Below the pieces are notes generated by a model, which saw only the letters and a program-made list of their open reading frames with translations, made no database searches and had not been told where the DNA came from. A stretch of DNA of 64,000 bases. It comes from Sphingobium arseniciresistens (GTDB taxonomy: Bacteria > Pseudomonadota > Alphaproteobacteria > Sphingomonadales > Sphingomonadaceae). The DNA lies in contig JARFNK010000016.1 of NCBI GenBank assembly GCA_029167225.1, forward strand, positions 62,001 to 126,000, given 5' to 3'. The translations under genes and the position numbers were made by a program. Below are positions 1 through 64,000 of this stretch, in pieces (the stretch's first letter is position 1; each line of letters starts with the position of its first letter).

Positions 1-2
1 AG

Positions 3-2306
3 AAGTCACTGACCAATCTCGCTACCTCGACGGACCTTTGGGCTGCGATCGGACCTGGCTCCGAGGCGCGCTCGCAGGAGTGGCTTGAGCGGCAGGGAGA
101 CGGGACCGTCCAAAGCTTCATCATCACCTGCAGACAGGCGTATCAGGCGCTCGACGCACAGTGGACCCCGATGATCGAGGCGAACGCGCCGCTGTGGGGC
201 AAGGAGCTTTATCCGAAGCTGAGCAACGCGCTGGCGGCCGACAAGCTCAAGCACGATCTGCCGATCGTCAATGCGGCTTTCACCGGGTCGGGGAGCAACT
301 TCACCGAGGCGATGCGACAGAATACGGCGATCAACGCCTTCATGCAGGCCCGCAACAGCATGGCTGGCGGGAGCGGGTCGGCCGCGATCGACACCTTCGC
401 GCAGACGCGCGCCGACATTCAGGCGCGCAACACCTATAACTCGATCTCCCAGCAGGCGATGGCGTGGGTTCCGATCCTGAACATCGTGCTGACGGTCGTT
501 TTCTTTGCGATGTTCCCGGTCATATTCCCGCTGTTCCTGATGCCGCAGACCGGCGTCAGTTCGCTCAAGGGCTATGGGATGGGGTTCTTCTATCTCGCCG
601 CATGGGGGCCGTTATACGTTATCCTGCACATGATCTGCATGACGCGAGCGGAGTCGGCCGCGGCCGGGGTAGCCTCGGGTGGCGTGACGCTCGGCAGTTA
701 TGCCGGCATCGGCGCGGTCAACGGCGAGACGGCGACGATCGCCGGCTTCATGCTCATGAGCGTACCCTTCCTTGCGGCGGGCCTCGCGCGCGGCGCGATG
801 TCGATCGCCGGGCAGTCTATGTCGATGCTGGCGCCGGCGCAGAATGCCGCCGAAGCGGCGGCTGTGGAGCAGACGACGGGCAATTACTCCTACGGCAATG
901 TGAGCTGGGCCAATTCGACGTCGAACATGCGGCAGAGCGATCAGTGGTCGACAGCGCCGAGCTTCATGGGTGGTGGCCCGAGCTTTGGGTGGCGTCAGGA
1001 CAACGGCGCTGTGGTGTCCGGCTTTGGCAATGGGCAGGATGTCATCGATACCAGCGGCGCGATCTCGCGGCTCGGCTTCACGCCGACCATGAACACCGGC
1101 ACGGTCGCGGAATGGCGGGAGATGGCCAGCGAGGCACACCGGCAGTCGCAGGCATATGAGAATGCGGCGAACGACATCCTGACCAGCACGCACACTAATC
1201 GCAGCGCGTTCGGAACGTCAAGCGAGCGGTCGTCTGGGTGGGATTCGAGCAGCGGCCGGTCGGCCAACACGTCAATCGATCAGTTCGATCGAACAACGGG
1301 AAGCAGCACGCAGGGTCTCGAGGAACGGTCGTCGACGGGACAAAGCCTGCGGGTTTCAAACGGGCATGATCGTTCAGCGGGGACGCTTGATCAGGTTAGT
1401 GGGCGTCTTGATGGCGGCATTGGCAGCGGCGGGAGAGGTGGTAGCGCTCGAGGCGGGAAGGGCGTTGGTGACAGAATCGGTGGGCTCCTTCCGTCGGTCG
1501 GAGGAAGCCTCGGCGTCAGCAGGACCGGCCAGCAGGGTGATACGCTGCGGCATGGCACCGAGGACTCGCGTTCATCCGATAACTCAAGCTCGGCAAGCAG
1601 CGGCGTTCGCGATGAACATTCGAGCGGGTCGGGTGCCACCACATCAGACGGGACGTATGAGCGCGACGGTGTGTTCAGTCGTGCTTCTCAGTCGTCGTCG
1701 TCGTCGGTCAGCACCGAGGATGCGCTGGCGAGGGCTAAGTCTTACTCTGAGACCGCTCGAAAGCTCGAGGAGCTATCGCAGTCGCTTTCACGCGACGCCA
1801 GTTATGCAGAAACGCACGGGATGCAGCTCAGCGAGAATCTGAGCCAGGATCTTGCACAATGGTATCGGCAGCAGCAAGCCTCGAACAGTGGTCTGGACGC
1901 GCCCGAACTTTGGGCGACGGAGCTGACGGATCATCAACGGACTGTCCGTCAGGAGATGATCTCACGGTGGATGCAGGAGAAGCGGGACACCATTCGTGAT
2001 GAGATTCAGGGCCGCCTTGATGTGCCCGACCTCGTTGACGTGCATCATACTGAGGTTGGGAGCGCGGCCGATGTGCGTTCGACCTATCGGGCGCATGGTG
2101 TGGCCGGCATACCTGCAGGACCTGGTGGCGGGGATCCGGGAGCCGCAGCGAGGATTATCGACGAGGGCCGAGCGTCGCTCAGCGACGATAAAGCGGCGGC
2201 GCAAGCTGCACGGACTGGCAGGGCCCAGGCTTCTGTGGATGTGCAGTCAGAGGTAAACGACGATCACAACAGGGGGTTCTTCAATGATCCCGAATTGCGG
2301 AAGTGA
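3..2306 (+). CDS. traG: TraG-type conjugal transfer protein, 5'-truncated by window edge
   Basis: The frame is open from the first bases of the window, so this is the C-terminal part of a larger protein. About 110 residues in, hydrophobic segments (PILNIVLTVVFFAMFPVIF, then MGFFYLAAWGPLYVILHMI, then IAGFMLMSVPFLAAGLA) give the inner-membrane core typical of F-type TraG. A long Ser/Gly/Gln-rich polar tail with many SSS and SGS runs follows, as in the periplasmic C-terminal region of that family. TraG acts in mating-pair formation and stabilisation of F-like type IV secretion. The assignment rests on membrane layout and composition rather than a catalytic motif. It marks the end of a transfer region extending left of the window. 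Confidence 0.8.
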   Translation, partial: KSLTNLATSTDLWAAIGPGSEARSQEWLERQGDGTVQSFIITCRQAYQALDAQWTPMIEANAPLWGKELYPKLSNALAADKLKHDLPIVNAAFTGSGSNFTEAMRQNTAINAFMQARNSMAGGSGSAAIDTFAQTRADIQARNTYNSISQQAMAWVPILNIVLTVVFFAMFPVIFPLFLMPQTGVSSLKGYGMGFFYLAAWGPLYVILHMICMTRAESAAAGVASGGVTLGSYAGIGAVNGETATIAGFMLMSVPFLAAGLARGAMSIAGQSMSMLAPAQNAAEAAAVEQTTGNYSYGNVSWANSTSNMRQSDQWSTAPSFMGGGPSFGWRQDNGAVVSGFGNGQDVIDTSGAISRLGFTPTMNTGTVAEWREMASEAHRQSQAYENAANDILTSTHTNRSAFGTSSERSSGWDSSSGRSANTSIDQFDRTTGSSTQGLEERSSTGQSLRVSNGHDRSAGTLDQVSGRLDGGIGSGGRGGSARGGKGVGDRIGGLLPSVGGSLGVSRTGQQGDTLRHGTEDSRSSDNSSSASSGVRDEHSSGSGATTSDGTYERDGVFSRASQSSSSSVSTEDALARAKSYSETARKLEELSQSLSRDASYAETHGMQLSENLSQDLAQWYRQQQASNSGLDAPELWATELTDHQRTVRQEMISRWMQEKRDTIRDEIQGRLDVPDLVDVHHTEVGSAADVRSTYRAHGVAGIPAGPGGGDPGAAARIIDEGRASLSDDKAAAQAARTGRAQASVDVQSEVNDDHNRGFFNDPELRK

Positions 2307-2313
2307 TTTGATG

Positions 2314-2505
2314 TTAGAGAGCGAGGACCAAGTAGGCGCCGGCGGCGACCAACAAGCCAAGCGATATAAAGCCACCGATCAGGCCCCCACGAGTCGCGGG
2401 CACTTCATCGTCGATCTGTGCGGGAAAGAGCGTCGGCTCCTCCGGACGAATGATCGGACCACCGGGAAGGGTTTGGGTGAGCCCATAGGTGACCGTGTCG
2501 ATCAT
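2314..2505 (-). CDS. Small single-pass membrane protein, unknown function
   Basis: I start this 63-residue ORF at the ATG at 2505 because a GGAGG (complement of 2514-2518) lies 8 bases upstream; the longer frame to 2688 has no such site and would overlap the next gene on the other strand. The protein has a polar N-terminal half with an acidic stretch and one C-terminal membrane helix (GLIGGFISLGLLVAAGAYLVLAL). It is convergent with traG, ending 7 bases from the traG stop. I recognise no family. A small accessory protein of the transfer region is possible. Confidence 0.5.
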   Translation of the reverse strand: MIDTVTYGLTQTLPGGPIIRPEEPTLFPAQIDDEVPATRGGLIGGFISLGLLVAAGAYLVLAL

Positions 2506-2582
2506 AGTCCAAACCTCCGAACGTCTCAAACATACGACATTCGAGGTTTGTTCACAAGCCGGTTGAGCGCGGAGATTTCCTG

Positions 2583-2903
2583 ATGGCAGCCCGCTTCCGG
2601 GAGAAAGATCAGCGGGCGAATCCGTTCGAGCGTTTGAACTTGGCCGATGCGCTGGCGTTCGGCTTCTCTTGGATGCTGGTGACGGCAATCGGGCTTATGC
2701 CGATCATCGACACGATCCTGCAGCGGCCGCCATCGATCTCGATGCAGGCCGCAATCGTGTTTTTCACGGCTGTCGCTAGCTCCGTCGTTCTTCGCCGGCA
2801 ATATTCCTGGATCGGACTGGTACTACACATTTTCGGCCAGATCTTAATTTGGCTCTCAATACTTGTGATGTCGCTGGCGATGGCAATTTATTTGAATGAC
2901 TGA
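2583..2903 (+). CDS. Small multi-pass membrane protein, unknown function
   Basis: This 106-residue protein has three predicted membrane helices, around residues 24-46, 55-70 and 78-103, after a basic N-terminus (MAARFREKDQ). A GGAG sequence about 8 bases before the ATG supports the start. It is divergent from the small membrane protein to its left, so both promoters would lie in 2506-2582. I recognise no family. It sits between the traG end and the copper-related genes and could belong to either module. Confidence 0.6.
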   Translation: MAARFREKDQRANPFERLNLADALAFGFSWMLVTAIGLMPIIDTILQRPPSISMQAAIVFFTAVASSVVLRRQYSWIGLVLHIFGQILIWLSILVMSLAMAIYLND

Positions 2904-3178
2904 TGCCGCTGAGGAGAGCGGGACGGGCGGCAATTGCAGAAGCGGGGATGGATTTGCACCCAGCGTCCTTGGTGAATGCAGAGGGCGATACTTCAGCACG
3001 TCGCTTCGCGGGGGTGATCGCGCACCCCATCGACCAAATAAATGCCCGTAGATTCCTTATAGCCTGCTATATACGCGGCTCTGTTGCGAAGCGGCCGGTT
3101 TGATTCTTCTCTTCGAGCGAGATGGCCGCCGAAGATCGCATTGCCCGAAGACCATGATTCGCGTAGATCGAAACGCCA

Positions 3179-3553
3179 ATGAAACGTGCGCTTCATCTCT
3201 TCCTCCTTCTGGGAGCCCTGATCGGCCTGTTCGGCCAGGCGGTCGCTTATGCGTCCGTCCCGCACGCGGTGTCCGCGCCGATGGCGATGTCGGGGATGAC
3301 GGATTCAGGCATGTCCGAAGACTGCATGAAGATGATGGCGCAGCAACATCAGCCCGCGCAGAAGCCCTGCAAGGGCATGACCCTCGCCTGCATCGCAGCA
3401 ATGGGCTGCGTCGTTCCCATGGCCGTTCGCAATGACGCACCGGCGCTGGCGGCGCGCGCGGCCGATCCGGCGCTGGCCTTCTGGCCGACCACAAATGTCC
3501 TGCGTGGCAGTGAGCTTACTCCCGAACCGGAGCCGCCCACTCTCCTTGGCTGA
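3179..3553 (+). CDS. Met/His/Cys-rich exported protein of a copper-efflux locus
   Basis: The 124-residue product begins with a clear signal peptide (MKRALHLFLLLGALIGLFGQ, cleavage probably after AYA). The mature part is rich in Met, His and Cys (MSGMTDSGMSEDCMKMMAQQ, then CKGMTLACIAAMGCVVPM), a composition common in periplasmic Cu(I)/Ag(I)-binding proteins. In sphingomonads such small proteins often precede cusCBA-type efflux genes, and here a second Met/Cys-rich exported protein and the cusC N-terminus follow on the same strand. Metal binding is inferred from composition and context; no catalytic domain is visible. Confidence 0.6.
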   Translation: MKRALHLFLLLGALIGLFGQAVAYASVPHAVSAPMAMSGMTDSGMSEDCMKMMAQQHQPAQKPCKGMTLACIAAMGCVVPMAVRNDAPALAARAADPALAFWPTTNVLRGSELTPEPEPPTLLG

Positions 3554-3657
3554 TCGAATCCGGCGTTCAGGCTGGCAGGATCGGTGCGCGTATCGTGCAC
3601 CGGAATATCCTGTCTGACCTGCGGCCACTCTACGATTATCGCCAAAGGAATAGTGTC

Positions 3658-3957
3658 ATGAAGACGTTCAAAATCGCCGCAGCCGTCATTGCGGCGTCCA
3701 TCTCCGCGTTCACAATCTCCCCTGCGTTTGCCCAGGGCGACGTTACCAGCACGGCCCAGGGCCACTATGAATGGCGTCAGGTTCCGCAATATGGCCCGCG
3801 TGCGCCGCTCCAGTCGGCCCGCCGGGTCTGGGTGCCGGATGCCACGCAGGTGGCAAGCTGCGACTGCGACATGATGAAGATGAGCGGCACGGCGGCGGCT
3901 AGCTGCATGAAGGCGATGCCCGGCATGGCGTCTCCTTCCGGCGCCTCGGCCGGCTAA
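3658..3957 (+). CDS. Exported Met/Cys-rich small protein, probable metal-binding
   Basis: I start at the ATG at 3658 because it opens directly into a signal peptide (MKTFKIAAAVIAASISAFTI, cleavage after AFA); the upstream ATG at 3595 would place this hydrophobic core inside the protein. The mature 70-odd residues end in a CDCDMMKMSG motif and further Met/Cys pairs (SCMKAMPGM), suggesting copper or silver binding in the periplasm. It follows another Met-rich exported protein and precedes the cusC-derived ORF, so all three look like the 5' part of a copper-efflux operon. Confidence 0.6.
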   Translation: MKTFKIAAAVIAASISAFTISPAFAQGDVTSTAQGHYEWRQVPQYGPRAPLQSARRVWVPDATQVASCDCDMMKMSGTAAASCMKAMPGMASPSGASAG

Positions 3958-4002
3958 GGTCAGGTCCTGGCTTGTCCGGTTCTTCTTGACGGTCAGGTCT
4001 GA

Positions 4003-4038
4003 GATGCCGGTGGAGCGGACCTCCGCTCCGCCGGCATC
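4003..4038 (+). terminator. Strong GC-rich hairpin after the Met-rich genes
   Basis: GATGCCGG-T-GGAGCGGA, a CC loop, then TCCGCTCC-G-CCGGCATC form two perfect 8-bp stem blocks separated by one mismatch. It lies 46 bases after the stop of the Met-rich gene and before the cusC/qorB ORF. There is no T-run after it, so it may be a factor-assisted terminator or an mRNA-stabilising hairpin rather than a classical intrinsic terminator. Confidence 0.45.
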
Positions 4039-4094
4039 GTCGTGCCTCGTCTCATAGCGCCGCGCTGGCCTGATCTCGCGATCAGGAGATTTCC

Positions 4095-4718
4095 ATGCGA
4101 TTGTTTCTGTGTCTGCCGCTGCTCGCCGCGATTCCCGGCATTGCGTTCGCCGGGCCGCTCACCTTCGAAGCCGCGCTCCAGCGTGCCCGGCAGGAAGCGC
4201 CGACGCTCAAGGCCAAGGCGCTTGGCGCCGATGCCGCGCGTTCAGCGCGCGGCGCGGCCGGTGCGTTGCCCGATCCGACGCTTGGCGTGAGTGTGGAGAG
4301 TTTTCCGATCTCGGGGCCGCTCGCCTTCGAAGGCAGCGCTGGCGAGGGACGCCTGTCGCTTGCGACCCGCGCCGATTATGCCGAGGCTGCAGCCGTCGTG
4401 CTGACCAGCGGGGGTCATGAGGGTAAGACGTATGAGCTGGCCGGTGACGACGCGGTGATGCTTGCCGACCTTGCCGCTGAGATCTCGCGCCAGACCCGTC
4501 GCGACATCCCGTACCGCGATCTATCGCAGGCCGAATACGCTGCAATCCTGAAGCAGGTCGGCCTGCCCGAGGGCTTCGCCGAGGGGCTTGCGGCGTGGGA
4601 CGTCGATGCCTCAAACGGTGCGCTGTTCGATGACGGTCATCAGCTCGCGAAGCTGATCGGACGTCCGACGATGCCGCTGGCCGACGCCGTGCGGGCGCAA
4701 CTCGCCGTGCAGGGCTGA
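4095..4718 (+). CDS. In-frame chimera: CusC/TolC-like N-terminus joined to QorB-like C-terminus
   Basis: Residues 1-79 are a signal peptide (MRLFLCLPLLAAIPGIAFAG) followed by the start of a CusC/CzcC-type outer-membrane efflux protein (LTFEAALQRARQEAPTLKAK, then GALPDPTLGVSVESFPISGP). From about residue 80 (GSAGEGRLSLATRADYAEAA, HEGKTYELAGD, then GLPEGFAEGLAAWDVDASNG) it matches the C-terminal half of NmrA-like NAD(P)H:quinone oxidoreductase 2 (QorB). The junction is near base 4332. The cofactor-binding N-terminus of QorB and nearly all of the efflux channel are missing, so neither activity is expected. A deletion that removed the rest of cusC, probably cusB/cusA, and the start of qorB would explain it. 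Confidence 0.75.
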   Translation: MRLFLCLPLLAAIPGIAFAGPLTFEAALQRARQEAPTLKAKALGADAARSARGAAGALPDPTLGVSVESFPISGPLAFEGSAGEGRLSLATRADYAEAAAVVLTSGGHEGKTYELAGDDAVMLADLAAEISRQTRRDIPYRDLSQAEYAAILKQVGLPEGFAEGLAAWDVDASNGALFDDGHQLAKLIGRPTMPLADAVRAQLAVQG

Positions 4719-4765
4719 CGTTACGGACAACCCCGACCGATAACGACCATCCCTGGAGATAGCGC

Positions 4766-5557
4766 ATGAACATCGACCTTTCCGGCAAGACGGCGCTCGT
4801 GACCGGCTCGACCGCCGGCATCGGCTTTGCGATCGCGAAGGGGTTGGCGGCAGCCGGGGCGATCGTCATCCTGAACGGGCGCGACGAGAGCCGCACCCAG
4901 GCGGCGGTGGCCAAGCTAAAGCGTAAGGTCGGGGATGCCGATGTGCGCGGTGTGGCCGGAGACGTCGGCACGGAAGCCGGATGTGATGCCATCGTATCCG
5001 CGCTTCCGGCGGTCGACATCCTGGTCAACAATGCCGGCATCTTCGGCCCGCAGGACTTTTTCGAGACACTCGATGAGGAATGGGAGCGCTTCTTCCGGGT
5101 CAACGTGTTGTCGGGCGTACGCCTGTCCCGGGCCTATCTGCCAGGGATGCGGGACAAAGGCTGGGGTCGGGTGCTGTTCCTGTCCTCGGAATCCGGCCTA
5201 AATATCCCGGCGGACATGATCCACTACGGCGTGACCAAAACGGCCGACCTTGCCTTGTCGCGTGGGCTGGCCAAGCGCATGGCGGGCACGGGCGTGACGG
5301 TGAACGCCATTCTTCCCGGTCCAACGTTGTCGGAGGGCGTGACCGAGATGCTGGCGGACGCGGTCGCATCGGGCAAATCGTTGGAAGAGGCCGGCGCCGA
5401 TTTCGTCAAGGCGCACCGACCGTCCTCGATTATTCGGCGTGCTGCCACGGTCGGGGAAGTCGCCAACCTGTGCGTCTATATCGCCTCTCCGCAGGCGTCC
5501 GCGACCACCGGTGCGGCGCTACGCGTTGACGGCGGTGTGGTGGATACGATCGCCTGA
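4766..5557 (+). CDS. Short-chain dehydrogenase/reductase (SDR)
   Basis: This 263-residue protein has a classical SDR fold: the dinucleotide-binding TGSTAGIG near residues 13-20, the NNAG motif at 88-91, a catalytic Ser near 141, and Tyr154-x3-Lys158 (YGVTK). A C-terminal DGG motif is typical of the family. The substrate cannot be deduced. It follows the qorB remnant in the same orientation after 47 bases, and qorB-SDR pairs are common, so both may once have belonged to a redox or detoxification operon now cut by the cusC/qorB deletion. A GGAGA lies just before the ATG. Confidence 0.85.
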   Translation: MNIDLSGKTALVTGSTAGIGFAIAKGLAAAGAIVILNGRDESRTQAAVAKLKRKVGDADVRGVAGDVGTEAGCDAIVSALPAVDILVNNAGIFGPQDFFETLDEEWERFFRVNVLSGVRLSRAYLPGMRDKGWGRVLFLSSESGLNIPADMIHYGVTKTADLALSRGLAKRMAGTGVTVNAILPGPTLSEGVTEMLADAVASGKSLEEAGADFVKAHRPSSIIRRAATVGEVANLCVYIASPQASATTGAALRVDGGVVDTIA

Positions 5558-6012
5558 CTTTCAGTTTGTCCCATCCCGATTGGAAAGGGCGGCCAGCACG
5601 ACCAATGCGCGAGGTGCACGACAGACGGCAAGGCGGGTGCCGTTTACCGAACTGCTTGTCGAGCGTGGCGAAACGGAAAGCCAGACCGCCAGAAAAACGA
5701 CCGGGGCTGTTGAAAAATGCGCCGCTGGCGGCCGGTCCGGCTGAAGGCGAAATGACAGCCCAAGGTTTCGCGATCCCGTCTCGCATGGGATCCCAATCGG
5801 GACGGCGGGCCGCGGTAGCCAACGTCAGCTATGCGCCTTGCCTTACCCAAAAGCGGCCGATCCGCTAACCTTAAGAGTTTCGGGCGCCGACAGGCGTACG
5901 AAAGTCCGGGATGCCCGAACCAGCGGGCCCCAGGCGGCGTCCTATGGGGATTTGGGTTTTGAGCGCTTCTGGGCGTTGGAGAACGCTGCCGATATTCGGA
6001 CGAAACTGGGAA

Positions 6013-6077
6013 CGGACAGTCTGATTTTGGGCGGTCGATGAGGGTGCTCATATGCGGACAGTCCGACTTTGGCCGTC
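6013..6077. repeat. Imperfect direct repeats (CGGACAGTC-YGAYTTTGG)
   Basis: CGGACAGTCTGATTTTGG at 6013 and CGGACAGTCCGACTTTGG at 6055 differ at two positions and are spaced 42 bases, four helical turns. A weaker, partly inverted relative (TGTCTGCATTTGG) follows at about 6081. They may be binding sites or members of an intergenic repeat family. Confidence 0.5.
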
Positions 6078-6100
6078 CCATGTCTGCATTTGGAGGGTGC

Positions 6101-6120
6101 GAAAGCAGACGTCTGCTTTC
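6101..6120. repeat. Perfect 20-bp palindrome without spacer
   Basis: GAAAGCAGAC is followed immediately by its reverse complement. It lies 49 bases downstream of the IS91-type transposase stop. IS91 elements end in short hairpins at the replication terminus, so it could be part of the element's end; a regulator site is the alternative. Confidence 0.6.
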
Positions 6121-6168
6121 CCAGAAGCGCGGCTGCTTTTGAGTATGTCGGTGATGAGCCGCGCCGGA

Positions 6169-7362
6169 TCACAGCATCTGCCTCCCGGATGTCGCCAGGA
6201 GCAGTGGTGGCGCGCGCGGTTGGTATCGGCGCTCGAGGATCTCGACGACGATCATGTGGCCGCCGCAGCACGGACATGGGGGCCGAGCGTCTGGCTGTTC
6301 GACCGGTGCGTCCTTGGCGACGGGTAGCGCGACGCTGAGCAGCTGACGCGCGCGTTCGAGATTATCTTTACGCGTGCCGCTGGCGAGGAGGCCGTAGTGG
6401 CGGATGCGGTGAAAGCCTTTGGGCAGGCTATGCAGAAGAAAGCGGCGGATGAACTCGTCAGCGCGCAGTGTCATTGTCTGCTGTCGATCAGTGCCATTAC
6501 GGCGGTAATCCTTGTAGCGGAAAGTGACGCCGTCGTCGTCGAAGCGGATGAGGCGGCTGTTCGATATTGCGACCCTGTGGGTGTAGCGCGACAGATAGGC
6601 GAGGACCGCTTCGGGTCCGGCAAACGGGGACTTGGCGTAGACGACCCAACGCTTCTTCCGGATCGGCGAGAGATGGCGCAGGAAAGCTCGTCGCTCAGCG
6701 AGATGCGCCATTCCTCCGAAGAAGCTGAGCCGGCCGTCGTCGTAGAGGGCGAGCAGCCGGGTCAAAAACAGACGGCGGAACAGCGCACCAAGGACCCTGA
6801 CCGGCAGGAGAAACGCCGGACGGGCCGAGACCCAGCTCTCGCCATCGAGGGAGACGCCGCCACCAGGTACGATCATGTGGATGTGCGGATGATGGGTAAG
6901 CGCTGAGCCCCATGAGTGCAGAACCGCGGTGATGCCGATGCGCGCGCCCAGATGCCTGGGATCCGCCGCGATGATCTGCATCGTCTGCGACGCTGCGCGG
7001 AACAGCAGGTCATAGACGATCGACTTGTTCTGGAGGGCGATGGTTGCGATCTCGGCCGGCAGCGTGAAGACGACGTGGAAATAGCCGACCGGCAGCAGGT
7101 CCGCCTCACGCTCGGCGAGCCAGGAGCGCGCTGCCGCGCCCTGACACCTGGGGCAGTGCCGGTTACGGCAGCTGTTATAGGCGACACGCCAATGCCCGCA
7201 GTCCTCGCAGGCCTCGACATGACCGCCCATCGCAGCGGTGCGGCAATGTTCGATCGCCGACATGATCTTGAGCTGATGAAGGCTCAGATGCCCGGCATGC
7301 GTCAAGCGATACGCGGGACCTGCATCACGGAAGATGTCGGCGACCTCAATAGAGGCGTGCAC
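6169..7362 (-). CDS. IS91-family (HUH) transposase
   Basis: The 397-residue protein starts with a zinc-finger-like domain (CEDCGHWRVAYNSCRNRHCP-RC) and carries the HUH motif HHPHIHMIVPGG and the downstream tyrosine region YLSRYTHRVAIS, the hallmarks of IS91-type rolling-circle transposases. These nick one strand and move by rolling-circle replication, sometimes carrying adjacent DNA. A CPCC knuckle near the C-terminus (PPCPCCGGHM) completes the typical architecture. The length is normal and the frame is intact, so it may be active. It is co-transcribed with the upstream recombinase gene. Confidence 0.92.
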   Translation of the reverse strand: MHASIEVADIFRDAGPAYRLTHAGHLSLHQLKIMSAIEHCRTAAMGGHVEACEDCGHWRVAYNSCRNRHCPRCQGAAARSWLAEREADLLPVGYFHVVFTLPAEIATIALQNKSIVYDLLFRAASQTMQIIAADPRHLGARIGITAVLHSWGSALTHHPHIHMIVPGGGVSLDGESWVSARPAFLLPVRVLGALFRRLFLTRLLALYDDGRLSFFGGMAHLAERRAFLRHLSPIRKKRWVVYAKSPFAGPEAVLAYLSRYTHRVAISNSRLIRFDDDGVTFRYKDYRRNGTDRQQTMTLRADEFIRRFLLHSLPKGFHRIRHYGLLASGTRKDNLERARQLLSVALPVAKDAPVEQPDARPPCPCCGGHMIVVEILERRYQPRAPPLLLATSGRQML

Positions 7363-7368
7363 TGGGCC

Positions 7369-8271
7369 TCAGCCGTCGGGCGTTCCTCCGGCCGAGATCA
7401 TCAGCTTATCAAGCGGACTGGTTACGGCGCGCACCGTCCGTGTCGCTACCTGCGTGTAAAAAGCAGTCGTGTTGAGTTTAACATGGCCCAAAAGAGCCTG
7501 AATGACGCGGATATCGACACCATCCTCGAGCAGATGTGTGGCGAAGCTGTGCCGTAACGTATGGGGTCCGACCCGCTTGACGATATCCGCCGCCTGGGCT
7601 GCTTCGACAACAACGCGATGCAACTGCCGTGTGCTGATCGGTCTCAGCGCGCTCTGGCCTGGAAACAGCCAGCCGTCCGGATGCATTACGCCCTGCTGAC
7701 GTCCGGCCCGCCACCACTCCCGTAGCAGCAGGAGCAAGCCTTCGGGCAGCATGGCGTTGCGGTATCGCCCGCCTTTGCCGCGCTCGATCCGCAACAGCAT
7801 GCGCTTGCTGTCGATGTCGCTTACCTTGAGCGCCGAGACTTCGGCAACGCGCAACCCGGCTCCGTACGCGACCGATAATGCCGCCTGGTGCTTCAGACAT
7901 GTCGTGGCATCCAGCAGCCGCTTCACCTCGTCCATGCTCAGCACCACAGGAAGCTTGCGGGTGTGTCTGGTGCGCACCAGCTTGCGAGCGAGGTCTGGCC
8001 GGTCGAGTGTGTGCGTGAAAAAGAACCGCAGTGCCGACACAATCATGTTCATCGTCGGCGCCGGCACTCCAGAATCCTGCTGTTCGATCTGGAAACGGCG
8101 AACGTCTTCAGCGGTAGCGGTATGGGGCGAGCGCCCCAGGAATGTCGCCAAACGTTCAACATCGCGGATATAGTTGCGCTGCGTCTCGTGCGAAAATCGG
8201 CGCATGGTCATATCGTCGATCAGGCGCTGACGAAGCGGGCTGATTGCAAGAACGGGTACAAGGTTGTTCAT
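7369..8271 (-). CDS. Tyrosine recombinase associated with IS91-type element
   Basis: The protein has 300 residues: an N-terminal SAM-like core-binding domain (about 10-95) and a catalytic domain with Arg in GAGLRVAEVSAL, the HTLRHSFATHLLEDG box (HxxR) and the nucleophile Tyr in TAFYTQV. This is the XerC/D-like fold common as the first gene of two-gene IS91-type elements. All catalytic residues are present. It stops 6 bases before the transposase start, so the two are probably co-transcribed. It may resolve or assist movement of the element. Confidence 0.9.
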   Translation of the reverse strand: MNNLVPVLAISPLRQRLIDDMTMRRFSHETQRNYIRDVERLATFLGRSPHTATAEDVRRFQIEQQDSGVPAPTMNMIVSALRFFFTHTLDRPDLARKLVRTRHTRKLPVVLSMDEVKRLLDATTCLKHQAALSVAYGAGLRVAEVSALKVSDIDSKRMLLRIERGKGGRYRNAMLPEGLLLLLREWWRAGRQQGVMHPDGWLFPGQSALRPISTRQLHRVVVEAAQAADIVKRVGPHTLRHSFATHLLEDGVDIRVIQALLGHVKLNTTAFYTQVATRTVRAVTSPLDKLMISAGGTPDG

Positions 8272-8906
8272 CTCAAAGCTCCTGTGTCAAAGGAACCTCA
8301 AGGTCTGCCCGGACTCAGCAGCAATCAACTCAGGCGCAATACTCGCGTTCGCAGCTTAACCTCGCCGCGCACACCACTCCAGCGCAGCTGGTTCGTGCTC
8401 CCACTAATTCCGCTTCACGTTAGTAGATCTATAATCAGAATCTTATCGTTGTCCAAACGCCAGTAAAAAGAGCGTCAGAGTAGCCGGCGCGGGTTAGTAC
8501 CCTGTCTGCGCGCAGATACTCGGCTCGGATCGTCGCTCCGCACGTTCGCCCATCTTCCAGGTGCCTTGACCCATCGAAGGCACGACTTCCCCGCCCGGCA
8601 GCGTCACGCATCTCATATGCTTTCGCTCCTTCAATGTTCTCGGCTACTCGTTGAAGGTAGGCGGATATGTCGGTCACGGCCACGTATAATCGAACATCGA
8701 TACACCTGGTGTCACAACCGGTCGGTTGTGACACCAGCACCCGGCATTCGCGCGCGTGCGGTTTTGCGAAGGTCAGAACCCCGCTTCATAATATCAGCTG
8801 CTGGGATCGACAGCCCAGCTCGGTCGTGACCGCCACATGGCCGCTGCCGAAAAGACCAATTCCGGGCTACCGTGAATCTGTGTCCGAATAATGCACAGGG
8901 GCCACG
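8272..8906. other. Gene-free stretch with a 32-nt palindrome
   Basis: A minus-strand ORF of 101 codons (8435-8740) exists, but I see no ribosome site or family, and its start lies over the palindrome, so I do not call it. The AT-richer patch around 8410-8450 contrasts with the flanks. The left part probably contains the origin end of the IS91-type element and the right part the promoter of the next integrase. Confidence 0.45.
8706..8737. repeat. Perfect 15-bp inverted repeat with 2-nt spacer
   Basis: CTGGTGTCACAACCG, GT, then the exact reverse complement. The position, 170 bases before the integrase start and outside the IS91 genes, suggests an operator or a recombination core site. There is no following T-run, so a terminator is unlikely. 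Confidence 0.65.
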
Positions 8907-10070
8907 ATGCCGGCGATCGCCTGGACGGCGACCCAGATGCGCGCCGGCGCGCGCATCGTCGTCAACGAAGCGCTGATCGCGGCGTATCAGGCGGCGAGCT
9001 CGCCGCATTCGATCCGCGCGCTCAAGAATGATCTCGAAGCCTATGACGCCTGGTGCCGGCGCACAGGCGTGATCGCCCTTCCGGCGACCCCGGAGACCGT
9101 CGCCGACTATCTTGATGCACGGGCAGGGCAGGGGGCAAAACCGGCCTCACTGGGCCGCTACAAGGCGTCGATCGCCAAGATTCACCAGCTGCTCGATCTC
9201 AAGGACCCGACGCAGACCGAGTTGGTCAAGCTGCGGCTGCGTGCCATTCGGCGGGAGAAGGGGACTGCCCAGGCCCAGGCACGGCCGCTGCGCTTCAAGG
9301 GGGCGGTGAGGGACGTCGAGCGCGAAAAAAAACCCCGTGGCCTCAACATCAGGGCACTCCTGGAGGCTTGTGGCGACGATCTCACGGGTCTGCGGGACCG
9401 AGCACTCCTCTCCACCGCCTATGACACCGGCTTGCGGGCCTCGGAGCTCGTGGCGGTGGCCGTAGAGCACATTGTCGACGCGCTCGATCCCGAGGCGCGG
9501 CTGTTGGAAATACCGCGCAGCAAGGCGGATCAGGAAGGAGAGGGGGCGACGACCTATCTTTCACCGCGCTCGGTGCGCGCGATCGCGGCGTGGCGCGCCG
9601 CTTCGGGGATCGACAGCGGGCCTTTGTTCCGGCGGGTGCAGGTGCGGCGCTACAAGGCGCGCAAAGCCGTTCCGGGACGCCGGATCGAGAGCATCTCGAG
9701 CCGGGAAGCCTGGGACCTCCGCAAGACGCTTGCCAAGCGCGCGGTAGCGGCCCGAACGGAACATACCGTCGGGGAGGGCGCTCTCCATCCTGGCTCGGTC
9801 GGACCGATCTGGCGGACTATGATCCGCAAAGCGTTCGATCGCGGGGCGTTGCTTGACCTGACCGTCGACGATGTGGCGCGGCTGCTCAAGGGCGTGAGCG
9901 CGCATTCGACGCGGGTCGGGCTGAACCAGGACCTGTTCGCCAGCGGCGAGGATCTCGCCGGGATCATGGACGCGCTGCGCTGGAAGAGCCCGCGCATGCC
10001 GCTCGCCTACAACCGCAATCTCGCCGCCGAGCAGGGGGCGGCGGGGCGGCTCATGGCCAAGATCGGATAG
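8907..10070 (+). CDS. Tyrosine recombinase/integrase
   Basis: The 387-residue protein has an N-terminal core-binding domain (HSIRALKNDLEAYDAWCRRT, then TPETVADYLDARA) and a catalytic domain with Arg in TGLRASELVAV, the HSTRVGLNQDLF box (HxxR) and the presumed nucleophile in LAYNRNLAAE. Integrases of this type occur on sphingomonad plasmids and islands. A fragment of a close relative lies on the minus strand near 26.1 kb (KGDQEGEGATAYLSPRTVRA here corresponds to KADQEGEGATTYLSPRSVRA). The frame is intact. It could excise or integrate the accessory region, but no matching att site is visible beside it. Confidence 0.85.
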   Translation: MPAIAWTATQMRAGARIVVNEALIAAYQAASSPHSIRALKNDLEAYDAWCRRTGVIALPATPETVADYLDARAGQGAKPASLGRYKASIAKIHQLLDLKDPTQTELVKLRLRAIRREKGTAQAQARPLRFKGAVRDVEREKKPRGLNIRALLEACGDDLTGLRDRALLSTAYDTGLRASELVAVAVEHIVDALDPEARLLEIPRSKADQEGEGATTYLSPRSVRAIAAWRAASGIDSGPLFRRVQVRRYKARKAVPGRRIESISSREAWDLRKTLAKRAVAARTEHTVGEGALHPGSVGPIWRTMIRKAFDRGALLDLTVDDVARLLKGVSAHSTRVGLNQDLFASGEDLAGIMDALRWKSPRMPLAYNRNLAAEQGAAGRLMAKIG

Positions 10071-10375
10071 CGTTGGACAATTCCTGCTAGGCAGCTTCGG
10101 GATGACGTCCACACCGGCTCGAACGGCGTGGACGCACGGGTTTCTATCCTACGGCGGCGGAGTAAGGTTGCAGCCATCCGGGATGCTCGGCCGTTTTAAG
10201 TTTTACTCGAGGAAATGAATGGTGTGAGCGCCGCCGCCCTGTTTGTTCCAGCTAGTACCATCGCCGATGGGCAAGGACTTGGCAAACCTGACGCTACCCG
10301 GCGTGGCGAAGCCGATAGGAACGCCTTCTCCACCTGATCGACGGGTTGCCCCCGATGTCCTTCCAGCGGGAGCTG
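10071..10375. other. Gene-free stretch between integrase and catechol operon end
   Basis: About 300 bases lie between two convergent genes. I see no ORF with support. An interrupted inverted repeat (GTCCACACCGG and CGGCGTGGAC, 10108-10133) could form a hairpin after the integrase gene and act as a terminator. Confidence 0.35.
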
Positions 10376-11161
10376 TCATCCTAGAAAATGCAGAACGGCT
10401 GTCGCAAACGGCTTGGCCTGTTCCACGTTTGAGAGGTGCGCTGCCTTCAGCGTGACCAGACGGGCGTCGCGGGCGCTTTCGGTAAGGAAGCGTGCGTCGG
10501 CGATGGAAGTGGAAGGGTCTTCGCTTCCGGCGATCACCAGCGTGGGCGTGCGGTTCAAGCCCGCGGTCGGGCGCTGATCCATGTCGCGGATGGCAGCACA
10601 GCAGCCGGCATAGCCAACAGGATCATTGGCGAGGAGCATCGCGCGGACCGGCGCGACGGCAGCAAGGTCACTCGCTGGAAAGGCGGGGGTAAACCAGCGT
10701 GTGATCGAGCCTTCGGCCAAGGGAGCCATGCCGTCCTTCAACACGCCTTCGATCCGTGCCTGCCAATTCGACGGCGGCCCCATATAAGCGGCGGTATTGG
10801 CGAGGACGAGCCGGTGTAGCCGCTCGGGCGCGCGCACGGCGAGCCATTGGCCGATCATGCCACCCTTGGAAAGGCCGCAGAAATCGACCTGGCCGATGTC
10901 CAGCGCATCCAGCAGCTCGACGGCATCGCGGCCCAGCCGGTCCATCGAATACGCGCCCGGCGGCGAAGCGGAGCCGCCGTGGCCGCGGCTGTCATAGCGC
11001 AATACCCGGAAGTGTTCGGTGAACGCTGCCATCTGCGGTGCCCACATCGTCATATCGGTGCCGAGCGAGTTGGAGAGCATCAGGACCGGGGCACTCGCCG
11101 GTCCGTCGAAGCGATAGGCGATCCGGCAGCCGTCGCCGACAATGACTGTCTGTTTGTCCAT
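10376..11161 (-). CDS. pcaD: 3-oxoadipate enol-lactonase
   Basis: This alpha/beta hydrolase of 261 residues hydrolyses beta-ketoadipate enol-lactone to 3-oxoadipate. I start at the ATG at 11161 because it overlaps the pcaF stop (TGATG), as expected for translational coupling; the upstream in-frame start would lie inside pcaF. The nucleophile is Ser98 in GLSKGGMIG, with Asp in GSEDPST and His in KAAHLSNVEQ completing the triad. It is the last gene of the catR-catBCA-pcaIJFD cluster and supplies the step linking muconolactone isomerase to the CoA-transferase. Confidence 0.92.
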   Translation of the reverse strand: MDKQTVIVGDGCRIAYRFDGPASAPVLMLSNSLGTDMTMWAPQMAAFTEHFRVLRYDSRGHGGSASPPGAYSMDRLGRDAVELLDALDIGQVDFCGLSKGGMIGQWLAVRAPERLHRLVLANTAAYMGPPSNWQARIEGVLKDGMAPLAEGSITRWFTPAFPASDLAAVAPVRAMLLANDPVGYAGCCAAIRDMDQRPTAGLNRTPTLVIAGSEDPSTSIADARFLTESARDARLVTLKAAHLSNVEQAKPFATAVLHFLG

Positions 11162-12363
11162 CAGACGTGCTCCACCGCGACCGCCAGGCCCTGTCCGACA
11201 CCGATGCACAAGGTGGCAAGGCCGAGTTTGCCGCCGCCGTGTTCCAACTGGTGCACCAAGGTCATCAGGATGCGCGCGCCCGACATGCCGAGCGGATGGC
11301 CAAGCGCGATTGCGCCGCCATTGGCATTCACGCGCGCGTCGTCATCCGCGACGCCGAGCGCGCGCAGCACGGCAAGCCCCTGCGAGGCGAAGGCTTCGTT
11401 GAGTTCGATCGCGTCGAACCGGTCGATCTTCAGCCCGAGCCGGGCCATCAGCTTTTGCGTTGCGGGCACTGGACCGATCCCCATGATGCGGGGCGGAACG
11501 CCCGCGCTCGTCATGCCGAGGATACGTGCGCGCGGGGTCAGGCCATGGCGTTTGACCGCAGCCTCGTTGGCGATGATCATCGCGGCGGCCCCGTCATTGA
11601 CGCCCGAGGCATTGCCTGCCGTAACCGTGCCATCGGGACGGACGATCGGCTTGAGCTTTGCCAAACCCTCCGCCGTGGTGTCTGGCCGAGGATGTTCGTC
11701 GGTATCGACGACCGTCTCGCGGCCTTTGCGGTCGGTGATCGTGACCGGCACGATCTCCTCAGCGAAGAATCCCGCAGCCTGCGCCGCGCCGGCCCGTTGC
11801 TGGCTGCGCAAGGCGAAGGCGTCCTGATCCGCGCGCGAGACGTTGAAGTCGCTCGCGACATTCTCGCCGGTCTCGGGCATCGAATCGACGCCATAAGCCG
11901 CCTTCATCTTTGAATTGACGAAGCGCCAGCCGATCGTCGTGTCGTAGAGGGCATTGCTTCGCGAAAAGGCGCTTTCCGCCTTGGGCATCACGAAGGGCGC
12001 GCGGCTCATGCTCTCGACGCCGCCCGCGATCATCAGGTCGGTGTCGCCGGCGCGGATCGCGCGCGCGGCGATGCCGATCGCATCCAGCCCCGAGGCGCAC
12101 AGCCGGTTGACGGTTGAGCCACCGACGCTGTCGGGAAATCCTGCGAGCAGGGCGGCCATCCGCGCGACATTGCGATTGTCCTCTCCCGCCTGATTGGCGC
12201 AGCCAAGAATCACATCGTCGATCGCCGCAGGGTCGAGTCCGGTGCGCTCGATCAGCGCCTTGAGCGGAATGGCCGCCAGATCGTCGGCGCGAACGGCAGA
12301 CAGAGCGCCGGCATAGCGACCGAGGGGCGTGCGGATCGCATCGCAGAGGAATGCTTCGGTCAT
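11161..12363 (-). CDS. pcaF: 3-oxoadipyl-CoA thiolase
   Basis: This 400-residue thiolase cleaves beta-ketoadipyl-CoA to succinyl-CoA and acetyl-CoA, the last step of the pathway. The acyl-accepting Cys89 ([11 protein letters not shown]), His355 in [14 protein letters not shown] and the second catalytic Cys386 ([11 protein letters not shown]) are all present. The length matches PcaF. It overlaps pcaJ upstream by 4 bases (ATGA) and pcaD downstream by 1 base (TGATG). The general thiolase fold would also fit acetyl-CoA acetyltransferase, but the operon context decides for PcaF. Confidence 0.93.
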
Positions 12364-13007
12364 GACTTCACCTGCACGGTGAGCGGCGCGCCGGTCCGGG
12401 CGATAACCTCATCGACGCTCACGCCCGGCGCGGTCTCGACAAGGATGAGGCCGCCGGCCTTCTTGTCGACGGTGATCACCGCCAGATCGGTGATGATCAG
12501 ATCGACCACGCCCTTGCCGGTGAGCGGCAGCGAGCAATGCTCGAGGATCTTGGGCGAGCCGTTCTTCGACACATGCTCCATGACGACAACCACGCGCTTG
12601 ACGCCCGCGACCAGGTCCATGGCGCCGCCCATGCCCTTCACCATCTTGCCCGGAATCGTCCAGTTGGCGAGATCACCATTGGCGGCCACCTCCATCGCGC
12701 CAAGCACCGCCATGTCGATATGACCGCCCCGGATCATCGCGAAGCTGTCGGCCGAGGAGAAGAAGCTCGAGGTTGGCAGCGCGGTGATCGTCTCCTTACC
12801 TGCGTTGATGAGGTCGGGGTCCGCTTCGCCGTCATAAGGGAAGGGGCCGATGCCCAGCATCCCGTTTTCGCTCTGCAGCGTGACATTGATGCCAATGGGC
12901 ACATGGTTTGCCACCAGGGTCGGGATGCCGATGCCGAGGTTCACATAATAGCCGTCGCACAGCTCCTTGGCGGCGCGCGCGGCCATCTCGTCGCGGGTCC
13001 AGCTCAT
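12360..13007 (-). CDS. pcaJ: 3-oxoadipate CoA-transferase subunit B
   Basis: The 215-residue beta subunit of a family I CoA-transferase carries the catalytic Glu47 in the [10 protein letters not shown] motif and the glycine-rich [10 protein letters not shown]. With PcaI it moves CoA from succinyl-CoA to 3-oxoadipate. It overlaps pcaI and pcaF by 4 bases each, so the three are translationally coupled. Succinyl-CoA:3-ketoacid CoA-transferase ScoB is the closest alternative by fold, but the position between catechol genes and pcaF supports PcaJ. Confidence 0.9.
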
Positions 13008-13717
13008 GCCGCTACCTCCCGGGGCCGGGTCGTCAGCTTCTCGATCCGCTTCTCGTTGATGGTCGAAAGCACGATACGATCGACATAGATGCCCGGCGTG
13101 TGAATGCAGTCGGGATCGAAACTGCCCTCAGGCATGATCTCCTCCACCTCGACCACGGTGATCTTCCCCGCAGTCGCCATGTTCGGGTTGAAGTTACGCG
13201 CGGTCTTGCGGAACATCAAATTGCCCGCCGGATCGGCCCGCCACGCCTTGATGATTGACAGGTCGGCGCGAAGCCAGGTCTCGCGTACATAGTCCTCGCC
13301 CTCGAAGGCCTCGACCGGCTTGCCCTCGGCCACGACGGTGCCAACCCCGGTCTTTGTATAAAAGGCAGGAATGCCGGCACCGCCAGCGCGGATACGCTCG
13401 GCCAGCGTGCCCTGCGGGTTCAGTTCCAGGTCCAGTTCGCCGGAGAGATATTGCTGCTCGAACAACTTGTTTTCGCCCACATAGGAGGAGATCATCTTCT
13501 TCACCTGACGGCTTTCCAGCAGCATCCACAGGCCAAAGCCGTCCGCACCCGCGTTGTTGGAAATGACGGTGAGTTGCTTGATGCCTGACGCGCGAATTTC
13601 CGGGATCAGACTCTCCGGATTGCCAGACAGTCCGAAACCGCCAGACATGATCGTCATGCCGTCGAACAGGATGCCCGCCAGCGCGTCGGCGGGGCTTGTG
13701 AAGATCTTGCTGGCCAT
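13004..13717 (-). CDS. pcaI: 3-oxoadipate CoA-transferase subunit A
   Basis: The 237-residue alpha subunit shows the glycine-rich signature of family I CoA-transferases near the start ([20 protein letters not shown]) and the conserved ISNNAG and TKTGVGT motifs. It pairs with the overlapping pcaJ product to form the transferase. AAGGAG sits 7 bases before the ATG. It follows catA after 64 bases on the same strand and so belongs to the catechol operon. Confidence 0.9.
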
Positions 13718-13781
13718 ATGAATCTCCTTGAACGCGGCCCGCCAGCAAGCGGGCCGCTATCCTGTCGTCATCCCGCTGCGA

Positions 13782-14705
13782 TTACGCTGCCAACGCGCGC
13801 GGACGGCTCGACGCATGAACTTCATCGGCATCATGCGCCCGCAGCATGACGAAATCGAATTCGATTTCGGCATGCTGTCCCGCGACGTCAAAACTGGTGG
13901 CCAGGGCTCCGCCGCTTTGGTGCGTCACCGGCGGGATCAGTTCCTCGCGCGTCGCATAGGCGAAATCATCGCGCAGATACGGATCGCCATCTATATTGAT
14001 CTGCGTGGTCAGATGCCGGTGGCTATCCGCCGAAATGAAGAAGTGGATGTGCGCGGGACGATTGGTGTGGCGGCCGATCGCCTTGAGGATCGTCTCGGTC
14101 GAGCCTCCCGGCGGGCAGGAATAGCCCGACGGCATGATGCTGCGGAAGGCATAGCGCCCATCGGCATCGGCAATGATGGTACGACGCAGATTATAATCGC
14201 TCTGGGTCTTGTCGAAATAGGAATAGTTGCCCAGCGTATTGGCGTGCCAGACCTCAACCTTGGCGCCGGGCAGGGGCGTGCCGTCCGCGCCGCGCACCTG
14301 ACCATGCATGATCAGCACTTCGCCCTTGTCGGCGCCGTCGTCGAGGCGCGCGGTTCCGTTGGTCACAGGGGCGCCGGCGACATAAAGCGGTCCTTCGATA
14401 GTGCGAGGCGTTCCGCTTGCCACGCCTTCGGCGGCGTCGATCGCATCGGCGCGCAGATCGAGATAATGTTCGATGCCGAGACCGGCGGCCCACAACCCAT
14501 ATTCGCCCGAGCCTTGCGCGGCGAAATTGAGCGCGGTCCAAAGTTCGTCGTCGGTGACGTCGAATTCGTCGATCGTTGCGAACAGATCGCCCACGATGCG
14601 GCGAATGATCGCCTTGAGACGCGGGTTCCCGCTGACGACATCAAGGCCGGCCACTCGATCGAGGAGCGTTTGCACGGGAGCCGTATCAGAAAGTTTCAAC
14701 GTCAT
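13782..14705 (-). CDS. catA: Catechol 1,2-dioxygenase
   Basis: This intradiol dioxygenase opens catechol to cis,cis-muconate using non-haem Fe(III). The 307 residues contain the N-terminal helical linker domain (about 1-100) typical of catechol rather than protocatechuate enzymes, GPLYVAGAP, and the four iron ligands: Tyr161 (GNYSYFD), Tyr195 (MPSGYSCP), His219 and His221 (RPAHIHFF). Spacing of the last three fits characterised CatA enzymes. AAGGAG precedes the start. It lies between catC and pcaI in the operon. Activity on substituted catechols cannot be judged from sequence alone. Confidence 0.94.
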   Translation of the reverse strand: MTLKLSDTAPVQTLLDRVAGLDVVSGNPRLKAIIRRIVGDLFATIDEFDVTDDELWTALNFAAQGSGEYGLWAAGLGIEHYLDLRADAIDAAEGVASGTPRTIEGPLYVAGAPVTNGTARLDDGADKGEVLIMHGQVRGADGTPLPGAKVEVWHANTLGNYSYFDKTQSDYNLRRTIIADADGRYAFRSIMPSGYSCPPGGSTETILKAIGRHTNRPAHIHFFISADSHRHLTTQINIDGDPYLRDDFAYATREELIPPVTHQSGGALATSFDVAGQHAEIEFDFVMLRAHDADEVHASSRPRALAA

Positions 14706-14743
14706 GTCTTCTCTCCTTGAATTGTGGGGTTCCGCGGGCGCGG

Positions 14744-15034
14744 TCAGCGATCATCCGCGTGAATGGAGGACGGATGGCGGCAAAGCGGGGTGACCGCGAT
14801 CTCCATGAACGGAAACAGCGGGAGCGTGCTCACCAGATCGTGAAGCTCCTGTCCGTCGGCCACGTCGAAGATGCTGATATTCGAATATTGTCCCGCGACC
14901 CGCCAGATATGACGCCATTTCCCCTGTTGCTGCAATTCCTGGGATCGCGCTTTCTCGACCCGCTTGAGCTCCTCCGCCTTGGCGGGATCGAGATCGTACG
15001 GAATGCGAACGTCCATCCGAACATGAAACAGCAT
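14744..15034 (-). CDS. catC: Muconolactone delta-isomerase
   Basis: This 96-residue protein has the typical size and N-terminus of the family (MLFHVRMDVRIPYDLDPAKA) and the conserved QGKWRHIWRVAGQYSNISIF segment. It isomerises muconolactone to the enol-lactone used by PcaD. GAGGAG lies a few bases before the ATG. It is 3 bases downstream of catB and 38 bases upstream of catA, on the same strand. Confidence 0.93.
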   Translation of the reverse strand: MLFHVRMDVRIPYDLDPAKAEELKRVEKARSQELQQQGKWRHIWRVAGQYSNISIFDVADGQELHDLVSTLPLFPFMEIAVTPLCRHPSSIHADDR

Positions 15035-15037
15035 CGG

Positions 15038-16204
15038 TTAACTCCTCGTGCTAGTTTGGGCGGTGGTGTGGAGCGTGGGGCGATTTGCATCGCGGCGGAA
15101 AAAGGCGACGCGGTCCTCGTCCAGCGACACGCCGAGGCCCGGTCCTTCCGGTACGATCAGCGCGAAATCTGAATAAACGAGCGGCTCGGCCAATATTTCC
15201 TCGGTCAACAGCAGCGGGCCGAACAATTCGGTCTGGAAAGCCAGATCGTGGAACGTCGCGAAGACATGCGCCGATGCAGCGGTGCCGACCCCGGCTTCGA
15301 GCATGGTGCCGCCATAAAGTGAAACGCCCGCCGCGTTCGCGATGGACCCCACGGCGTAGGCCGCCGTCAGCCCGCCCGACTGGGCGATCTTGACCGCGAA
15401 TACGTCGGCTGCGGCATGGCTGGCAAAGTCGAAGGCGCTGGCCGGGCCGGTGAGCGATTCATCCGCCATGATCGGCACGGTGAAGCGCTGCGCCAGGCGC
15501 GCCATCGCCCCACGCAGATGGCCATCCACCGGCTGCTCCACCAGATCGCAACCGGCATCCTCGAGCATGGCGATACCCCGCGCCGCGCTGGCTTCGTCCC
15601 ATGCCTTGTTGACATCGACGCGAACGCTCGCCCGGTCGCCCAGCGCCTTCTTGATAGCAGCGACATGCGCCACATCGTCCACGATGGCGCGCTTGCCGAT
15701 CTTCAGCTTGAAGATGTTGTGCCGGCGCTTGGCGAGCATCTGCTCGGCCTCCTCGATATCCTGCGCCGTATTGCCGCTGGCGAGCGTCCAGGCGACGGAT
15801 AGCCGATCCCGGCGGCGGCCGCCGAGCAACTCCGACACGGGAAGCCCGACCCGCTGCCCCATCGCGTCGAGAAGGGCCGTTTCCACCGCGCATTTGGCAA
15901 AGCGATTGCCGACGATCGTCTTGCCCAGCCGGTCCATCAGTTTGGCGGGCCGGGTAGGATCGGTGCCCAGCATCAGCGGCGCGAAATAGGTGTCGAGCGC
16001 GAGCTTGATGCCTTCGGGGCTTTCCTCGCCATAGCTGAGGCCGCCGATGGTCGTTCCCTCGCCAATGCCCGCGATGCCATCCGAGCTGCGGATGGTGACG
16101 AGCACCACCGTCTGCTGCTGCATCGTCGTCATCGAGAGAACATGCGGGCGAATCGTGGGCAGATCGACGAGGCATGTCTCAATGGCGTCGATGGTCGTGC
16201 TCAT
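15038..16204 (-). CDS. catB: Muconate cycloisomerase
   Basis: A 388-residue enolase-superfamily enzyme that cyclises cis,cis-muconate to muconolactone. It has the N-terminal capping domain and the barrel with the K166-x-K168 base (FKLKIG), the metal-binding acids in VRVDVNKAWD, the EQPVDG strand and the MADESLTG loop, and the later Lys in VFAVKIAQSGG. Its start overlaps the stop of the LysR-type regulator gene (TGATG), so regulator and enzyme are translationally coupled. Chloromuconate cycloisomerase is the alternative; the companion catA and catC favour CatB. Confidence 0.93.
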   Translation of the reverse strand: MSTTIDAIETCLVDLPTIRPHVLSMTTMQQQTVVLVTIRSSDGIAGIGEGTTIGGLSYGEESPEGIKLALDTYFAPLMLGTDPTRPAKLMDRLGKTIVGNRFAKCAVETALLDAMGQRVGLPVSELLGGRRRDRLSVAWTLASGNTAQDIEEAEQMLAKRRHNIFKLKIGKRAIVDDVAHVAAIKKALGDRASVRVDVNKAWDEASAARGIAMLEDAGCDLVEQPVDGHLRGAMARLAQRFTVPIMADESLTGPASAFDFASHAAADVFAVKIAQSGGLTAAYAVGSIANAAGVSLYGGTMLEAGVGTAASAHVFATFHDLAFQTELFGPLLLTEEILAEPLVYSDFALIVPEGPGLGVSLDEDRVAFFRRDANRPTLHTTAQTSTRS

Positions 16205-17187
16205 CAGCGGGATCCTTGCTGGAGATTGGTGGTATGAAGGTCTGCGACACCCACATTTCCTGCCTTGTTAGCCGCGGCGAAGGCTTTGACATGGGTCCGG
16301 AACAGAGCGAGCGTCGCGGAGCGGTTGTCACGGCGATAGGACAGGCTGAGCCGCGTCATGGGCGTTGGCGCCATCAGAGGCCGATAGGCCACCCCCAGCC
16401 GCTGGGATCCCTCAACCGTCGCCGGAACCAGCGAAACTCCAGCACCCGCTGCGATCAGGCCGAGGGCGGTCTGCAGGTCCATCGTCTCATGGGCGATGAC
16501 CGGCGAAAAACCACTATCATGACAATGACGCAGGATGGTGTCCGCGAAGCTGGGACGCGGGGAGCGTGGATAGAGAATGAAGGGGTGGTGCGCGAGATCC
16601 CCAAGCGCGATCTCCTGCCGCGCCGTGAGCGGATCGATATCGGGCAGGGCGACGATCAGAGGCTCTTCCAGCACGGTCTCGTCGATCACTTCGGGGTCGT
16701 CGATCGCTGGCCGCGCGAAGGCGATATCAATCGTGCGCTCAATCAGGCCGACGCGCAGTTCCGCAGTGTTCATGGCGTGAAGCATCAGGTCGACATCGGA
16801 ATGGTCGGTTCGAAAGGCGTTCAACACTCTCGGCAGTATCGAATAGGTCGCCGAGCCGACAAAGCCCACATTGAGCACACCGGTGGCGCCTTCTGCCGCG
16901 CGGCGTGCGACCCGCGCGGCCTCGACGATACGGCCCAATATGTCGCGCGCGCGCGGAAGCAGCACCTCTCCCGCGATCGTGAGCCGGATCTGATTGCGTG
17001 TCCGGTCGAAAAGGGTGGCACCGATCGCGCTCTCAAGTTCGACCATCTGCCGGCTGAGCGCGGGTTGCGCGATATGGAGACGCTCCGATGCCCGACCGAA
17101 ATGGAGTTCTTCGGCAATGGCCACGAAATAGCGCAAGCGCCGCACATCGACGCCCGAGGCGTCGGCAAAGAGATCGACCACGGTCAT
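16204..17187 (-). CDS. catR: LysR-family regulator of the catechol operon
   Basis: The 327-residue protein has an N-terminal winged helix (about residues 14-73: RRLRYFVAIAEELHFGRASE, then RLHIAQPALSRQMVELE) and a C-terminal effector domain of the CatR/BenM/CbnR type. Such regulators usually respond to cis,cis-muconate. Unusually the gene is not divergent from the genes it should control: it is first in the same transcript and overlaps catB. The outer-membrane channel gene is divergent. The symbol is assigned from context. Confidence 0.85.
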   Translation of the reverse strand: MTVVDLFADASGVDVRRLRYFVAIAEELHFGRASERLHIAQPALSRQMVELESAIGATLFDRTRNQIRLTIAGEVLLPRARDILGRIVEAARVARRAAEGATGVLNVGFVGSATYSILPRVLNAFRTDHSDVDLMLHAMNTAELRVGLIERTIDIAFARPAIDDPEVIDETVLEEPLIVALPDIDPLTARQEIALGDLAHHPFILYPRSPRPSFADTILRHCHDSGFSPVIAHETMDLQTALGLIAAGAGVSLVPATVEGSQRLGVAYRPLMAPTPMTRLSLSYRRDNRSATLALFRTHVKAFAAANKAGNVGVADLHTTNLQQGSR

Positions 17188-17311
17188 GAGCGAGCCCCCA
17201 ACGCGGATGCGTGGAGTGACGGGTTTGTGCTGTGCATAGCCATTATGTCGCTCCTCTCACCGGCTTGTTAGCCCTTTGGCTCTTGCGGCCGTTCCACCAA
17301 CGTCCGCCTAT

Positions 17312-17328
17312 TTGGCTGATTCTGCCAA
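17312..17328. promoter_or_regulatory. Candidate LysR-type binding site TTGGC-N7-GCCAA
   Basis: TTGGC, 7 bases, GCCAA is a dyad of the LysR type (it contains T-N11-A) and lies 125 bases upstream of the regulator start, in the expected range for autoregulation. Confidence 0.5.
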
Positions 17329-17346
17329 TAGCATTTCCCTAATATG

Positions 17347-17365
17347 CAATGCCGAAACGGCATTG
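17347..17365. promoter_or_regulatory. Inverted repeat CAATGCCG-AAA-CGGCATTG
   Basis: Perfect 8-bp arms with a 3-base spacer, centred between the two divergent genes. The right half (CGAAACGGCAT) recurs at 17437. It is a candidate operator for CatR or another regulator shared by both promoters. Confidence 0.5.
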
Positions 17366-17589
17366 GGATGGACATGATAATAGCATATGTGTGCTCGACT
17401 GCATTGCCGCCGCGATGACAGGCCCAGATAAAATCGCGAAACGGCATCACATATTGCTGATTTGCTATTTGTATCCCGCCGCAGCGGCGCTCAACCTCAA
17501 CGCAAGCCGGACCATCGGTATCGAAGCTGTGACGCGCAAGTGTTGCTCGACGCCGACGAGAAACATGTGGCTGCGACAGGAGACGGGAT

Positions 17590-18480
17590 ATGCGTAAATT
17601 TGCGACCGGAATCGCGATAATCGCGGCATCGACATTGCCTGGCATCGCCCAGGCGAGCGAGAATGGCGGCGGAGCCTATCCCAATGGCGCCGAGGCGCTC
17701 GATATCGCTGCCTTGCCGCCTCCGGGAACCTATCTGCTCGATTACGCGAACTACTACACCGCAGACCGACTGAACGATGCCGACGGGAAGAGCCTCGTCC
17801 CCGATTTCAGGATCGACGCCATCGCCAATGTCGCCCGCTTCGTCCATGTGACCGACACCAAATTCCTGGGCGCGACCGTGGCGATGCAGGCCTTCGTCCC
17901 CTTGGTCGACCTGAAAGTCCGGGCAGGCGGCGTTCGCGACCACAAGTTCGGGTTGGGAGACATGATCGTCAACCCGCTGGTGCTCGGCTGGAACAAGGGC
18001 AATTGGCACTATATCCTGACGATGGATACTTATGTGCCAACAGGCCGCTACAATAAGAACGACCTCGCCAATATTGGCCGGAACTACTGGACGTTCGAAC
18101 CACTGGTCGCGATATCCTACAAGAACCCCAAGGGAGGCCCGGAATTTTCAGCAAAAATTATGTATGATTTCAATACCAGGAACAAGGCTACCGACTATTC
18201 CAGCGGGCAGGAATTCCATGTCGATGCGAGTGCCAGCTACAATTTCAATCCGCTGACGGTCGGCATCACGGGTTATTATTACAAGCAGACGACCGACGAC
18301 AAGCAGGCGGGTATCCGGGTCGGGAATGACGGCTTCAGGGGCGAAGTCCTGGCGCTTGGCCCTGTGGTCCGTACAACCTTCGGCAAGGTGCCGCTTACGT
18401 TCCAGTGGCAGCATGAATTCATGGCGCATAATCGCCCGCAGGGAGACAAGTTCTGGATCAAGAGCGTATTCCGGTTTTGA
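17590..18480 (+). CDS. Outer-membrane channel of the phenol-degradation (MetA-like) transporter family
   Basis: The 296-residue protein has a signal peptide (MRKFATGIAIIAASTLPGIA, cleavage after AQA) and a series of amphipathic strands ending in Phe (WIKSVFRF), as expected for a beta-barrel. Its YLLDYANYYTADRLND and NPLVLGWNKGNWHYILTMDT segments match the family often encoded beside aromatic-catabolic genes. It probably lets an aromatic substrate into the periplasm. AGGAG lies 8 bases before the ATG. It is divergent from catR-catBCA and followed by an FUSC exporter gene, so import and overflow protection may be co-regulated. Confidence 0.8.
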   Translation: MRKFATGIAIIAASTLPGIAQASENGGGAYPNGAEALDIAALPPPGTYLLDYANYYTADRLNDADGKSLVPDFRIDAIANVARFVHVTDTKFLGATVAMQAFVPLVDLKVRAGGVRDHKFGLGDMIVNPLVLGWNKGNWHYILTMDTYVPTGRYNKNDLANIGRNYWTFEPLVAISYKNPKGGPEFSAKIMYDFNTRNKATDYSSGQEFHVDASASYNFNPLTVGITGYYYKQTTDDKQAGIRVGNDGFRGEVLALGPVVRTTFGKVPLTFQWQHEFMAHNRPQGDKFWIKSVFRF

Positions 18481-18553
18481 TCGCGCCCGGCCTCTCTGGA
18501 AGGCATAACGCAGCCTCCGCCTGACCACGAGCGTGACAGGATCCGACGGTACG

Positions 18554-19687
18554 ATGAAAGACATCCATCCGATAAAGTGGTTTCAGCGCAGTTCGGTACG
18601 GCTCGGGTTGGCCACGCGCATCGTCGTTGCCAGCCTGCTGACCTTTCTTCTCTGTCACGCCCTCGCTCTCCAGCAGAGTCAGTGGGCGATATTGACAGCC
18701 ATCATCGTCATGCAATCGAGTGTCGGCGCATCGCTAAAAGCGACATTCGACCGGTTCGCCGGCTCGATCGGGGGTGCCTTATGGGGTGTTTGCGTATTGC
18801 TTGTGGTTGCCCATGATACCCCACAGGCGATGGGGCTGGCCTTGACCATCACGCTGGTCCCGCTGGCCCTGCTTGCGGCGTTCAAGCCATTCTATCGAAT
18901 CGCGCCGATCACAGCGGTGATCTTGCTGCTGACGCCGACATTGCAGGGAAGCGATCCGCGCTGGACCGGCCTGGACCGGATATTCGAGGTCGGGGTTGGC
19001 AGCATTGTCGCCATGGTTGTGGCGTTGGTCGTTTTCCCGGTGCGCGCGCATGAGACGCTCGCCGGGGTCGTCAGCCGCACACTCGGTCTGTTGGCTGACC
19101 TGAGTGACCAGTTGTCCAGGTCGATGAGCGACCACGGCGATCCGAAGGCGGTAATGGAGCTCCATCATGAGATCCGCCAGGCAATAACACAGGCGGAAAG
19201 CATAGCGGAGGAAGCTTCGCGCGAACGCAGAAGCTATCTGGTCAACGCACCGGATCCGCAGCCTGTCTGCCGTACACTCAGACGGCTTCGAAACGACCTG
19301 ACCATGATCGGCCGCGCGATGGACAGGTCTTTCGCCGCCCCGTCGGTTGCGCCACTGGCGCAAGCAGCCGAGCGAGCAGCAGTCGCGATTGCAACCTACC
19401 TTCGACAGGGTGCGCAGGCGCTCGCCAACCGGGAGAAAGCGCCGTCCATGGTGGAGGTCAGCCAAATGCTGGCTACCCACGCGGCGGCGATGGCGCAAGC
19501 TCGCCAGGCCGGGACTACCCGCAATCTTCCCGACGAACTGGTCGGACGCATTTTCGGCTTGGCCCTCAGCTTCGAGCAACTGAGCGAGAACCTCAAGGAT
19601 TTGGCAGCTCGAATCGACGAATATGGCGGACACGCGCCGAATGCGCAGAAAGACCTCAATGTGGCCTCGGATATGCGCGTCGCCTAG
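18554..19687 (+). CDS. FUSC-family (AaeB-like) aromatic acid exporter
   Basis: I start at the ATG at 18554; a GTG seven codons earlier is possible. The N-terminal 160 residues hold about six membrane helices (LATRIVVASLLTFLLCHALA, then WAILTAIIVMQSSVGASLKA, then ALTITLVPLALLAA and others), followed by a cytoplasmic helical domain. This is the layout of fusaric acid resistance/AaeB-type proteins, which export aromatic carboxylates. The protein is half the length of AaeB, corresponding to one repeat. It lies just after the outer-membrane channel gene, suggesting relief from accumulating intermediates such as muconate. Confidence 0.75.
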   Translation: MKDIHPIKWFQRSSVRLGLATRIVVASLLTFLLCHALALQQSQWAILTAIIVMQSSVGASLKATFDRFAGSIGGALWGVCVLLVVAHDTPQAMGLALTITLVPLALLAAFKPFYRIAPITAVILLLTPTLQGSDPRWTGLDRIFEVGVGSIVAMVVALVVFPVRAHETLAGVVSRTLGLLADLSDQLSRSMSDHGDPKAVMELHHEIRQAITQAESIAEEASRERRSYLVNAPDPQPVCRTLRRLRNDLTMIGRAMDRSFAAPSVAPLAQAAERAAVAIATYLRQGAQALANREKAPSMVEVSQMLATHAAAMAQARQAGTTRNLPDELVGRIFGLALSFEQLSENLKDLAARIDEYGGHAPNAQKDLNVASDMRVA

Positions 19688-19774
19688 ACGCACCCAAAAT
19701 GTTTCACTGATGATCGAATGACATTGAGGGGCAAGCTAGATGTTATTAGGGCTCGAGATAGATTGGGAGGTCGC

Positions 19775-20668
19775 ATGCTGGATCTGGTCATCACCCAACG
19801 CCGCCGCAGCCTGGGCGGGTTCGATGTCGGACGGGTCCTCCCTTTCGCCAAGCGGCGGATGGTAGGACCGTTCGTCTTCTTCGACCATATGGGTCCGATT
19901 GATCTTGCCGCCGGCATCCCGGACGAGGTCGATGTTCTGCCGCACCCGCATATCGGCCTGTCGACGGTGACCTATTTGTTCGACGGCGAAATCATGCACC
20001 GCGACAGCATCGGCTCGGAACAGGCGATCCGGCCCGGCGAGGTCAACTGGATGACCGCCGGGCGCGGCATCACTCATTCGGAGCGGTTCGAACGGGCGCG
20101 CCGCGAGGGTGGGCGGGTCCATGGCATCCAGGCCTGGGTCGCATTGCCCGAAGCAGACGAGGAGACCGATCCCGCCTTTGCCCATCACGGCGCGGAGGAT
20201 TTGCCTACGTTCGAGGAAAATGGCGTCTGGGGCCGCCTGGTCGCGGGCACGGCGCTGGGTCTACATGCCGATGTCCAGACACACTCGCCGCTTTTCTATC
20301 TTCACTGGGCGCTGGCGCCCGGAGCCCGGGCCGAACTCCCCGCGGATTATCCTGAGCGCGCCATCTATGTCGCCGAGGGTACAGTCACCGTGGCGGGCCA
20401 GCGCTTCGACACTGGTCAGATGCTGGTGCTGACGCCCGGCGCACTGGTTACGATCAAGGCGGAAACGCCGGCTATCGTCATGGCGCTGGGCGGCGAGCCG
20501 CTTGGACCGCGCTTCATCGACTGGAATTTCGTGTCGTCGTCGAAGGAACGGATCGAGCAGGCCAAGGCCGACTGGCGCGCCGGTCGCATGAAGCTGCCCG
20601 ACCTTGATCACGACAGTTTTACCCCTTTGCCCCCCGAGCCGGGCGCGCCTGCGGAGCCGATGTCATGA
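19775..20668 (+). CDS. Pirin-family bicupin
   Basis: I start at the ATG at 19775 because GGGAGG lies 4 bases before it; an upstream in-frame start lacks this. The 297 residues have the pirin N-terminal cupin with metal ligands in PHPHIGL, and in GRGITHSE (His and Glu), plus a C-terminal cupin. Bacterial pirins include quercetin dioxygenases and redox-sensing proteins. It overlaps the next gene by 4 bases and begins a four-gene cluster of OsmC-type, AhpD-like and hydrolase proteins, pointing to stress from quinones or organic hydroperoxides. Confidence 0.85.
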   Translation: MLDLVITQRRRSLGGFDVGRVLPFAKRRMVGPFVFFDHMGPIDLAAGIPDEVDVLPHPHIGLSTVTYLFDGEIMHRDSIGSEQAIRPGEVNWMTAGRGITHSERFERARREGGRVHGIQAWVALPEADEETDPAFAHHGAEDLPTFEENGVWGRLVAGTALGLHADVQTHSPLFYLHWALAPGARAELPADYPERAIYVAEGTVTVAGQRFDTGQMLVLTPGALVTIKAETPAIVMALGGEPLGPRFIDWNFVSSSKERIEQAKADWRAGRMKLPDLDHDSFTPLPPEPGAPAEPMS

Positions 20669-21099
20669 GCGCTCCCGAACCGACTGCTGGCAACCGCATC
20701 CTCGCACGGGCACGCGCCGACCTCGGCACCGAAGATTATCCGGTCGCGATCAGGGCCGGGCGCCATGACCTGGTGGCGGACGAGCCGCCTGCGCTCGGCG
20801 GTCGCGACGCCGGGCCAGCTCCTTACGAATATCTGCTGTCGGGCCTCGGCGCCTGCACCGCGATTACCCTGCGTATGTATGCGAAGCGCAAGCAGTGGGA
20901 CCTGCGGCTCGTCCACGTCGATCTACGGTTTGTCCAATCGGGCAAGGACAGCCGCATCGAACGCTCGATCACGGTCGAGGGCGACCTGTCCGACGATCAG
21001 CGTGCACGACTGGCGGACATTGCCGAGCGCACCCCGGTCACCCTGACGCTCAAGGCCGGCGTGACGATCGAGACCGAGCTGCGTGGAACCGGAACGTAG
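20665..21099 (+). CDS. OsmC-family protein lacking the second cysteine
   Basis: The 144-residue OsmC/Ohr fold carries the first redox Cys in LSGLGACTAITLRMYAKRKQ. At the position where the OsmC domain of the neighbouring fusion has CPVHRTL, this protein has TPVTLTL, so the second cysteine is missing. OsmC and Ohr reduce organic hydroperoxides with a Cys pair; a single-Cys form may need another thiol partner or have a different role. It overlaps the pirin stop (ATGA) and is followed by an AhpD-like gene that could supply thiols. Confidence 0.85.
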   Translation: MSAPEPTAGNRILARARADLGTEDYPVAIRAGRHDLVADEPPALGGRDAGPAPYEYLLSGLGACTAITLRMYAKRKQWDLRLVHVDLRFVQSGKDSRIERSITVEGDLSDDQRARLADIAERTPVTLTLKAGVTIETELRGTGT

Positions 21100-21125
21100 C
21101 GGACACAATCTCAAGGAGACTGACG

Positions 21126-21464
21126 ATGTTGGACTGGGTTGGATATCGCAACGAGATCCTCGGACGGATTGGCGAGCTGGGTCAGCTCAGCCCCGATACG
21201 CTCAAGGGTTATCAGACGCTTTCGGGCGCGGGCGCCAAGACCGGCCACCTCGACGGCAAGACGCGCGAACTGATCGCCTTGGCAGTCGCGGTAACGACCC
21301 GTTGCGATGGCTGCATCACTGTGCACAGCAAGGCGGCGCTGAAGGAAGGCGCGACCCGGGAGGAGATCGCAGAGGCGCTGGGCGTGGCCGTGGCCGTCAA
21401 TGCGGGCGCTGCAATGGTCTATTCGGGACGCGTCCTTGATGCGGTCGATAGCCATCAGAAATAG
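21126..21464 (+). CDS. Carboxymuconolactone decarboxylase/AhpD-like protein
   Basis: The 112-residue protein has the AhpD-like core CDGCITVHSKAALKEGATRE with Cys60-x2-Cys63 and His67, which in AhpD forms a thiol relay for peroxide reduction. The short length and the CxxC argue for the peroxidase-type branch, not for true gamma-carboxymuconolactone decarboxylase (PcaC). AAGGAG lies 11 bases before the ATG. Its place among OsmC-type genes suggests it recycles them or acts on peroxides itself. Confidence 0.88.
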   Translation: MLDWVGYRNEILGRIGELGQLSPDTLKGYQTLSGAGAKTGHLDGKTRELIALAVAVTTRCDGCITVHSKAALKEGATREEIAEALGVAVAVNAGAAMVYSGRVLDAVDSHQK

Positions 21465-21501
21465 CCGCACCTTTCAAGACCGGTCGGGGAGCGCATGAAC
21501 C

Positions 21502-22758
21502 ATGTCGACCCAATCATTTGATTTCATCGGCGCGGACGGCCAGAGTCTTTCCGGGAAGCTGGATCTGCCTGACGGCCCAGTGTCGTCCCATGCGTTGTTC
21601 GCCCATTGCTTCACCTGCACGAAAAGCTCGCTCGCCGCAGTTCGGCTCAGCAAGGCGCTGACCGTGCTTGGCTATGGCGTGCTTCGCTTCGATTTCACCG
21701 GTCTCGGTCAGAGCGGCGGCGATTTCGCCGACAGCAGCTTTAGCGGCAGCATCGCCGATGTGATCGCCGCTGCCGATGCGATGCGCGAGGCGGGCCGGCC
21801 GGCGGCTCTGCTGATCGGGCACAGCCTCGGTGGGGCCGCCGTCCTGGCGGCAGCCGGGCATATTCCCGAGACCCAGGCGGTCGCGACGATCGGCGCGCCC
21901 TTCGATGTCGAACATGTCACCCGGTTGTTCTCCGGCGGGGTCGAGGAACTGCGGACGAAGGGCGAGACGGAAGTCCGGATCGGCGGGCGACCTTTCAAAC
22001 TGCGCCGATCGTTCATCGACGATCTTGCCTCCCATGATCAGGCCGAGCGTATCCATGCGCTCAGGAAGCCCCTGCTCATCCTGCATTCGCCGCAAGACGC
22101 GACTGTCAGCATCGACAATGCGACGGCGATCTATCAGGCGGCATTCCATCCCAAGAGCTTCATCTCGATCGATGGCGCGGACCATCTTCTGACGGATCGC
22201 AAGGATGCGGAGTTCGCCGCCACCGTCATCGCCGCCTGGTCGTCGCGCTACCTGGCGAGCCCGGCTCCAGCGCGCAGTGCAGCGCAGTCAGGCGTCGTCA
22301 CGGTCGCGGAAACCGGAGCAGGCGCCTTCCAGGTCGAGGTCAGCGCTGGCGGAGTCCGCTTTCTTGCCGATGAACCGCCCGAGGTGGGCGGCCTCGGCTC
22401 GGGCCCCACGCCCTACGACCTGCTCGCCGCCGGCCTCGGCGCCTGCACGGCGATGACGCTGCGCCTTTATGCGCGCGGCAAGCAACTTCCGCTCGACCGA
22501 GTGACCGTGACCGTCGGCTACAGCCGGCGGCGCGGAGCCGAGCCCGCGGATCTGTTCACGCGACGGCTGCATCTTGAGGGCGCACTGTCCGACGAGCAGA
22601 AGCAGCGCCTGGTGGAAATCGCTGCGCGATGTCCTGTGCATCGGACATTGGAAGGAGGTGCGGCCGTCGAGACCGAACTTGGCGAGGCCATGCCCGACGA
22701 GGCTGCCGACAAGCCCGGACAGCACGCGCGCGACATGGCCGAAGACTCCCAGCTATGA
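21502..22758 (+). CDS. Bifunctional alpha/beta hydrolase-OsmC fusion
   Basis: Residues 1-250 form an alpha/beta hydrolase with nucleophile Ser108 (IGHSLGGAA), an acid in HSPQDATVS and His in DGADHLLTD. After a linker, residues from about 265 form an OsmC domain with both cysteines (GLGACTAMTLRLYARGKQ and CPVHRTLEGG). This fusion is a known but poorly understood architecture. Its OsmC part resembles the stand-alone OsmC gene of the same cluster, so the two may come from a duplication. The substrate is unknown; acyl or peroxy-acyl compounds are plausible. Confidence 0.87.
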   Translation: MSTQSFDFIGADGQSLSGKLDLPDGPVSSHALFAHCFTCTKSSLAAVRLSKALTVLGYGVLRFDFTGLGQSGGDFADSSFSGSIADVIAAADAMREAGRPAALLIGHSLGGAAVLAAAGHIPETQAVATIGAPFDVEHVTRLFSGGVEELRTKGETEVRIGGRPFKLRRSFIDDLASHDQAERIHALRKPLLILHSPQDATVSIDNATAIYQAAFHPKSFISIDGADHLLTDRKDAEFAATVIAAWSSRYLASPAPARSAAQSGVVTVAETGAGAFQVEVSAGGVRFLADEPPEVGGLGSGPTPYDLLAAGLGACTAMTLRLYARGKQLPLDRVTVTVGYSRRRGAEPADLFTRRLHLEGALSDEQKQRLVEIAARCPVHRTLEGGAAVETELGEAMPDEAADKPGQHARDMAEDSQL

Positions 22759-22976
22759 AGGACCGATCTCTGACGATGACCCACGAAGCTCTAATCTCGA
22801 TCGAAGCGCTGATCGCCGCCACGACGGACACGGGCATTGGCCGCATCGTCGCCAGAGGCGCGCTGACCGGGGTACATCCATTCGCCTGTCACCCGACTCA
22901 TCGTTGGATGGCGAGGATGGCGACACCAGCGTTGGCTTCGCTCCAGTGCCGCGTGGGCACGCAGACTGACGGATAA
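22755..22976 (+). CDS. Small ORF, doubtful
   Basis: A 73-codon ORF whose ATG overlaps the preceding stop (ATGA) and which ends 12 bases before the MFS remnant. The sequence has no recognisable domain or signal. The overlap is the only argument for translation. It may be a remnant left by recombination. Confidence 0.25.
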   Translation: MKDRSLTMTHEALISIEALIAATTDTGIGRIVARGALTGVHPFACHPTHRWMARMATPALASLQCRVGTQTDG

Positions 22977-22988
22977 CGGGAGGCCTTC

Positions 22989-23742
22989 ATGAACCAGAAG
23001 ATGACGGAAACTTACCGCGGCAATGACCGGTTGCTGTACGGCATCATTCTGGGTGTGCTGGCGTTCTGGCTGTTTGCGCAGACGACGCTCAACATCGCGC
23101 CGGACATGGCTGCCGATCTGCACGTCGAGCAGTCCTTCATGAATATCGCCGTGTCCATCACGGCGCTTTTCTCGGGCATCTTTATCGTTGTCATGGGCGG
23201 CCTGGCTGATCGGGTCGGCCGCGTGAAGATCGTAATGTTGGGCTTCGGCTTCTCGATCGTCGGCTCGCTGCTGGTCGGGCTTGCCCCCGCTGGACCGCTG
23301 GGTGGCACTTTTCTGATGCTTGGGCGGGTCTGCCTGGGTTTGTCGGGGGCCTTCATCATGCCGGCCTCGCTGGCGCTGGTGAGGGCCTATTGGGACGGCG
23401 CGGAACGCCAGCGCGCGATTTCGCTGTGGTCGATGGGGTCGTGGGGCGGTTCGGGTTTCGCGGCGTTGTTTGGCGGGCTGATGGCGCAGAATATCGGCTG
23501 GCGCTGGATCTTTATCCTCGGCGCCATCGTGTCTCTGGTCGGTATGCTCATGGTGCGCGGCACACCGGAGAGCAAGGCGCCCGCGCAAGAGGGCTACAAG
23601 TTCGACCTGCCGGGCGTGCTGACCTTCATGGTCGCCATGGTCGCGTTGCAGATCTTCGCGACGCAAGGCGGAACATGGGGGTGGAGCAGTCTGCCCGCGC
23701 TGGTGCTGCTGGCCGTCGCGGTGATCTTCGGTATCATTCTAT
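22989..23742 (+). pseudogene. MFS transporter (DHA2-like), N-terminal half only
   Basis: About 250 residues of a major facilitator are intact: helices 1-8, with the GGLADRVGRVKIVMLGF loop between helices 2 and 3 (motif A) and the LGRVCLGLSGAFIMPASLAL segment. The match stops near GIILC, and the open frame then runs on through TonB-receptor DNA in the wrong frame to 24287. The remaining helices are absent. A deletion or recombination joined it to the receptor remnant at about 23740. AGGCC is the only ribosome-site-like sequence before the ATG. Confidence 0.8.
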
Positions 23743-24618
23743 GCCGAGAATTCGCTCTTCGTCCTGCCGCAGCTCTCGCTGATCGCCGGCGTCCACTATC
23801 TCGACGCCGGTCGCGAACGGCGCGACCGCTTCCTCTCCAATGGCGATCAGTCGGGCAAGAAGGACTTCAGCCTCTGGAGTCCCAAGTTTGGCGTCCTTTG
23901 GGATGTCACTCCGAACGCCCAGCTTTTCGCCAACGTCTCGCGCAGCGCGGAGGTGCCGAGCTACGACGCCAACGTCATCACCGCGGTCAACCTGCGGCCA
24001 CAGCGCGCGACGACGTACGAAATCGGCACCCGCGGGCACAGCGGCGGTATCGGCTGGGATGTTTCGCTGTATCGCTCGGAGATCCGCGACGAACTGCAGT
24101 GCCTGACCACTGGCCCGTTCAGCGCCTGCTCGATCATCAATGCCGGCCGCACCGTCCATCAGGGCATCGAGGCCGGACTGAACGGCGACATCCCTATCTC
24201 CGCATCGGGCGACAGGCTGATGCTGACCGCCGCCTATACCTACAGCGACTTCAACTTCGACGGCGATCCCAATTACGGGAACAATGAACTGCCTGGCATT
24301 CCCAAGCACTACCTCCGCGCCGAGGTACTCTACAAACATACCAGCGGCTTCTACGCCGGTCCCAACGTCGAATGGGCGCCGGGCCACTATTTTGCCGACA
24401 ATGCCAACACGCTGAGCGTCGATCCCTACGCGCTGCTGAACCTCAAGGCCGGGTTCGATGCGGGCAAGCACTGGTCGGTCTATGTCGAGGGCCGCAATCT
24501 GACCGACAAGCGTTACATCGCGACCGTCGCGATCGCAGGCGTCGCGAACGCCAATTCGGAGATCTTCAACCCAGGCACCGGCCGCGCCGTGTTCGGCGGC
24601 GTTCGCTTCACATGGTGA
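23740..24618 (+). pseudogene. TonB-dependent receptor, C-terminal remnant
   Basis: From the junction the frame reads YAENSLFVLPQLSLIAGVHY, then NAQLFANVSRSAEVPSYDAN, RPQRATTYEIGTRG, YVEGRNLTDKRY and a final FGGVRFTW, the last 290 residues of a TonB-dependent outer-membrane receptor barrel. Plug domain, TonB box and signal peptide are missing, and there is no start codon in the right place. The PepSY gene that overlaps its stop is typical of siderophore or metal receptor loci, so the lost part probably belonged to such a receptor. Confidence 0.85.
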
Positions 24619-25949
24619 CGTCGACCGACACACGATCGCCAACACAGGCAGGCACCGCCTATCGCACGATCTGGCGCTGGCATTTCTACGCCGGGCTGTT
24701 CGTGCTGCCCTTCATCCTGATCCTCTCGATCACTGGCGCGATCTATCTGTTCAAACCGCAGATCGAGCGCTGGGAGGAGCGTGCATGGCTGAACCTCGGG
24801 ACTGAGGGGGCGGTATCGCCCGACGCGCAACTGGCGGCAGTGCTCGCGGCGAACCCCGGTGCCCGGTTCGACAATTACCGGCTTCCCCGAGAGACGGGTG
24901 ATGCGGCGATGGTCCAGCTCGGCACCGCGCAGGGCGACAAGCGTCAGGTCTTCGTCTCCCCGCAGGGCAAGGTACTGGGGAGCTTCGATCCCGACACGCG
25001 CATCGCCGACACGGTAGCGCGCATTCACGGCACGCTTCTGCTCGGCACATGGGGCGACTGGCTGGTCGAACTGGCGGCGAGCTGGACGATCGTGATGATC
25101 CTGACCGGCCTCTATCTCTGGTGGCCCCGTCCATTCCGGGCCGCCGGCACGTTCTGGCCACGTCTGTCGCTCAAGGGCCGACCGCTCCTGAAGGACATCC
25201 ACCACGTCACGGGCTTCTGGATCGCAGGGCTGGTGCTGATCATGCTTGCGAGCGGCCTGCCGTGGGCGGGTGCCTGGGGCAGCGCGTTCAAATGGGCGCG
25301 GACCGAGCTGGGGCTGGTCAGTGGGCCGCAGGACTGGAAGATCGGCGCCGATGGCGGCCATGCAGGCCATCATGGGGCCATGCCTATGGCTATGCGGCCT
25401 GCCTCGAACGAACCGAGCCTGTCGCTCGCCACGTTCGTTGCCAAGGCGCGCGGCGAAGACATGGCGTTTCCGGTCATCGTGTTGCCACCGCATGCGCCGC
25501 AACGCTTCGGTCCGCCCACCGGCGAGGTCTGGACAGTCAAATCCGAGGCGCAGAATCGCTGGCTCGGCCGGCAAGTGACCTATGAACCCATGACCGGCGC
25601 CGAGACGGGGCGCCGCGGCTTTGCCGACCAGCATGTCATCGACCGCATCGTCAACACCGGGGTTGCCTGGCACGAAGGCCAGTTGTTCGGCTGGGTCAAT
25701 CAACTGATCGGCGTCGTTACCGCACTCGCGCTGGTCACCATCAGCATCCTCGGCGTCGTGATGTGGCTCAAGCGCCGGCCGCAAGGTGCGTTGGGTGCGC
25801 CGACTGCGATCACCGGCCGGGTGAAGCCCGCGCTCATCGTCACCTTCGTTCTCCTGGCGCTGCTGCTGCCGCTGTTCGGCGCTTCAGCGACGATCATCCT
25901 GGCGGTCGACTGGCTCGTCCGCCGCTCCACGCCTTCCCCGACATCCTGA
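24612..25949 (+). CDS. PepSY-associated membrane protein (iron-uptake type)
   Basis: The 445-residue protein has four main membrane helices: near residues 22-45 (AGLFVLPFILILSITGAIYL), about 155-175, 200-225 and 370-390, plus one at the C-terminus, with PepSY-like periplasmic regions between them. The conserved RWHFYAGLF and HHVTGFWIAGL segments are typical. Such proteins accompany TonB-dependent siderophore receptors and some act as ferrisiderophore reductases. Its ATG overlaps the stop region of the receptor remnant, so it was originally the next gene of that operon. A His/Met-rich loop (GGHAGHHGAMPMAM) may bind metal. Confidence 0.85.
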   Translation: MVTSTDTRSPTQAGTAYRTIWRWHFYAGLFVLPFILILSITGAIYLFKPQIERWEERAWLNLGTEGAVSPDAQLAAVLAANPGARFDNYRLPRETGDAAMVQLGTAQGDKRQVFVSPQGKVLGSFDPDTRIADTVARIHGTLLLGTWGDWLVELAASWTIVMILTGLYLWWPRPFRAAGTFWPRLSLKGRPLLKDIHHVTGFWIAGLVLIMLASGLPWAGAWGSAFKWARTELGLVSGPQDWKIGADGGHAGHHGAMPMAMRPASNEPSLSLATFVAKARGEDMAFPVIVLPPHAPQRFGPPTGEVWTVKSEAQNRWLGRQVTYEPMTGAETGRRGFADQHVIDRIVNTGVAWHEGQLFGWVNQLIGVVTALALVTISILGVVMWLKRRPQGALGAPTAITGRVKPALIVTFVLLALLLPLFGASATIILAVDWLVRRSTPSPTS

Positions 25950-25969
25950 CCCCCGAAGGAGATAGACCG

Positions 25970-26131
25970 ATGCGTTTTTCAACCTCTTTGATCCTGGCCA
26001 GCACGGTTCTGATGACGCACGCGACGGCTTTCGCCCAGCAGGCCACACGTTCACGCGTCGGAACACCGGGCCCGCCGCGATGCCGGCGGCCGCGAGCCAA
26101 GCGGCGATCGCCCGAACGGTGCGCGGGCTGA
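25970..26131 (+). pseudogene. Exported protein cut after its signal peptide
   Basis: The ORF has a GAAGGAGA ribosome site and a good signal peptide (MRFSTSLILASTVLMTHATA, cleavage after AFA), then after about 24 residues it runs into antisense integrase sequence and continues as low-complexity Arg/Pro-rich nonsense. The original third gene of the receptor-PepSY operon has therefore lost everything but its leader. The breakpoint is near 26044. Confidence 0.65.
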
Positions 26132-26171
26132 GATAGGCGGTTGCCCCCTCACCCTCCTGGTCACCCTTACT
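26044..26171 (-). pseudogene. Tyrosine recombinase fragment
   Basis: The reverse strand encodes SKGDQEGEGATAYLSPRTVR, then AIAAWLAAAGIAAGPVFRRV and NVW, closely similar to about residues 203-245 of the full-length integrase at 8.9 kb (SKADQEGEGATTYLSPRSVR). It lacks both ends. Its 5' side stops exactly at the Tn3-like terminal repeat, and its 3' side at the exported-protein fragment, so it is a piece left by two separate events. Confidence 0.75.
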
Positions 26172-26209
26172 GGGGTCACTACACGAAAGTGACATTTAGG
26201 TACGCTAGA
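26172..26209 (+). repeat. Tn3-family-like 38-bp terminal inverted repeat (single end)
   Basis: The sequence begins GGGGTC and has ACGCTA at positions 31-36, the spacing found in 38-bp ends of Tn21-like Tn3-family transposons. It abuts the integrase fragment directly and points toward a resolvase remnant 20 bases further on. No partner repeat was found in the window. Confidence 0.6.
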
Positions 26210-26228
26210 GGCCTACGAAGATGGAACG

Positions 26229-26396
26229 TCAGGCTTTTGCTTTTGCTGCCACTCCTTCGAGTGCCCTGTATAGGGCGGTTTTACCGACCTTGAGACGGGT
26301 AGCCGCTTCGCGGACCGTCAACCTTGCCGCGATATGGTCCCGCGCCTTTTTGAGCTTGTCGGGCGTAATGACCGGACGCCGTCCACACATCGGATG
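26229..26396 (-). pseudogene. Serine resolvase, C-terminal HTH remnant
   Basis: The minus strand reads CGRRPVITPDKLKKARDHIA, ARLTVREAATRLKVGKTALY, then RALEGVAAKAKA and a stop. This is the C-terminal helix-turn-helix of Tn3-type resolvases (Hin/Pin family). The catalytic serine domain is absent. With the adjoining 38-bp repeat, it is the last 220 bases of a Tn3-family transposon. Confidence 0.75.
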
Positions 26397-26458
26397 CCGA
26401 GTAAATTTCGCTATAGCGATACCAAGCCAACTACACTGTCTGGCACGCGCCGGTCACT

Positions 26459-27079
26459 TCACTTCCCCTGTCCCGACCGGGTTTCGGTGTAACCGTACGC
26501 GCGTAAAAATCCTTCCACCGCAGCGGCAACGGCCAGCTTCGGATCGATTTGAGGCTTCGTACCGTAGAGGAGCGGTTCGATGACGCCGGCTTCCAGCATC
26601 CCCTTGAGATGACCTGCGGCGATGCCTGGATCGAAGGCGCGGATAGCGCCCTTTTCGCACAATCGCGCGAGATACGCTTTCATCCCTTCCCACCCGCGCT
26701 TTGGCCCGCTCTCATAAAGCCGCGCGCCAACCGCGACATGCGCGCCCTCCGCTACCGCTGCCCGTATGACGGCGAGCGTTTCAGGGGTCGCCATAAATTC
26801 AAGATACGCCTCGCCAAATCGCTGGAGCACGAGATCCACTCGGGGTTCGGACGGATCGAGCAGATCCATCACCACCTGCCCCTGTTCTGCTACCGCCTCG
26901 AGCATGGCGGCGACGAACAACTCCTCCTTGGATTTGAAATAGCCATACAACGTCGCCTTCGACCCGCCGACCCGCTCCGAGATGGCTGACATGCTGGTCC
27001 GTTCATAGCCCAACTCACGGAACACCGCATTCGCCGCTTCGATGATGGCGTTGCGCCGGTCGTCTGTCCGTACCCTCAT
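26459..27079 (-). CDS. TetR-family regulator of the adjacent efflux operon
   Basis: I prefer the ATG at 27079, 11 bases after an AGGAG; the ATG at 27088 is only 2 bases from it. The 206 residues start with a TetR helix-turn-helix (RRNAIIEAANAVFRELGYER, then TSMSAISERVGGSKATLYGY) followed by a helical ligand domain. It is divergent from the outer-membrane factor gene of an EmrAB-type pump, the usual position of a local repressor. Ligand and operator are unknown. Confidence 0.88.
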   Translation of the reverse strand: MRVRTDDRRNAIIEAANAVFRELGYERTSMSAISERVGGSKATLYGYFKSKEELFVAAMLEAVAEQGQVVMDLLDPSEPRVDLVLQRFGEAYLEFMATPETLAVIRAAVAEGAHVAVGARLYESGPKRGWEGMKAYLARLCEKGAIRAFDPGIAAGHLKGMLEAGVIEPLLYGTKPQIDPKLAVAAAVEGFLRAYGYTETRSGQGK

Positions 27080-27184
27080 AATCAGCATCTCTCCTTTCCT
27101 GAACCCAATGGTACAGTTTTGCCTTGTCGATGCAAGCTTACGTCTATAACGAGACCGTTCAGTTTATTATAGGTTGGTGACGTT

Positions 27185-28609
27185 GTGGGAAAACTGTTTC
27201 ATCCAAGCCAAGCCGGGCCAATGGCTGTGGCCGCGCTCCTGCTGAGTGGATGCGCGGCGCTTCCGGCAAAAAACGACCTGCGGCCGATCGCGCAGCCCGG
27301 GCAATTCGCCAGTAGCACAAGCCTTGCCGCGCCCGTTGCCGCCTGGCCGTCCGATCGATGGTGGACGGACTTTGGCGATCCGCAACTCGACGCCCTGATC
27401 GAAGAAGGTCTGGCGGGCGCTACCGGTCTTCGCGTCGCTCAGGCACGCTTCGCCCGGGCCGAGGCCCTGGTCCGTCAGACGCGGAGCCGGCTGCTGCCCT
27501 CGCTCGCCGCCGATGCACAAGGCGGCGTTACGAAGCAGAGCTATAATTATCTCATCCCTGGCGACTTCTCGCCCCGGGGTTGGCCCGACTATGGACAGGG
27601 CGCGCTCCGCCTCGATTGGGAACTGGACTTTTGGGGTCGCAATCGCGCGGCGCTCGCCGCAGCCCGATCGGAGGCCGAAGCCGCGGGAGCGGAAGCCGCC
27701 GCCGCCAGACTGGCGGTCTCGGCCGGCATCGCCAGCGCCTATGCCGATCTGACCGGATTGTATGCCGAGCATGACGCGGTGGTCGACGCGGTCAAGGTGC
27801 GTAGCCGCACCCTGGAACTGATGCAGGGGCGCAAGGCCCAGGGGATGGAAAATGACGGCGCGGTCGAGCGCGCCCGCTCCGCGCTGGCGACGGCACAGGG
27901 CGAACGTGCCGCGCTTGAAGAAAGCCTGTCGCTCACGCGCAACCGCATCGCGGTGTTGCTCGGGGCCGGCCCAGACCGGGGGCTATCGATCGCCCGTCCG
28001 TCCGTGTTGTCCGACACCGCCTTCGGTCTTCCCGCGAACCTGCCCGCCGAACTGATCGGGCGGCGGCCCGACATCATCGCCGCGCGCCTGCGCGCCGAAG
28101 GATCGGGAAGTCGGATCAGGGAGGCACGTGCGGCCTTCTATCCGAACATTAACCTTGCCGGCCTGATCGGCCTCCAGGCGCTCGGTATCGATAACGTGTT
28201 CAAATCAGGCTCCACCTTTGGAACGGCCGGGCCCGCGATCAGCCTGCCAATTTTCGATGGCGGTCGACTCCGCGGCCAATATCGGGCAGCCGAGGCTGAT
28301 TACCAGAACGCGGTAGCGCAATATGACGGGGCGCTCACCCAGGCGCTGGGCGAGGTCGCCGACGCGACCGCCAGCCAGCGGGCGCTGGGCGAGCGGCTTG
28401 GTCGCGCGCAGGAAGCCGAACGCGCCGCCACGGCTGCCTGGACAGTGGCCAACAACCGCTATCGCGGCGGCCTGGCCACCTATCTCGACGTCCTCGTCGC
28501 CGAAGACGGCCTTATCGCCACCCGCCGCGCCGTCGCCTCGCTCCAAACCCGCGCCTTTGCCCTCGACGTCGCTCTCGTCCGCGCGCTCGGCGGCGGCTTT
28601 CGTTCCTGA
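27185..28609 (+). CDS. Outer-membrane efflux lipoprotein (NodT/OprM family)
   Basis: The 474-residue protein has a lipobox (LLLSGC, Cys about residue 24) and two repeats of the TolC-type outer-membrane factor family, with ADWW-like motifs replaced by WPSDRWWTDFGDPQLDALIE at the start of the mature part, and RRPDIIAARLRAEGSGSRI in the second half. It starts with GTG. The gene leads an operon with a membrane fusion protein and a DHA2 transporter, together forming a tripartite pump across both membranes. Confidence 0.9.
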   Translation: MGKLFHPSQAGPMAVAALLLSGCAALPAKNDLRPIAQPGQFASSTSLAAPVAAWPSDRWWTDFGDPQLDALIEEGLAGATGLRVAQARFARAEALVRQTRSRLLPSLAADAQGGVTKQSYNYLIPGDFSPRGWPDYGQGALRLDWELDFWGRNRAALAAARSEAEAAGAEAAAARLAVSAGIASAYADLTGLYAEHDAVVDAVKVRSRTLELMQGRKAQGMENDGAVERARSALATAQGERAALEESLSLTRNRIAVLLGAGPDRGLSIARPSVLSDTAFGLPANLPAELIGRRPDIIAARLRAEGSGSRIREARAAFYPNINLAGLIGLQALGIDNVFKSGSTFGTAGPAISLPIFDGGRLRGQYRAAEADYQNAVAQYDGALTQALGEVADATASQRALGERLGRAQEAERAATAAWTVANNRYRGGLATYLDVLVAEDGLIATRRAVASLQTRAFALDVALVRALGGGFRS

Positions 28610-28623
28610 AGGATAACAGTCCC

Positions 28624-29790
28624 GTGTCCAAGACAACCCATATCATCGAACATGACGTCCACACCATCATCGAGGAAGAAAGCCCCGGTGAGGTGCGCGC
28701 GCGCAAAGGCAAGCGTACGCGGCTGTTCATCGCGCTGACGGCGACTGTCGCGGTGCTTGGGAGCGGCTACTATGCCTATGATGTCCTGATCGCCTCGCAG
28801 CATGTCGAGACCGACAATGCCTATGTCGGGGCCAATGTCGCGCAGGTGACGCCGCTGGTCGGAGGCCCGGTGCGCGAAGTGCTGGTCGATGACACCCAAC
28901 CCGTGAGGCGCGGCGAGATCCTTGTCCGGCTCGATGATACAGATGCGAAAATCGCTCTCGCCCGCGCCGAAGCCGAGTTGGCGTCGGCGGTCCGCCGGGT
29001 GCGCGGACTGGTTGCGACCGACAGCGTCTTGGGAGCACAGATCGCCGCGCGCGTCGCCGACCAGACCAGCGTCGAGGCTCAACTCACCGCCGCCCGTGGT
29101 GATCTCGACAAGGCGCGCATTGATCTTCAGCGGCGCGAGGCATTGGCAGCCTCGGGCTCCGTATCGGGCGATGAACTCACGGTAGCGCGCAATGCCCAAC
29201 ACACCGCCCTCGCCAGGGTAAAGGCGGCCGAAGCGGCCCGGGCACAGGCGCTGGCCAACCGCACGGCCGCCATCGGCAGCCGTGATGCCAACAAGGCGCT
29301 GATCGACAATTCGACGATCGACGCCAACCCGGAGGTCCTAGTGGCTCGGGCCGCTCGCGATCAGGCGCATGTCGATCTTGAGCGCATGATCCTGCGCGCC
29401 CCGATCGACGGGGTCATCTCCCGGCGGCAGGTCCAGATCGGCCAGCGCGTGCAGCCGGGCCAGGCCCTGATGGTGGTTGTCCCAATCCAGGGTGCCTATG
29501 TCGATGCCAACTTCAAGGAAGTTCAGCTTGCGAAGGTTCGGCCCGGACAACCGGTCCGGCTGACATCGGACCTCTATGGCGGCAAGGTCGAATATCATGG
29601 TCGCGTGGTTGGCTTTTCGGGCGGCACGGGCGCCGCTTTCGCGGTTGTGCCAGCACAGAACGCAACCGGCAACTGGATCAAGGTGGTGCAGCGTCTTCCG
29701 GTTCGTATCAAACTGGATCCCAAACAACTCGGCGAACATCCCCTGCGCGTTGGCCTGTCGATGAGCGCCGACATCGACATCTCGAACTGA
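28624..29790 (+). CDS. emrA: HlyD/EmrA-type membrane fusion protein
   Basis: The 388 residues contain one membrane helix near 37-55 (TRLFIALTATVAVLGSGYYA), a lipoyl-like hybrid motif (HVETDNAYVGANVAQVTPLV), a long coiled-coil hairpin (about 110-240) and the beta-barrel region (DRVI-like GVISRRQVQIGQRVQPGQAL). It links the DHA2 transporter in the inner membrane to the outer-membrane lipoprotein. It lies 14 bases after the outer-membrane gene and 19 before the transporter gene. The symbol denotes family, not proven substrate. Confidence 0.9.
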   Translation: MSKTTHIIEHDVHTIIEEESPGEVRARKGKRTRLFIALTATVAVLGSGYYAYDVLIASQHVETDNAYVGANVAQVTPLVGGPVREVLVDDTQPVRRGEILVRLDDTDAKIALARAEAELASAVRRVRGLVATDSVLGAQIAARVADQTSVEAQLTAARGDLDKARIDLQRREALAASGSVSGDELTVARNAQHTALARVKAAEAARAQALANRTAAIGSRDANKALIDNSTIDANPEVLVARAARDQAHVDLERMILRAPIDGVISRRQVQIGQRVQPGQALMVVVPIQGAYVDANFKEVQLAKVRPGQPVRLTSDLYGGKVEYHGRVVGFSGGTGAAFAVVPAQNATGNWIKVVQRLPVRIKLDPKQLGEHPLRVGLSMSADIDISN

Positions 29791-29809
29791 TCGCCAGGAG
29801 CCTCACCTG

Positions 29810-31360
29810 ATGGCAACCGCTTTTTCCGCCCGCGCAACGGCTCTGCCCGCAGGGCCGCTCACCGGCACGACGCTCATCCTCGCCGCGATTGCGATCGGGC
29901 TCGGCAATTTCCTGGTCGTGCTTGACACGACGATCGCCAATGTCTCGATTCCGACCATCGCGGGCGCGCTCGGCGTGTCATCGTCGCAGGGGACCTGGGT
30001 CATCACCTCCTATGCGGTGGCCGAGGCGATCACCGTCCCGCTCTCGGGCTGGCTCGCCAAGCGGTTTGGGGCGCAGCGCGTGTTCATCACCTGCTATCTG
30101 GCGTTCGCCCTGATTTCTCTGATGTGCGGTCTTGCCGGGTCGCTGGGCACGCTGATTGGCGGGCGCGTCCTGCTCGGTCTGTTCGGCGGCCCGATCATGC
30201 CGCTCTCGCAGATGCTGCTGTTGCGCATTTTTCCCCCGGAAAAGGCGACATTGGCAACGGTGATCTGGGCGATGACGACGCTTGTCGGCCCCGTGGCCGG
30301 CCCTATACTTGGCGGGATCATCTGCGACGGTGTGGGCTGGGAGTGGATCTTCTTCATCAAGGTGCCGGTTGCAGCGGCCGGCGGCCTTGCCGTCCTCTAC
30401 TTCCTGCGCGGCCAACCTGATCCCACCGCCCCTGCCATGATCGACAAGGTCGGGCTCGCACTCCTGATTCTTTGGGTCGGCGCTCTCCAGATCATGCTGG
30501 ACGAGGGCCGCAACCATGACTGGTTCGCTGCTGCCGAAATCCGCTGGCTGGCAGCGATCGCCGCGATCGGCTTTGTCGCTTTCCTGATCTGGGAGCTGAC
30601 CGACAAGAACCCTATTGTCGATCTACGGATTTTCCGCCATCGCGGCTTCGTCGCGGCGTCTGTCACCTATTCGGTGGCGTTCGGGGCCTTCTTCGCAGCC
30701 ATCGTCCTGCTGCCGCTCTGGCTCCAGCAGAATATGGGCTACACCGCGACCTGGGCCGGCTACGCGACCGGGATGATGGGCATATTTGCCGTCCTCTCGG
30801 CGCCAGCTATCGGTAAGCTGACAGAGAAAATCGATCCCAGGTTGATCGTATCGCTCGGCATCGTGGGCCTCGGGGCGACTGTGGCCTGGCGGATGACTTT
30901 CAACTCGGACGTCACTTTCCTGCAGATGGCCTGGCCAACACTCCTGATGGGTCCGTTCATGGTCATGTTCTTTGTGCCTGTCACCGGTCTTGCGATGGCG
31001 AGTGTGGACCCAGACGAGCAGGCGACTGCCGCCGGCCTCTCGAATTTCATGCGGACATTAGGCGGCGCATTCGCTACCTCGATCGTGCAGACCGGCTGGG
31101 CCAACGCCGCGCGGGAAAACCAGACCGAACTGGCCGGCGCCATGCATCAGGGGCAGGCGACGCTTGAGGGCATGATCGCCGACGGCATGTCATATCAATC
31201 CGCGACCGCGGCTCTGACCAGCCTCGTCGAGGGTCAAAGCGTGATGCTGGCGACGCTGAACATGTTCGCCGCTATCACGATCTGCTTCGCGTTCGCCGCC
31301 ACGCTCATCTGGCTGGCGCCCAAGCCAAAGGGTCCGATCGATACCAGCGGAGCCCATTAG
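29810..31360 (+). CDS. emrB: DHA2-family MFS multidrug transporter (EmrB-like)
   Basis: The 516-residue protein has about 14 membrane helices. Motifs of the DHA2 family are present: LDTTIANVSIPTIAG in helix 1, the GWLAKRFGAQRVFITCYLAF motif A loop, and motif C (GPVAGPILGGIICDGVGWEW). It is the proton-driven inner-membrane part of the tripartite pump. It is co-transcribed with the emrA and outer-membrane factor genes and probably repressed by the divergent TetR protein. Confidence 0.92.
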   Translation: MATAFSARATALPAGPLTGTTLILAAIAIGLGNFLVVLDTTIANVSIPTIAGALGVSSSQGTWVITSYAVAEAITVPLSGWLAKRFGAQRVFITCYLAFALISLMCGLAGSLGTLIGGRVLLGLFGGPIMPLSQMLLLRIFPPEKATLATVIWAMTTLVGPVAGPILGGIICDGVGWEWIFFIKVPVAAAGGLAVLYFLRGQPDPTAPAMIDKVGLALLILWVGALQIMLDEGRNHDWFAAAEIRWLAAIAAIGFVAFLIWELTDKNPIVDLRIFRHRGFVAASVTYSVAFGAFFAAIVLLPLWLQQNMGYTATWAGYATGMMGIFAVLSAPAIGKLTEKIDPRLIVSLGIVGLGATVAWRMTFNSDVTFLQMAWPTLLMGPFMVMFFVPVTGLAMASVDPDEQATAAGLSNFMRTLGGAFATSIVQTGWANAARENQTELAGAMHQGQATLEGMIADGMSYQSATAALTSLVEGQSVMLATLNMFAAITICFAFAATLIWLAPKPKGPIDTSGAH

Positions 31361-31363
31361 ACT

Positions 31364-31906
31364 GTGCGTTATGATCCAACGCCGCCTTATTCCCATATTC
31401 CCGGACTTATGTTTGGCGGGACAGCCGTCACGCTGGGTGCTGATCAAGCGTCTGTGGCGGCCCCCGTCAGCCTGCCAGCCGGCGCCCCCACTCGGCGTCC
31501 CCAAGCCCCCTCGCCGAGGTCGGTTGGCAGGTACCCTCGACCAGACGACGAGGTGGAAGCGGCCGATCGGCCGCTGGCCGATGTCACTGGACCTCCCATC
31601 CTCACGCCGCTCGAACTGCAGGCTCTACTGGTGGGATTGTCCGATGGCCGGCAACGGCAACGTATCAAGCAGCCTGAGGCAAGAGGTCCGCTGCGCACGC
31701 TTTTGCGGCAAATGTTCGGAGCGACGGGTGTTCCACCGCTGGCCAATCCGAAACTCGAAGCCCTGCGCGCGTTTGCGATGCGGCACGCGGGAGGGGGCGC
31801 CTGTTTCCAAAGGGAAACTGATGGCCATCGTCTGGCGCCAGAGCTTGTCGCGGCGGCGCGGCAATATCTAGATCAGTGCGATCGCACGGCGGCAGGGGAC
31901 TGGTGA
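31364..31906 (+). CDS. Hypothetical protein after the efflux operon
   Basis: This 180-codon ORF begins with GTG three bases after the transporter stop, so it may be the fourth gene of the operon. The first 75 residues are Pro/Arg-rich and unstructured; the rest (PPILTPLELQALLVGLSDGR, then RGPLRTLLRQMFGATGVPPL) looks like a compact helical domain. I recognise no family. An overlapping frame of similar length exists, which lowers confidence. Confidence 0.4.
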   Translation: MRYDPTPPYSHIPGLMFGGTAVTLGADQASVAAPVSLPAGAPTRRPQAPSPRSVGRYPRPDDEVEAADRPLADVTGPPILTPLELQALLVGLSDGRQRQRIKQPEARGPLRTLLRQMFGATGVPPLANPKLEALRAFAMRHAGGGACFQRETDGHRLAPELVAAARQYLDQCDRTAAGDW

Positions 31907-32032
31907 CTGGATTGCGACAGGATGGACGATGAACAGAAGCCAACAGAAACCATGGTGAGCAGCGTAAGGGTTCATTCAGTTCCCGACCACTTAGGCTGCT
32001 CCAATATCGATCATCTCTTCCTGCGTCTCTTT

Positions 32033-32539
32033 TTATTCGGCGTTGGCGCCTCCTGGTAGATTGGAGTCTCCTGGTTCCTCATCCACCACTGGGCCAATCG
32101 GGAACAGGAGCAGTGTCGAGGTTGCGGACGCGCAGAGCCGCCCTTGCGCGTCGAGCAGCCGCGCTTCTGAGAAGGCGACCCGCCGCCCAAGCGAGACCAA
32201 CTTTCCTTCAGCCCGCACCGGGCCGCTTTTATCAGTCAAGGCACGATGATAGGCGACCTTCAGTTCGAGCGTCGTATAGCCCTGCCCTGCTGGAAGGCTG
32301 GAGTGCACGGCGCAACCACAAGCGCTGTCGAGCAGGGTCGCGGCATAACCGCCATGCACCGAGCCGATCGGATTGAAGACCTTGCGAGACGGCGAACCCT
32401 CGAAAACGACGCGTCAGCGCTCTAACCCGACGAGAGCGAACTCAAGCATTTCGCCGATCGGCGGATGGATATCAGCCTTCATGAGCGCGGCCAACTGGTC
32501 GTGGCCGTCAAGGCCCTCCTTGTTGTCGAGGATGTTCAT
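32033..32539 (-). pseudogene. PaaI-type thioesterase with in-frame nonsense codon
   Basis: Starting at the ATG at 32539, which overlaps the TetR gene stop (ATGA), the frame reads MNILDNKEGL to VGLER, then TGA (32414-32416), then RVVFEGSPSRKVFNPIGSVH and GGYAATLLDSACGCAV. This is a hot-dog-fold thioesterase of the PaaI/YdiI group with the HGG active-site motif. One base change (GGA to TGA at codon 42, where the family has Gly) breaks it. Reinitiation at the GTG just before HGG would give a 108-residue product lacking the first 60 residues, probably inactive. Confidence 0.75.
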
Positions 32540-33120
32540 GCCGCGCGGCCTTTCTGCGCCGAAGCGCGCTGGCCGGGAGTCGTCCTTTCGTCAATCCAGG
32601 CGCGCGTCGCGGTCAGCAATTCTTCCGACAGCACGGGGTCGTCGATAGACCGGGCGAGGATGAGCGCGCCGACCATCGCCGACCACCTGCCGATGGCTGC
32701 CCTGCGGCGCTCAGTGGCATCGCCCTCTGCCATGGTGCCCGCAAGACTTTCGATCTGGGTCGCAACGACCTGCATCATCGACGCGCGCGCTGCCGGCGAC
32801 TGCTGCCGCATGAGACCGGCCAGGGAAGCCATCGGGCAGCCTCGTTCGGGATGGTCGCGATGGGGCACGGACAGATAGGTGTCGATCCACGAACCGATAT
32901 CGTCAGGATCAGACTGACTACCGGCAACATGGCCGATTGCGTGGGCGATCAGATCGTCCTTCGATTTGAAATGCCCATAGAAGCCGCCATGGGTCAACCC
33001 CGCGGCCTTCATCACCTCCGAGACGCTGACCGCATCGAAACCTTTCTCGCGGAACAGGCGTCCCGCCTCGGTCAGGATGCGGATGCGGTTCTGGGCCATC
33101 TGTTCCCGGCTTACTTTCAT
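32536..33120 (-). CDS. TetR-family regulator
   Basis: The 194-residue protein has a helix-turn-helix at residues 12-55 (RIRILTEAGRLFREKGFDAV, then SVSEVMKAAGLTHGGFYGHF) and a C-terminal domain of the AcrR-like type found in repressors of oxidoreductase operons. It is divergent from an SDR-OYE-quinone-reductase-hydrolase-AKR operon. The spacer contains palindromes overlapping a good promoter. The damaged thioesterase gene follows with a 4-base overlap. Confidence 0.9.
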   Translation of the reverse strand: MKVSREQMAQNRIRILTEAGRLFREKGFDAVSVSEVMKAAGLTHGGFYGHFKSKDDLIAHAIGHVAGSQSDPDDIGSWIDTYLSVPHRDHPERGCPMASLAGLMRQQSPAARASMMQVVATQIESLAGTMAEGDATERRRAAIGRWSAMVGALILARSIDDPVLSEELLTATRAWIDERTTPGQRASAQKGRAA

Positions 33121-33138
33121 TTTCGTCTCCGCATGCCA

Positions 33139-33180
33139 TTGACATTATCATGATAGCCATCATATCATCATCATTGATGA
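33139..33180 (+). promoter_or_regulatory. Divergent promoter with palindromic TetR operator candidates
   Basis: TTGACA (33139-33144), 18 bases, TATCAT (33163-33168) form a strong sigma-70-type promoter toward the SDR gene. The perfect palindrome TATCATGATA (33146-33155) lies between the two hexamers, and TCATCA-T-TGATGA (33168-33180) overlaps the expected start of transcription. A third dyad, ACTAT-N7-ATAGT, follows at 33184-33200. Binding by the neighbouring TetR protein would block transcription. Confidence 0.65.
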
Positions 33181-33224
33181 CGACTATCATGAATATAGTT
33201 TCAATGCCATGAAAGGGCAATGCC

Positions 33225-34013
33225 ATGACCGCCAAACCATCCGTTCTCATCACCGGCGCATCTACCGGCATCGGCGCGGGCTACGCCGATCGCTTCGCGC
33301 GGCGCGGCCATGATCTGGTGCTGGTCGCGCGCAACGCAGCGCGCATGGAGGCGCTGGCCGAGCGTCTGCGGAGTGAGACCGGCGTTACGGTCGACATCAT
33401 GACGGCGGACCTCGCCGATCCCACCGAGCGCGCCGTGGTGGAGACTCGGCTGCGCGACGATGCGCAGATCGAAATCCTCATCAACAACGCCGGGACGACC
33501 CTGGCGGGAACCTTCCTCGATCAGTCGACGGACGATGTCGAGCGGCTGGTGACGCTCAACACGACGGCTCTGGTGCGGCTTGCCCACGCCATTGCCCCGC
33601 GCCTCGCGCAATCGGGCAAGGGAGCGATCGTCAACATCGGTTCGGTGGTCGGCCTCGCGCCGGAATTCGGGATGGCCGTCTATGGCGCCACCAAAGCGTT
33701 CGCCCTTTATTTGTCGCAAGCCCTCAACCTGCAGCTCGGCCCGCAGGGCGTCTATGTGCAGGCGGTACTGCCCGCCACGACCCGCACCGAAATCTGGGAC
33801 CATGCCGGCGTTGATGTGGACACCTTGAGTGGTGTGATGGAAGTGAACGACCTGGTTGACGCCGCGCTCGCGGGTTTCGATCGCCGGGAGGCGGTCACTA
33901 TCCCGCCGCTGCATGAAGTCGGAAAATGGGATGCCTATGACGCGGCGCGTCAGGCGATGCTTCCCGGCATTTCGCAGTCGCAGCCCGCCGCTCGCTACAT
34001 CGCGGACGCCTGA
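33225..34013 (+). CDS. SDR-family oxidoreductase
   Basis: A 262-residue classical SDR: GASTGIG at residues 11-17, NNAG at 87-90, and the catalytic Ser140, Tyr153 and Lys157 (VYGATK). The overall sequence resembles DltE/YqjQ-like members, which reduce varied ketones and aldehydes. It is the first gene of a five-gene operon with an old yellow enzyme, a zinc-independent quinone reductase-like MDR, a hydrolase and an aldo/keto reductase, all suited to electrophile detoxification. Control by the divergent TetR protein is likely. Confidence 0.88.
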   Translation: MTAKPSVLITGASTGIGAGYADRFARRGHDLVLVARNAARMEALAERLRSETGVTVDIMTADLADPTERAVVETRLRDDAQIEILINNAGTTLAGTFLDQSTDDVERLVTLNTTALVRLAHAIAPRLAQSGKGAIVNIGSVVGLAPEFGMAVYGATKAFALYLSQALNLQLGPQGVYVQAVLPATTRTEIWDHAGVDVDTLSGVMEVNDLVDAALAGFDRREAVTIPPLHEVGKWDAYDAARQAMLPGISQSQPAARYIADA

Positions 34014-34069
34014 AGGGCAGCGAAAGCCAAGCAGACGCAATCCTATCATCACAACGAAAGATCGAGACA

Positions 34070-35164
34070 ATGACCCAGACGGACCTGTTCAATTCCTACG
34101 ACCTCGGCGGCCTCACGCTGACGAACCGCATCGTCATGGCGCCGCTGACGCGCAACCGCGCCGGAGTTGGCCTCGTGCCCAGCGCGTTTGCGGCGGACTA
34201 TTATGCCCAGCGCGCGAGCGCCGGGCTCCTCATTACCGAGGCGACTCAGGTCTCTCAGCAGGCCCAGGGCTATCAGGACACACCCGGCCTCTACACGCCC
34301 GAGCAGATCGCGGGCTGGCGCACAGTGACCGACGCGGTGCATGCCAGGGGCGGCCGCATCTTCGTCCAGCTCTGGCATGTCGGCCGCGTCAGCCATATCG
34401 ATTTTCATGACGGCGAAGCGCCGGTTGCGCCATCGGCGATCCGTGCAGAAACGAAGGTTTTTGTGAACAACGGCTTTGTTGAGGCGTCGCAGCCGCGCGC
34501 GCTCGAACTGGACGAACTCCCCGGCATCGTCGAGGATTTCCGCAAGGCCGCTGCCAACGCGATCGAGGCCGGGTTCGACGGGGTCGAAGTGCATGGGGCG
34601 AACGGCTATCTGCTCGACCAGTTCCTGCGGGAAGCCAGCAACGTCCGCTCCGACGCCTATGGCGGTTCGATTGAAAACCGCGCCCGCCTGCTGATCGAAG
34701 TAACCGCCGCTGTGGCGGATGAAATCGGCGCGCAGCGCACGGGTGTCCGTCTCTCGCCCGTGTCACCCGCAAATGGCACGGTGCCGTCGAGCGACGAGCA
34801 GCCGCAGTTCAACCATGTGGTGGAAGCACTCGACGCGCTCGGTATCGCCTATATCCACGTCGTCGAGGGGGCAACCGGCGGGCCGCGCGATGTGGCGCCG
34901 TTCGATTTCGATGCGCTGCGCAAGGCGTTCCGCAACACGTATATCGCCAACAACGGCTATACCCTTGAACTGGCCAAATCCCGCCTCGGCGAGGGCAAGG
35001 CGGACCTGATCGCTTTCGGCCACGACTTCATCGCCAATCCCGATCTGGTCGAACGGCTGAGAAGCGGCGCGCCGCTCGCCCAGATGAACCCGGCCACGAT
35101 CTATGGCGGCGGCGCGCAGGGCTATACCGATTATCCTGTCGCCGTCATCACCGCTGACGCCTGA
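34070..35164 (+). CDS. Alkene reductase of the old yellow enzyme family (NemA-like)
   Basis: This 364-residue FMN-dependent TIM barrel shows LTNRIVMAPLTRNRA at the N-terminus and the substrate-binding His175, Asn178 and Tyr180 (EVHGANGYLLDQF). Family members reduce activated C=C bonds of enones, N-ethylmaleimide and nitrate esters with NADPH. Length and motifs are complete. In the operon it would work with the SDR, MDR and AKR on reactive carbonyls. NemA regulation by a TetR protein in other bacteria is a precedent for the layout here. Confidence 0.92.
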   Translation: MTQTDLFNSYDLGGLTLTNRIVMAPLTRNRAGVGLVPSAFAADYYAQRASAGLLITEATQVSQQAQGYQDTPGLYTPEQIAGWRTVTDAVHARGGRIFVQLWHVGRVSHIDFHDGEAPVAPSAIRAETKVFVNNGFVEASQPRALELDELPGIVEDFRKAAANAIEAGFDGVEVHGANGYLLDQFLREASNVRSDAYGGSIENRARLLIEVTAAVADEIGAQRTGVRLSPVSPANGTVPSSDEQPQFNHVVEALDALGIAYIHVVEGATGGPRDVAPFDFDALRKAFRNTYIANNGYTLELAKSRLGEGKADLIAFGHDFIANPDLVERLRSGAPLAQMNPATIYGGGAQGYTDYPVAVITADA

Positions 35165-35181
35165 TCCGGAGTAGCAGAACC

Positions 35182-36183
35182 ATGAAGGCCTTCATCCTCG
35201 ACCGCTACGGCAAGCAACAGGCGCTGCGTCCCGGCGACATGCCGGAACCGACGCCCGGCCCCGACGACGTAGTGGTCGAGGTGGAGGCTGCGGGGCTGAA
35301 CCTGCTCGACTCCAAGATCCGGGACGGCGCGTTCAAGCCGATCCTGCCCTACAAGACGCCGCTTGTCCTCGGCCATGATCTGGCTGGCACCGTCGTCAGG
35401 GTCGGTGCTGATGTGCGGCGCTTCAAGCCGGGCGACGCGGTGTATGCGCGTCCGCGCGACGGGCAGATCGGCACTTTTGCCGAACGGATCGCCGTCAAGG
35501 AGGGCGATCTGGCGCTCAAGCCCGCCAGTCTGTCGATGGTGGAAGCCACATCGATTCCGCTGGTGGGGTTGACGGCCTGGCAAGTGCTGATCGAGCGGGC
35601 ACAGATCAAGCCGGGGCAGAAGGTGCTGATCCATGCCGGATCGGGCGGTGTCGGCACCTTCGCCATCCAGCTCGCCAAACATCTTGGCGCAACCGTTGCG
35701 ACGACGGCCAGCGCCGCCAACGCCCCGATGCTGAAGGACTTGGGGGCCGATATCGTCATCGATTATCGCAGCCAGAAGTTCGAGGAGGAACTGTCGGGCT
35801 ACGACGTCGTCCTAAACAGCCTCGACGCCGCAACGCTGGAAAAATCGCTCAAGGTCCTGAAGCCCGGCGGCAAGCTGATCTCCATTTCCGGCCCGCCCGA
35901 TCCTGCCTTCGCGCGCGCGCAAGGGCTGAACGCGGTGCTTCGGCTCGTGCTGCGCCTGATGAGCGCGGGCATCCGCCGCAAGGCGAAGCGCGCGGGTGTC
36001 GATTATTCCTTCCTCTTCATGCGCGCCGATGGTGAGCAACTTGGCGGGATCACGAAGCTGATCGAGAACGGCATTATCCGTCCGGTCGTGGATCGTACAT
36101 TCCCGTTCGAGAAACTGAACGACGCCTTTGCCTACATCGACACTGGGCGCGCCAAGGGGAAGGTCGTCGTCACCCTGAAATGA
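35182..36183 (+). CDS. Zinc-independent MDR oxidoreductase (quinone reductase-like)
   Basis: The 333 residues have the GroES-like N-terminal domain (LGHDLAGTVVRVGADVRRFK) and the Rossmann motif HAGSGGVGTFAIQLAKHLGA. Catalytic zinc ligands are absent, so it belongs with NADP-dependent quinone or enone reductases. It is 17 bases downstream of the OYE gene in the same operon. Substrate is not predictable beyond quinones and enones. Confidence 0.88.
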   Translation: MKAFILDRYGKQQALRPGDMPEPTPGPDDVVVEVEAAGLNLLDSKIRDGAFKPILPYKTPLVLGHDLAGTVVRVGADVRRFKPGDAVYARPRDGQIGTFAERIAVKEGDLALKPASLSMVEATSIPLVGLTAWQVLIERAQIKPGQKVLIHAGSGGVGTFAIQLAKHLGATVATTASAANAPMLKDLGADIVIDYRSQKFEEELSGYDVVLNSLDAATLEKSLKVLKPGGKLISISGPPDPAFARAQGLNAVLRLVLRLMSAGIRRKAKRAGVDYSFLFMRADGEQLGGITKLIENGIIRPVVDRTFPFEKLNDAFAYIDTGRAKGKVVVTLK

Positions 36184-36211
36184 CGCGATATCCACAAACA
36201 AGGATTCCAAC

Positions 36212-37063
36212 ATGGCCACCCACTTCCGCAGCGCCGACTGGAAGACAGTCCCCACCCGCCACGTCGAGGCTACCGGCACGCGCTTCGCCTATCGCCGCAT
36301 TGGGCCTGATACCGGCGTGCCGGTCGTGCTGCTCAACCATTGGGGCGCGAACCTCGATAATTTCGACCCCTGGATCGTCGAGGGTCTGGCAGCCGACCGC
36401 CCGGTCTATGCGCTCGACTATCGCGGTATCGGCACGTCCGGCGGTATAGCACCGCTCAGCATCGCCGAAATGGCGGACGACATGATCGCCGCGATCCGGG
36501 CGCTAGGGCTGACATCGATCGACCTGATCGGCTTTTCGCTCGGCGGCTTCGTCGCGCAGCAGATCCTGTTCGACGCGCCCGATCTCGTCCGCCGCGCCAT
36601 CCTCGCTGGCACGGGTCCTGCGGGCGGAATCGGCATTGATCGGGTTGGGGCGGTCTCGTGGCCTCTCATCGTCAAAGGGCTGCTGACTTTCCGCGATCCC
36701 AAGACCTATCTCTTCTTCACCTCCAGCGCCAGCAGCAGGCGTGCGGCCCGGGCGTTTCTCGTGCGGCTCAAGGAGCGGACCCGCGATCGCGACAAGGCGG
36801 TCTCGCCCGGCGCGTTCCTGCGCCAGCTCAAAGCCATAAAGGCATGGGGCCAGCAGGCGCAACAGCCGCTGGACACCATCCGAACGCCCGTGCTCGTAGC
36901 GAATGGCGACCATGACATCATGGTGCCGAGCGACAACTCGACCGACATGGCGCACCGTATCCCGGGCGCCGAACTCGTCCTTTACCCCGACGCCGGGCAT
37001 GGCGGCATCTTCCAGTATCACGACGCCTTCCTGACGAAGGCCAAGGCCTTCCTGGCCGCCTGA
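36212..37063 (+). CDS. Alpha/beta hydrolase
   Basis: This protein of 283 residues has the oxyanion motif NHWGANLDNFD, the nucleophile elbow GFSLGG (Ser109), an acid in NGDHDIM and His in DAGHGGIFQ. The sequence resembles haloperoxidase- or esterase-like hydrolases often found in such oxidoreductase operons. It may cleave esters or lactones among the same toxic compounds. Confidence 0.88.
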   Translation: MATHFRSADWKTVPTRHVEATGTRFAYRRIGPDTGVPVVLLNHWGANLDNFDPWIVEGLAADRPVYALDYRGIGTSGGIAPLSIAEMADDMIAAIRALGLTSIDLIGFSLGGFVAQQILFDAPDLVRRAILAGTGPAGGIGIDRVGAVSWPLIVKGLLTFRDPKTYLFFTSSASSRRAARAFLVRLKERTRDRDKAVSPGAFLRQLKAIKAWGQQAQQPLDTIRTPVLVANGDHDIMVPSDNSTDMAHRIPGAELVLYPDAGHGGIFQYHDAFLTKAKAFLAA

Positions 37064-37095
37064 CACGCCAGCCCGCACCGATTAGGATATACGCT

Positions 37096-38076
37096 ATGGA
37101 CTATACAACGTTCGGCCGTACCGGCCTTCAGCTTTCCAGACTGGCGCTGGGCACCGGCAATTTCGGCACCGGCTGGGGCTATGGCGCCGATCCTGAAACC
37201 GCCACCGCCATTCTGGACGCCTATGCCGAGGCAGGCGGGAATTTCATCGACTCGGCCGATGTCTACCAGTTCGGCCAGTCCGAAGAGATTCTCGGCACGG
37301 CGCTGCAAGGACGGCGCGAGGATTTCGTGCTCGCCACCAAATTCACCAATGGTGCTGCGCCGGATGCCAACCGGCTGGTGACGGGCAACAGCCGCAAGGC
37401 CATGGTCGCCTCGGTCGAGGCGAGCCTGAAACGGCTGAAGACCGATCGGATCGACCTCTACTGGGTGCATCATCCCGATGGCCTGACGCCGATCGAAGAG
37501 ATCGTGCGCGGTCTCGACGATCTCGCCCGCGCCGGCAAGATCCTCTACGCTGGCCTCTCCAACTTCCCGGCCTGGCGGCTCGCGCGCGCGGCGACCCTCA
37601 CCGAACTCACGCGCGCGGTGCCGATCGCCGCTGCACAGTTCGAGCATAGCCTCGTCCATCGCGCGCCCGAAGACGACTTGTTCCCGGCCTGCGAAGCGTT
37701 GGGGATCGGCGTTGTCACCTGGTCGCCGCTCGGCGGTGGCGTGCTGACTGGCAAATATCGCAAGGGTGAAACCGGGCGCGCCGAAGGGCTCGGCGGCCGC
37801 GTCTTCCAAGCGGAGAACACTGCGCTCCGGACGAGCACCGTCGATGCCGTGCTAGAGGTGGCAGAAGAAATTGGCTCGAGTGCCGATCGCGTCGCCATCG
37901 CCTGGGCTGCAACGCACGGCGCGGTGCCAATCATCGGACCGCGCTCGCTCGCCCAACTCGACAGCAATCTGGGCGCAGCGACTCTACGCCTCTCGGCAGA
38001 GCAGATCGCCCGCCTCGATGCGGCCAGTGCGCCGGTGGCTACGCCACCCCGCGCAACTATTAGGACCGTTGCCTGA
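37096..38076 (+). CDS. Aldo/keto reductase
   Basis: The 326-residue barrel has the catalytic set Asp52, Tyr57 (FIDSADVYQFGQSE), Lys82 (LATKFT) and a His in YWVHHPD, and the NADPH-binding IIGPRS loop near the C-terminus. It resembles the YajO/general stress protein 69 group. It is the last gene of the TetR-divergent operon; the IS3-family element begins 130 bases downstream. Confidence 0.9.
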   Translation: MDYTTFGRTGLQLSRLALGTGNFGTGWGYGADPETATAILDAYAEAGGNFIDSADVYQFGQSEEILGTALQGRREDFVLATKFTNGAAPDANRLVTGNSRKAMVASVEASLKRLKTDRIDLYWVHHPDGLTPIEEIVRGLDDLARAGKILYAGLSNFPAWRLARAATLTELTRAVPIAAAQFEHSLVHRAPEDDLFPACEALGIGVVTWSPLGGGVLTGKYRKGETGRAEGLGGRVFQAENTALRTSTVDAVLEVAEEIGSSADRVAIAWAATHGAVPIIGPRSLAQLDSNLGAATLRLSAEQIARLDAASAPVATPPRATIRTVA

Positions 38077-38272
38077 TGCAATGGAGCACCCCATGTCGCA
38101 GAACGCATCTTCACATGAGATTTGAAATCGAGCCCGCCCGACATCGTCCTTGCCCATCAGGTCCGCACTGCGTTCGATGTCCATAACCGAACGCTGAAAG
38201 GCGTGCCGCTGACGTGCCCCCCTGCTTTTCCTCCACGCATGATTAGAGTCCGGCCTGATGGAAGGACGGACG

Positions 38273-38563
38273 ATGAAGCGATTGAGGTTCACGGAAGAGC
38301 AGACCATTGGCGTGCTGAAGGAGGCGGAGGCCGGTGCCAAGACGGGCGAGCTGGCCCGGCGCCACGGCGTATCCGAAGCGACGATCTACAACTGGAAGGC
38401 CAAGTACGGCGGCCTGGAAGTCTCGGAGGCGAAGCGTCTGCGAGCGCTCGAGGATGAGAACGCCAAGCTGAAGCGGCTGCTGGCCGAGACGATGCTCGAC
38501 AACGCCGGCCTGAAGGATCTTCTCGCAAAAAATGTATGGTCCGCCCCCGTCTGGCAAGCGTGA
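38273..38563 (+). pseudogene. IS3-family transposase OrfA, 3' end disrupted
   Basis: I start at the ATG at 38273 (GGAAGGACGG precedes; family proteins begin MKR-RF). Residues MKRLRFTEEQTIGVLKEAEA and the GVSEATIYNWKAKYGGLEVS helix-turn-helix plus the leucine-zipper region are intact, but after LKDLLAKN the sequence runs into IS110 DNA. The natural continuation (MVTPAAKREAV) is found 1.3 kb away at the other side of that element. Confidence 0.85.
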
Positions 38564-39873
38564 GATGTGGTTGGCGGCACAGTCTGCGTAAATGTATCCG
38601 GCCTGTGTGTGGGACATCTCGATCCCTGGCCATGATGGGATACGCGCCACGGTCGTCCTTACAAACTGGTTCAGCCTTCTGGCGGCTGCATTTTTGCTCA
38701 GGCTTGGACCGTGTCACCATCGACTGCTTGCCATCACTCCTCGTGCCTGCAGACCTCTTCGTGCGGGTGTCCGGCGTCAGGCGGCGATCGGCACGGGTGG
38801 CCGATACTCCTCCTGCCGGGCGAGCACCGCCCAACTGATTCGTACGATCTTGTTCGCGAGCGCGACGACCGCGACGTTCTTGTGTGTTCGCGCCTCGATT
38901 TGGTCGAGCCAGGGACCGAGACCCTGCTCGCGCTTCATGTGCATGCTCGCTGATCTGGCGCCGTGGATGAACAGCCGGCGCAGATGGCTGTTGCCGCGCT
39001 TCGACATGCCGAGCAACGTCGACTTGCCACCGGTGGAGTGCTGACGCGGAACAAGCCCGAGCCAGGCAGCCAAGTCGCGACCTCGCTTGAAGCCGGTGCC
39101 GTCGGCAACCGCGGCAACGAGTGCCGTGGCGACCAGGGGTCCGACTCCAGGGATAGCGAGCAGACGTCGGCACCCGGCATCGGCTGCCGCGATGGCTTCG
39201 ATCTCCTTGGTTACCGCGGCGATGTCAGCCTCGAGACCACGCCACTCATCCCATAGCTGCTGGAGGATCATGCGCATCCGCGCCGACAGCGTGGACCGTT
39301 CGTCGACGAACAGCATCGGCATCTCGCGCGCCATGTGACGACGACCAGTGCGGAACACGATCCCACGCTCAAGCAGGAAGGCACGGATCTGGTTGATGAC
39401 CGCCGTCCTCCGGCTCACCAGCCGCTCACGCACACGATGCAGAGCCTGCAGGTCAAGTTGCTCGACCGACTTGGCTGGCACGAAGCGCATCGTCGGCCGC
39501 TGCACCGCCTCGGCGATCGCCTCGGCATCCAGATAGTCGTTCTTGTTGGACTTGAGGAACGGCTTGACGAACTGAGGGGCCATCAGCCGGACATCGTGGC
39601 CGAGCGCTGTCAGCTCCCGTGCCAGATGATGCGCGCCGCAGCACGCTTCCATGCCGACGAGACACTTGGGAAGCCCCGCCATGTGCCGCATCAGCTGCGA
39701 GCGGCTTAGCTTCTTCTTCCACTGGATCGCACCCGACGCGTCGACCGCGACCAGGTGGAACGAGGTCTTGCCGATATCGATGCCGATCACCGCTGCTTCT
39801 GTCATAACGGTCCTCCTCAATGAAGGCGGCCAGGATGCTCCCGACTGCGTCGCTCCGTAAGGGGGCGGACCAT
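38536..39873 (-). mobile_element. IS110-family insertion sequence
   Basis: ATGGTCCGCCCCC at 38536-38548 and its exact reverse complement at 39861-39873 are subterminal inverted repeats. They enclose one DEDD transposase gene. The true ends lie a few bases outside, at the break in the IS3 orfA/orfB sequence (about 38530 and 39880). IS110 elements make little or no target duplication, consistent with what is seen. Confidence 0.85.
38777..39805 (-). CDS. IS110-family transposase
   Basis: I start at the ATG at 39805; the frame extends further upstream only through IS3 DNA. The 342 residues have the N-terminal DEDD RuvC-like domain (IGIDIGKTSFHLVAVDASGA, then KNDYLDAEAIAEA) and the C-terminal transposase IS116/IS110/IS902 domain (LLAIPGVGPLVATALVAAVA, with the conserved catalytic-Ser region GMSKRGNSHLRRLFIHGA). 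These enzymes may use a bridge RNA from a non-coding end; here 38549-38776 downstream and 39806-39860 upstream are the available non-coding parts. The gene appears intact. Confidence 0.92.
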   Translation of the reverse strand: MTEAAVIGIDIGKTSFHLVAVDASGAIQWKKKLSRSQLMRHMAGLPKCLVGMEACCGAHHLARELTALGHDVRLMAPQFVKPFLKSNKNDYLDAEAIAEAVQRPTMRFVPAKSVEQLDLQALHRVRERLVSRRTAVINQIRAFLLERGIVFRTGRRHMAREMPMLFVDERSTLSARMRMILQQLWDEWRGLEADIAAVTKEIEAIAAADAGCRRLLAIPGVGPLVATALVAAVADGTGFKRGRDLAAWLGLVPRQHSTGGKSTLLGMSKRGNSHLRRLFIHGARSASMHMKREQGLGPWLDQIEARTHKNVAVVALANKIVRISWAVLARQEEYRPPVPIAA

Positions 39874-39880
39874 CCCACAA

Positions 39881-40521
39881 TTGGTGACGCCCGCTGCGAA
39901 GCGAGAGGCGGTCGCTCGTCTCCAGGCGGTCCTGGGGATGAGCGAGCGGCGGGCGTGTCGTGTTATCGGCGCTGATCGGAAGAGCATGCGCTACCGATCG
40001 CAGCGGGATGATGATGCCGATCTTCGGTCGAAGCTGCGCGAGCTTGCGCAGCAGCGCCGGCGGTTCGGCTATCGAAGGCTGCACATCCTGCTGCGGCGGG
40101 AAGGCGTGGTGATCAACCGCAAGAAGACGCAGCGGCTCTATAGCGAGGAGAAGCTGGCGGTCCGACGCCGGCGGAACCGGCGCCGTGCCATTGGTGCACG
40201 GGCTCCGGCACCTGTGCTGGCGCTCCCCAACCAGCGGTGGAGCCTGGACTTCGTCCATGATCAGATGGCGTCGGGGCGCCGGTTCCGGGTGCTCAACATC
40301 GTCGATGATGTGACCCGCGAGTGCCTGCGAGCGGTGCCGGACACGTCAATATCGGGGCGCAGGGTCGTGCGCGAGCTAACCGACCTCATCGCCGAGCGCG
40401 GCAAGCCAGGGATGATCGTCAGCGACAACGCACCGAACTGACCTCGAACGCGGTCCTCGCCTGGTGCGGGGAGATGGGGCTGGAGTGGCATTACATCGCC
40501 CCGGGCAAGCCGATGCAGAAT
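39881..40521 (+). pseudogene. IS3-family transposase OrfB, frameshifted and truncated
   Basis: The frame from MVTPAAKREAVARLQAVLGM through NQRWSLDFVHDQMASGRRFR and the first DDE Asp is intact to VSDN, then reads APN-stop at 40441. One extra G at about 40431 would restore GTELTSNAVLAWCGEMGLEW and HYIAPGKPMQNG, the normal continuation, which is then cut at 40521 by the Tn3-family end. The third catalytic acid and the C-terminus are lost. Confidence 0.88.
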
Positions 40522-40560
40522 GGGGTTCTCGTGACGGCGGTGCAAAAAGTGCCGCTAAGC
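40522..40560 (+). repeat. Left terminal inverted repeat of the Tn3-family element
   Basis: Starts GGGGTTCTCGTGACGGCGG and ends GCTAAGC. It pairs with the repeat at the other end with 37 of 39 matches. It abuts the IS3 orfB codon for Asn in KPMQN. Confidence 0.93.
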
Positions 40561-40682
40561 AAGCTATTGAAACATAGCGATAAAAGCCGCGAGAAAATTG
40601 TAACCCATTGATATCATTGACCGGTGAGGTTTCTCGACCTTCAGCCGGCGGTGTGTAGGGTCTTTCCTGGGAGGGCCGAGTC

Positions 40683-43601
40683 GTGGATGCGCCGTTTCGA
40701 CAATATCTTGGTTGCGAACGGTTTCCGGAGAATTTAACCGAACCCGAAGTCGCGCATTTCTTCTCGCTTTCCGAGGACGATCGGCGAACCGTCCGCCGCC
40801 GCCGGCGACCGTTAAACCGGTTGGGCGTGGCGCTGCAGGTTGGTTTTCTGCGCCTCACGGGAGCACCACTCAATTCCGTGGAGATGATTTCGCCGCAAGT
40901 GCTGGCTCATCTCGGTGCCGAGCTTGGGATTGCACCGCCCCGGCTTGCCTCAATCCGCGCGCTTTACCGCCGCCACCGCACGCTGTTCGAGCATCAGGAC
41001 GCGGCGAAACAGGCACTGGGTTTGCGCGACCTCACCGAGCACGGGGAACGCGCGTTGAATGGCTTTCTGCGGCGCGAGGCCGGCGACAAATTCCTCGTGG
41101 ACGAGTTGGAACAAGCCGCGCGCGCATGGCTCCGTGATCACCACTATGTCCAGTTGCCAACGCGACGGCTGAGGAGTTCTGCATCAGGCGCCCGGCGCCA
41201 TTACGATGGCGGTCTGTTGGCCGGCGCGGTAGCCGCAGTGGGGATAGAACAGACGAAGGTCTGGCCGCTTGAGCTGTCGGAGACGATGCCAAATGGCAAG
41301 ACGCGGTTGGAATGGCTTCGAGACAGTCCCGCGTCCCGTAAAACCAAAGGCCTCGCCGACCATATCGCGAAGATCGATTTTCTGAAGAAACTTGGGGCCG
41401 ACAGGCTCCATCTTGGCTTGGCAGCCGGAATGCTGAACGCCCAGGCGAGATCAATGCTCTACCGCAAGCCTGCGACGCTCAAGCGGATGCGTGGTGAGCG
41501 CAAGACCATTGAAATAGCCTGCTTTCTGCGCTTGCAACTGCTGCGTCTCACGGATGGCGGTCTGGGGATGATCGACTACCGGATCGCCGATCTCTGGCGT
41601 CAGGCCCGAACCCGCGCCGAGGCGGCGGTCGAGGACGAACTGCGCCGACATCAAGCGTTGGTCTTGCAATTGGCAAGCCTTGTCGACGATGAGAATACCT
41701 CCGCTTCCGTCGCGCGCGACCAGATGCGCACCATGTTGGCGCCGTTCCTGCCGGCCAGCGCACACGGTCCATCCACGAAGGTTGGCCGGGTCCGGCGGGA
41801 ACTGGCGACAGCAGGCAGAGGCGCGAGTGAGTTGTTGGGCGCGGCTTCGTCGATCAGCTTGGACCTGCCGTCGACGCACCCGCTTTCGCAGGCATTGACG
41901 ACACTGGACCGGGTGGCGGGTTCGGAAATGGGACGATTGCCGGAAGGCACCGCCAATCCATTCGGTCGGACGTGGGCGTTCCTCATCGATCAACCGGACC
42001 GCGAGGCCGCCTTTGGCGGCTATAGGGCGGCGACGCTCATGCTGCTCAAACGCTCGCTGCGCAATGGGCAGGCCAGCGTCGACCACAGCCTGGAACACCG
42101 TGCTCCTGAGGACCGCCTGATCCCAAAGGCGCAATGGCAAAAGGAACGAGCACGGTTCGTGCGAAACCTCGCCGTGTCAGCCAAGCCGGAAGCGAACATC
42201 CGCTGGATCAAGGATGAACTCACGACGGCCCTGAAAGCCATCGATGCGGCGGTGTCGAGAGGCGATATCCGGATTGAAAACGACCGATTGGTCGTTCCAA
42301 AACTCAAGGCGGCTCCCGAAGACGAAAGGCTCAAGGCCATTCGCCGCGAACTGTTCGCCGGTGTCGGAAAGATCCAGTTGCCGGATCTGCTGATCGCCAT
42401 CGATGCCGCCACGCGCTTTTCCTGGGCGCTGTTGGGCAGGTCACCCGCAAGCGAGCATGAACTCATAATCCTCTACGCGGCCCTGATCGCCTTGGGCTCA
42501 GATCTGACCGCCGCCGACATGGCGCGCATGACGCTCAATATTGAAGCCGACGCAGTCGGCGAGATGATGCGCCGCATCGAGGCGAATGGTCGATTGCCGG
42601 CGGCCAACCGCTTGGTGCTTGATCATTTCAGGACGCTTCCGGTCACCAGGCTGTGGGGAGGCGGAATTCAGGCATCGGCCGACATGATGAGCCTTGATGC
42701 AACCCGCCATCTCTGGACAGCCCGCCATGATCCGCGACGGCGCACGCCGGCTGTCGGAACCTACACCCATGTGCTCGACCAATGGGTGATCCTGCATGAC
42801 CAGGCCGTCGTCCTGAACCGACGGCAAGCCGGGGCCGCTATCGAAGGGGCTCTTCGCCACGAAGCCGTCGATCTCCACCGTGTCGCGGTGGATACGCATG
42901 GCCACACACATTTCGGTATGGCGCTGGCCAATCTGGTGGGGTTTGATCTCGCGCCGAGGCTGGCCGGCATGAACAAGCGCAAGCTCTATCTCCCGCGTGG
43001 CCTCGATGTACCTGCCAGCCTGCGGCCAATTGTGAGCGAGACCGTCTCAACCAGCGCCATCACTCGGGGATGGGACCCGCTCCTCCGAATTGCGGCATCG
43101 ACCAAGAGTGGTTGGTGTTCCGCGACCTACGTTTTGGACCGCTTTGGCAGCGCCGCGCGGGGCGATGAGGCGTTTCAGGCAGGGGATGCCTTCGGCAGGC
43201 TGTTACTGACCCGCTTCCTGGGCGCTTATCTCGGCGATCCGGCGTTCCGTGGGATGAATGACGCTTTGCTCAGCCAAGGCGAGTCGGTCCACACCCTGCA
43301 GCGCGCGATCTATTCCGGGCCGATCGGCGCACGGCATGGCCGCACGCCCGAACAAATGGCCGCGATATCATCAGGCCTGACACTGCTTACCAACGTTATC
43401 ATGACGTGGAACGCGACCCGGATCGGTGAGGTTCGAGCGCGAATGCCGGACACCTTTCCGGATCATCACATCATGCACATCGCCCCCAATGCGCACGAGC
43501 ATATCAACACCAAAGGCGTCATCACCATTGACGTCTCGCCACACCGGGATCGGCTCCTGGGCGGGAAACCGCCAGCGGCCGGGATCAGGAGCGTAACATG
43601 A
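40683..43601 (+). CDS. tnpA: Tn3-family transposase
   Basis: The 972-residue length is normal. The N-terminal DUF4158-type DNA-binding region (FLSEDDRRTV-like LSEDDRRTVRRRRRPLNRLG) precedes the large Tn3 transposase catalytic domain, with typical segments RFSWALLGRSPASEHELI, TRLWGGGIQASADMM and GTYTHVLDQW, and a C-terminal RIGEVRARMP region. The gene is intact and fills the element. It could act on this element and possibly on other copies of the same ends. Confidence 0.92.
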   Translation: MDAPFRQYLGCERFPENLTEPEVAHFFSLSEDDRRTVRRRRRPLNRLGVALQVGFLRLTGAPLNSVEMISPQVLAHLGAELGIAPPRLASIRALYRRHRTLFEHQDAAKQALGLRDLTEHGERALNGFLRREAGDKFLVDELEQAARAWLRDHHYVQLPTRRLRSSASGARRHYDGGLLAGAVAAVGIEQTKVWPLELSETMPNGKTRLEWLRDSPASRKTKGLADHIAKIDFLKKLGADRLHLGLAAGMLNAQARSMLYRKPATLKRMRGERKTIEIACFLRLQLLRLTDGGLGMIDYRIADLWRQARTRAEAAVEDELRRHQALVLQLASLVDDENTSASVARDQMRTMLAPFLPASAHGPSTKVGRVRRELATAGRGASELLGAASSISLDLPSTHPLSQALTTLDRVAGSEMGRLPEGTANPFGRTWAFLIDQPDREAAFGGYRAATLMLLKRSLRNGQASVDHSLEHRAPEDRLIPKAQWQKERARFVRNLAVSAKPEANIRWIKDELTTALKAIDAAVSRGDIRIENDRLVVPKLKAAPEDERLKAIRRELFAGVGKIQLPDLLIAIDAATRFSWALLGRSPASEHELIILYAALIALGSDLTAADMARMTLNIEADAVGEMMRRIEANGRLPAANRLVLDHFRTLPVTRLWGGGIQASADMMSLDATRHLWTARHDPRRRTPAVGTYTHVLDQWVILHDQAVVLNRRQAGAAIEGALRHEAVDLHRVAVDTHGHTHFGMALANLVGFDLAPRLAGMNKRKLYLPRGLDVPASLRPIVSETVSTSAITRGWDPLLRIAASTKSGWCSATYVLDRFGSAARGDEAFQAGDAFGRLLLTRFLGAYLGDPAFRGMNDALLSQGESVHTLQRAIYSGPIGARHGRTPEQMAAISSGLTLLTNVIMTWNATRIGEVRARMPDTFPDHHIMHIAPNAHEHINTKGVITIDVSPHRDRLLGGKPPAAGIRSVT

Positions 43602-43675
43602 AAAACCTCCAGAATGAGGGATATCAATCACTTACCGCGAGCGACGCGCTATTATATCAGCAATTTCAATGGGTT

Positions 43676-43714
43676 GCTTAGCGACACTTTTTGCACTGCC
43701 GTCACGAGAACCCC
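43676..43714 (-). repeat. Right terminal inverted repeat of the Tn3-family element
   Basis: Reverse complement of GGGGTTCTCGTGACGGCAG...GCTAAGC; 37 of 39 positions match the left repeat. The 235 bases beyond it, up to the exonuclease gene stop, hold no supported gene. Confidence 0.93.
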
Positions 43715-43949
43715 TGATGGGTACTAGCCGCCTATCCATAGTATGCGGGATCAACCACGGCCCGATCGATTAGCGGCATCAGCAGATATTACTGACAGAC
43801 AGTTTTTGGAGGAAATCAGTCGCATAGATTCCGTTCAGGACGGGAGCGGGCGTGGCACGTCCTCGTTCAAACGAGCTGCAAAGTGCCCCCAGCCCACGCA
43901 TACCGGCATGCCGCGGCCGGTGCCGGTGCCGGCAAAGAGGGAACGTCCG

Positions 43950-44903
43950 TCAGGTGTCACGGGCAAAACGTTCGCGCGCCGTGATTGGCCGTAGGTTTGC
44001 TCGACCGCGGCCGCGATAGACGTTTTGCTCAAGCCAGTCGACCTCACTCGGTAGGCCAACCTCTTCGGCCTCGCGCCACCAGAAGCGGCGCCGCGCGTCC
44101 CAGCGATATCCGGCGCCCTTGAGCAGATCCTTGGCGTCGAAGGGTGCACCGACGGCCTCTATGCGGATGCTCGCCGCCTCGGCCCGCTCGAGCAGGTGCG
44201 ACAGGATCGTGCGATCGCTGGCCACTTTCAGGCCCAGCAGAGCGGTTAGTGCGGCGACGTCATTGCCAGCTCGATGGCCCTGGAAGAACCAACCTCCCTG
44301 CAGCAGCAGGTGGCCGAGGGATCGGCCATCGAATCCGAGCGCGAGCCAATCGAGCTGCGAAAGGCTGCAGGCCCAAGGGAGTCGCCGCAGCGGCGGAAAC
44401 CGAAGATCGAGAAAGGGCCGGTCAAAGGCTGCATTATGCGCGATCACGAAATCAGCCTCGCCGATTAGTTTGACGATCGCCGCATCGTCGAAGCGCTGTC
44501 CAGCGAGGTCTGCGTCGGTCAGACCGGTGAGCGCCGTCAGTCGTTCGGGCATGGCCCGACCGGGATCCTCTAGCCAGGACCGAACGCGTTCGATCGCGAC
44601 GATCTGTCCGGCCCGGTCGAACGTAAAGCGCTGGATGGCAACTTCGACGGTCCGGTCGACGTCGGGGTCGAGGCCAGTAGTCTCCGTGTCGACGACAGCT
44701 GCGATCCGTTGCCCAGGCGCGGGGATGGGCAGCTCTGCGTCGCCGATGTCAACGTTAAGCGCGCGCAGCACGCGATAGCCTGGCATAGCTTCGAGGCGCC
44801 GCGCGAGCTCGTCGCTCTCCATGTGGAGCGCGGGCGCCCTTGCTGCCGGATCAGCACCCGCCCTGCCGGCGAGCCGGTTAAGAAGATGCTGCACAATGCT
44901 CAT
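43950..44903 (-). CDS. DEDDh 3'-5' exonuclease (DNA polymerase III epsilon-like)
   Basis: The 317 residues contain the full DEDDh set: Asp72 and Glu74 (VVDTETTGLD), Asp161 (HNAAFDRPF), His210 and Asp215 (GHRAGND). The middle domain is like DnaQ or the proofreading epsilon subunit; a C-terminal extension of 90 residues (GAPFDAKDLLKGAGYRWDAR, RRFWWREA) resembles a small domain seen fused to such nucleases. It is the last gene of the ten-gene minus-strand unit and overlaps the nitrilase gene stop by 4 bases (ATGA). It could trim DNA products of the reverse transcriptase or degrade invading DNA. Confidence 0.88.
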   Translation of the reverse strand: MSIVQHLLNRLAGRAGADPAARAPALHMESDELARRLEAMPGYRVLRALNVDIGDAELPIPAPGQRIAAVVDTETTGLDPDVDRTVEVAIQRFTFDRAGQIVAIERVRSWLEDPGRAMPERLTALTGLTDADLAGQRFDDAAIVKLIGEADFVIAHNAAFDRPFLDLRFPPLRRLPWACSLSQLDWLALGFDGRSLGHLLLQGGWFFQGHRAGNDVAALTALLGLKVASDRTILSHLLERAEAASIRIEAVGAPFDAKDLLKGAGYRWDARRRFWWREAEEVGLPSEVDWLEQNVYRGRGRANLRPITARERFARDT

Positions 44904-45811
44904 CCGTCGCTCTTTTCCGCTTTCGAAATAGGGACAACTGGCAATCGATAACCTGGCGGCAGACTCTTGAAAGCCTTCTCACCGTCGCTCATCGGATCGC
45001 TGTGGCTCTGATGCAGATCGAGCGGTGCCACTGGTAGTTCGATGATCTGGCCCGTCGCGAGCCCCGCGCCGGCATGCTGATAGATCGTGCGTCGCTCGGG
45101 CTGGCGATAGGGCGATACCGCCAGCGAGCCTCCAAAATGCCCGCAATTGCAGATGACGACATTGCAGAAGACCATCCGCGCCACGGCCTCCGCCACATGC
45201 CGAAACGAAGTTGCATCCTTGTTGAGTGCGAGAATAAAAAGATGTTGAACCCGGCCTCGATACATGGCGATCCGTTCCAGATCGAGGAAGTCGTAGCACA
45301 CCATGACGCCAAAGGTCCCAATGGCGCCACCGTCGAGAAGCCAAACCGAGGGATCTCGCTTGAACGTGTAAGCTGCGGCAATAAGCTTCTTGTCCTCGTC
45401 CGGCGCAGCGTAGGTCTTGCCGATCCGGCGCGTCATGGTTTTCGAACCCATCGCTTTGCCGCGCCATCGTTGTGGCACGATCAGGAGAGCATCATTATGC
45501 ACCTCTCCAGGGGCATCACCGGCGCGATAATCGAGCCCTGCAATCACGACCGACTGCATTTTTGTCGCCATTGCCCGCAATTTGCCTTCGAAGCCGGTCG
45601 GCACTGCAAGCTCAGGCAGCACGATGATGTCGGGTGGCGGGCTTTCCTGGTGGAACGCGGCAAAATAGCCCCTGATCTCGGTAATCGCTCGCTCCTCCTC
45701 ACAAGGCGACATTTTTGGACCGTTTACCCAGGCCGCAATCGGGTCAAGGGAGGTTTGGATAATGCCGAGCTTCAGCGTTTCGGTGAGATGGGAGCTGTGG
45801 GGCTCGCTCAT
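44900..45811 (-). CDS. Nitrilase-superfamily (carbon-nitrogen hydrolase) protein coupled to the RT
   Basis: The 303-residue protein shows the Glu-Lys-Cys catalytic triad of the superfamily: Glu67 (IIVLPELAVP), Lys132 (RIGKTYAAPDED) and Cys172 (GVMVCYDFLDLE). Its start overlaps the reverse transcriptase stop (ATGA) and its stop overlaps the exonuclease start. In DRT type 1 (UG1) defence systems a nitrilase-like domain is fused to the C-terminus of the RT; here it is a separate, translationally coupled protein. Substrate and role are unknown. No signal peptide is present, so it is cytoplasmic. Confidence 0.85.
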   Translation of the reverse strand: MSEPHSSHLTETLKLGIIQTSLDPIAAWVNGPKMSPCEEERAITEIRGYFAAFHQESPPPDIIVLPELAVPTGFEGKLRAMATKMQSVVIAGLDYRAGDAPGEVHNDALLIVPQRWRGKAMGSKTMTRRIGKTYAAPDEDKKLIAAAYTFKRDPSVWLLDGGAIGTFGVMVCYDFLDLERIAMYRGRVQHLFILALNKDATSFRHVAEAVARMVFCNVVICNCGHFGGSLAVSPYRQPERRTIYQHAGAGLATGQIIELPVAPLDLHQSHSDPMSDGEKAFKSLPPGYRLPVVPISKAEKSDG

Positions 45812-48800
45812 TGCGGTTGATCCCCCTCGGCGGCGTCGCCGTCGGCAAACGCGCCAATCTGCTGCAGACGAACTGGGATCAGCTGCCGCGGCTCATGCTC
45901 TAGCACGGTCATCTGGCTGCGTTCGAGCTCGCCCTGTGCCTTGACAAGGAGATAACGTAGCGCGTCGGGCGATCGGATCGGTCGATCAAACTCGCTGTCA
46001 TCGGCGGCACGGCGGAGGAGGTTGCCGAACAGGGACGGGAAAAGTGGCAGGAAGGACGTCTCAACGCTTCTTGGCATCAGACAGGACTGCAGGATCGCAA
46101 GCGTGAACGAAGAAATCGGCAGGCGTTCAAGGTCCCACGTAACCGTGTCGACAAGACTGCGTTCCTGTCCGCGGATATTCCAGGCCGCTGGTAGCGCGAA
46201 GCTCAGCCGCAAGATGCCCCAGAGGAGCTGACCGAAAGGACGCAGTCGCCGCTCCCAGCGACGCTCGGTCCGCTGGACTAGCTCGCTGTAGCGGAAATCG
46301 TCGATGCCCGGCTTAATCATCGTTGCGCTCTCTTCGCGCGCCAAGCGGCACCAGCCCTCCCAGGTGATCCGGTCGTTGATGCGCCTGTCCGGTTCCACGT
46401 TGCGCCAGGTCATTGGGATGCGAACATTCTCTGGGTGAAGACGATCGAGGAAATCCGCATCTGGGCCACCGAATTTGAAGAGCGGCTCAAGGATTTGACG
46501 GGTGATCTCGAGCGCGGTCCATTCAGAACGGCGCGGATCGCTTGGCGAGCGTGTCCGTGCATACGCAACCCAGTCGCGGAGGGACATCGTGTCAGGTGCT
46601 AGAGCGATCCTCGATGCTACCGCCGCAACGACCGAACTATCGGCCGATAGCACGGCGAATTGGTCAGGCGCCGCTCGCGCCGCATCGAGCAACCAGCCTG
46701 CGTCATCGGCCGCAAGCAGGGTCGGCTCAAGCCGTAGCCGCGTCCATGCCTCGTTCGGGAGTTCGGCGGGATAACGGCGCAGGTTGATCCAGTCATATGA
46801 ATCAGCAGTATCGTGTTCCGTGACCATGTCGGGCCAAAATGCCGGCGGGTCGTAGCGATGGGTGCCGGTTGTCGCGAAGAACCAGTGCGACCAGATGCCG
46901 ACTGAGACCTGCGTCGCGGTGCGCAAGTTGGCCAGCGTTGGAACGGCCTCCAGCGTTTCGGCTGCCCGTTGTCGCATGCTGGTTGCGAGCGCAGGGTCTG
47001 TTCGCCCGACCTCCAGGGCGCCGAGCAGCATTGAGGCAACGAAAGCGCTCTTCGCATCGAGCTGAAACCGTTGGAGCGGCTCTGCACGTGACAATGGCAC
47101 GAATGCGTCGATATCTGCCCGCAAGGTGTGATTGATAAACGATCGCGCGGCCTCCCTCTCGCGATGGAGCAAATCGACGCGATTCACTGCGGCGCAGGCG
47201 GTCAGAAGGTGGCGGGCAAGGTGCTGCACGCCAAGTGCGCCAAGGTAGCATTTGAGCAGACGCGTCTCGCCCTCACCATGGAGGCGCATCCATTCGCCCA
47301 GACGTGAGAAACCGTCATGACCCGTGGCGCGGCAATAGTCGATCATTCGGATAAACAGTCGCGCCTTGTCCGGATGCGCGTGAAAAGCCTCGAACAGCAG
47401 CCCGAAATGGCGCTTGAGCAAGGCCTCCCAAATGCTTTGCTCGTCGCGCTTGCGAAGTTCAATTTTCTCATAAAGCCGTTGGATTTCGGCTTCGGCGCTT
47501 TCGTCGAGAGATTTGCCCGCAGTCTCGATCTTACGCTTCTTCTCCAGGGTCAAGGCCAGATGGCGATGCGCCTCGAGCAGCTCATCGTTGGGACGAAATA
47601 GTGCTGGCGTAAGCGTCGCGATGCGTGCCGCCGCGAAGGCCATTCGTGTGTCTCCCCGGATCTCCTGCTCGGGAATGTTCGCGAGCAGAAGCCATTCGAG
47701 CTGTTCCAGTCGCTGCCCGCGCCCGGCGTCGGTCAATAGGTCGAAATCGGTTGCCGCCAGCATCGACACCTGGGCGAGTGTCCGCGTCATCAGCTCGGTC
47801 GGTTTGCGGCCGTTTACCTCAGCCGCCCTCGCGACTTTCTCGATCAACTCGTCGTGGGTCTCGCTTGCCTCACCGGATCCCTCGCATAGTTCGGGATGGA
47901 GTATGGATTTCAGTTCGGACGGCACATATTTGTCGGGTTCGATCCGGGCACCGATGTTGAACGCCTCAAGCAGCCGTGCATATTCTTCGATCCACGCGAC
48001 TAGCGCCTTGAAATCATAGGCGAGGACTTCATGATCATCGACGAAGCGAAAATGAGCGATGGTGCGCCTTTCCCGCAATATCTCGTCGACCTTGAGATCG
48101 AGCGGCAGCATCGCGACATTGGCGAGGAAGCCGCCGGCGAAGAGGCCAGTGGGAATGCCCTCAAACAATCCCGGCGGCACCTGCGGCTCGACTGTTGTTT
48201 TCATCTCGTCGGTTAACCCGCTGTCATCGACCTCGAACCGCAGCATGTCGTTGAGCAGGGTCGCAAGCGGGGCCTCATCCCGGAAGCCGTCGATATACTC
48301 CTCGAACCCGCGTACGATTGCTTCCAAACGGATGGTTGGATAGAATTTCATCAGGTCGAATGACGCCGCATAGAGTTTTTCACCCTGCGACGGCGGCCGG
48401 ATCCAGAATGGTAATTCTAGATAGGCGAGCCCTTCGGTTTGGTCGAGCGCGCGACGCTCGCCCTGGTCGAGTTCGTCCTCATCGATCAGCTCGCTCACCA
48501 TCCGGCGGGCGGTTAGCGAGATATGGCGGCGATAAAGTGGCCAGCTATGCTTGAAATGGCGGTAGAGATGGCCGGCCGAATGGCGATAAGGGCCGATGTT
48601 CAGCTGTGATCCCTTGCCCTCAGGCGATTCCTCCTCATACCAAGCGGCCCGATACAGGCGGTTACCATAACTCCAGGCCGGCATCTTTCGGTCGAGTTCG
48701 GGTCCAAGCACGGTGGCCATCGCTGTCCATGCGACTTGGTCCCGCACCGCGATCTCGAAATATTGCCTGAGCCTGGGCTTGCCCTCTTTGTCGGGCTTCT

Positions 48801-49011
48801 TCGTTTGCGGCACGAGCCGGATCGGCCGGGCGACCCAGTGCCCAGCGGCGAAGTCAGCACGTATACCCTCAAGTTCCGCTTCGAGATTAAGCTCGAAGGC
48901 TGCGAGAGCCGCCTGATCATACAGGCTGTCGGCCGACCGATAGCAGCGCCGGACCTTACGCCACGCCCACAGCAGCGTCTCGGGCAACAGCAGGATGTCA
49001 TGCAGGCTCAT
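45808..49011 (-). CDS. Large reverse transcriptase (DRT/UG-type) with long helical C-terminal region
   Basis: The N-terminal 400 residues form an RT: fingers motif ARPIRLVPQTKK and RLRQYFEIAVRDQVAW, motif A with Asp219 (ASFDLMKFYPT), motif B (EGIPTGLFAGGFLANV, 284-299) and motif C FRFVDDHEVL with catalytic Asp325-Asp326. FVDD replaces the usual YADD. Residues 400-1067 have no catalytic motif I recognise and look mainly helical, resembling the repeat-like C-terminal region of UG-class defence RTs. No maturase, intron or retron features are visible next to it. It is coupled by 4-base overlaps to the primase-like gene before it and the nitrilase gene after it. Confidence 0.88.
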   Translation of the reverse strand: MSLHDILLLPETLLWAWRKVRRCYRSADSLYDQAALAAFELNLEAELEGIRADFAAGHWVARPIRLVPQTKKPDKEGKPRLRQYFEIAVRDQVAWTAMATVLGPELDRKMPAWSYGNRLYRAAWYEEESPEGKGSQLNIGPYRHSAGHLYRHFKHSWPLYRRHISLTARRMVSELIDEDELDQGERRALDQTEGLAYLELPFWIRPPSQGEKLYAASFDLMKFYPTIRLEAIVRGFEEYIDGFRDEAPLATLLNDMLRFEVDDSGLTDEMKTTVEPQVPPGLFEGIPTGLFAGGFLANVAMLPLDLKVDEILRERRTIAHFRFVDDHEVLAYDFKALVAWIEEYARLLEAFNIGARIEPDKYVPSELKSILHPELCEGSGEASETHDELIEKVARAAEVNGRKPTELMTRTLAQVSMLAATDFDLLTDAGRGQRLEQLEWLLLANIPEQEIRGDTRMAFAAARIATLTPALFRPNDELLEAHRHLALTLEKKRKIETAGKSLDESAEAEIQRLYEKIELRKRDEQSIWEALLKRHFGLLFEAFHAHPDKARLFIRMIDYCRATGHDGFSRLGEWMRLHGEGETRLLKCYLGALGVQHLARHLLTACAAVNRVDLLHREREAARSFINHTLRADIDAFVPLSRAEPLQRFQLDAKSAFVASMLLGALEVGRTDPALATSMRQRAAETLEAVPTLANLRTATQVSVGIWSHWFFATTGTHRYDPPAFWPDMVTEHDTADSYDWINLRRYPAELPNEAWTRLRLEPTLLAADDAGWLLDAARAAPDQFAVLSADSSVVAAVASRIALAPDTMSLRDWVAYARTRSPSDPRRSEWTALEITRQILEPLFKFGGPDADFLDRLHPENVRIPMTWRNVEPDRRINDRITWEGWCRLAREESATMIKPGIDDFRYSELVQRTERRWERRLRPFGQLLWGILRLSFALPAAWNIRGQERSLVDTVTWDLERLPISSFTLAILQSCLMPRSVETSFLPLFPSLFGNLLRRAADDSEFDRPIRSPDALRYLLVKAQGELERSQMTVLEHEPRQLIPVRLQQIGAFADGDAAEGDQPQ

Positions 49012-50048
49012 CGGTCGATCCCCTCCCGTGCCCGCAAAAAGTCGTTTAAGTCATTGATGCCCTCCGGCATCGACGTAGTCGACGCCGTGATCCCATGATC
49101 GCCCAGCAGCCGCACCAATCGTTGGGCGAAGCCCGCGCCCGCCGCGTCGGCGTCGCCGAGTACCGCGACATTGCGACCGCGCAGGCGGGCAATCGTAGGT
49201 GCATCGATCCGGGCGCTGGCCCCGACGAAACCGATCGCCGGGATGCCAAGTTGATGCGCGGAGAGAACGTCGGTCACACCCTCGCAGATTGTAATTGTCG
49301 GGGCAGAACCCGCCAGTGCTTCGAGATTGAAAGGCGGCGGTGGCAGGTGCGCTGGGCAGAGCCATCGGCTGTCGCGCTCGCCGTCGGGGCGCCGCGCCTG
49401 TAGGAATACAATCTCGCCGTCGATGACGAAAGGGAAGAGCAGGTAGCCCGAGCGAAAGGCCAGATAGGGACCGTAGCGACCCTTGATCATAACCCCGCAG
49501 CGTTCGAGACGCGTTTCCCCGAAGCGTTCGCGCGCCGCACGAAGCAACGCCTTGCCCTCGCCAAGCTGGCCAACGCCGAAATGTGCGAGCGTCGCGGGCA
49601 CGAAACCGCGCGAGTCGAGGTAAGCCCGTCCGGACGGTGCGAGCGGCGATTGCGCGAGAATCCAAGTGAAGATCTCGCTATCGGAGCCGACCTCCCCGGT
49701 GGAGCCGGCAGGGGCAGTGACCGAGGGAAGAGGATCACGCACCGTCCGCACGCCGCGACGAGGCGATTTTCCAGACCGCGTGTCATCGATTCCGAAGCGA
49801 CCGCCGAGCCATCGGCAAGCGCCGAGAAAGTCGGTGCCTTCCATGATCCGTACAAGATCAATCGCGTCGCCGCCGCGATTGCACGCGAAGCAATTGAAAC
49901 GGTTGGTCCGCGACCGAACCGAAAAGGACGGGTGCTCATCGTCATGACCGGGCAAGCGGCATCGCGCCATGCCACGAGACAGCTGAAAGCCGAGCGCAGT
50001 CGCTACCGAAGCGATCGGGATCGCCCTGAGCTTCTCAGCGTCAAACAT
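49008..50048 (-). CDS. CHC2 zinc-finger/Toprim primase-like protein
   Basis: I favour the ATG at 50048 (MFDAEKLRAIPIASVATALG), where family similarity begins; a TTG at 50159 overlapping the helicase stop is possible. Cys30-x4-His35 and Cys53-x2-Cys56 (NCFACNRGGDAIDLV) form the CHC2 zinc finger, and the Toprim domain has ICEGVTDVLSA and the acidic VLGDADAAG. It is DnaG-like but shorter (346 residues) and lacks an obvious helicase-binding domain. The stop overlaps the RT start by 4 bases (ATGA), suggesting it lays primers for that enzyme. Confidence 0.87.
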   Translation of the reverse strand: MFDAEKLRAIPIASVATALGFQLSRGMARCRLPGHDDEHPSFSVRSRTNRFNCFACNRGGDAIDLVRIMEGTDFLGACRWLGGRFGIDDTRSGKSPRRGVRTVRDPLPSVTAPAGSTGEVGSDSEIFTWILAQSPLAPSGRAYLDSRGFVPATLAHFGVGQLGEGKALLRAARERFGETRLERCGVMIKGRYGPYLAFRSGYLLFPFVIDGEIVFLQARRPDGERDSRWLCPAHLPPPPFNLEALAGSAPTITICEGVTDVLSAHQLGIPAIGFVGASARIDAPTIARLRGRNVAVLGDADAAGAGFAQRLVRLLGDHGITASTTSMPEGINDLNDFLRAREGIDR

Positions 50049-50155
50049 CTTTCCGCCAGCGCGACGGTCCGTCGGCCGGCGCCCCCCTCCTTGCAGCGCC
50101 ATCCGTGTTCTATGCCCGATGGCCGCGCATACGCCAAGGCGACGCTGTGCATTAC

Positions 50156-53100
50156 TCAAGGAACGCTAAACAGTTTCCCGCTTGTAACAAATACGACCAT
50201 TCCTTTTGGAATACCAGTCACCTCGAGGTAGCGCAGAACCTGGGAACGGTAGTGATCGAGAGCCTCCCCGCTAGGGTTCACGTCGCTCTTCCAATCGATC
50301 ACCAGTTCGGGCTTGCCATCCTCACCGATGCAGAGCGCATCAACGATCCCGAAGGTGGCAAGTTCGCAGCAATCATCCTCGATCGAGCCGTAGACCGGCA
50401 GCTCGGGCACAAGCCTGGGCCGAATTGCCGCGATCTCGGGCAGTGCCAGCGTCCTCCCCACAGTTACCGCTATCTCGTCCGCCGATAGTCCAAGCGCGGG
50501 ATCGAGTCCGGGTTCGCGGCCGAGATCCCGGATCAAACCAGCGGCCCGTGCGACGAGTGCCCCGGCATCGTCCGCGGTCTCGCCAGTCAGCACTTCCTCG
50601 ATCAGCTTGTGGATGACGAGACCCCGCTCCCGGCCGCCCTGGACGGCGATGGCATCGATTGCGGGGGAATCGTCATCGGCCCCAAGTACGATCTGCGGGA
50701 CGGATACGACATCCAGTGGACCCGCAGGATCCTCATCCCGACTCGGTGCAATCCAGCGCAGCTTGTGGCTAGCCGCGACTACCGCCACCGCCTCGGCCAC
50801 AAACACCTCTCGCGTCTGTCCATTCTCCGGATCTCCGTCGATCGTCTCGAACCCAGGTGGATGCTGATCGATCTGGATGAGCGGCAGTCCATCAAGATCG
50901 AAGTCCATCAAAGCGTTCCAGCTGCTTTTCGCTGGAGCCACATCGAGCTTCGGCAGCACGAGCAGCTCGCGGGCCCGGGTTGCCGCGACATACCAAAGCC
51001 GCAGCCGCTCGCGCTCGCGCTCCGCGACCTCGGCTGCTTTTGCTTCCTCGTAACCCGCAGGCTCAACCCCGAAGATTGGCAGGAAGATGCGCCTCGTTTC
51101 GCTGTCGATGATCGGATCGCGCACGTCGTTGCCTGACGTCATCGTGTTGATCGGCACGACGATCGGCCATTCGAGGCCCTTGGAGGCGTGCATCGTGACC
51201 AGCGATACCGCTTCCTCCTGAGCGTCAGGACGCCCCTCGGCCGACCGGACCTTGCCCTCCCATGCCGCCGTCATCACGTCCGCGAACGCCCTCAATCCTC
51301 GTACGCCATAAGGCTGCGCCAGGCTCAAGAAGAGATCGACATTGGCCAGCGGCCGCTCTGCCTGCCCGCCATGGCGCTGGAGCAGGATGGCGCGCACGCG
51401 CAGCACGTCAACCGCCTCGGCCAGCAATTGGTGCGGCGTGGTTCCGTTGATCCCCCGACGGAGTGCCTGAAGCTTCTCGACGATGTCGCGGGCGTGGCGG
51501 TTTTCGATCGCATCTGGGTCGAGGTGGATATTGAGCTTTGGGCGTGCTGCGGGACGCTCCGGATCACGGGGCTGGTTCCAGACGAGATCGAGCAGTTGCT
51601 CCTCGGTCAAGCCAACCAGCGGCCCGCGCAGGAGTGCGATCAGTGCGAGGCTGTCGCGGCTATCGGCCAGCACTCGCGTGATCGCGACGAGATCCTGCAC
51701 CTCCTGGCGGCGGTAGAAGCCTTTGCCGGCTTGGGTCGCCACAGGCACGCCGCGCTTCTCGAGCGCCTCTTCGTAACGCCACAGTTCGGTCCCGCCGGGC
51801 GCCAGCAACGCGATGTCGCCAGGTCGGCAGGGCCGTCGCTCGTCGGTCTTGCGGTCGACGATGATCTGGCTGCCGATCAGCCGGCTGCACATTTCCGCGA
51901 CGGCCTCTGCTTCGCAGTCGCGCTGCGCGGCCGCTTTGGCCTTGCCGTCCTCGCCCGCGCATTGAACCGGGAGCGCTGCGACGCACAACCCCTCGCCGTG
52001 ATCAGGGTGAAAGCTGTCGAGTGCGGTGAATCCCGGCTGCCCTTTCTCGACCGTCATGTGCGGCGCGAAGCGTTCGTTCACATATGCGAGGATCGCCGCG
52101 CACGAGCGGAAGTTAGTTGAGATTGACAGCAGGTCTTGGGGATTGAGTGCCCGGATCGCCTCGCGCGCCCGGATATAAGCGGCGACGTCGGCCCCGCGAA
52201 AGCGGTAGATCGCCTGCTTGGGATCGCCGACGAGGAACAGCGCACCCGGCCTAATCCGGTAGGCCGCCCAATCCTGCGGATCGGCACCGGCGATCGGGTC
52301 GCCGCACAACCGCCAGAATATTTCCGTCTGAAGGGGATCTGTGTCCTGGAACTCGTCTACCAGCACATGGGTGTATCGTTTTGCCAATGCTTCGCGCACC
52401 ACCGGATGATCGCGCAACAAGTCGCGCGCCGCGAAGATCAGGTCGTCGAAATCGAGCAGCGCCGCCGAACGCTTATAGTCGCGGAAGTTGTCGGCGATGG
52501 GTTGGATAGCCGCGATCAGGTCTGCCAGCACGCGTCCTGCCACGGCTTGTAGAAGCACCGTCCAACCCCGACAGCAGGCGAGGTGGAGCACTTCGGCTTG
52601 GGCGTTGAGCAGCCCACCATCCGCCTTGGACAGGCCTGCCGTCTTCGCTGCCGCCTCCCATTTGCCCTTCTTTTTGTAGGCGCTGAACGCACCCTTAGCC
52701 GTGCAGAGTGACGGGTGCGGGGTCGAAGCAAGCAGGCGAACAAGCGCCGGGGGCGCCTCGTCCTCAACCGCGAATGCGATCGCCTCGCTCATCTCCACGA
52801 AGGCCGAGGCGCCCGCTGTACTCTCCGCCTCCTGAGCAGCCGTGCCGATGACGAAGGCGCGATAGGCTTCAGCCGCCGCGCCGAAGGTCGTCACCAACGG
52901 CGAGATCCCGCCCACATCAGGTGCCACCAGCACCCGATTGTCGCGCAGCGCTCCTGCCGCAGTTGCGATCAGTTCGCTCGCTTTCGTTGGGTTCAGGAAC
53001 ACGAGCTCGGCGACGAGACTCTCCTCGCCCGAGTTGAGCGTGACGCGAAGCCAGCGATCGACGGCATCGCTGAACGTCAGGTCCGCTTGCGCGGGGTCCA

Positions 53101-53530
53101 TTAGCGAAGCGCCGGGATCGATGTTCGCCTCGACCGGATAGGGCTTGATGAGCCGCTGGCAGAAGCCGTGGATCGTCGAGCAGGTAATCTCGTCGATCGC
53201 GGACGCGGCTTGGTCGAGGTTCGCCCGCTGCTCGGCCGAAAGACCGCTCGGCAGGGCGATACGCAGTTCCCGGGGCACTTGCCCGTCGAGTAATTCGTCG
53301 ATGAAGTCGCGGACGCGGGCGAGCAGCTCGCTCGCGGCGAGCTCGGTGAATGTGACGGCCGCAATCACTTTGGGCGCAGTGCCACCGGCGAGTAGCAACG
53401 CCAGCCGCCCAGCCATGACCGCGGTCTTTCCCGAGCCCGCCCCGGCCTCAACCAGGACGGAGCGATCGTGCGCGGTCATCGCGGCCAGGCGCGCAGCTTC
53501 GTCGCGAAGTATCGGGATCGCGATGTTCAT
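50156..53530 (-). CDS. AddA/RecB-like UvrD helicase with C-terminal nuclease
   Basis: The 1124-residue protein has all superfamily 1 helicase motifs: Walker A AGAGSGKT (29-36), LVDEFQDTDPLQ, VGDPKQAIYRFRGAD, STNFRS, VTMHASKGLEWP and WYVAATRARELL. A C-terminal PD-(D/E)XK nuclease domain follows, with GLVIHKLIEEVL and LVIDWKSDV. This is the architecture of AddA. Its ATG overlaps the AddB-like gene stop (TAATG). A dedicated copy inside this cluster, rather than the housekeeping addAB pair, suggests end resection as part of the system. Confidence 0.88.
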   Translation of the reverse strand: MNIAIPILRDEAARLAAMTAHDRSVLVEAGAGSGKTAVMAGRLALLLAGGTAPKVIAAVTFTELAASELLARVRDFIDELLDGQVPRELRIALPSGLSAEQRANLDQAASAIDEITCSTIHGFCQRLIKPYPVEANIDPGASLMDPAQADLTFSDAVDRWLRVTLNSGEESLVAELVFLNPTKASELIATAAGALRDNRVLVAPDVGGISPLVTTFGAAAEAYRAFVIGTAAQEAESTAGASAFVEMSEAIAFAVEDEAPPALVRLLASTPHPSLCTAKGAFSAYKKKGKWEAAAKTAGLSKADGGLLNAQAEVLHLACCRGWTVLLQAVAGRVLADLIAAIQPIADNFRDYKRSAALLDFDDLIFAARDLLRDHPVVREALAKRYTHVLVDEFQDTDPLQTEIFWRLCGDPIAGADPQDWAAYRIRPGALFLVGDPKQAIYRFRGADVAAYIRAREAIRALNPQDLLSISTNFRSCAAILAYVNERFAPHMTVEKGQPGFTALDSFHPDHGEGLCVAALPVQCAGEDGKAKAAAQRDCEAEAVAEMCSRLIGSQIIVDRKTDERRPCRPGDIALLAPGGTELWRYEEALEKRGVPVATQAGKGFYRRQEVQDLVAITRVLADSRDSLALIALLRGPLVGLTEEQLLDLVWNQPRDPERPAARPKLNIHLDPDAIENRHARDIVEKLQALRRGINGTTPHQLLAEAVDVLRVRAILLQRHGGQAERPLANVDLFLSLAQPYGVRGLRAFADVMTAAWEGKVRSAEGRPDAQEEAVSLVTMHASKGLEWPIVVPINTMTSGNDVRDPIIDSETRRIFLPIFGVEPAGYEEAKAAEVAERERERLRLWYVAATRARELLVLPKLDVAPAKSSWNALMDFDLDGLPLIQIDQHPPGFETIDGDPENGQTREVFVAEAVAVVAASHKLRWIAPSRDEDPAGPLDVVSVPQIVLGADDDSPAIDAIAVQGGRERGLVIHKLIEEVLTGETADDAGALVARAAGLIRDLGREPGLDPALGLSADEIAVTVGRTLALPEIAAIRPRLVPELPVYGSIEDDCCELATFGIVDALCIGEDGKPELVIDWKSDVNPSGEALDHYRSQVLRYLEVTGIPKGMVVFVTSGKLFSVP

Positions 53531-56178
53531 TAGATCGCTTCCCAGACGAGCGCGGCATCGCCCAGTGCCTCACGTGCCGGTTCCAGTTTTCGGGGGCAGT
53601 AGCCGTTGCCGGCATTCGCCGGTAGCGCAAAGCTCAGATCGTCATAGTCACCGCCATTGTCGGGCCCGATCACGGCGCGTCCGGCGAGCAGGCTTGCGCG
53701 CGCCGCCCGGAGATGTCCGGCCAGATCCTCCATCACAGCCGCCGGTTCCTCAAGATGGCGGGCTTCCGTGTCACGAGGGTAGAGCAACGCTGCATCAATC
53801 TCGATGCCGTCGCCAAGCAACGCCTTCACCGCATAGGCATAGAGGCAGCGCTGCAGCTCTTTCCCGCCCTGAAGGACGACCTGGTCCTTCGGCAGCTTGC
53901 CGCCCTTATAATCGAACACACGTGCCTTGGCCGCATCCCCCGAGAGGTCGAGGCGATCGATATAGCCGGATATCTGGAATCCGGTGTCGACGATCTCCAC
54001 CGGCTTGGTCGTGTCCCAAGGCAATGCACCGTCGGACTTCGCTTTTTGCCCGCCAAACGGTACCTCGGTGTAGCATTTTTGATCTGATAGAGCCGGTTCA
54101 GGATGCTGAAGCGCGTTCAGCGCCGTCTGTTTGGCGTCCTCCACCGTGCGGCGCCACACGACGAGCGGCGGCACCGCTAGTTCGGCTTGCCACTGCCTGG
54201 CGACGGTTGTTGCCGCCTGCTCAATCGCGGCGACAACCTGATTCGGACGTGCGCCGGCAAGGCTCCCCTGCCCTTCCAGCAGCCGCACCGCATGATCGAG
54301 CGTCTCGTGGAGCAGGATGCCGCTTTGTCGCGCGTCCAACACGAGCGCCTCCTCCGCGCTTTCCGGTGCGCTGATCCCGAGCGCATAGCTCCAGGTGAAC
54401 CCGAGCGGATTGCGCAGCAGCTTGGCGAGCGAGCTCGCCGACTGCACCCGTTGCAGTGCGGCAAGCAGCGCGGGATGATTAGCCCGGACCATTCCGTCAT
54501 GGGCAGTGACAGCGGCTCGCTGCCAGTTGTTCCAGCACTCGGCTGCAGAGCGTGCCTGATCGCTGGCGCCGAAATCCGCGGGACGCGCCACCAGGCGATC
54601 GGTTTCGCTCATCGCATGCGTTGGCCGCCGATTACGGCGGATATAGCGGGCGTCTGGCTGCCCGCGCAGCAACGGGCTCTTGCCGAGCAGCCGTCCTTCG
54701 CTGTCGCGACGAGCTCGCGAGAGCACCACCTGCTCAGTCGTAGTGCAGAGGATCGTCTCGAAATCGCGACGGTCGGCAGCGGTAACTGGCAGCGGGTCGA
54801 GCTCTCCGACCGGGACGATATGATCGGACAGCAACCGATCCTCGGAAATCCGCCTTGGCCATCCGGTCGAGGTCAGGCCGAGCAGACGCACGAACTTCCG
54901 AGGCGATGCCGCAAGCGCCGACGCCGGCATCCACGCCACCGACACGCACACCTCGCAGGCATCCTCCTGGCGTAGGCCATCGATGGTGACGTCGATCGCG
55001 GCCGCGCTGCCGGCGAGCAGGGCCTTCTTCCAGATACGTAGCGCGCCGCCTGACAGGAAGGTGCGCCCCATCTCGTCCGCATCGTTCGTCCCACCGCTGA
55101 GCTTTTCGACGATTGCCCGGAGGTCGGAGCTATGTTCGATACTATCGGGCCAGCGATCGGCTGTCAGGCCGCTCAGGAGCCGCTCCCAGGCGTCGGCTGA
55201 GGACAAAGGCGCATCGGGCGGCAGCACGCGCTGCCAACCTTCGGGAAGCATCTGGAACGGCCCCGAGCCAGCGAGCAGCGTCGCGAGCCGCCGCAGGCGC
55301 AACTGCGATAGCCCGCGCACCAGGATGTCAGCCAGCGCTGCGGCCGTCTGCCCCTCCCGGGTGGTGACCACCCGGATACTGTGAACGAAATGCAGGTCGA
55401 TATTGGCGTCGGCCCTGAGCGCCATGAACTCATCGTCATAGGCGGCCGGCGCAGCCGCCGCGATCGCGATTTCGGATGGCTTGGCTGTGCCGCTGGTGAT
55501 CAACTCGCGCGCCCAGCGCAGCGCCTCGATTGCCTCATGATAGCCGCTGGCAGCGCTTACTGACTTAACGTGCGGCGTGGCTGGCTCCGATCGCTCGATC
55601 TCGACGTTCGAACCTTCCAGCCAGGCGGGGACTGAGCGCGGCCCTGCGTTCCAGCGCACCGGTAACGTCCCGGCAAGCTCGATCAGCAACTCGCGCCAGC
55701 ACGGCGAAAGCTCGCTGATTCCGACGATCTCGATCTCGCCGAAGAGCACGGGAGCAAGGTGGAGACGAGCAAGCGCTTGCGAAGCGAGATCGACCGGCCG
55801 CAGCATCGACGAAGGTAGGCGTTCCAATAGGGCCTGCTCGAGCGCGGCCATCGCTGCTAGCCGGGGATGATCACCGGCTCTCGCAGAAAGGTTGATGCCG
55901 GTGCGCCAGACCTTATGCAGGGTGTCGGCCGTGGCGCCCACCATGCCGGGTAGAAGCTTGATGGCATCCAGCTCACCGAGATCGGTATCGGGCAGCGTCT
56001 TCTGGATCCCATCGCGTAGCGCCTCCGCGTCGATAGGCCGCGCGAAGCCGCCGGCAAGGCGGGCTGCCAGCTGCTCGAAGGACATGACTTGGACGCCATG
56101 GCGTCGGTTGCGGGCAGCAGCTAGGCGGATCTCTCGGGACGTCAGCCGCCCATGTGCTATGTACGTCTGCCTCTTCAT
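53530..56178 (-). CDS. AddB-like PD-(D/E)XK nuclease family protein
   Basis: I start at the ATG at 56178 (MKRQTYIAHGRLTSREIRLA); a start 4 codons earlier is possible. The 882-residue protein has an inactivated-helicase-like N-terminal part and a C-terminal nuclease with ILLHETLDHAV, GYIDRLDLSGDA and the active-site strand RVFDYKGGKLP. It matches AddB-type partners in size, order and fold, but the four-Cys iron-sulfur cluster of AddB is not evident. It lies 12 bases after the helicase gene and overlaps the AddA-like gene, so a heterodimer is expected. Confidence 0.8.
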   Translation of the reverse strand: MKRQTYIAHGRLTSREIRLAAARNRRHGVQVMSFEQLAARLAGGFARPIDAEALRDGIQKTLPDTDLGELDAIKLLPGMVGATADTLHKVWRTGINLSARAGDHPRLAAMAALEQALLERLPSSMLRPVDLASQALARLHLAPVLFGEIEIVGISELSPCWRELLIELAGTLPVRWNAGPRSVPAWLEGSNVEIERSEPATPHVKSVSAASGYHEAIEALRWARELITSGTAKPSEIAIAAAAPAAYDDEFMALRADANIDLHFVHSIRVVTTREGQTAAALADILVRGLSQLRLRRLATLLAGSGPFQMLPEGWQRVLPPDAPLSSADAWERLLSGLTADRWPDSIEHSSDLRAIVEKLSGGTNDADEMGRTFLSGGALRIWKKALLAGSAAAIDVTIDGLRQEDACEVCVSVAWMPASALAASPRKFVRLLGLTSTGWPRRISEDRLLSDHIVPVGELDPLPVTAADRRDFETILCTTTEQVVLSRARRDSEGRLLGKSPLLRGQPDARYIRRNRRPTHAMSETDRLVARPADFGASDQARSAAECWNNWQRAAVTAHDGMVRANHPALLAALQRVQSASSLAKLLRNPLGFTWSYALGISAPESAEEALVLDARQSGILLHETLDHAVRLLEGQGSLAGARPNQVVAAIEQAATTVARQWQAELAVPPLVVWRRTVEDAKQTALNALQHPEPALSDQKCYTEVPFGGQKAKSDGALPWDTTKPVEIVDTGFQISGYIDRLDLSGDAAKARVFDYKGGKLPKDQVVLQGGKELQRCLYAYAVKALLGDGIEIDAALLYPRDTEARHLEEPAAVMEDLAGHLRAARASLLAGRAVIGPDNGGDYDDLSFALPANAGNGYCPRKLEPAREALGDAALVWEAI

Positions 56179-56190
56179 GCCCCGCCCCAC

Positions 56191-59124
56191 TTAGAATGCG
56201 AACTTCGCTTGACCCTTGTTCTCGACAGGGCGCAACTTCGCGTAGGCGAAGAGGTCGGCCAACGAACCGCCCTTGTCGCGCCACCCATAGAATGTATCCT
56301 CGCCCAAAAGGACATAGTTCCACTCTGCGCCGCTGCGGTGTTCTGCGGGAAGGCCATTAATCCGGTTGCACCAAGCCACCGCAGCTTTCCGCTTGCGGAG
56401 CACGTTTGGACTCGTCAGCTGGCCCTGTGCCTTGGTTTCGATAAGGTAGATACCATTGCCCGTACGCACGAGAAAATCGGGAGAATAGAATGCGGGGAGA
56501 CCGTCTTCCTTGATATAGCGTAGCCGCGCAAAGGTATGCTTTTGCTCGTTGATCTTGCAGTGGGCATCGACGCTGGCATCCCGCTCACACGTTTCCATGA
56601 AGGCGTGTTCTAGGCCGCCATTCCGCGACGGGTATGGCAGGCGAAAGTAGATTGCCTTCTCGACGGCGAGGGATGACCCCTCTCGCATCGCCAACTTCGG
56701 CACTTCGGAGAGGCGCCGGTGCGCCACCTCTGCCTCGGCAACGATCACACTTTCTTCGGCCTCAAGTATTGCCCGAGCCCATACCTTAATGAGGTGCTCC
56801 GTCACCGGGTCGATGAGCAGGACTCTCCAATTTTCATCGGCGAGCGGATCAATGACCTGACGGAAAAGGTGGTTGCGAACAAAGGTGTCGATTCCTTCGG
56901 CCATCTCGGCCCGATTGATCTGGATGTAGGGGAACTTGTTCGCGTTGGCGAAAGCCTTGGGGCTGCTCGTAGTATCTGTCAGCGTGACGGCCTCTGCAAT
57001 GCGCCGCGTAACTCGGGCGAGATAATCGTTGTAGCCCGTTGCCGTCATCACTCCGCCGTGGACGCGATAATCGCCGAAGCGAGTTTTCGCCTGCACATCT
57101 TCGGAGTGGAATTTTTCGCCTTGGCCGAGCTGGCTCTTCAGCTGATCGAGCGTGAAATTGCCAAACGCCTGTAGTTTTGCGGGTTCGATATGAGTGTCGT
57201 CCAGCTCCTCCACTTCTTCCCGGAGGATGAATGGAAGAGCGAAATCATACTCCTCGAAGCCGGGCCGCAGCCCGACCGAAATAAGATCGCCGGTCGAGCT
57301 GGTATTCTGATCGTCCTCGTCGTCCTCTTCGGTAGCGAGGCCTTCTTGAATCAGCTCGTCATAGAACCCCTGGAAAGCCGGGTGCTCAACGATCGACAGA
57401 ATGTCGATCATGTTGGAAGGGGTCTTGCCGGTGCGAATGAGTTGACGATTCTCTCGTTTGATGTCGTCAAATTCGTTACCGCGCCACATGAGGCGCAGCC
57501 CGCGCCCAATGGTCTGCTCCAGCAGGATACCGGAGCCGGACGCCCGCAGCGGTACGATCACGCAGATGTTGTTCACATCGAAGCCCTCGCGCAGCATTAG
57601 GACGCTGACGATGACCCGGGGCGACCGATGCCGATCGACGTCGAACAGGCGTTCGCGCAAAATCTTCCACTCGTCCGGTTTCAGCTCGCCCTTACGGTTG
57701 GAATCGACGCGAAGCAGCTCATCGTCAGCAAGGCCTTCGAGCGTCATAAACTCGGCGACGAGGGGGGTGACAGTCGTATCCTCGCAGACTACCAGCATTT
57801 TCGGGTGCTTGTCAGGATCGAGGCCGGCGAAATCCGCTTCGAGTTTGCGGAGTTTGGTCAGGCCGGCGCGAAGCATGATCCGCTGCCCTTCAGACAGCAT
57901 CGGGTTGCCGTTTTCGTCTCGATCGGCGTTGAAGTCGAGGTCTTCATGGCTGAGCGCCCCGATTTCCGAGCGCTTGTCGAGCACGAGGGATTTCACGAGA
58001 CCTGCGCGCATCGCGGTTTTCAAGTCGAAATCGACGACAATGTGCGGAAAATAGGCCTTTCGAGAATTCCTTCCAGTCCCAACCTCGTTGTAGGGCGTCG
58101 CTGAAAAATCAACCTGAACAAAGCGAGCGCCCTTCGGCTGTGAAATCAAGTTAAGGCTCTTCTGCCACTCGACCTCCGTAACTTCCCCCTCCCGCTTGAA
58201 ATCGTGGATGTGGTGCGCCTCGTCGTTAAACACCATTAATGCCGGTAGGTCTTTTAAGTATGAGAGAATACCGCCACGCTCAAACCGACGGTTGAGGACG
58301 TTCAAATCATTGCCCTGGCTCATGCCAGGCATCAGCGGAAAAATGCTCTGCACCACGGCCTTGGGATCGACAGTATCTCCGGGGGCGACGATCTCATCGT
58401 CTTCGAGTGGCTCGCCTTCTTCTGAAAGGACGTGCCAGTTAGAAATGGCGATGATCCCGCCGGCTGTCGTTTTGCGGCCGATCTCTTCTTTAGGGCAGAC
58501 TGCACCTTGGACGAAGCGAAACACCTCATCCCGATAGGCGTCAGGAATGAACAGTTCTTGGAATATCGCTAGATCGGAAATCGAGAAGTCGCGCTTGCCG
58601 TGGCGCTCTTTGCCCATGAATGCATCCAATAGGCGATCATAGACGATGAGGCCGGGGACCACGATAAGGAAATTTTTTGTGTAGCGCTCGCTTTCCGGCG
58701 CGCGGTTTGCGTTTAACACTTGCCAGACCAAGAGGGCTTGCAGCACCCACGTTTTGCCGGTGCCGGTCGCCATTTTCAGGCAGTATTTGGGATAGCCATT
58801 TTTCGGCGCGCGAATGATTTCAGAATCGCGCGTGCTTGCCAACAAAACGTCGGGGGCCGCCCTCTGGTAGAGGTCCTGCAACGTCGCAATGCCCAGTACC
58901 TCGTGGGCATAAATTACATTGAGTAGTGCCTGCCGCTGCCCAGGATGGAAGTTGAACTGCCTGGAGTCCTGAAACTCCGCTTGAAACCACCATTTCAGTA
59001 GCTCGGCCGTCGTCTCCGAAACCAGGTCAAGGATCGGCGCCGTTCCCGCTTCTAGGCCGGCTGAGAGCTCTTCAACCTTGGCGGTTAAACCGCTGGCAAG
59101 AGTAAGTTCGTTGATGCCCGCCAT
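56191..59124 (-). CDS. Type III restriction-like DEAD/DEAH helicase-nuclease (Res)
   Basis: The 977-residue protein has Walker A MATGTGKT (about 119-126), the DEAH box NDEAHH (about 302), SAT motif FSATPYNEV, and later VSVLMLREGFDVNNICVIVP and the QTIGRGLRLMW arginine motif. A PD-(D/E)XK domain lies at the C-terminus (SPDFLVRTGNGIYLIETKAQ). The layout matches the Res subunit of type III restriction enzymes. ATG (TGATG overlap with mod) or a GTG one codon before (GTGA) may start it. It probably translocates or loops on DNA lacking the cognate methylation. Confidence 0.87.
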   Translation of the reverse strand: MAGINELTLASGLTAKVEELSAGLEAGTAPILDLVSETTAELLKWWFQAEFQDSRQFNFHPGQRQALLNVIYAHEVLGIATLQDLYQRAAPDVLLASTRDSEIIRAPKNGYPKYCLKMATGTGKTWVLQALLVWQVLNANRAPESERYTKNFLIVVPGLIVYDRLLDAFMGKERHGKRDFSISDLAIFQELFIPDAYRDEVFRFVQGAVCPKEEIGRKTTAGGIIAISNWHVLSEEGEPLEDDEIVAPGDTVDPKAVVQSIFPLMPGMSQGNDLNVLNRRFERGGILSYLKDLPALMVFNDEAHHIHDFKREGEVTEVEWQKSLNLISQPKGARFVQVDFSATPYNEVGTGRNSRKAYFPHIVVDFDLKTAMRAGLVKSLVLDKRSEIGALSHEDLDFNADRDENGNPMLSEGQRIMLRAGLTKLRKLEADFAGLDPDKHPKMLVVCEDTTVTPLVAEFMTLEGLADDELLRVDSNRKGELKPDEWKILRERLFDVDRHRSPRVIVSVLMLREGFDVNNICVIVPLRASGSGILLEQTIGRGLRLMWRGNEFDDIKRENRQLIRTGKTPSNMIDILSIVEHPAFQGFYDELIQEGLATEEDDEDDQNTSSTGDLISVGLRPGFEEYDFALPFILREEVEELDDTHIEPAKLQAFGNFTLDQLKSQLGQGEKFHSEDVQAKTRFGDYRVHGGVMTATGYNDYLARVTRRIAEAVTLTDTTSSPKAFANANKFPYIQINRAEMAEGIDTFVRNHLFRQVIDPLADENWRVLLIDPVTEHLIKVWARAILEAEESVIVAEAEVAHRRLSEVPKLAMREGSSLAVEKAIYFRLPYPSRNGGLEHAFMETCERDASVDAHCKINEQKHTFARLRYIKEDGLPAFYSPDFLVRTGNGIYLIETKAQGQLTSPNVLRKRKAAVAWCNRINGLPAEHRSGAEWNYVLLGEDTFYGWRDKGGSLADLFAYAKLRPVENKGQAKFAF

Positions 59125-61178
59125 CACGCCACCTCGACCATGGCTTCGGCTTCGAATCCGAAGACATCCACGACCCGAACGCAGATCAAACGCTTGCCAT
59201 CCTTCCTTGGAAGCCCCGTCAGCCTTGCGGTCGAGACGACTCGGAGGGGATCGTCATCATTCTCAGTGTTTCCTCGATAGTCTTGCCACACAGAACGGAA
59301 CACTTCGCCGTCATAGTCCGGATCGACGCTCCAATATTCAATGAGTGCCAACGGATCCGAGTTGATGACGTTTTGAAGTTGGCGTCTGTTTGCATCGTCC
59401 AAGTTGAGCGCATCTGGCGAAAGCAGAACATAGTTTGCTATCGCCACGTCCAATGCCTCCCCTTTTCCTTCGGCCCTGCGAAGCACTTCGCCCAGCTTGA
59501 GATACTGAAGCGACGAAAAGCGTACCTCGTCAGCCTTCAACTTGTGGCCCTTTTTCTTGAGACGATCGAGAAGGTCGGGCGGAATAACCAAAACCTCAAG
59601 CTTATCTGCCTGACCGAGCGCCTCAATATCATGTCCAATTGTCGGAGAAAAGTTCCAGCCGAGGACGATGACCTTATCCCATCCTCCCATAAGATTGTCG
59701 CGAATCTCGATGGCCCGCCGAAGCGTAGTGAGGCCCGTCATCTTATTTGGGCTGTCGGCCAACACCAAAGTTTTGCTGCTTCCGGCTATCCGACCCATGT
59801 TCTTGTTTGGATTCTCATCGACCGGTAACGGGAGTGCTCCAAAGAGTCCCAGCACGATCTCGGCAAGATCGCCGATACGGAACCGGCTTCCCATAGTCGA
59901 GCGGAGCTGCTCGACTTGATAGTCGCCAATGTGCTGGTAAAGAAAAGGGCGGGCGTCCTGATCGATCAGGCGCTTTCGCGCGATCATACAGGCGGGCTTA
60001 CCGAGGTCGGACACTATCCAGCGCCGGCCAAGCCGTTCGGCCACCGCGGCCGTAGTCCCCGAGCCTGAGAAAAGGTCCAAGACGAGTGAGTCAGGATTAC
60101 TGGATGCGCTTATTATTCGCTCAAGAAGCTTCTCAGGTTTTTGGGTGCCGTAGCCCACTTTCTCGGACGACCATCCCCGTATCATGCTGATGTCATCCCA
60201 CCAAGTACCAACCTGGACACCTTTGGAATCGTCTAGATATTTCTTTTGCATCGGGACGGTGCCGGGATTCGTTTGGATCACTAGCCCAGCGTCTATTAGG
60301 CCTTGCATCCTCGCCCGCGAATAACGCCAAGCGCGAGTAACGCCCATTACTTCGTAGACGGGATTGCCCTTCGCCGCTCCGCCGGGGCCCAACATATTCT
60401 CCATCTTGTATCGGCGGCCGTCGGGGTCTTTGTACTTGTAAAACCCGTCGACGTAGTTGTCAGACAGAGGCAGATATATGGGATTCCAAATCCTGCTCTG
60501 TCCTTTGGCGTAAAATAGGATGACGTCGTGGACGCGACTATAATGTTTGCTTCCCTGTGCCGCATCGCCCTTTGCATCGGAGCGTTTCCAGCAAATCTCA
60601 TTAACGAAGCTATCGGGTCCAAATATGCTGTCGGCCACGACCCTCACATAGTCTGCAACGTGCCAATCTAGGTGAATGTAAATAGAGCCACTGTCAGAAA
60701 GAAGCTCACGCATTAGCACCAGGCGCGGCACGATATTTTCGATGTATGATGACGTGCCATTGGACCAAGTGTCGGCGTAGGCATACTGCTCAATCACGGT
60801 GGGGCGTTGCTCAATATCACCAGTAGGCAAAGATATCTTGGTCTTGTAGTCAGCTTTGCTGTCAAACGGTGGATCGATGTAGATGAGATCGACCTTCCCT
60901 CTTATCGACCCGGAATTATCGTCACCCGCCAGAAGGGCAGCCATCGCAAGTAGATTATCACCGTAGATCAGCCTATTGGCGCTCGTATGAATTTGCTGAT
61001 AATCGGCCCTTTCGCTACTGCGAAGTAGATCCTGCCAGTTGCTATCTCTTGAGGGAATCACCAGTTCACGCGTCTGCAGCCCGAGGCGGTAATTGCTCTC
61101 AGCGCGCTCCATGACACGCTCCGCTTCGCGCTTTCCCTCCGTCACGATCGGCGGAAGCTGCTCTAACAGACTCTTCAT
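59124..61178 (-). CDS. Type III-like DNA adenine methyltransferase (Mod)
   Basis: This 684-residue beta-class methyltransferase has the catalytic motif IV first (YIDPPFDSKADY, DPPF at 102-105) and the AdoMet-binding motif I later (VLDLFSGSGTT, 367-376), with GYGTQKPEKLLERII before it. DPPF/DPPY points to N6-adenine or N4-cytosine methylation; type III Mod enzymes make N6-methyladenine. A C-terminal 250 residues of unknown fold follow. It overlaps the small ORF before it by 4 bases and the Res gene by 1. Confidence 0.9.
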   Translation of the reverse strand: MKSLLEQLPPIVTEGKREAERVMERAESNYRLGLQTRELVIPSRDSNWQDLLRSSERADYQQIHTSANRLIYGDNLLAMAALLAGDDNSGSIRGKVDLIYIDPPFDSKADYKTKISLPTGDIEQRPTVIEQYAYADTWSNGTSSYIENIVPRLVLMRELLSDSGSIYIHLDWHVADYVRVVADSIFGPDSFVNEICWKRSDAKGDAAQGSKHYSRVHDVILFYAKGQSRIWNPIYLPLSDNYVDGFYKYKDPDGRRYKMENMLGPGGAAKGNPVYEVMGVTRAWRYSRARMQGLIDAGLVIQTNPGTVPMQKKYLDDSKGVQVGTWWDDISMIRGWSSEKVGYGTQKPEKLLERIISASSNPDSLVLDLFSGSGTTAAVAERLGRRWIVSDLGKPACMIARKRLIDQDARPFLYQHIGDYQVEQLRSTMGSRFRIGDLAEIVLGLFGALPLPVDENPNKNMGRIAGSSKTLVLADSPNKMTGLTTLRRAIEIRDNLMGGWDKVIVLGWNFSPTIGHDIEALGQADKLEVLVIPPDLLDRLKKKGHKLKADEVRFSSLQYLKLGEVLRRAEGKGEALDVAIANYVLLSPDALNLDDANRRQLQNVINSDPLALIEYWSVDPDYDGEVFRSVWQDYRGNTENDDDPLRVVSTARLTGLPRKDGKRLICVRVVDVFGFEAEAMVEVA

Positions 61179-61309
61179 TCAGAGATTCCTTTTTCCGTGC
61201 GGGTGGCACGGTCACGCGCTTTAGATATTGAAAGGTCACGGTTGTAATGACGCGGTCGCCACAGCAGCGTTTGTGGGAAAGCGCTGCCTAGCGGCTCATG
61301 ATCGGTCAT
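61175..61309 (-). CDS. 44-residue ORF coupled to mod
   Basis: The ATG at 61309 lies within the last codons of the HTH gene (14-base overlap) and the stop overlaps the mod start (ATGA). The product (MTDHEPLGSAFPQTLLWRPR, then HYNRDLSISKARDRATRTEK) is basic and shows no domain. Tight coupling on both sides is the only evidence that it is expressed. It could be a regulatory leader or a small DNA-binding accessory protein. Confidence 0.5.
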   Translation of the reverse strand: MTDHEPLGSAFPQTLLWRPRHYNRDLSISKARDRATRTEKGISE

Positions 61310-61649
61310 GAGAGTCCCCTCGCGCGGCGTTAAGTCGATGAAGAACGGCTTTCTCAAGCCCTCCGAGCTCGAGTTTTTTACGGTTGACGATCGCCAGCAG
61401 CCTTGGTCCGAGATCTTCGGGACACGTCGTTGCTGATGAAAGCCAGTAGCGGACCGTACGGTCCGAGACGCTCAGATCTGCAGCAAGGGGCGCCTGCCAT
61501 CGTTCGCCATATAGCGCTTCTCCGACAAAGCGGAGCAGACCGAGTTTGCCTTCGTCCCCCATTTCCGCGTTTCTAGGAAATTGGGGAGCGATGATCAAGG
61601 AAAAGTGGTCGCTAACCTGCCCGGCTGCTAGCTTTGGGTCAGCAACCAA
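61296..61649 (-). CDS. Small helix-turn-helix protein at the head of the ten-gene unit
   Basis: The conserved-looking part is GKLGLLRFVGEALYGERWQA, then PLAADLSVSDRTVRYWLSSA, a compact helix-turn-helix with a recognition helix in SDRTVRYWL. The open frame begins with TTG at 61649; an ATG at 61562 (MGDEGKLGL) is also possible, giving 88 residues. It is the first gene of the co-oriented unit and is likely its regulator. The downstream small ORF overlaps its end. Confidence 0.6.
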   Translation of the reverse strand: MVADPKLAAGQVSDHFSLIIAPQFPRNAEMGDEGKLGLLRFVGEALYGERWQAPLAADLSVSDRTVRYWLSSATTCPEDLGPRLLAIVNRKKLELGGLEKAVLHRLNAARGDSHDRS

Positions 61650-61751
61650 TGAGGTGGCTCGGCGACGAGCAGCCCGAGTGGAGCGGCCGTTATCTTACTG
61701 CCAGGCTACGCGATATTGCCTAGGGTTCGCTACCGGAATGATCGTCAGATG

Positions 61752-62282
61752 TTAGCGGCGCGCTCCAAGAGCGTGGGCAGCTTGCCGCGTAAGAGTGTAA
61801 ACCGCTTCGCGTTGAGCACCTCGATTTTGATGGTCGACGCGGAACCCCTGGTAGTGCCGGCGAACGAGCCCTGCCTTCACCAGATCCGAGACCGCCCGAC
61901 TGACACTGCATCGACCAGATCGGAGCACGCGGCGCCGCACCTCGGCGTCGATGATCGCATGGGCTTCAGCGGGATCGGTCGGTAGAGCGCCACTGCGGGA
62001 AAGTTCGTCGCGCACTGCGGCTGTCGTGGCGCGTCGCTTGGGATCGCGCTGCGCCATTGGAACCATGGCGTCTGAGAGCCAGTCCCGGACGGGAACACGG
62101 CGATCGGCATCCTTCACATAGGGGCCTGCGCGCCCAGACGGTCCAGCCGCCTTAGCGATCAGGTTGAGCACCATGAACGTGTAGCGGGGACGGTCTGAAA
62201 CGCCCGCCAGACGCTCAAGAACCGCCGGCAGATCCAGGACCGTGCTGTCGTCGTCGCACACAAAGAGATCCGGTTGAAACAT
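61752..62282 (-). CDS. Hypothetical protein, possible winged-helix
   Basis: The 176-residue protein has a charged N-terminus and a C-terminal half that could be a winged helix (EVRRRVLRSGRCSVSRAVSD, then LVKAGLVRRHYQGFRVDHQN). I recognise no named family. It lies 102 bases upstream of the HTH gene on the same strand and is divergent from the SOS-controlled genes on its right. A link to the ten-gene unit is possible but not shown. Confidence 0.55.
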   Translation of the reverse strand: MFQPDLFVCDDDSTVLDLPAVLERLAGVSDRPRYTFMVLNLIAKAAGPSGRAGPYVKDADRRVPVRDWLSDAMVPMAQRDPKRRATTAAVRDELSRSGALPTDPAEAHAIIDAEVRRRVLRSGRCSVSRAVSDLVKAGLVRRHYQGFRVDHQNRGAQREAVYTLTRQAAHALGARR

Positions 62283-62435
62283 GGAACATTACAAGCACAT
62301 CGGGTGCTCAGTGTGAATCCCTATTCGTGCCTTCCCAGCGAATTTCCGGCTATGGCACTTCACCGGGCATCCCAGTTTGGCGTCCGTTATCGGTAGGGTG
62401 TTTCCTTCCTCCGCGGTCTCCGCGAGAGCAGCACG

Positions 62436-62481
62436 AGTGGCACTTTACCCGATATCGCGGCTTTCCGGGTAAAGTGCCACT
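62436..62481. repeat. Perfect 16-bp inverted repeat around a 14-base loop
   Basis: AGTGGCACTTTACCCG and its exact reverse complement. A related half site, TGGCACTTCACCGGG, lies at 62354. The gene-free stretch 62283-62590 holds this, the half site and the SOS box. The absence of a T-run argues against a terminator; an operator or plasmid maintenance site is possible. Confidence 0.6.
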
Positions 62482-62544
62482 GGCGGCAAATGCCCCGATG
62501 AGAGCCCCGCGAGTTCCTGGCTTGACTCAAGCGGTCGGGAGATA

Positions 62545-62559
62545 GAACGTATAGGGAAC
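62545..62559 (+). promoter_or_regulatory. LexA/SOS box GAAC-N7-GAAC
   Basis: GAAC-GTATAGG-GAAC is a perfect match to the alphaproteobacterial direct-repeat SOS box. It lies 31 bases before the imuA fragment and about 200 before the SRAP gene. TTGACT at 62522 may be the -35 region. Confidence 0.75.
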
Positions 62560-62590
62560 ATTTCAACCGCTCCCGAGTCGCACCAATGCT

Positions 62591-62749
62591 ATGCGCCAGT
62601 CTATCGTCCTCGAACATCTGCGAGCGCGTATCGCGCAGATCGAAGGCGTGGGTGCGAGGCATGATGCTATCCCGTTCGGCCTAAGCGAACTCGACGGCCG
62701 GTTGCCAGGTGGCGGGATCGCAACAGGCGCTCTCCATGAGATTCCGTGA
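62591..62749 (+). pseudogene. imuA: ImuA, N-terminal fragment
   Basis: The 52-residue ORF reads MRQSIVLEHLRARIAQIEGV to AIPFGLSELDGRLPGGGIAT and GALHEIP-stop. It matches the N-terminus of ImuA, the RecA/SulA-like partner of the ImuB-DnaE2 mutasome, up to the P-loop-like PGGG region, and then ends. Full-length ImuA is over 200 residues. The SOS box upstream is the expected control. The SRAP gene follows 12 bases later, in the place of the missing imuA remainder. Confidence 0.75.
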
Positions 62750-62761
62750 TAGAAAGACGCC

Positions 62762-63415
62762 ATGTGCAATCTCTACACGGTCAGGAAGAGCGCTGCCGAG
62801 GTTGCGGCGCACTTCGGGGTCAGCGATCCAACGCAGTCGAATGCGCCGGAGGAGGTATATCCCGGCTATCCCGGAATGGTCGTGCGCGAGACAGAAGGCG
62901 CACGCATCATGCAGTCGATGGTGTGGGGCTTTCCGCTACGGTTGAAGGGAATGAAACCCGAGGCCAAGCCGAAGCCAGTGAACAACATTGCGGACCTGAA
63001 TAAACCTATGTGGATCGGTCTGGCCCGCAAGCCTCAGTGGCGGTGTCTGATCCCGGTCACGCATTTCGCGGAAGCCGAAGGCCAGAAAGGCTCCAAGACG
63101 CGCACGTGGTTTAGCGTGAAGGATCAGCCCATCTTCGCTTGGGCGGGGCTTTGGCGCATGAGCGAGGAATGGGGCCCAGTGTATTCAGGCGTAATGACCG
63201 ATTGCAATGAAGCGATTCGGCCGGTGCATGACCGGATGCCTGTGCTCCTGCACACCGACGACTACGACCGCTGGCTCAACGGCAGCTTCGAGGATGCAGT
63301 CTTGTTCCAGGAGCGCTGCTTCCCCGACGAGCTGATCAAAATGGAGCGGACGACCGACCTTTGGGTGAAGCGCAATGCCGCGAGGGGCGCTGATCAACCA
63401 AACAGCCTGCTATGA
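62762..63415 (+). CDS. SRAP-domain protein (YedK/HMCES family)
   Basis: The 217-residue protein begins MCNLYTV, giving the catalytic Cys2 after Met removal, and has the conserved Asn in VNNIAD, Glu in HFAEAEG and His in PVHDRMPVLL. SRAP proteins form a covalent thiazolidine crosslink with abasic sites in single-stranded DNA and protect them. The SOS box upstream of the imuA fragment would place it in the LexA regulon. SRAP genes are often carried by mobile elements and phages. Length and motifs are complete. Confidence 0.92.
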   Translation: MCNLYTVRKSAAEVAAHFGVSDPTQSNAPEEVYPGYPGMVVRETEGARIMQSMVWGFPLRLKGMKPEAKPKPVNNIADLNKPMWIGLARKPQWRCLIPVTHFAEAEGQKGSKTRTWFSVKDQPIFAWAGLWRMSEEWGPVYSGVMTDCNEAIRPVHDRMPVLLHTDDYDRWLNGSFEDAVLFQERCFPDELIKMERTTDLWVKRNAARGADQPNSLL

Positions 63416-63468
63416 GCGTTGGACTTAGCGCGGATTCAAAGCGTGGCCAGCGCATCCGGCGCAGCATA

Positions 63469-63515
63469 TTCTTGCCAAGGTCGGGGTCGAGGTTTTGAAT
63501 CCCTTCGCCCGCTCA
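63469..63515 (+). other. Degenerate tRNA-Gly(GCC) 3' half, probable integration scar
   Basis: From the anticodon loop onward (CTTGCCAAGGTCGGGGTCGA) through a T-arm (GAATCCC) to the acceptor end (TTCGCCCGCTC) this matches the 3' half of alphaproteobacterial tRNA-Gly(GCC). The T-loop has two changes and one C of CCA is missing, and no 5' half is present, so it is not a functional tRNA. Tyrosine integrases use such 3' halves as att sites. Confidence 0.65.
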
Positions 63516-63673
63516 TATTTTCTAAGTGCAATCAATGGCTTTTGAGACAGCCGGGCGAGCGCGCCGAACCTCGATTCGGCCACTGGTCGCACCGAAGGCC
63601 ACAGTATTGACCAACGCCACAGGCACAGGGCGCCTGCTTTCGCTCTGCTCGGACGCACCGATGTGCTGATGGG

Positions 63674-64000
63674 TTACCGGCTCTTCTCGACCCGAGATCG
63701 GATTGTGCGACGCATTCCAACCGCTGCCGCCTTGCGGCCCGCCCACAGCGGGTCGACCTCGACGGCTTCGCTAACACGTCCGATCAAGCTTGGCATGAGC
63801 GCGAGGCGCTGAGAATCCGTCGCCGCCGCCTCCACGCCCGCCATCGTTATCGCGATCTTCCTTGCGCGCCGGTTGGGAAGCTCCGGTCCGCGCGCGGTGA
63901 TCGCAACACCAGTGACGATCCTTGGCTGCCGGTGAGAGAAGATCTTGGTCTTGTGGGCCTTCAGCCGATAGCGCCCGATGATCGCGCGCGCTTCCTTCTG
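63674..64000 (-). CDS. Reverse transcriptase, C-terminal end (runs off right edge)
   Basis: The frame is open to the window edge and stops with TAA at 63674. The 108 visible residues read RYRLKAHKTKIFSHRQPRIV, TGVAITARGPELPNRRARKI, then a helical thumb and end. HKTxxFSHRQPRxVTGVxxT followed by LPNRR is the thumb/VTG signature of retron-like and related RTs. Catalytic motifs lie outside the window. It is distinct from the large RT at 45.8-49.0 kb. A retron ncRNA or effector gene would be expected upstream, beyond the edge. Confidence 0.65.
   Translation of the reverse strand, partial: QKEARAIIGRYRLKAHKTKIFSHRQPRIVTGVAITARGPELPNRRARKIAITMAGVEAAATDSQRLALMPSLIGRVSEAVEVDPLWAGRKAAAVGMRRTIRSRVEKSR

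Follow-up and report, generated by a model that had tools for sequence, protein, structure and literature searches.

A probable composite defense island joining restriction-modification, AddB-AddA and UG6 reverse transcriptase modules in Sphingobium arseniciresistens

Ten co-directional open reading frames (ORFs) on the minus strand (positions 43950-61649) of a 64,000-nt stretch of DNA from Sphingobium arseniciresistens, hereafter the window, very probably form a composite defense island of three modules: a type III-like restriction-modification (R-M) pair, an AddB-AddA pair, and a primase-reverse transcriptase (RT)-nitrilase-exonuclease quartet that sequence comparison places in the UG6 group of defense-associated RTs (DRTs). 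The original prediction had read all ten genes as one system. The ORFs lie where it had placed them, with the junctions that it had described and with intact catalytic motifs, and its assignment of the components to defense-type genes held for the eight large ORFs, which cannot be put down to chance because they show both family matches and the expected motifs. The single ten-gene system itself was rejected, as each module was found without the others in the loci examined.

Organization of the three modules

The ORFs and the boundary between the AddB-AddA pair and the quartet are as follows.

61296-61649, minus strand: small ORF, 117 aa, TTG start (ORF list)
61175-61357, minus strand: small ORF, 60 aa, or 44 aa from an ATG at about 61309 (ORF list)
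59124-61178, minus strand: Mod, type III-like DNA methyltransferase (PF01555, PADLOC MTase_III, motifs)
56191-59127, minus strand: Res, type III-like restriction helicase-nuclease (PF04851, PADLOC REase_III, motifs)
53530-56190, minus strand: AddB-like PD-(D/E)XK nuclease (PF12705, motif D...DYK)
50156-53530, minus strand: AddA-like UvrD helicase with a C-terminal nuclease motif, DWK (PF00580, TIGR02784, motifs)
50049-50155, minus strand: 107-nt module boundary, a gap between the AddA stop and the ATG favored for the primase (four primases aligned at the N-terminus)
49008-50048 from the ATG, or 49008-50159 from a TTG, minus strand: DnaG-like primase (PADLOC, Pfam and PDB matches)
45808-49011, minus strand: UG6 RT (PADLOC RT_UG6, alignment)
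44900-45811, minus strand: stand-alone DRT-type nitrilase (PADLOC RTasNitrilase, PDB match, alignment)
43950-44903, minus strand: DEDDh 3'-5' exonuclease, PRK09182 subfamily (NF006615, alignment, motifs)

Most junctions are overlaps of 4 nt, including that of the 60-aa ORF with the Mod start, and AddB and AddA overlap by 1 nt; Res and AddB abut, or are separated by 12 nt if AddB starts at its ATG. In loci L028 and L029 (two of three aligned homologues) and in L073, the primase starts where the ATG lies in that of the window. This start is favored, and the gap at the AddA/primase boundary is therefore taken to be real. A promoter and a terminator between the halves, by which the original prediction would have recognized two adjacent systems, did not appear in a consensus scan of this 107-nt gap. 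GC content is 54-57% in Mod and Res, 64-65% in AddA and AddB, and 58-65% in the quartet, whose range overlaps that of AddA/AddB. Carriage of the island by the adjacent Tn3 was also considered and rejected: a matching pair of inverted repeats, at 40522 and 43714, encloses only the tnpA-like ORF.

The two small ORFs are putative, unproven genes. The 117-aa product looks helix-turn-helix-like by eye and is a possible regulator of the R-M module; Pfam, PADLOC and NCBIfam searches gave no match for it, and tblastn with both ORFs across 28 loci gave none outside the near-identical copy of the island in SRS2 described below.

Mod matched PF01555 (132 bits) and PADLOC MTase_III (232 bits) and carries the motifs DPPF and FSGSG, while Res matched PF04851 (42 bits) and carries GTGKT, DEAH and PD...ETK. 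Type III R-M enzymes recognize head-to-head sites and cleave 25-27 bp away. As in these systems, Mod adjoins Res and the expected methyltransferase, helicase and PD-(D/E)XK motifs are all present, but Res is weak on REase_III (89 bits) and on BPTD_3080 (191 against a cut-off of 800).

The AddB-like protein matched PF12705 (66 bits), carries the motif D...DYK and has relatives in 64 plasmid records; the AddA-like protein matched PF00580 (170 bits). The pair has the same UvrD helicase and two PD-(D/E)XK-type nuclease motifs as AddAB/RecBCD, but scores far below the curated cut-offs for the housekeeping equivalogs (280 against 861 bits for TIGR02784 addA_alphas, 29 against 300 for the AddB-like model TIGR03623), and pairs of this type are found with defense genes on plasmids.

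The UG6 quartet and its relatives

The RT matched PADLOC RT_UG6 with 909.8 bits over model positions 2-921 of 925; its best non-UG6 PADLOC match, Drt1a, was weak (59 bits). Pfam gave no match to the RT at E ≤ 0.01, and its alignment gave none in the PDB at E ≤ 0.1. The active site reads FVDD, with D325 and D326 invariant in all four aligned sequences. The primase matched RTasDnaG-like (300 bits), contains the Pfam domains Zn_ribbon_DnaG (CHC2 zinc ribbon) and Toprim_2, and has DnaG as its PDB matches. The nitrilase matched RTasNitrilase (346 bits), and in the PDB it matched nothing but 9yfd (DRT1; E = 1e-14) in a search to E = 1; E67, K132 and C172, which we take to be the catalytic residues, are invariant in 4/4 aligned sequences. 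The exonuclease is a PRK09182-type DEDDh enzyme (NF006615, 281 bits, cut-off 207) and gave no match to PADLOC RTasSbcB at E ≤ 0.01.

Models for UG6 already exist in the PADLOC DRT set (RT_UG6, RTasDnaG-like, RTasNitrilase and RTasSbcB). The window's RT, primase and nitrilase match theirs, in the gene order of locus L069, whereas its fourth gene is PRK09182-type DEDDh and not SbcB-like. Judged by these matches, 43950-50048 is a UG6 DRT system of the catalogued kind. The loci examined suggest a minimal unit of four genes in about 6.1 kb for this predicted anti-phage system. That no described system has this set, as had been stated, may hold for all ten genes, but the layout of the RT quartet was already in PADLOC. 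The earlier placing of the RT-nitrilase half within the DRT1-like theme is borne out by the PADLOC and 9yfd matches. The window nitrilase is homologous to the nitrilase domain of DRT1 (UG1; PDB 9yfd) and gives the quartet the nitrilase expected of class 3 DRTs, in which an RT comes with a nitrilase or a phosphohydrolase. RT and nitrilase are fused in DRT1; in the window they are two genes overlapping by 4 nt, to which a separate primase and exonuclease are added.

Six other loci carry the quartet with its gene order unchanged and its genes overlapping or nearly touching; by this comparison it is a conserved, translationally coupled unit. Homologues of the primase and nitrilase adjoin the RT in the same order in 7/7 loci, window included. 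The fourth gene is a DEDDh exonuclease of the window type in six of the seven and SbcB/ExoI-like in L069, where the four proteins match all four PADLOC models (RTasSbcB, 767 bits) and the RT is 37% identical to that of the window. PRK09182-type exonucleases occur also in genomes without UG6, and genome G000 has an ExoI-like gene elsewhere that scores 187 bits, below the cut-off.

The RT had no match at E ≤ 1e-5 among 72,556 plasmids, and the L069 RT none in plasmids or phages. Viral contigs yielded no relatives of the nitrilase or of the RT (searched singly, as an alignment and with the L069 RT); the primase had three matches there, partial and distant. No UG6 was found in 14 genomes of another family or in 369 of a second class, searches in which no positive control matched. 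The scan of genome contigs used just two short patterns, so that UG6 is under-sampled; it confirmed 5 of 129 stretches, which correspond to four loci including the SRS2 copy. Rfam at the gathering threshold found nothing in the window or L025. No conserved element common to the window and its relatives was found before the primase; this region aligns well between L027 and L074, weakly for L028, L029 and L073, and in the window with none of them.

Separate occurrence of the modules

In an integrated system, self DNA would be marked by modification, unmarked DNA would be processed by Res and AddAB, and primase and RT would write DNA from it. Such a system would fit the ten co-directional ORFs with their mostly overlapping junctions. 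It would also fit a copy of the island, 99.9-100% identical, in SRS2, a genome placed in another genus; by this copy, the ten genes moved together at least once. Furthermore, in Sphingopyxis italica (L029), a second and different type III-like Mod-Res lies directly upstream of UG6, 135 nt from its primase. An R-M system on the same strand upstream of UG6 is thus seen in 2/7 loci (AddB-AddA intervening in that of the window), and this pairing may exceed chance. However, the full set was in no examined locus other than the SRS2 copy. In the stretches examined, orthologues of AddA, AddB and Res were present in 0/6 other UG6 loci, and UG6 was absent from 18/18 other AddB-AddA loci and from 7/7 other Mod-Res loci. 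This is the first of the outcomes by which the original prediction was to be refuted, namely halves conserved only as independent units. The conserved primase start also leaves the 107-nt gap between the halves. We consider the integrated system very improbable.

Plasmids give a similar picture of separable parts. The 16 records that match Mod at E ≤ 1e-100 have one accession, NZ_CP048419.1, in common with the AddB matches (60 of 64 listed). Megablast of 40000-64000 against plasmids returned 37 records, none covering 80%; the best, at 25%, corresponds to AddB-AddA.

We think it rather unlikely that Mod-Res-AddB-AddA is a single restriction and resection unit, with Res cleaving, AddB-AddA degrading the ends, and UG6 separate. 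S. insulae retains all four genes in this order at 83-86% identity each, with McrBC-like genes interposed, an arrangement (Mod-Res-McrBC-like-AddB-AddA) seen without UG6 on one plasmid; and in FD7 a different Mod-Res lies 412 nt before AddB-AddA. Against this, AddB-AddA is missing from 6/7 other Mod-Res loci and this Mod-Res from 17/18 other AddB-AddA loci (stretches examined), and the GC contents of the two pairs differ by about 8-12 points. That AddB-AddA is a self-standing defense or back-up recombination nuclease merely accumulating in islands is a plausible reading to which we give slightly less than even weight. Its neighbors are very diverse, comprising at least seven kinds of defense set (Shango, Azaca, CBASS, DRT1, McrBC-like, type III-like R-M and UG6), and the upstream neighbor is divergent in L048-L050, L056 and L057; in L046, L052 and L064, by contrast, AddB-AddA follows a Shango-type helicase gene after a 2-nt gap, which suggests a coupled partner. 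Altogether, we favor the composite island. Judged from their distribution, its R-M module (Mod-Res, type III-like) is mobile and AddB-AddA is a promiscuous, roaming nuclease-helicase pair.

A possible built-in brake

No functional study of UG6 turned up in the literature searched, a set without the UG/Abi classification by Mestre et al. In the working model that we propose, the UG6 RT would make single-stranded DNA, with the DnaG-like primase assisting or priming it. This DNA would keep the separate DRT1-type nitrilase under control, and the co-encoded 3'-5' exonuclease would trim or remove the DNA in healthy cells. A phage disturbing DNA ends, exonucleases or dNTPs would shift the balance, the nitrilase would act on a cellular substrate, and the cell would stop. 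The phage DNA itself would be the target of R-M and AddB-AddA, unmodified DNA being cleaved and its ends then degraded. That primase and RT synthesize DNA trimmed by the exonuclease, as originally predicted, is compatible with the conserved quartet; we hold the brake itself only tentatively, as less probable than not.

DRT1 is described as synthesizing DNA without a template from a protein primer, and this DNA both activates and restrains its nitrilase (PMC13275509). According to the same authors, the priming residue of DRT1, S402, is not shared by other class 3 RTs (PMC13275509), so the chemistry of the quartet may differ. Several Ser/Thr residues (T405, T409, T411 and S416) are invariant in the post-RT stretch of the window RT in the sequence alignment. 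Transformation of a strain without sbcB (ExoI) with active DRT9 is reported to fail, and sbcB is reported to be essential with UG17 (PMC12483538). DRT9 is braked by host ExoI, whereas UG6 encodes its own exonuclease, with an ExoI-like replacement in L069. Such control is not general, because the brake of DRT3 is RecBCD and SbcB loss had no comparable effect (PMC13174585).

The quartet exonuclease could instead be an effector, or a processor of templates or primers, with primase and exonuclease shaping phage DNA for the RT. The constancy of the primase gene in 7/7 loci suggests templated or RNA-primed synthesis, and the consulted parts of the DRT1 and DRT9 accounts, which have priming by protein, mention no primase (PMC13275509, PMC12483538). 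In two characterized DRTs, however, the nuclease acts as a brake (ExoI for DRT9, RecBCD for DRT3; PMC12483538, PMC13174585), and we regard an effector or processing role as somewhat doubtful.

Two angles are new, namely the exchange of one exonuclease for another and an AddAB-like cassette that roams. A broader conjecture, which we consider improbable, is that DNA-writing systems carry their own brakes: UG6 would hold its exonuclease in cis where DRT9 borrows that of the host, with either of two DEDDh subfamilies filling this position, and the AddAB-like pair would be a roaming RecBCD equivalent, a processing or guard module shared by Shango, CBASS, Azaca, DRT1, UG6 and R-M, so that both brakes would lie beside one DRT here. 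The pair, beside its at least seven kinds of defense set, is the second and more general lead. For UG6, a catalogued DRT group, the natural exonuclease swap predicts a built-in antitoxin. The quartet also separates the nitrilase, as putative toxin, from the RT, and the question raised by DRT1 of how untemplated DNA controls a nitrilase therefore becomes testable gene by gene.

Ten minus-strand ORFs and a near-identical copy

The original prediction placed ten minus-strand ORFs at 43950..61649 and read them as one coupled system. The ORFs were borne out at these positions, the eight large ones with family matches, and a motif check found the motifs of each catalytic centre. The joint system is not supported: its UG6 (primase-RT-nitrilase-exonuclease, 43950-50048), AddB-AddA and Mod-Res modules occur apart in other loci.

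Family matches of the eight large ORFs
Mod, minus strand: N6_N4_Mtase and MTase_III
Res, minus strand: ResIII
AddB-like, minus strand: PDDEXK_1
AddA-like, minus strand: UvrD-helicase and addA_alphas (latter below its cut-off)
Primase, minus strand: Zn_ribbon_DnaG and Toprim
RT, minus strand: RT_UG6
Nitrilase, minus strand: RTasNitrilase
Exonuclease, minus strand: RNase_T

The RT had no Pfam match (E<=0.01), and the nitrilase Pfam match fell slightly under its curated cut-off (21.5 vs 23.2 bits). The two small upstream ORFs, whose tblastn matches are limited to the near-identical SRS2 copy, may or may not be genes. GC content is 54-57% in Mod/Res, 64-65% in AddA/AddB and 58-65% in the quartet. 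The primase ATG agrees with the conserved primase N-terminus, which leaves 107 nt between the AddA and primase genes, a gap in which a consensus scan found neither a promoter-like nor a terminator-like site. Over 44000-63900, the scan counted 6 promoter-like sites (shuffle mean 4.9, sd 2.3) and 11 terminator-like sites (16.1 in shuffles), totals not clearly above shuffles.

A second copy of the island lies in Sphingomonas sp. SRS2 (L026); G1073, a genome placed in a different genus of the same family as our own (G000; 6.6 Mb, contamination 6%), holds this copy. The DNA common to G000 and G1073, some 42 kb at 99.9-100% identity, has its left edge precisely on a Tn3-like element's left inverted repeat (window 40522) and extends beyond the window's right end to at least G000:C29:144989, a lower bound set by the end of the compared stretch; the exceptions are an SRS2-only 6.3-kb stretch and a small difference near C29:140000. 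The modules have thus travelled jointly on one occasion or more, provided that G000 does not owe this contig to contamination.

The Tn3-like element (40522-43714) has a tnpA-like ORF between matching inverted repeats, and an IS3-like match to its left stops at about 40523. The 6.3 kb absent at window 62742 relative to SRS2 holds ORFs resembling imuA-imuB-dnaE2 and an SRAP gene (named by eye); an SRAP-like ORF is retained in the window (62762-63415), and an annotated SRAP-type gene directly follows AddA in S. insulae. Some 2 kb upstream of the cluster, a minus-strand retron RT (PADLOC RT_VI, 256 bits) runs from window 63674-64000 into the stretch L003 (1267-2220 and 2177-2518); the ORF adjoining it looks HTH_XRE-like by eye.

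The UG6 quartet

UG6 RTs are rare. In overlapping genome samples, high-scoring matches occurred in 1 of 398 phylum genomes (our own; 13 further genomes scored <=29.3 bits), 1 of 385 class genomes (our own), 2 of 94 genus genomes (our own and G783), 5 of 298 family genomes (our own and G1073 among them), 0/14, 1/2 and 1/3 genomes of smaller samples, and none of 369 genomes of another class. Together with a genome-contig scan, the samples yielded six further UG6 loci beyond the SRS2 copy.

Further UG6 loci
L027: Sphingobium Leaf26 (one and the same locus as that in G783)
L028: Paracoccus denitrificans DSM 413
L029: Sphingopyxis italica
L069: genome G954
L073: genome G1007
L074: genome G1101

These lie in separate genomes with differing flanks; five are akin, the RTs of L027-L029, L073 and L074 being 59-61% identical to that of the window. 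All six keep the order primase-RT-nitrilase-exonuclease. Counting the window, primase and RT overlap by 4 nt in seven of seven loci, RT and nitrilase overlap in all seven too, and nitrilase and exonuclease either overlap or are separated by 2 nt in six, with 60 nt in L069. AddA, AddB and Res gave no tblastn match in any of the six within the stretches compared (23 kb for L027-L029; 17-28 kb for L069, L073 and L074, that of L073 stopping 6.3 kb upstream of its primase). A Mod-like match (31%) occurred in L029 only. There, 135 nt separate the primase from an upstream type III-like pair unlike the window's (MTase_III 597 bits, REase_III 543 bits), of which the matching gene is part; type III-like R-M lies upstream on the same strand in 2/7 UG6 loci.

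The first residues of the Leaf26 RT (L023 14282-14647 vs 11449-14637) are in a different frame from the remainder, reflecting either sequencing error or decay. At L074 5835-19901, conjugation-like ORFs (coupling protein, TrbB/TrbE-like; by eye) flank the quartet, and UG6 may be cargo of an integrative element.

PADLOC assigns the window RT, primase and nitrilase to DRT (defence-associated RT). L069 is nearer its model (RT_UG6 1373 bits), and its four genes match four DRT models, RTasSbcB at 767 bits among them; the four-gene layout is therefore already catalogued, and the quartet can be regarded, on these matches, as a variant of that system. The PADLOC UG6 model names presumably derive from Mestre et al. 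No functional study of UG6 was found in the literature searched; a classification paper, in the part available, records a nitrilase next to UG6 in a single genome (PMC8934634).

Whereas the L069 fourth-gene protein bears an ExoI C-terminal domain, the window exonuclease is of the NF006615/PRK09182 subfamily (281 bits), without an RTasSbcB match. The PRK09182 cut-off is exceeded at four of the seven UG6 loci (window, L027, L073, L074), and the exonucleases of L028 and L029, judged by identity rather than by this score, share 57-59% identity with the window protein. All seven loci have a DEDDh exonuclease as their fourth gene, drawn from two subfamilies. In this group the PRK09182-type exonuclease is an accessory gene: of 30 genomes searched, 10 had one scoring over the cut-off, namely five UG6 carriers (G1073 among them), which have it at the UG6 locus, and five genomes that lack UG6. 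ExoI above its curated cut-off was found in none of six UG6-carrying genomes (G000, G783, G954, G1007, G1073, G1101); G000 has a weaker ExoI-like gene away from UG6, and the G954 match is the UG6-locus gene itself. At L079 5436-9665, from a genome that gave no UG6 match, a PRK09182-type exonuclease follows two ORFs, a candidate SIR2/HerA-type pair (by eye); such exonucleases may serve other defence systems too.

AddB-AddA and Mod-Res in other contexts

AddB matches occurred in 9/372 class genomes, our own counted. We examined 18 other AddB-AddA loci: ten plasmid loci, from 64 records with an AddB match, and eight stretches from seven of the eight other matching class genomes (G725 was excluded as a fragment containing stops). 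AddB is followed by AddA in all 18, two being cut by the record end; L053 and L056 have a split AddB. UG6 was found in none, within stretches of 3.9-26.7 kb. Neighbours were named by PADLOC or record annotation; L039, L049, L050, L054 and L058 are unclassified.

Neighbours of AddB-AddA
L046: Shango SngA, SngB, SngC (PADLOC)
L064, L055: Shango, annotated order as in L046
L052: Shango order as in L046, from ORFs
L051: Azaca ZacA and ZacB (PADLOC); also Drt1a (1274 bits) and an MkoA-like protein
L048, L044: Azaca-like ORFs or annotations; L056 likewise, other strand
L044: also multiubiquitin-ThiF-DUF6527
L059: CBASS cyclase, E1-E2, JAB
L053: truncated type VI retron RT (RT_VI-like), immediately upstream of AddB
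L042: McrBC-like genes, below their cut-offs
L043: a different Mod-Res
L057: BREX genes, other strand

This promiscuity of AddB-AddA is the most general by-product of our analysis. For the window AddB, PADLOC gave nothing except a weak Cas4 match, and no description of an AddAB-like defence pair was found in the literature searched, the available part of PMC12458937 included.

Mod-Res occurs in seven other loci, six without AddB-AddA and all without UG6, within the stretches compared; in L047, transposon genes separate Mod from Res. Between the 16 plasmid records with Mod (E<=1e-100) and 60 listed of the 64 with AddB, NZ_CP048419.1 is the only common accession. The four genes Mod, Res, AddB and AddA on this record share 83-86% identity with their window counterparts, and an insertion of McrBC-like genes lies among them, a pattern that suggests a common history of the two modules in that lineage. 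A megablast of window 40000-64000 against plasmids returned 37 records, none reaching 80% coverage; the highest coverage, 24-25% in three records, corresponds to AddB-AddA.

A possible brake on RT-made DNA

The UG6 nitrilase is of the DRT1 type but is encoded by its own gene. According to the parts available of the reports, DRT1 requires both RT and nitrilase activity, and its DNA adducts, about 17-30 nt long whether native or ExoI-treated, form a dormant filament (PMC13275509); active DRT9 gave zero transformants when the host lacked sbcB (ExoI), a gene also reported to be essential in the presence of UG17 (PMC12483538); DRT3 is lethal without RecBCD, not without SbcB (PMC13174585). We tentatively propose, with some doubt, that the quartet works on a brake model, in which the nitrilase would be a toxin, the exonuclease an in-cis brake on RT-made DNA, and the primase a starter or supporter of synthesis.

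In L051, a full Drt1a RT-nitrilase (11682-15377) lies about 300 nt upstream of AddB-AddA (5260-11387) on the same strand, a second nitrilase DRT next to an AddB-AddA cassette. Because of the DRT3 parallel and the two adjacencies, in the window and in L051, we speculate that AddB-AddA may act as a RecBCD-like second brake near UG6 or DRT1.
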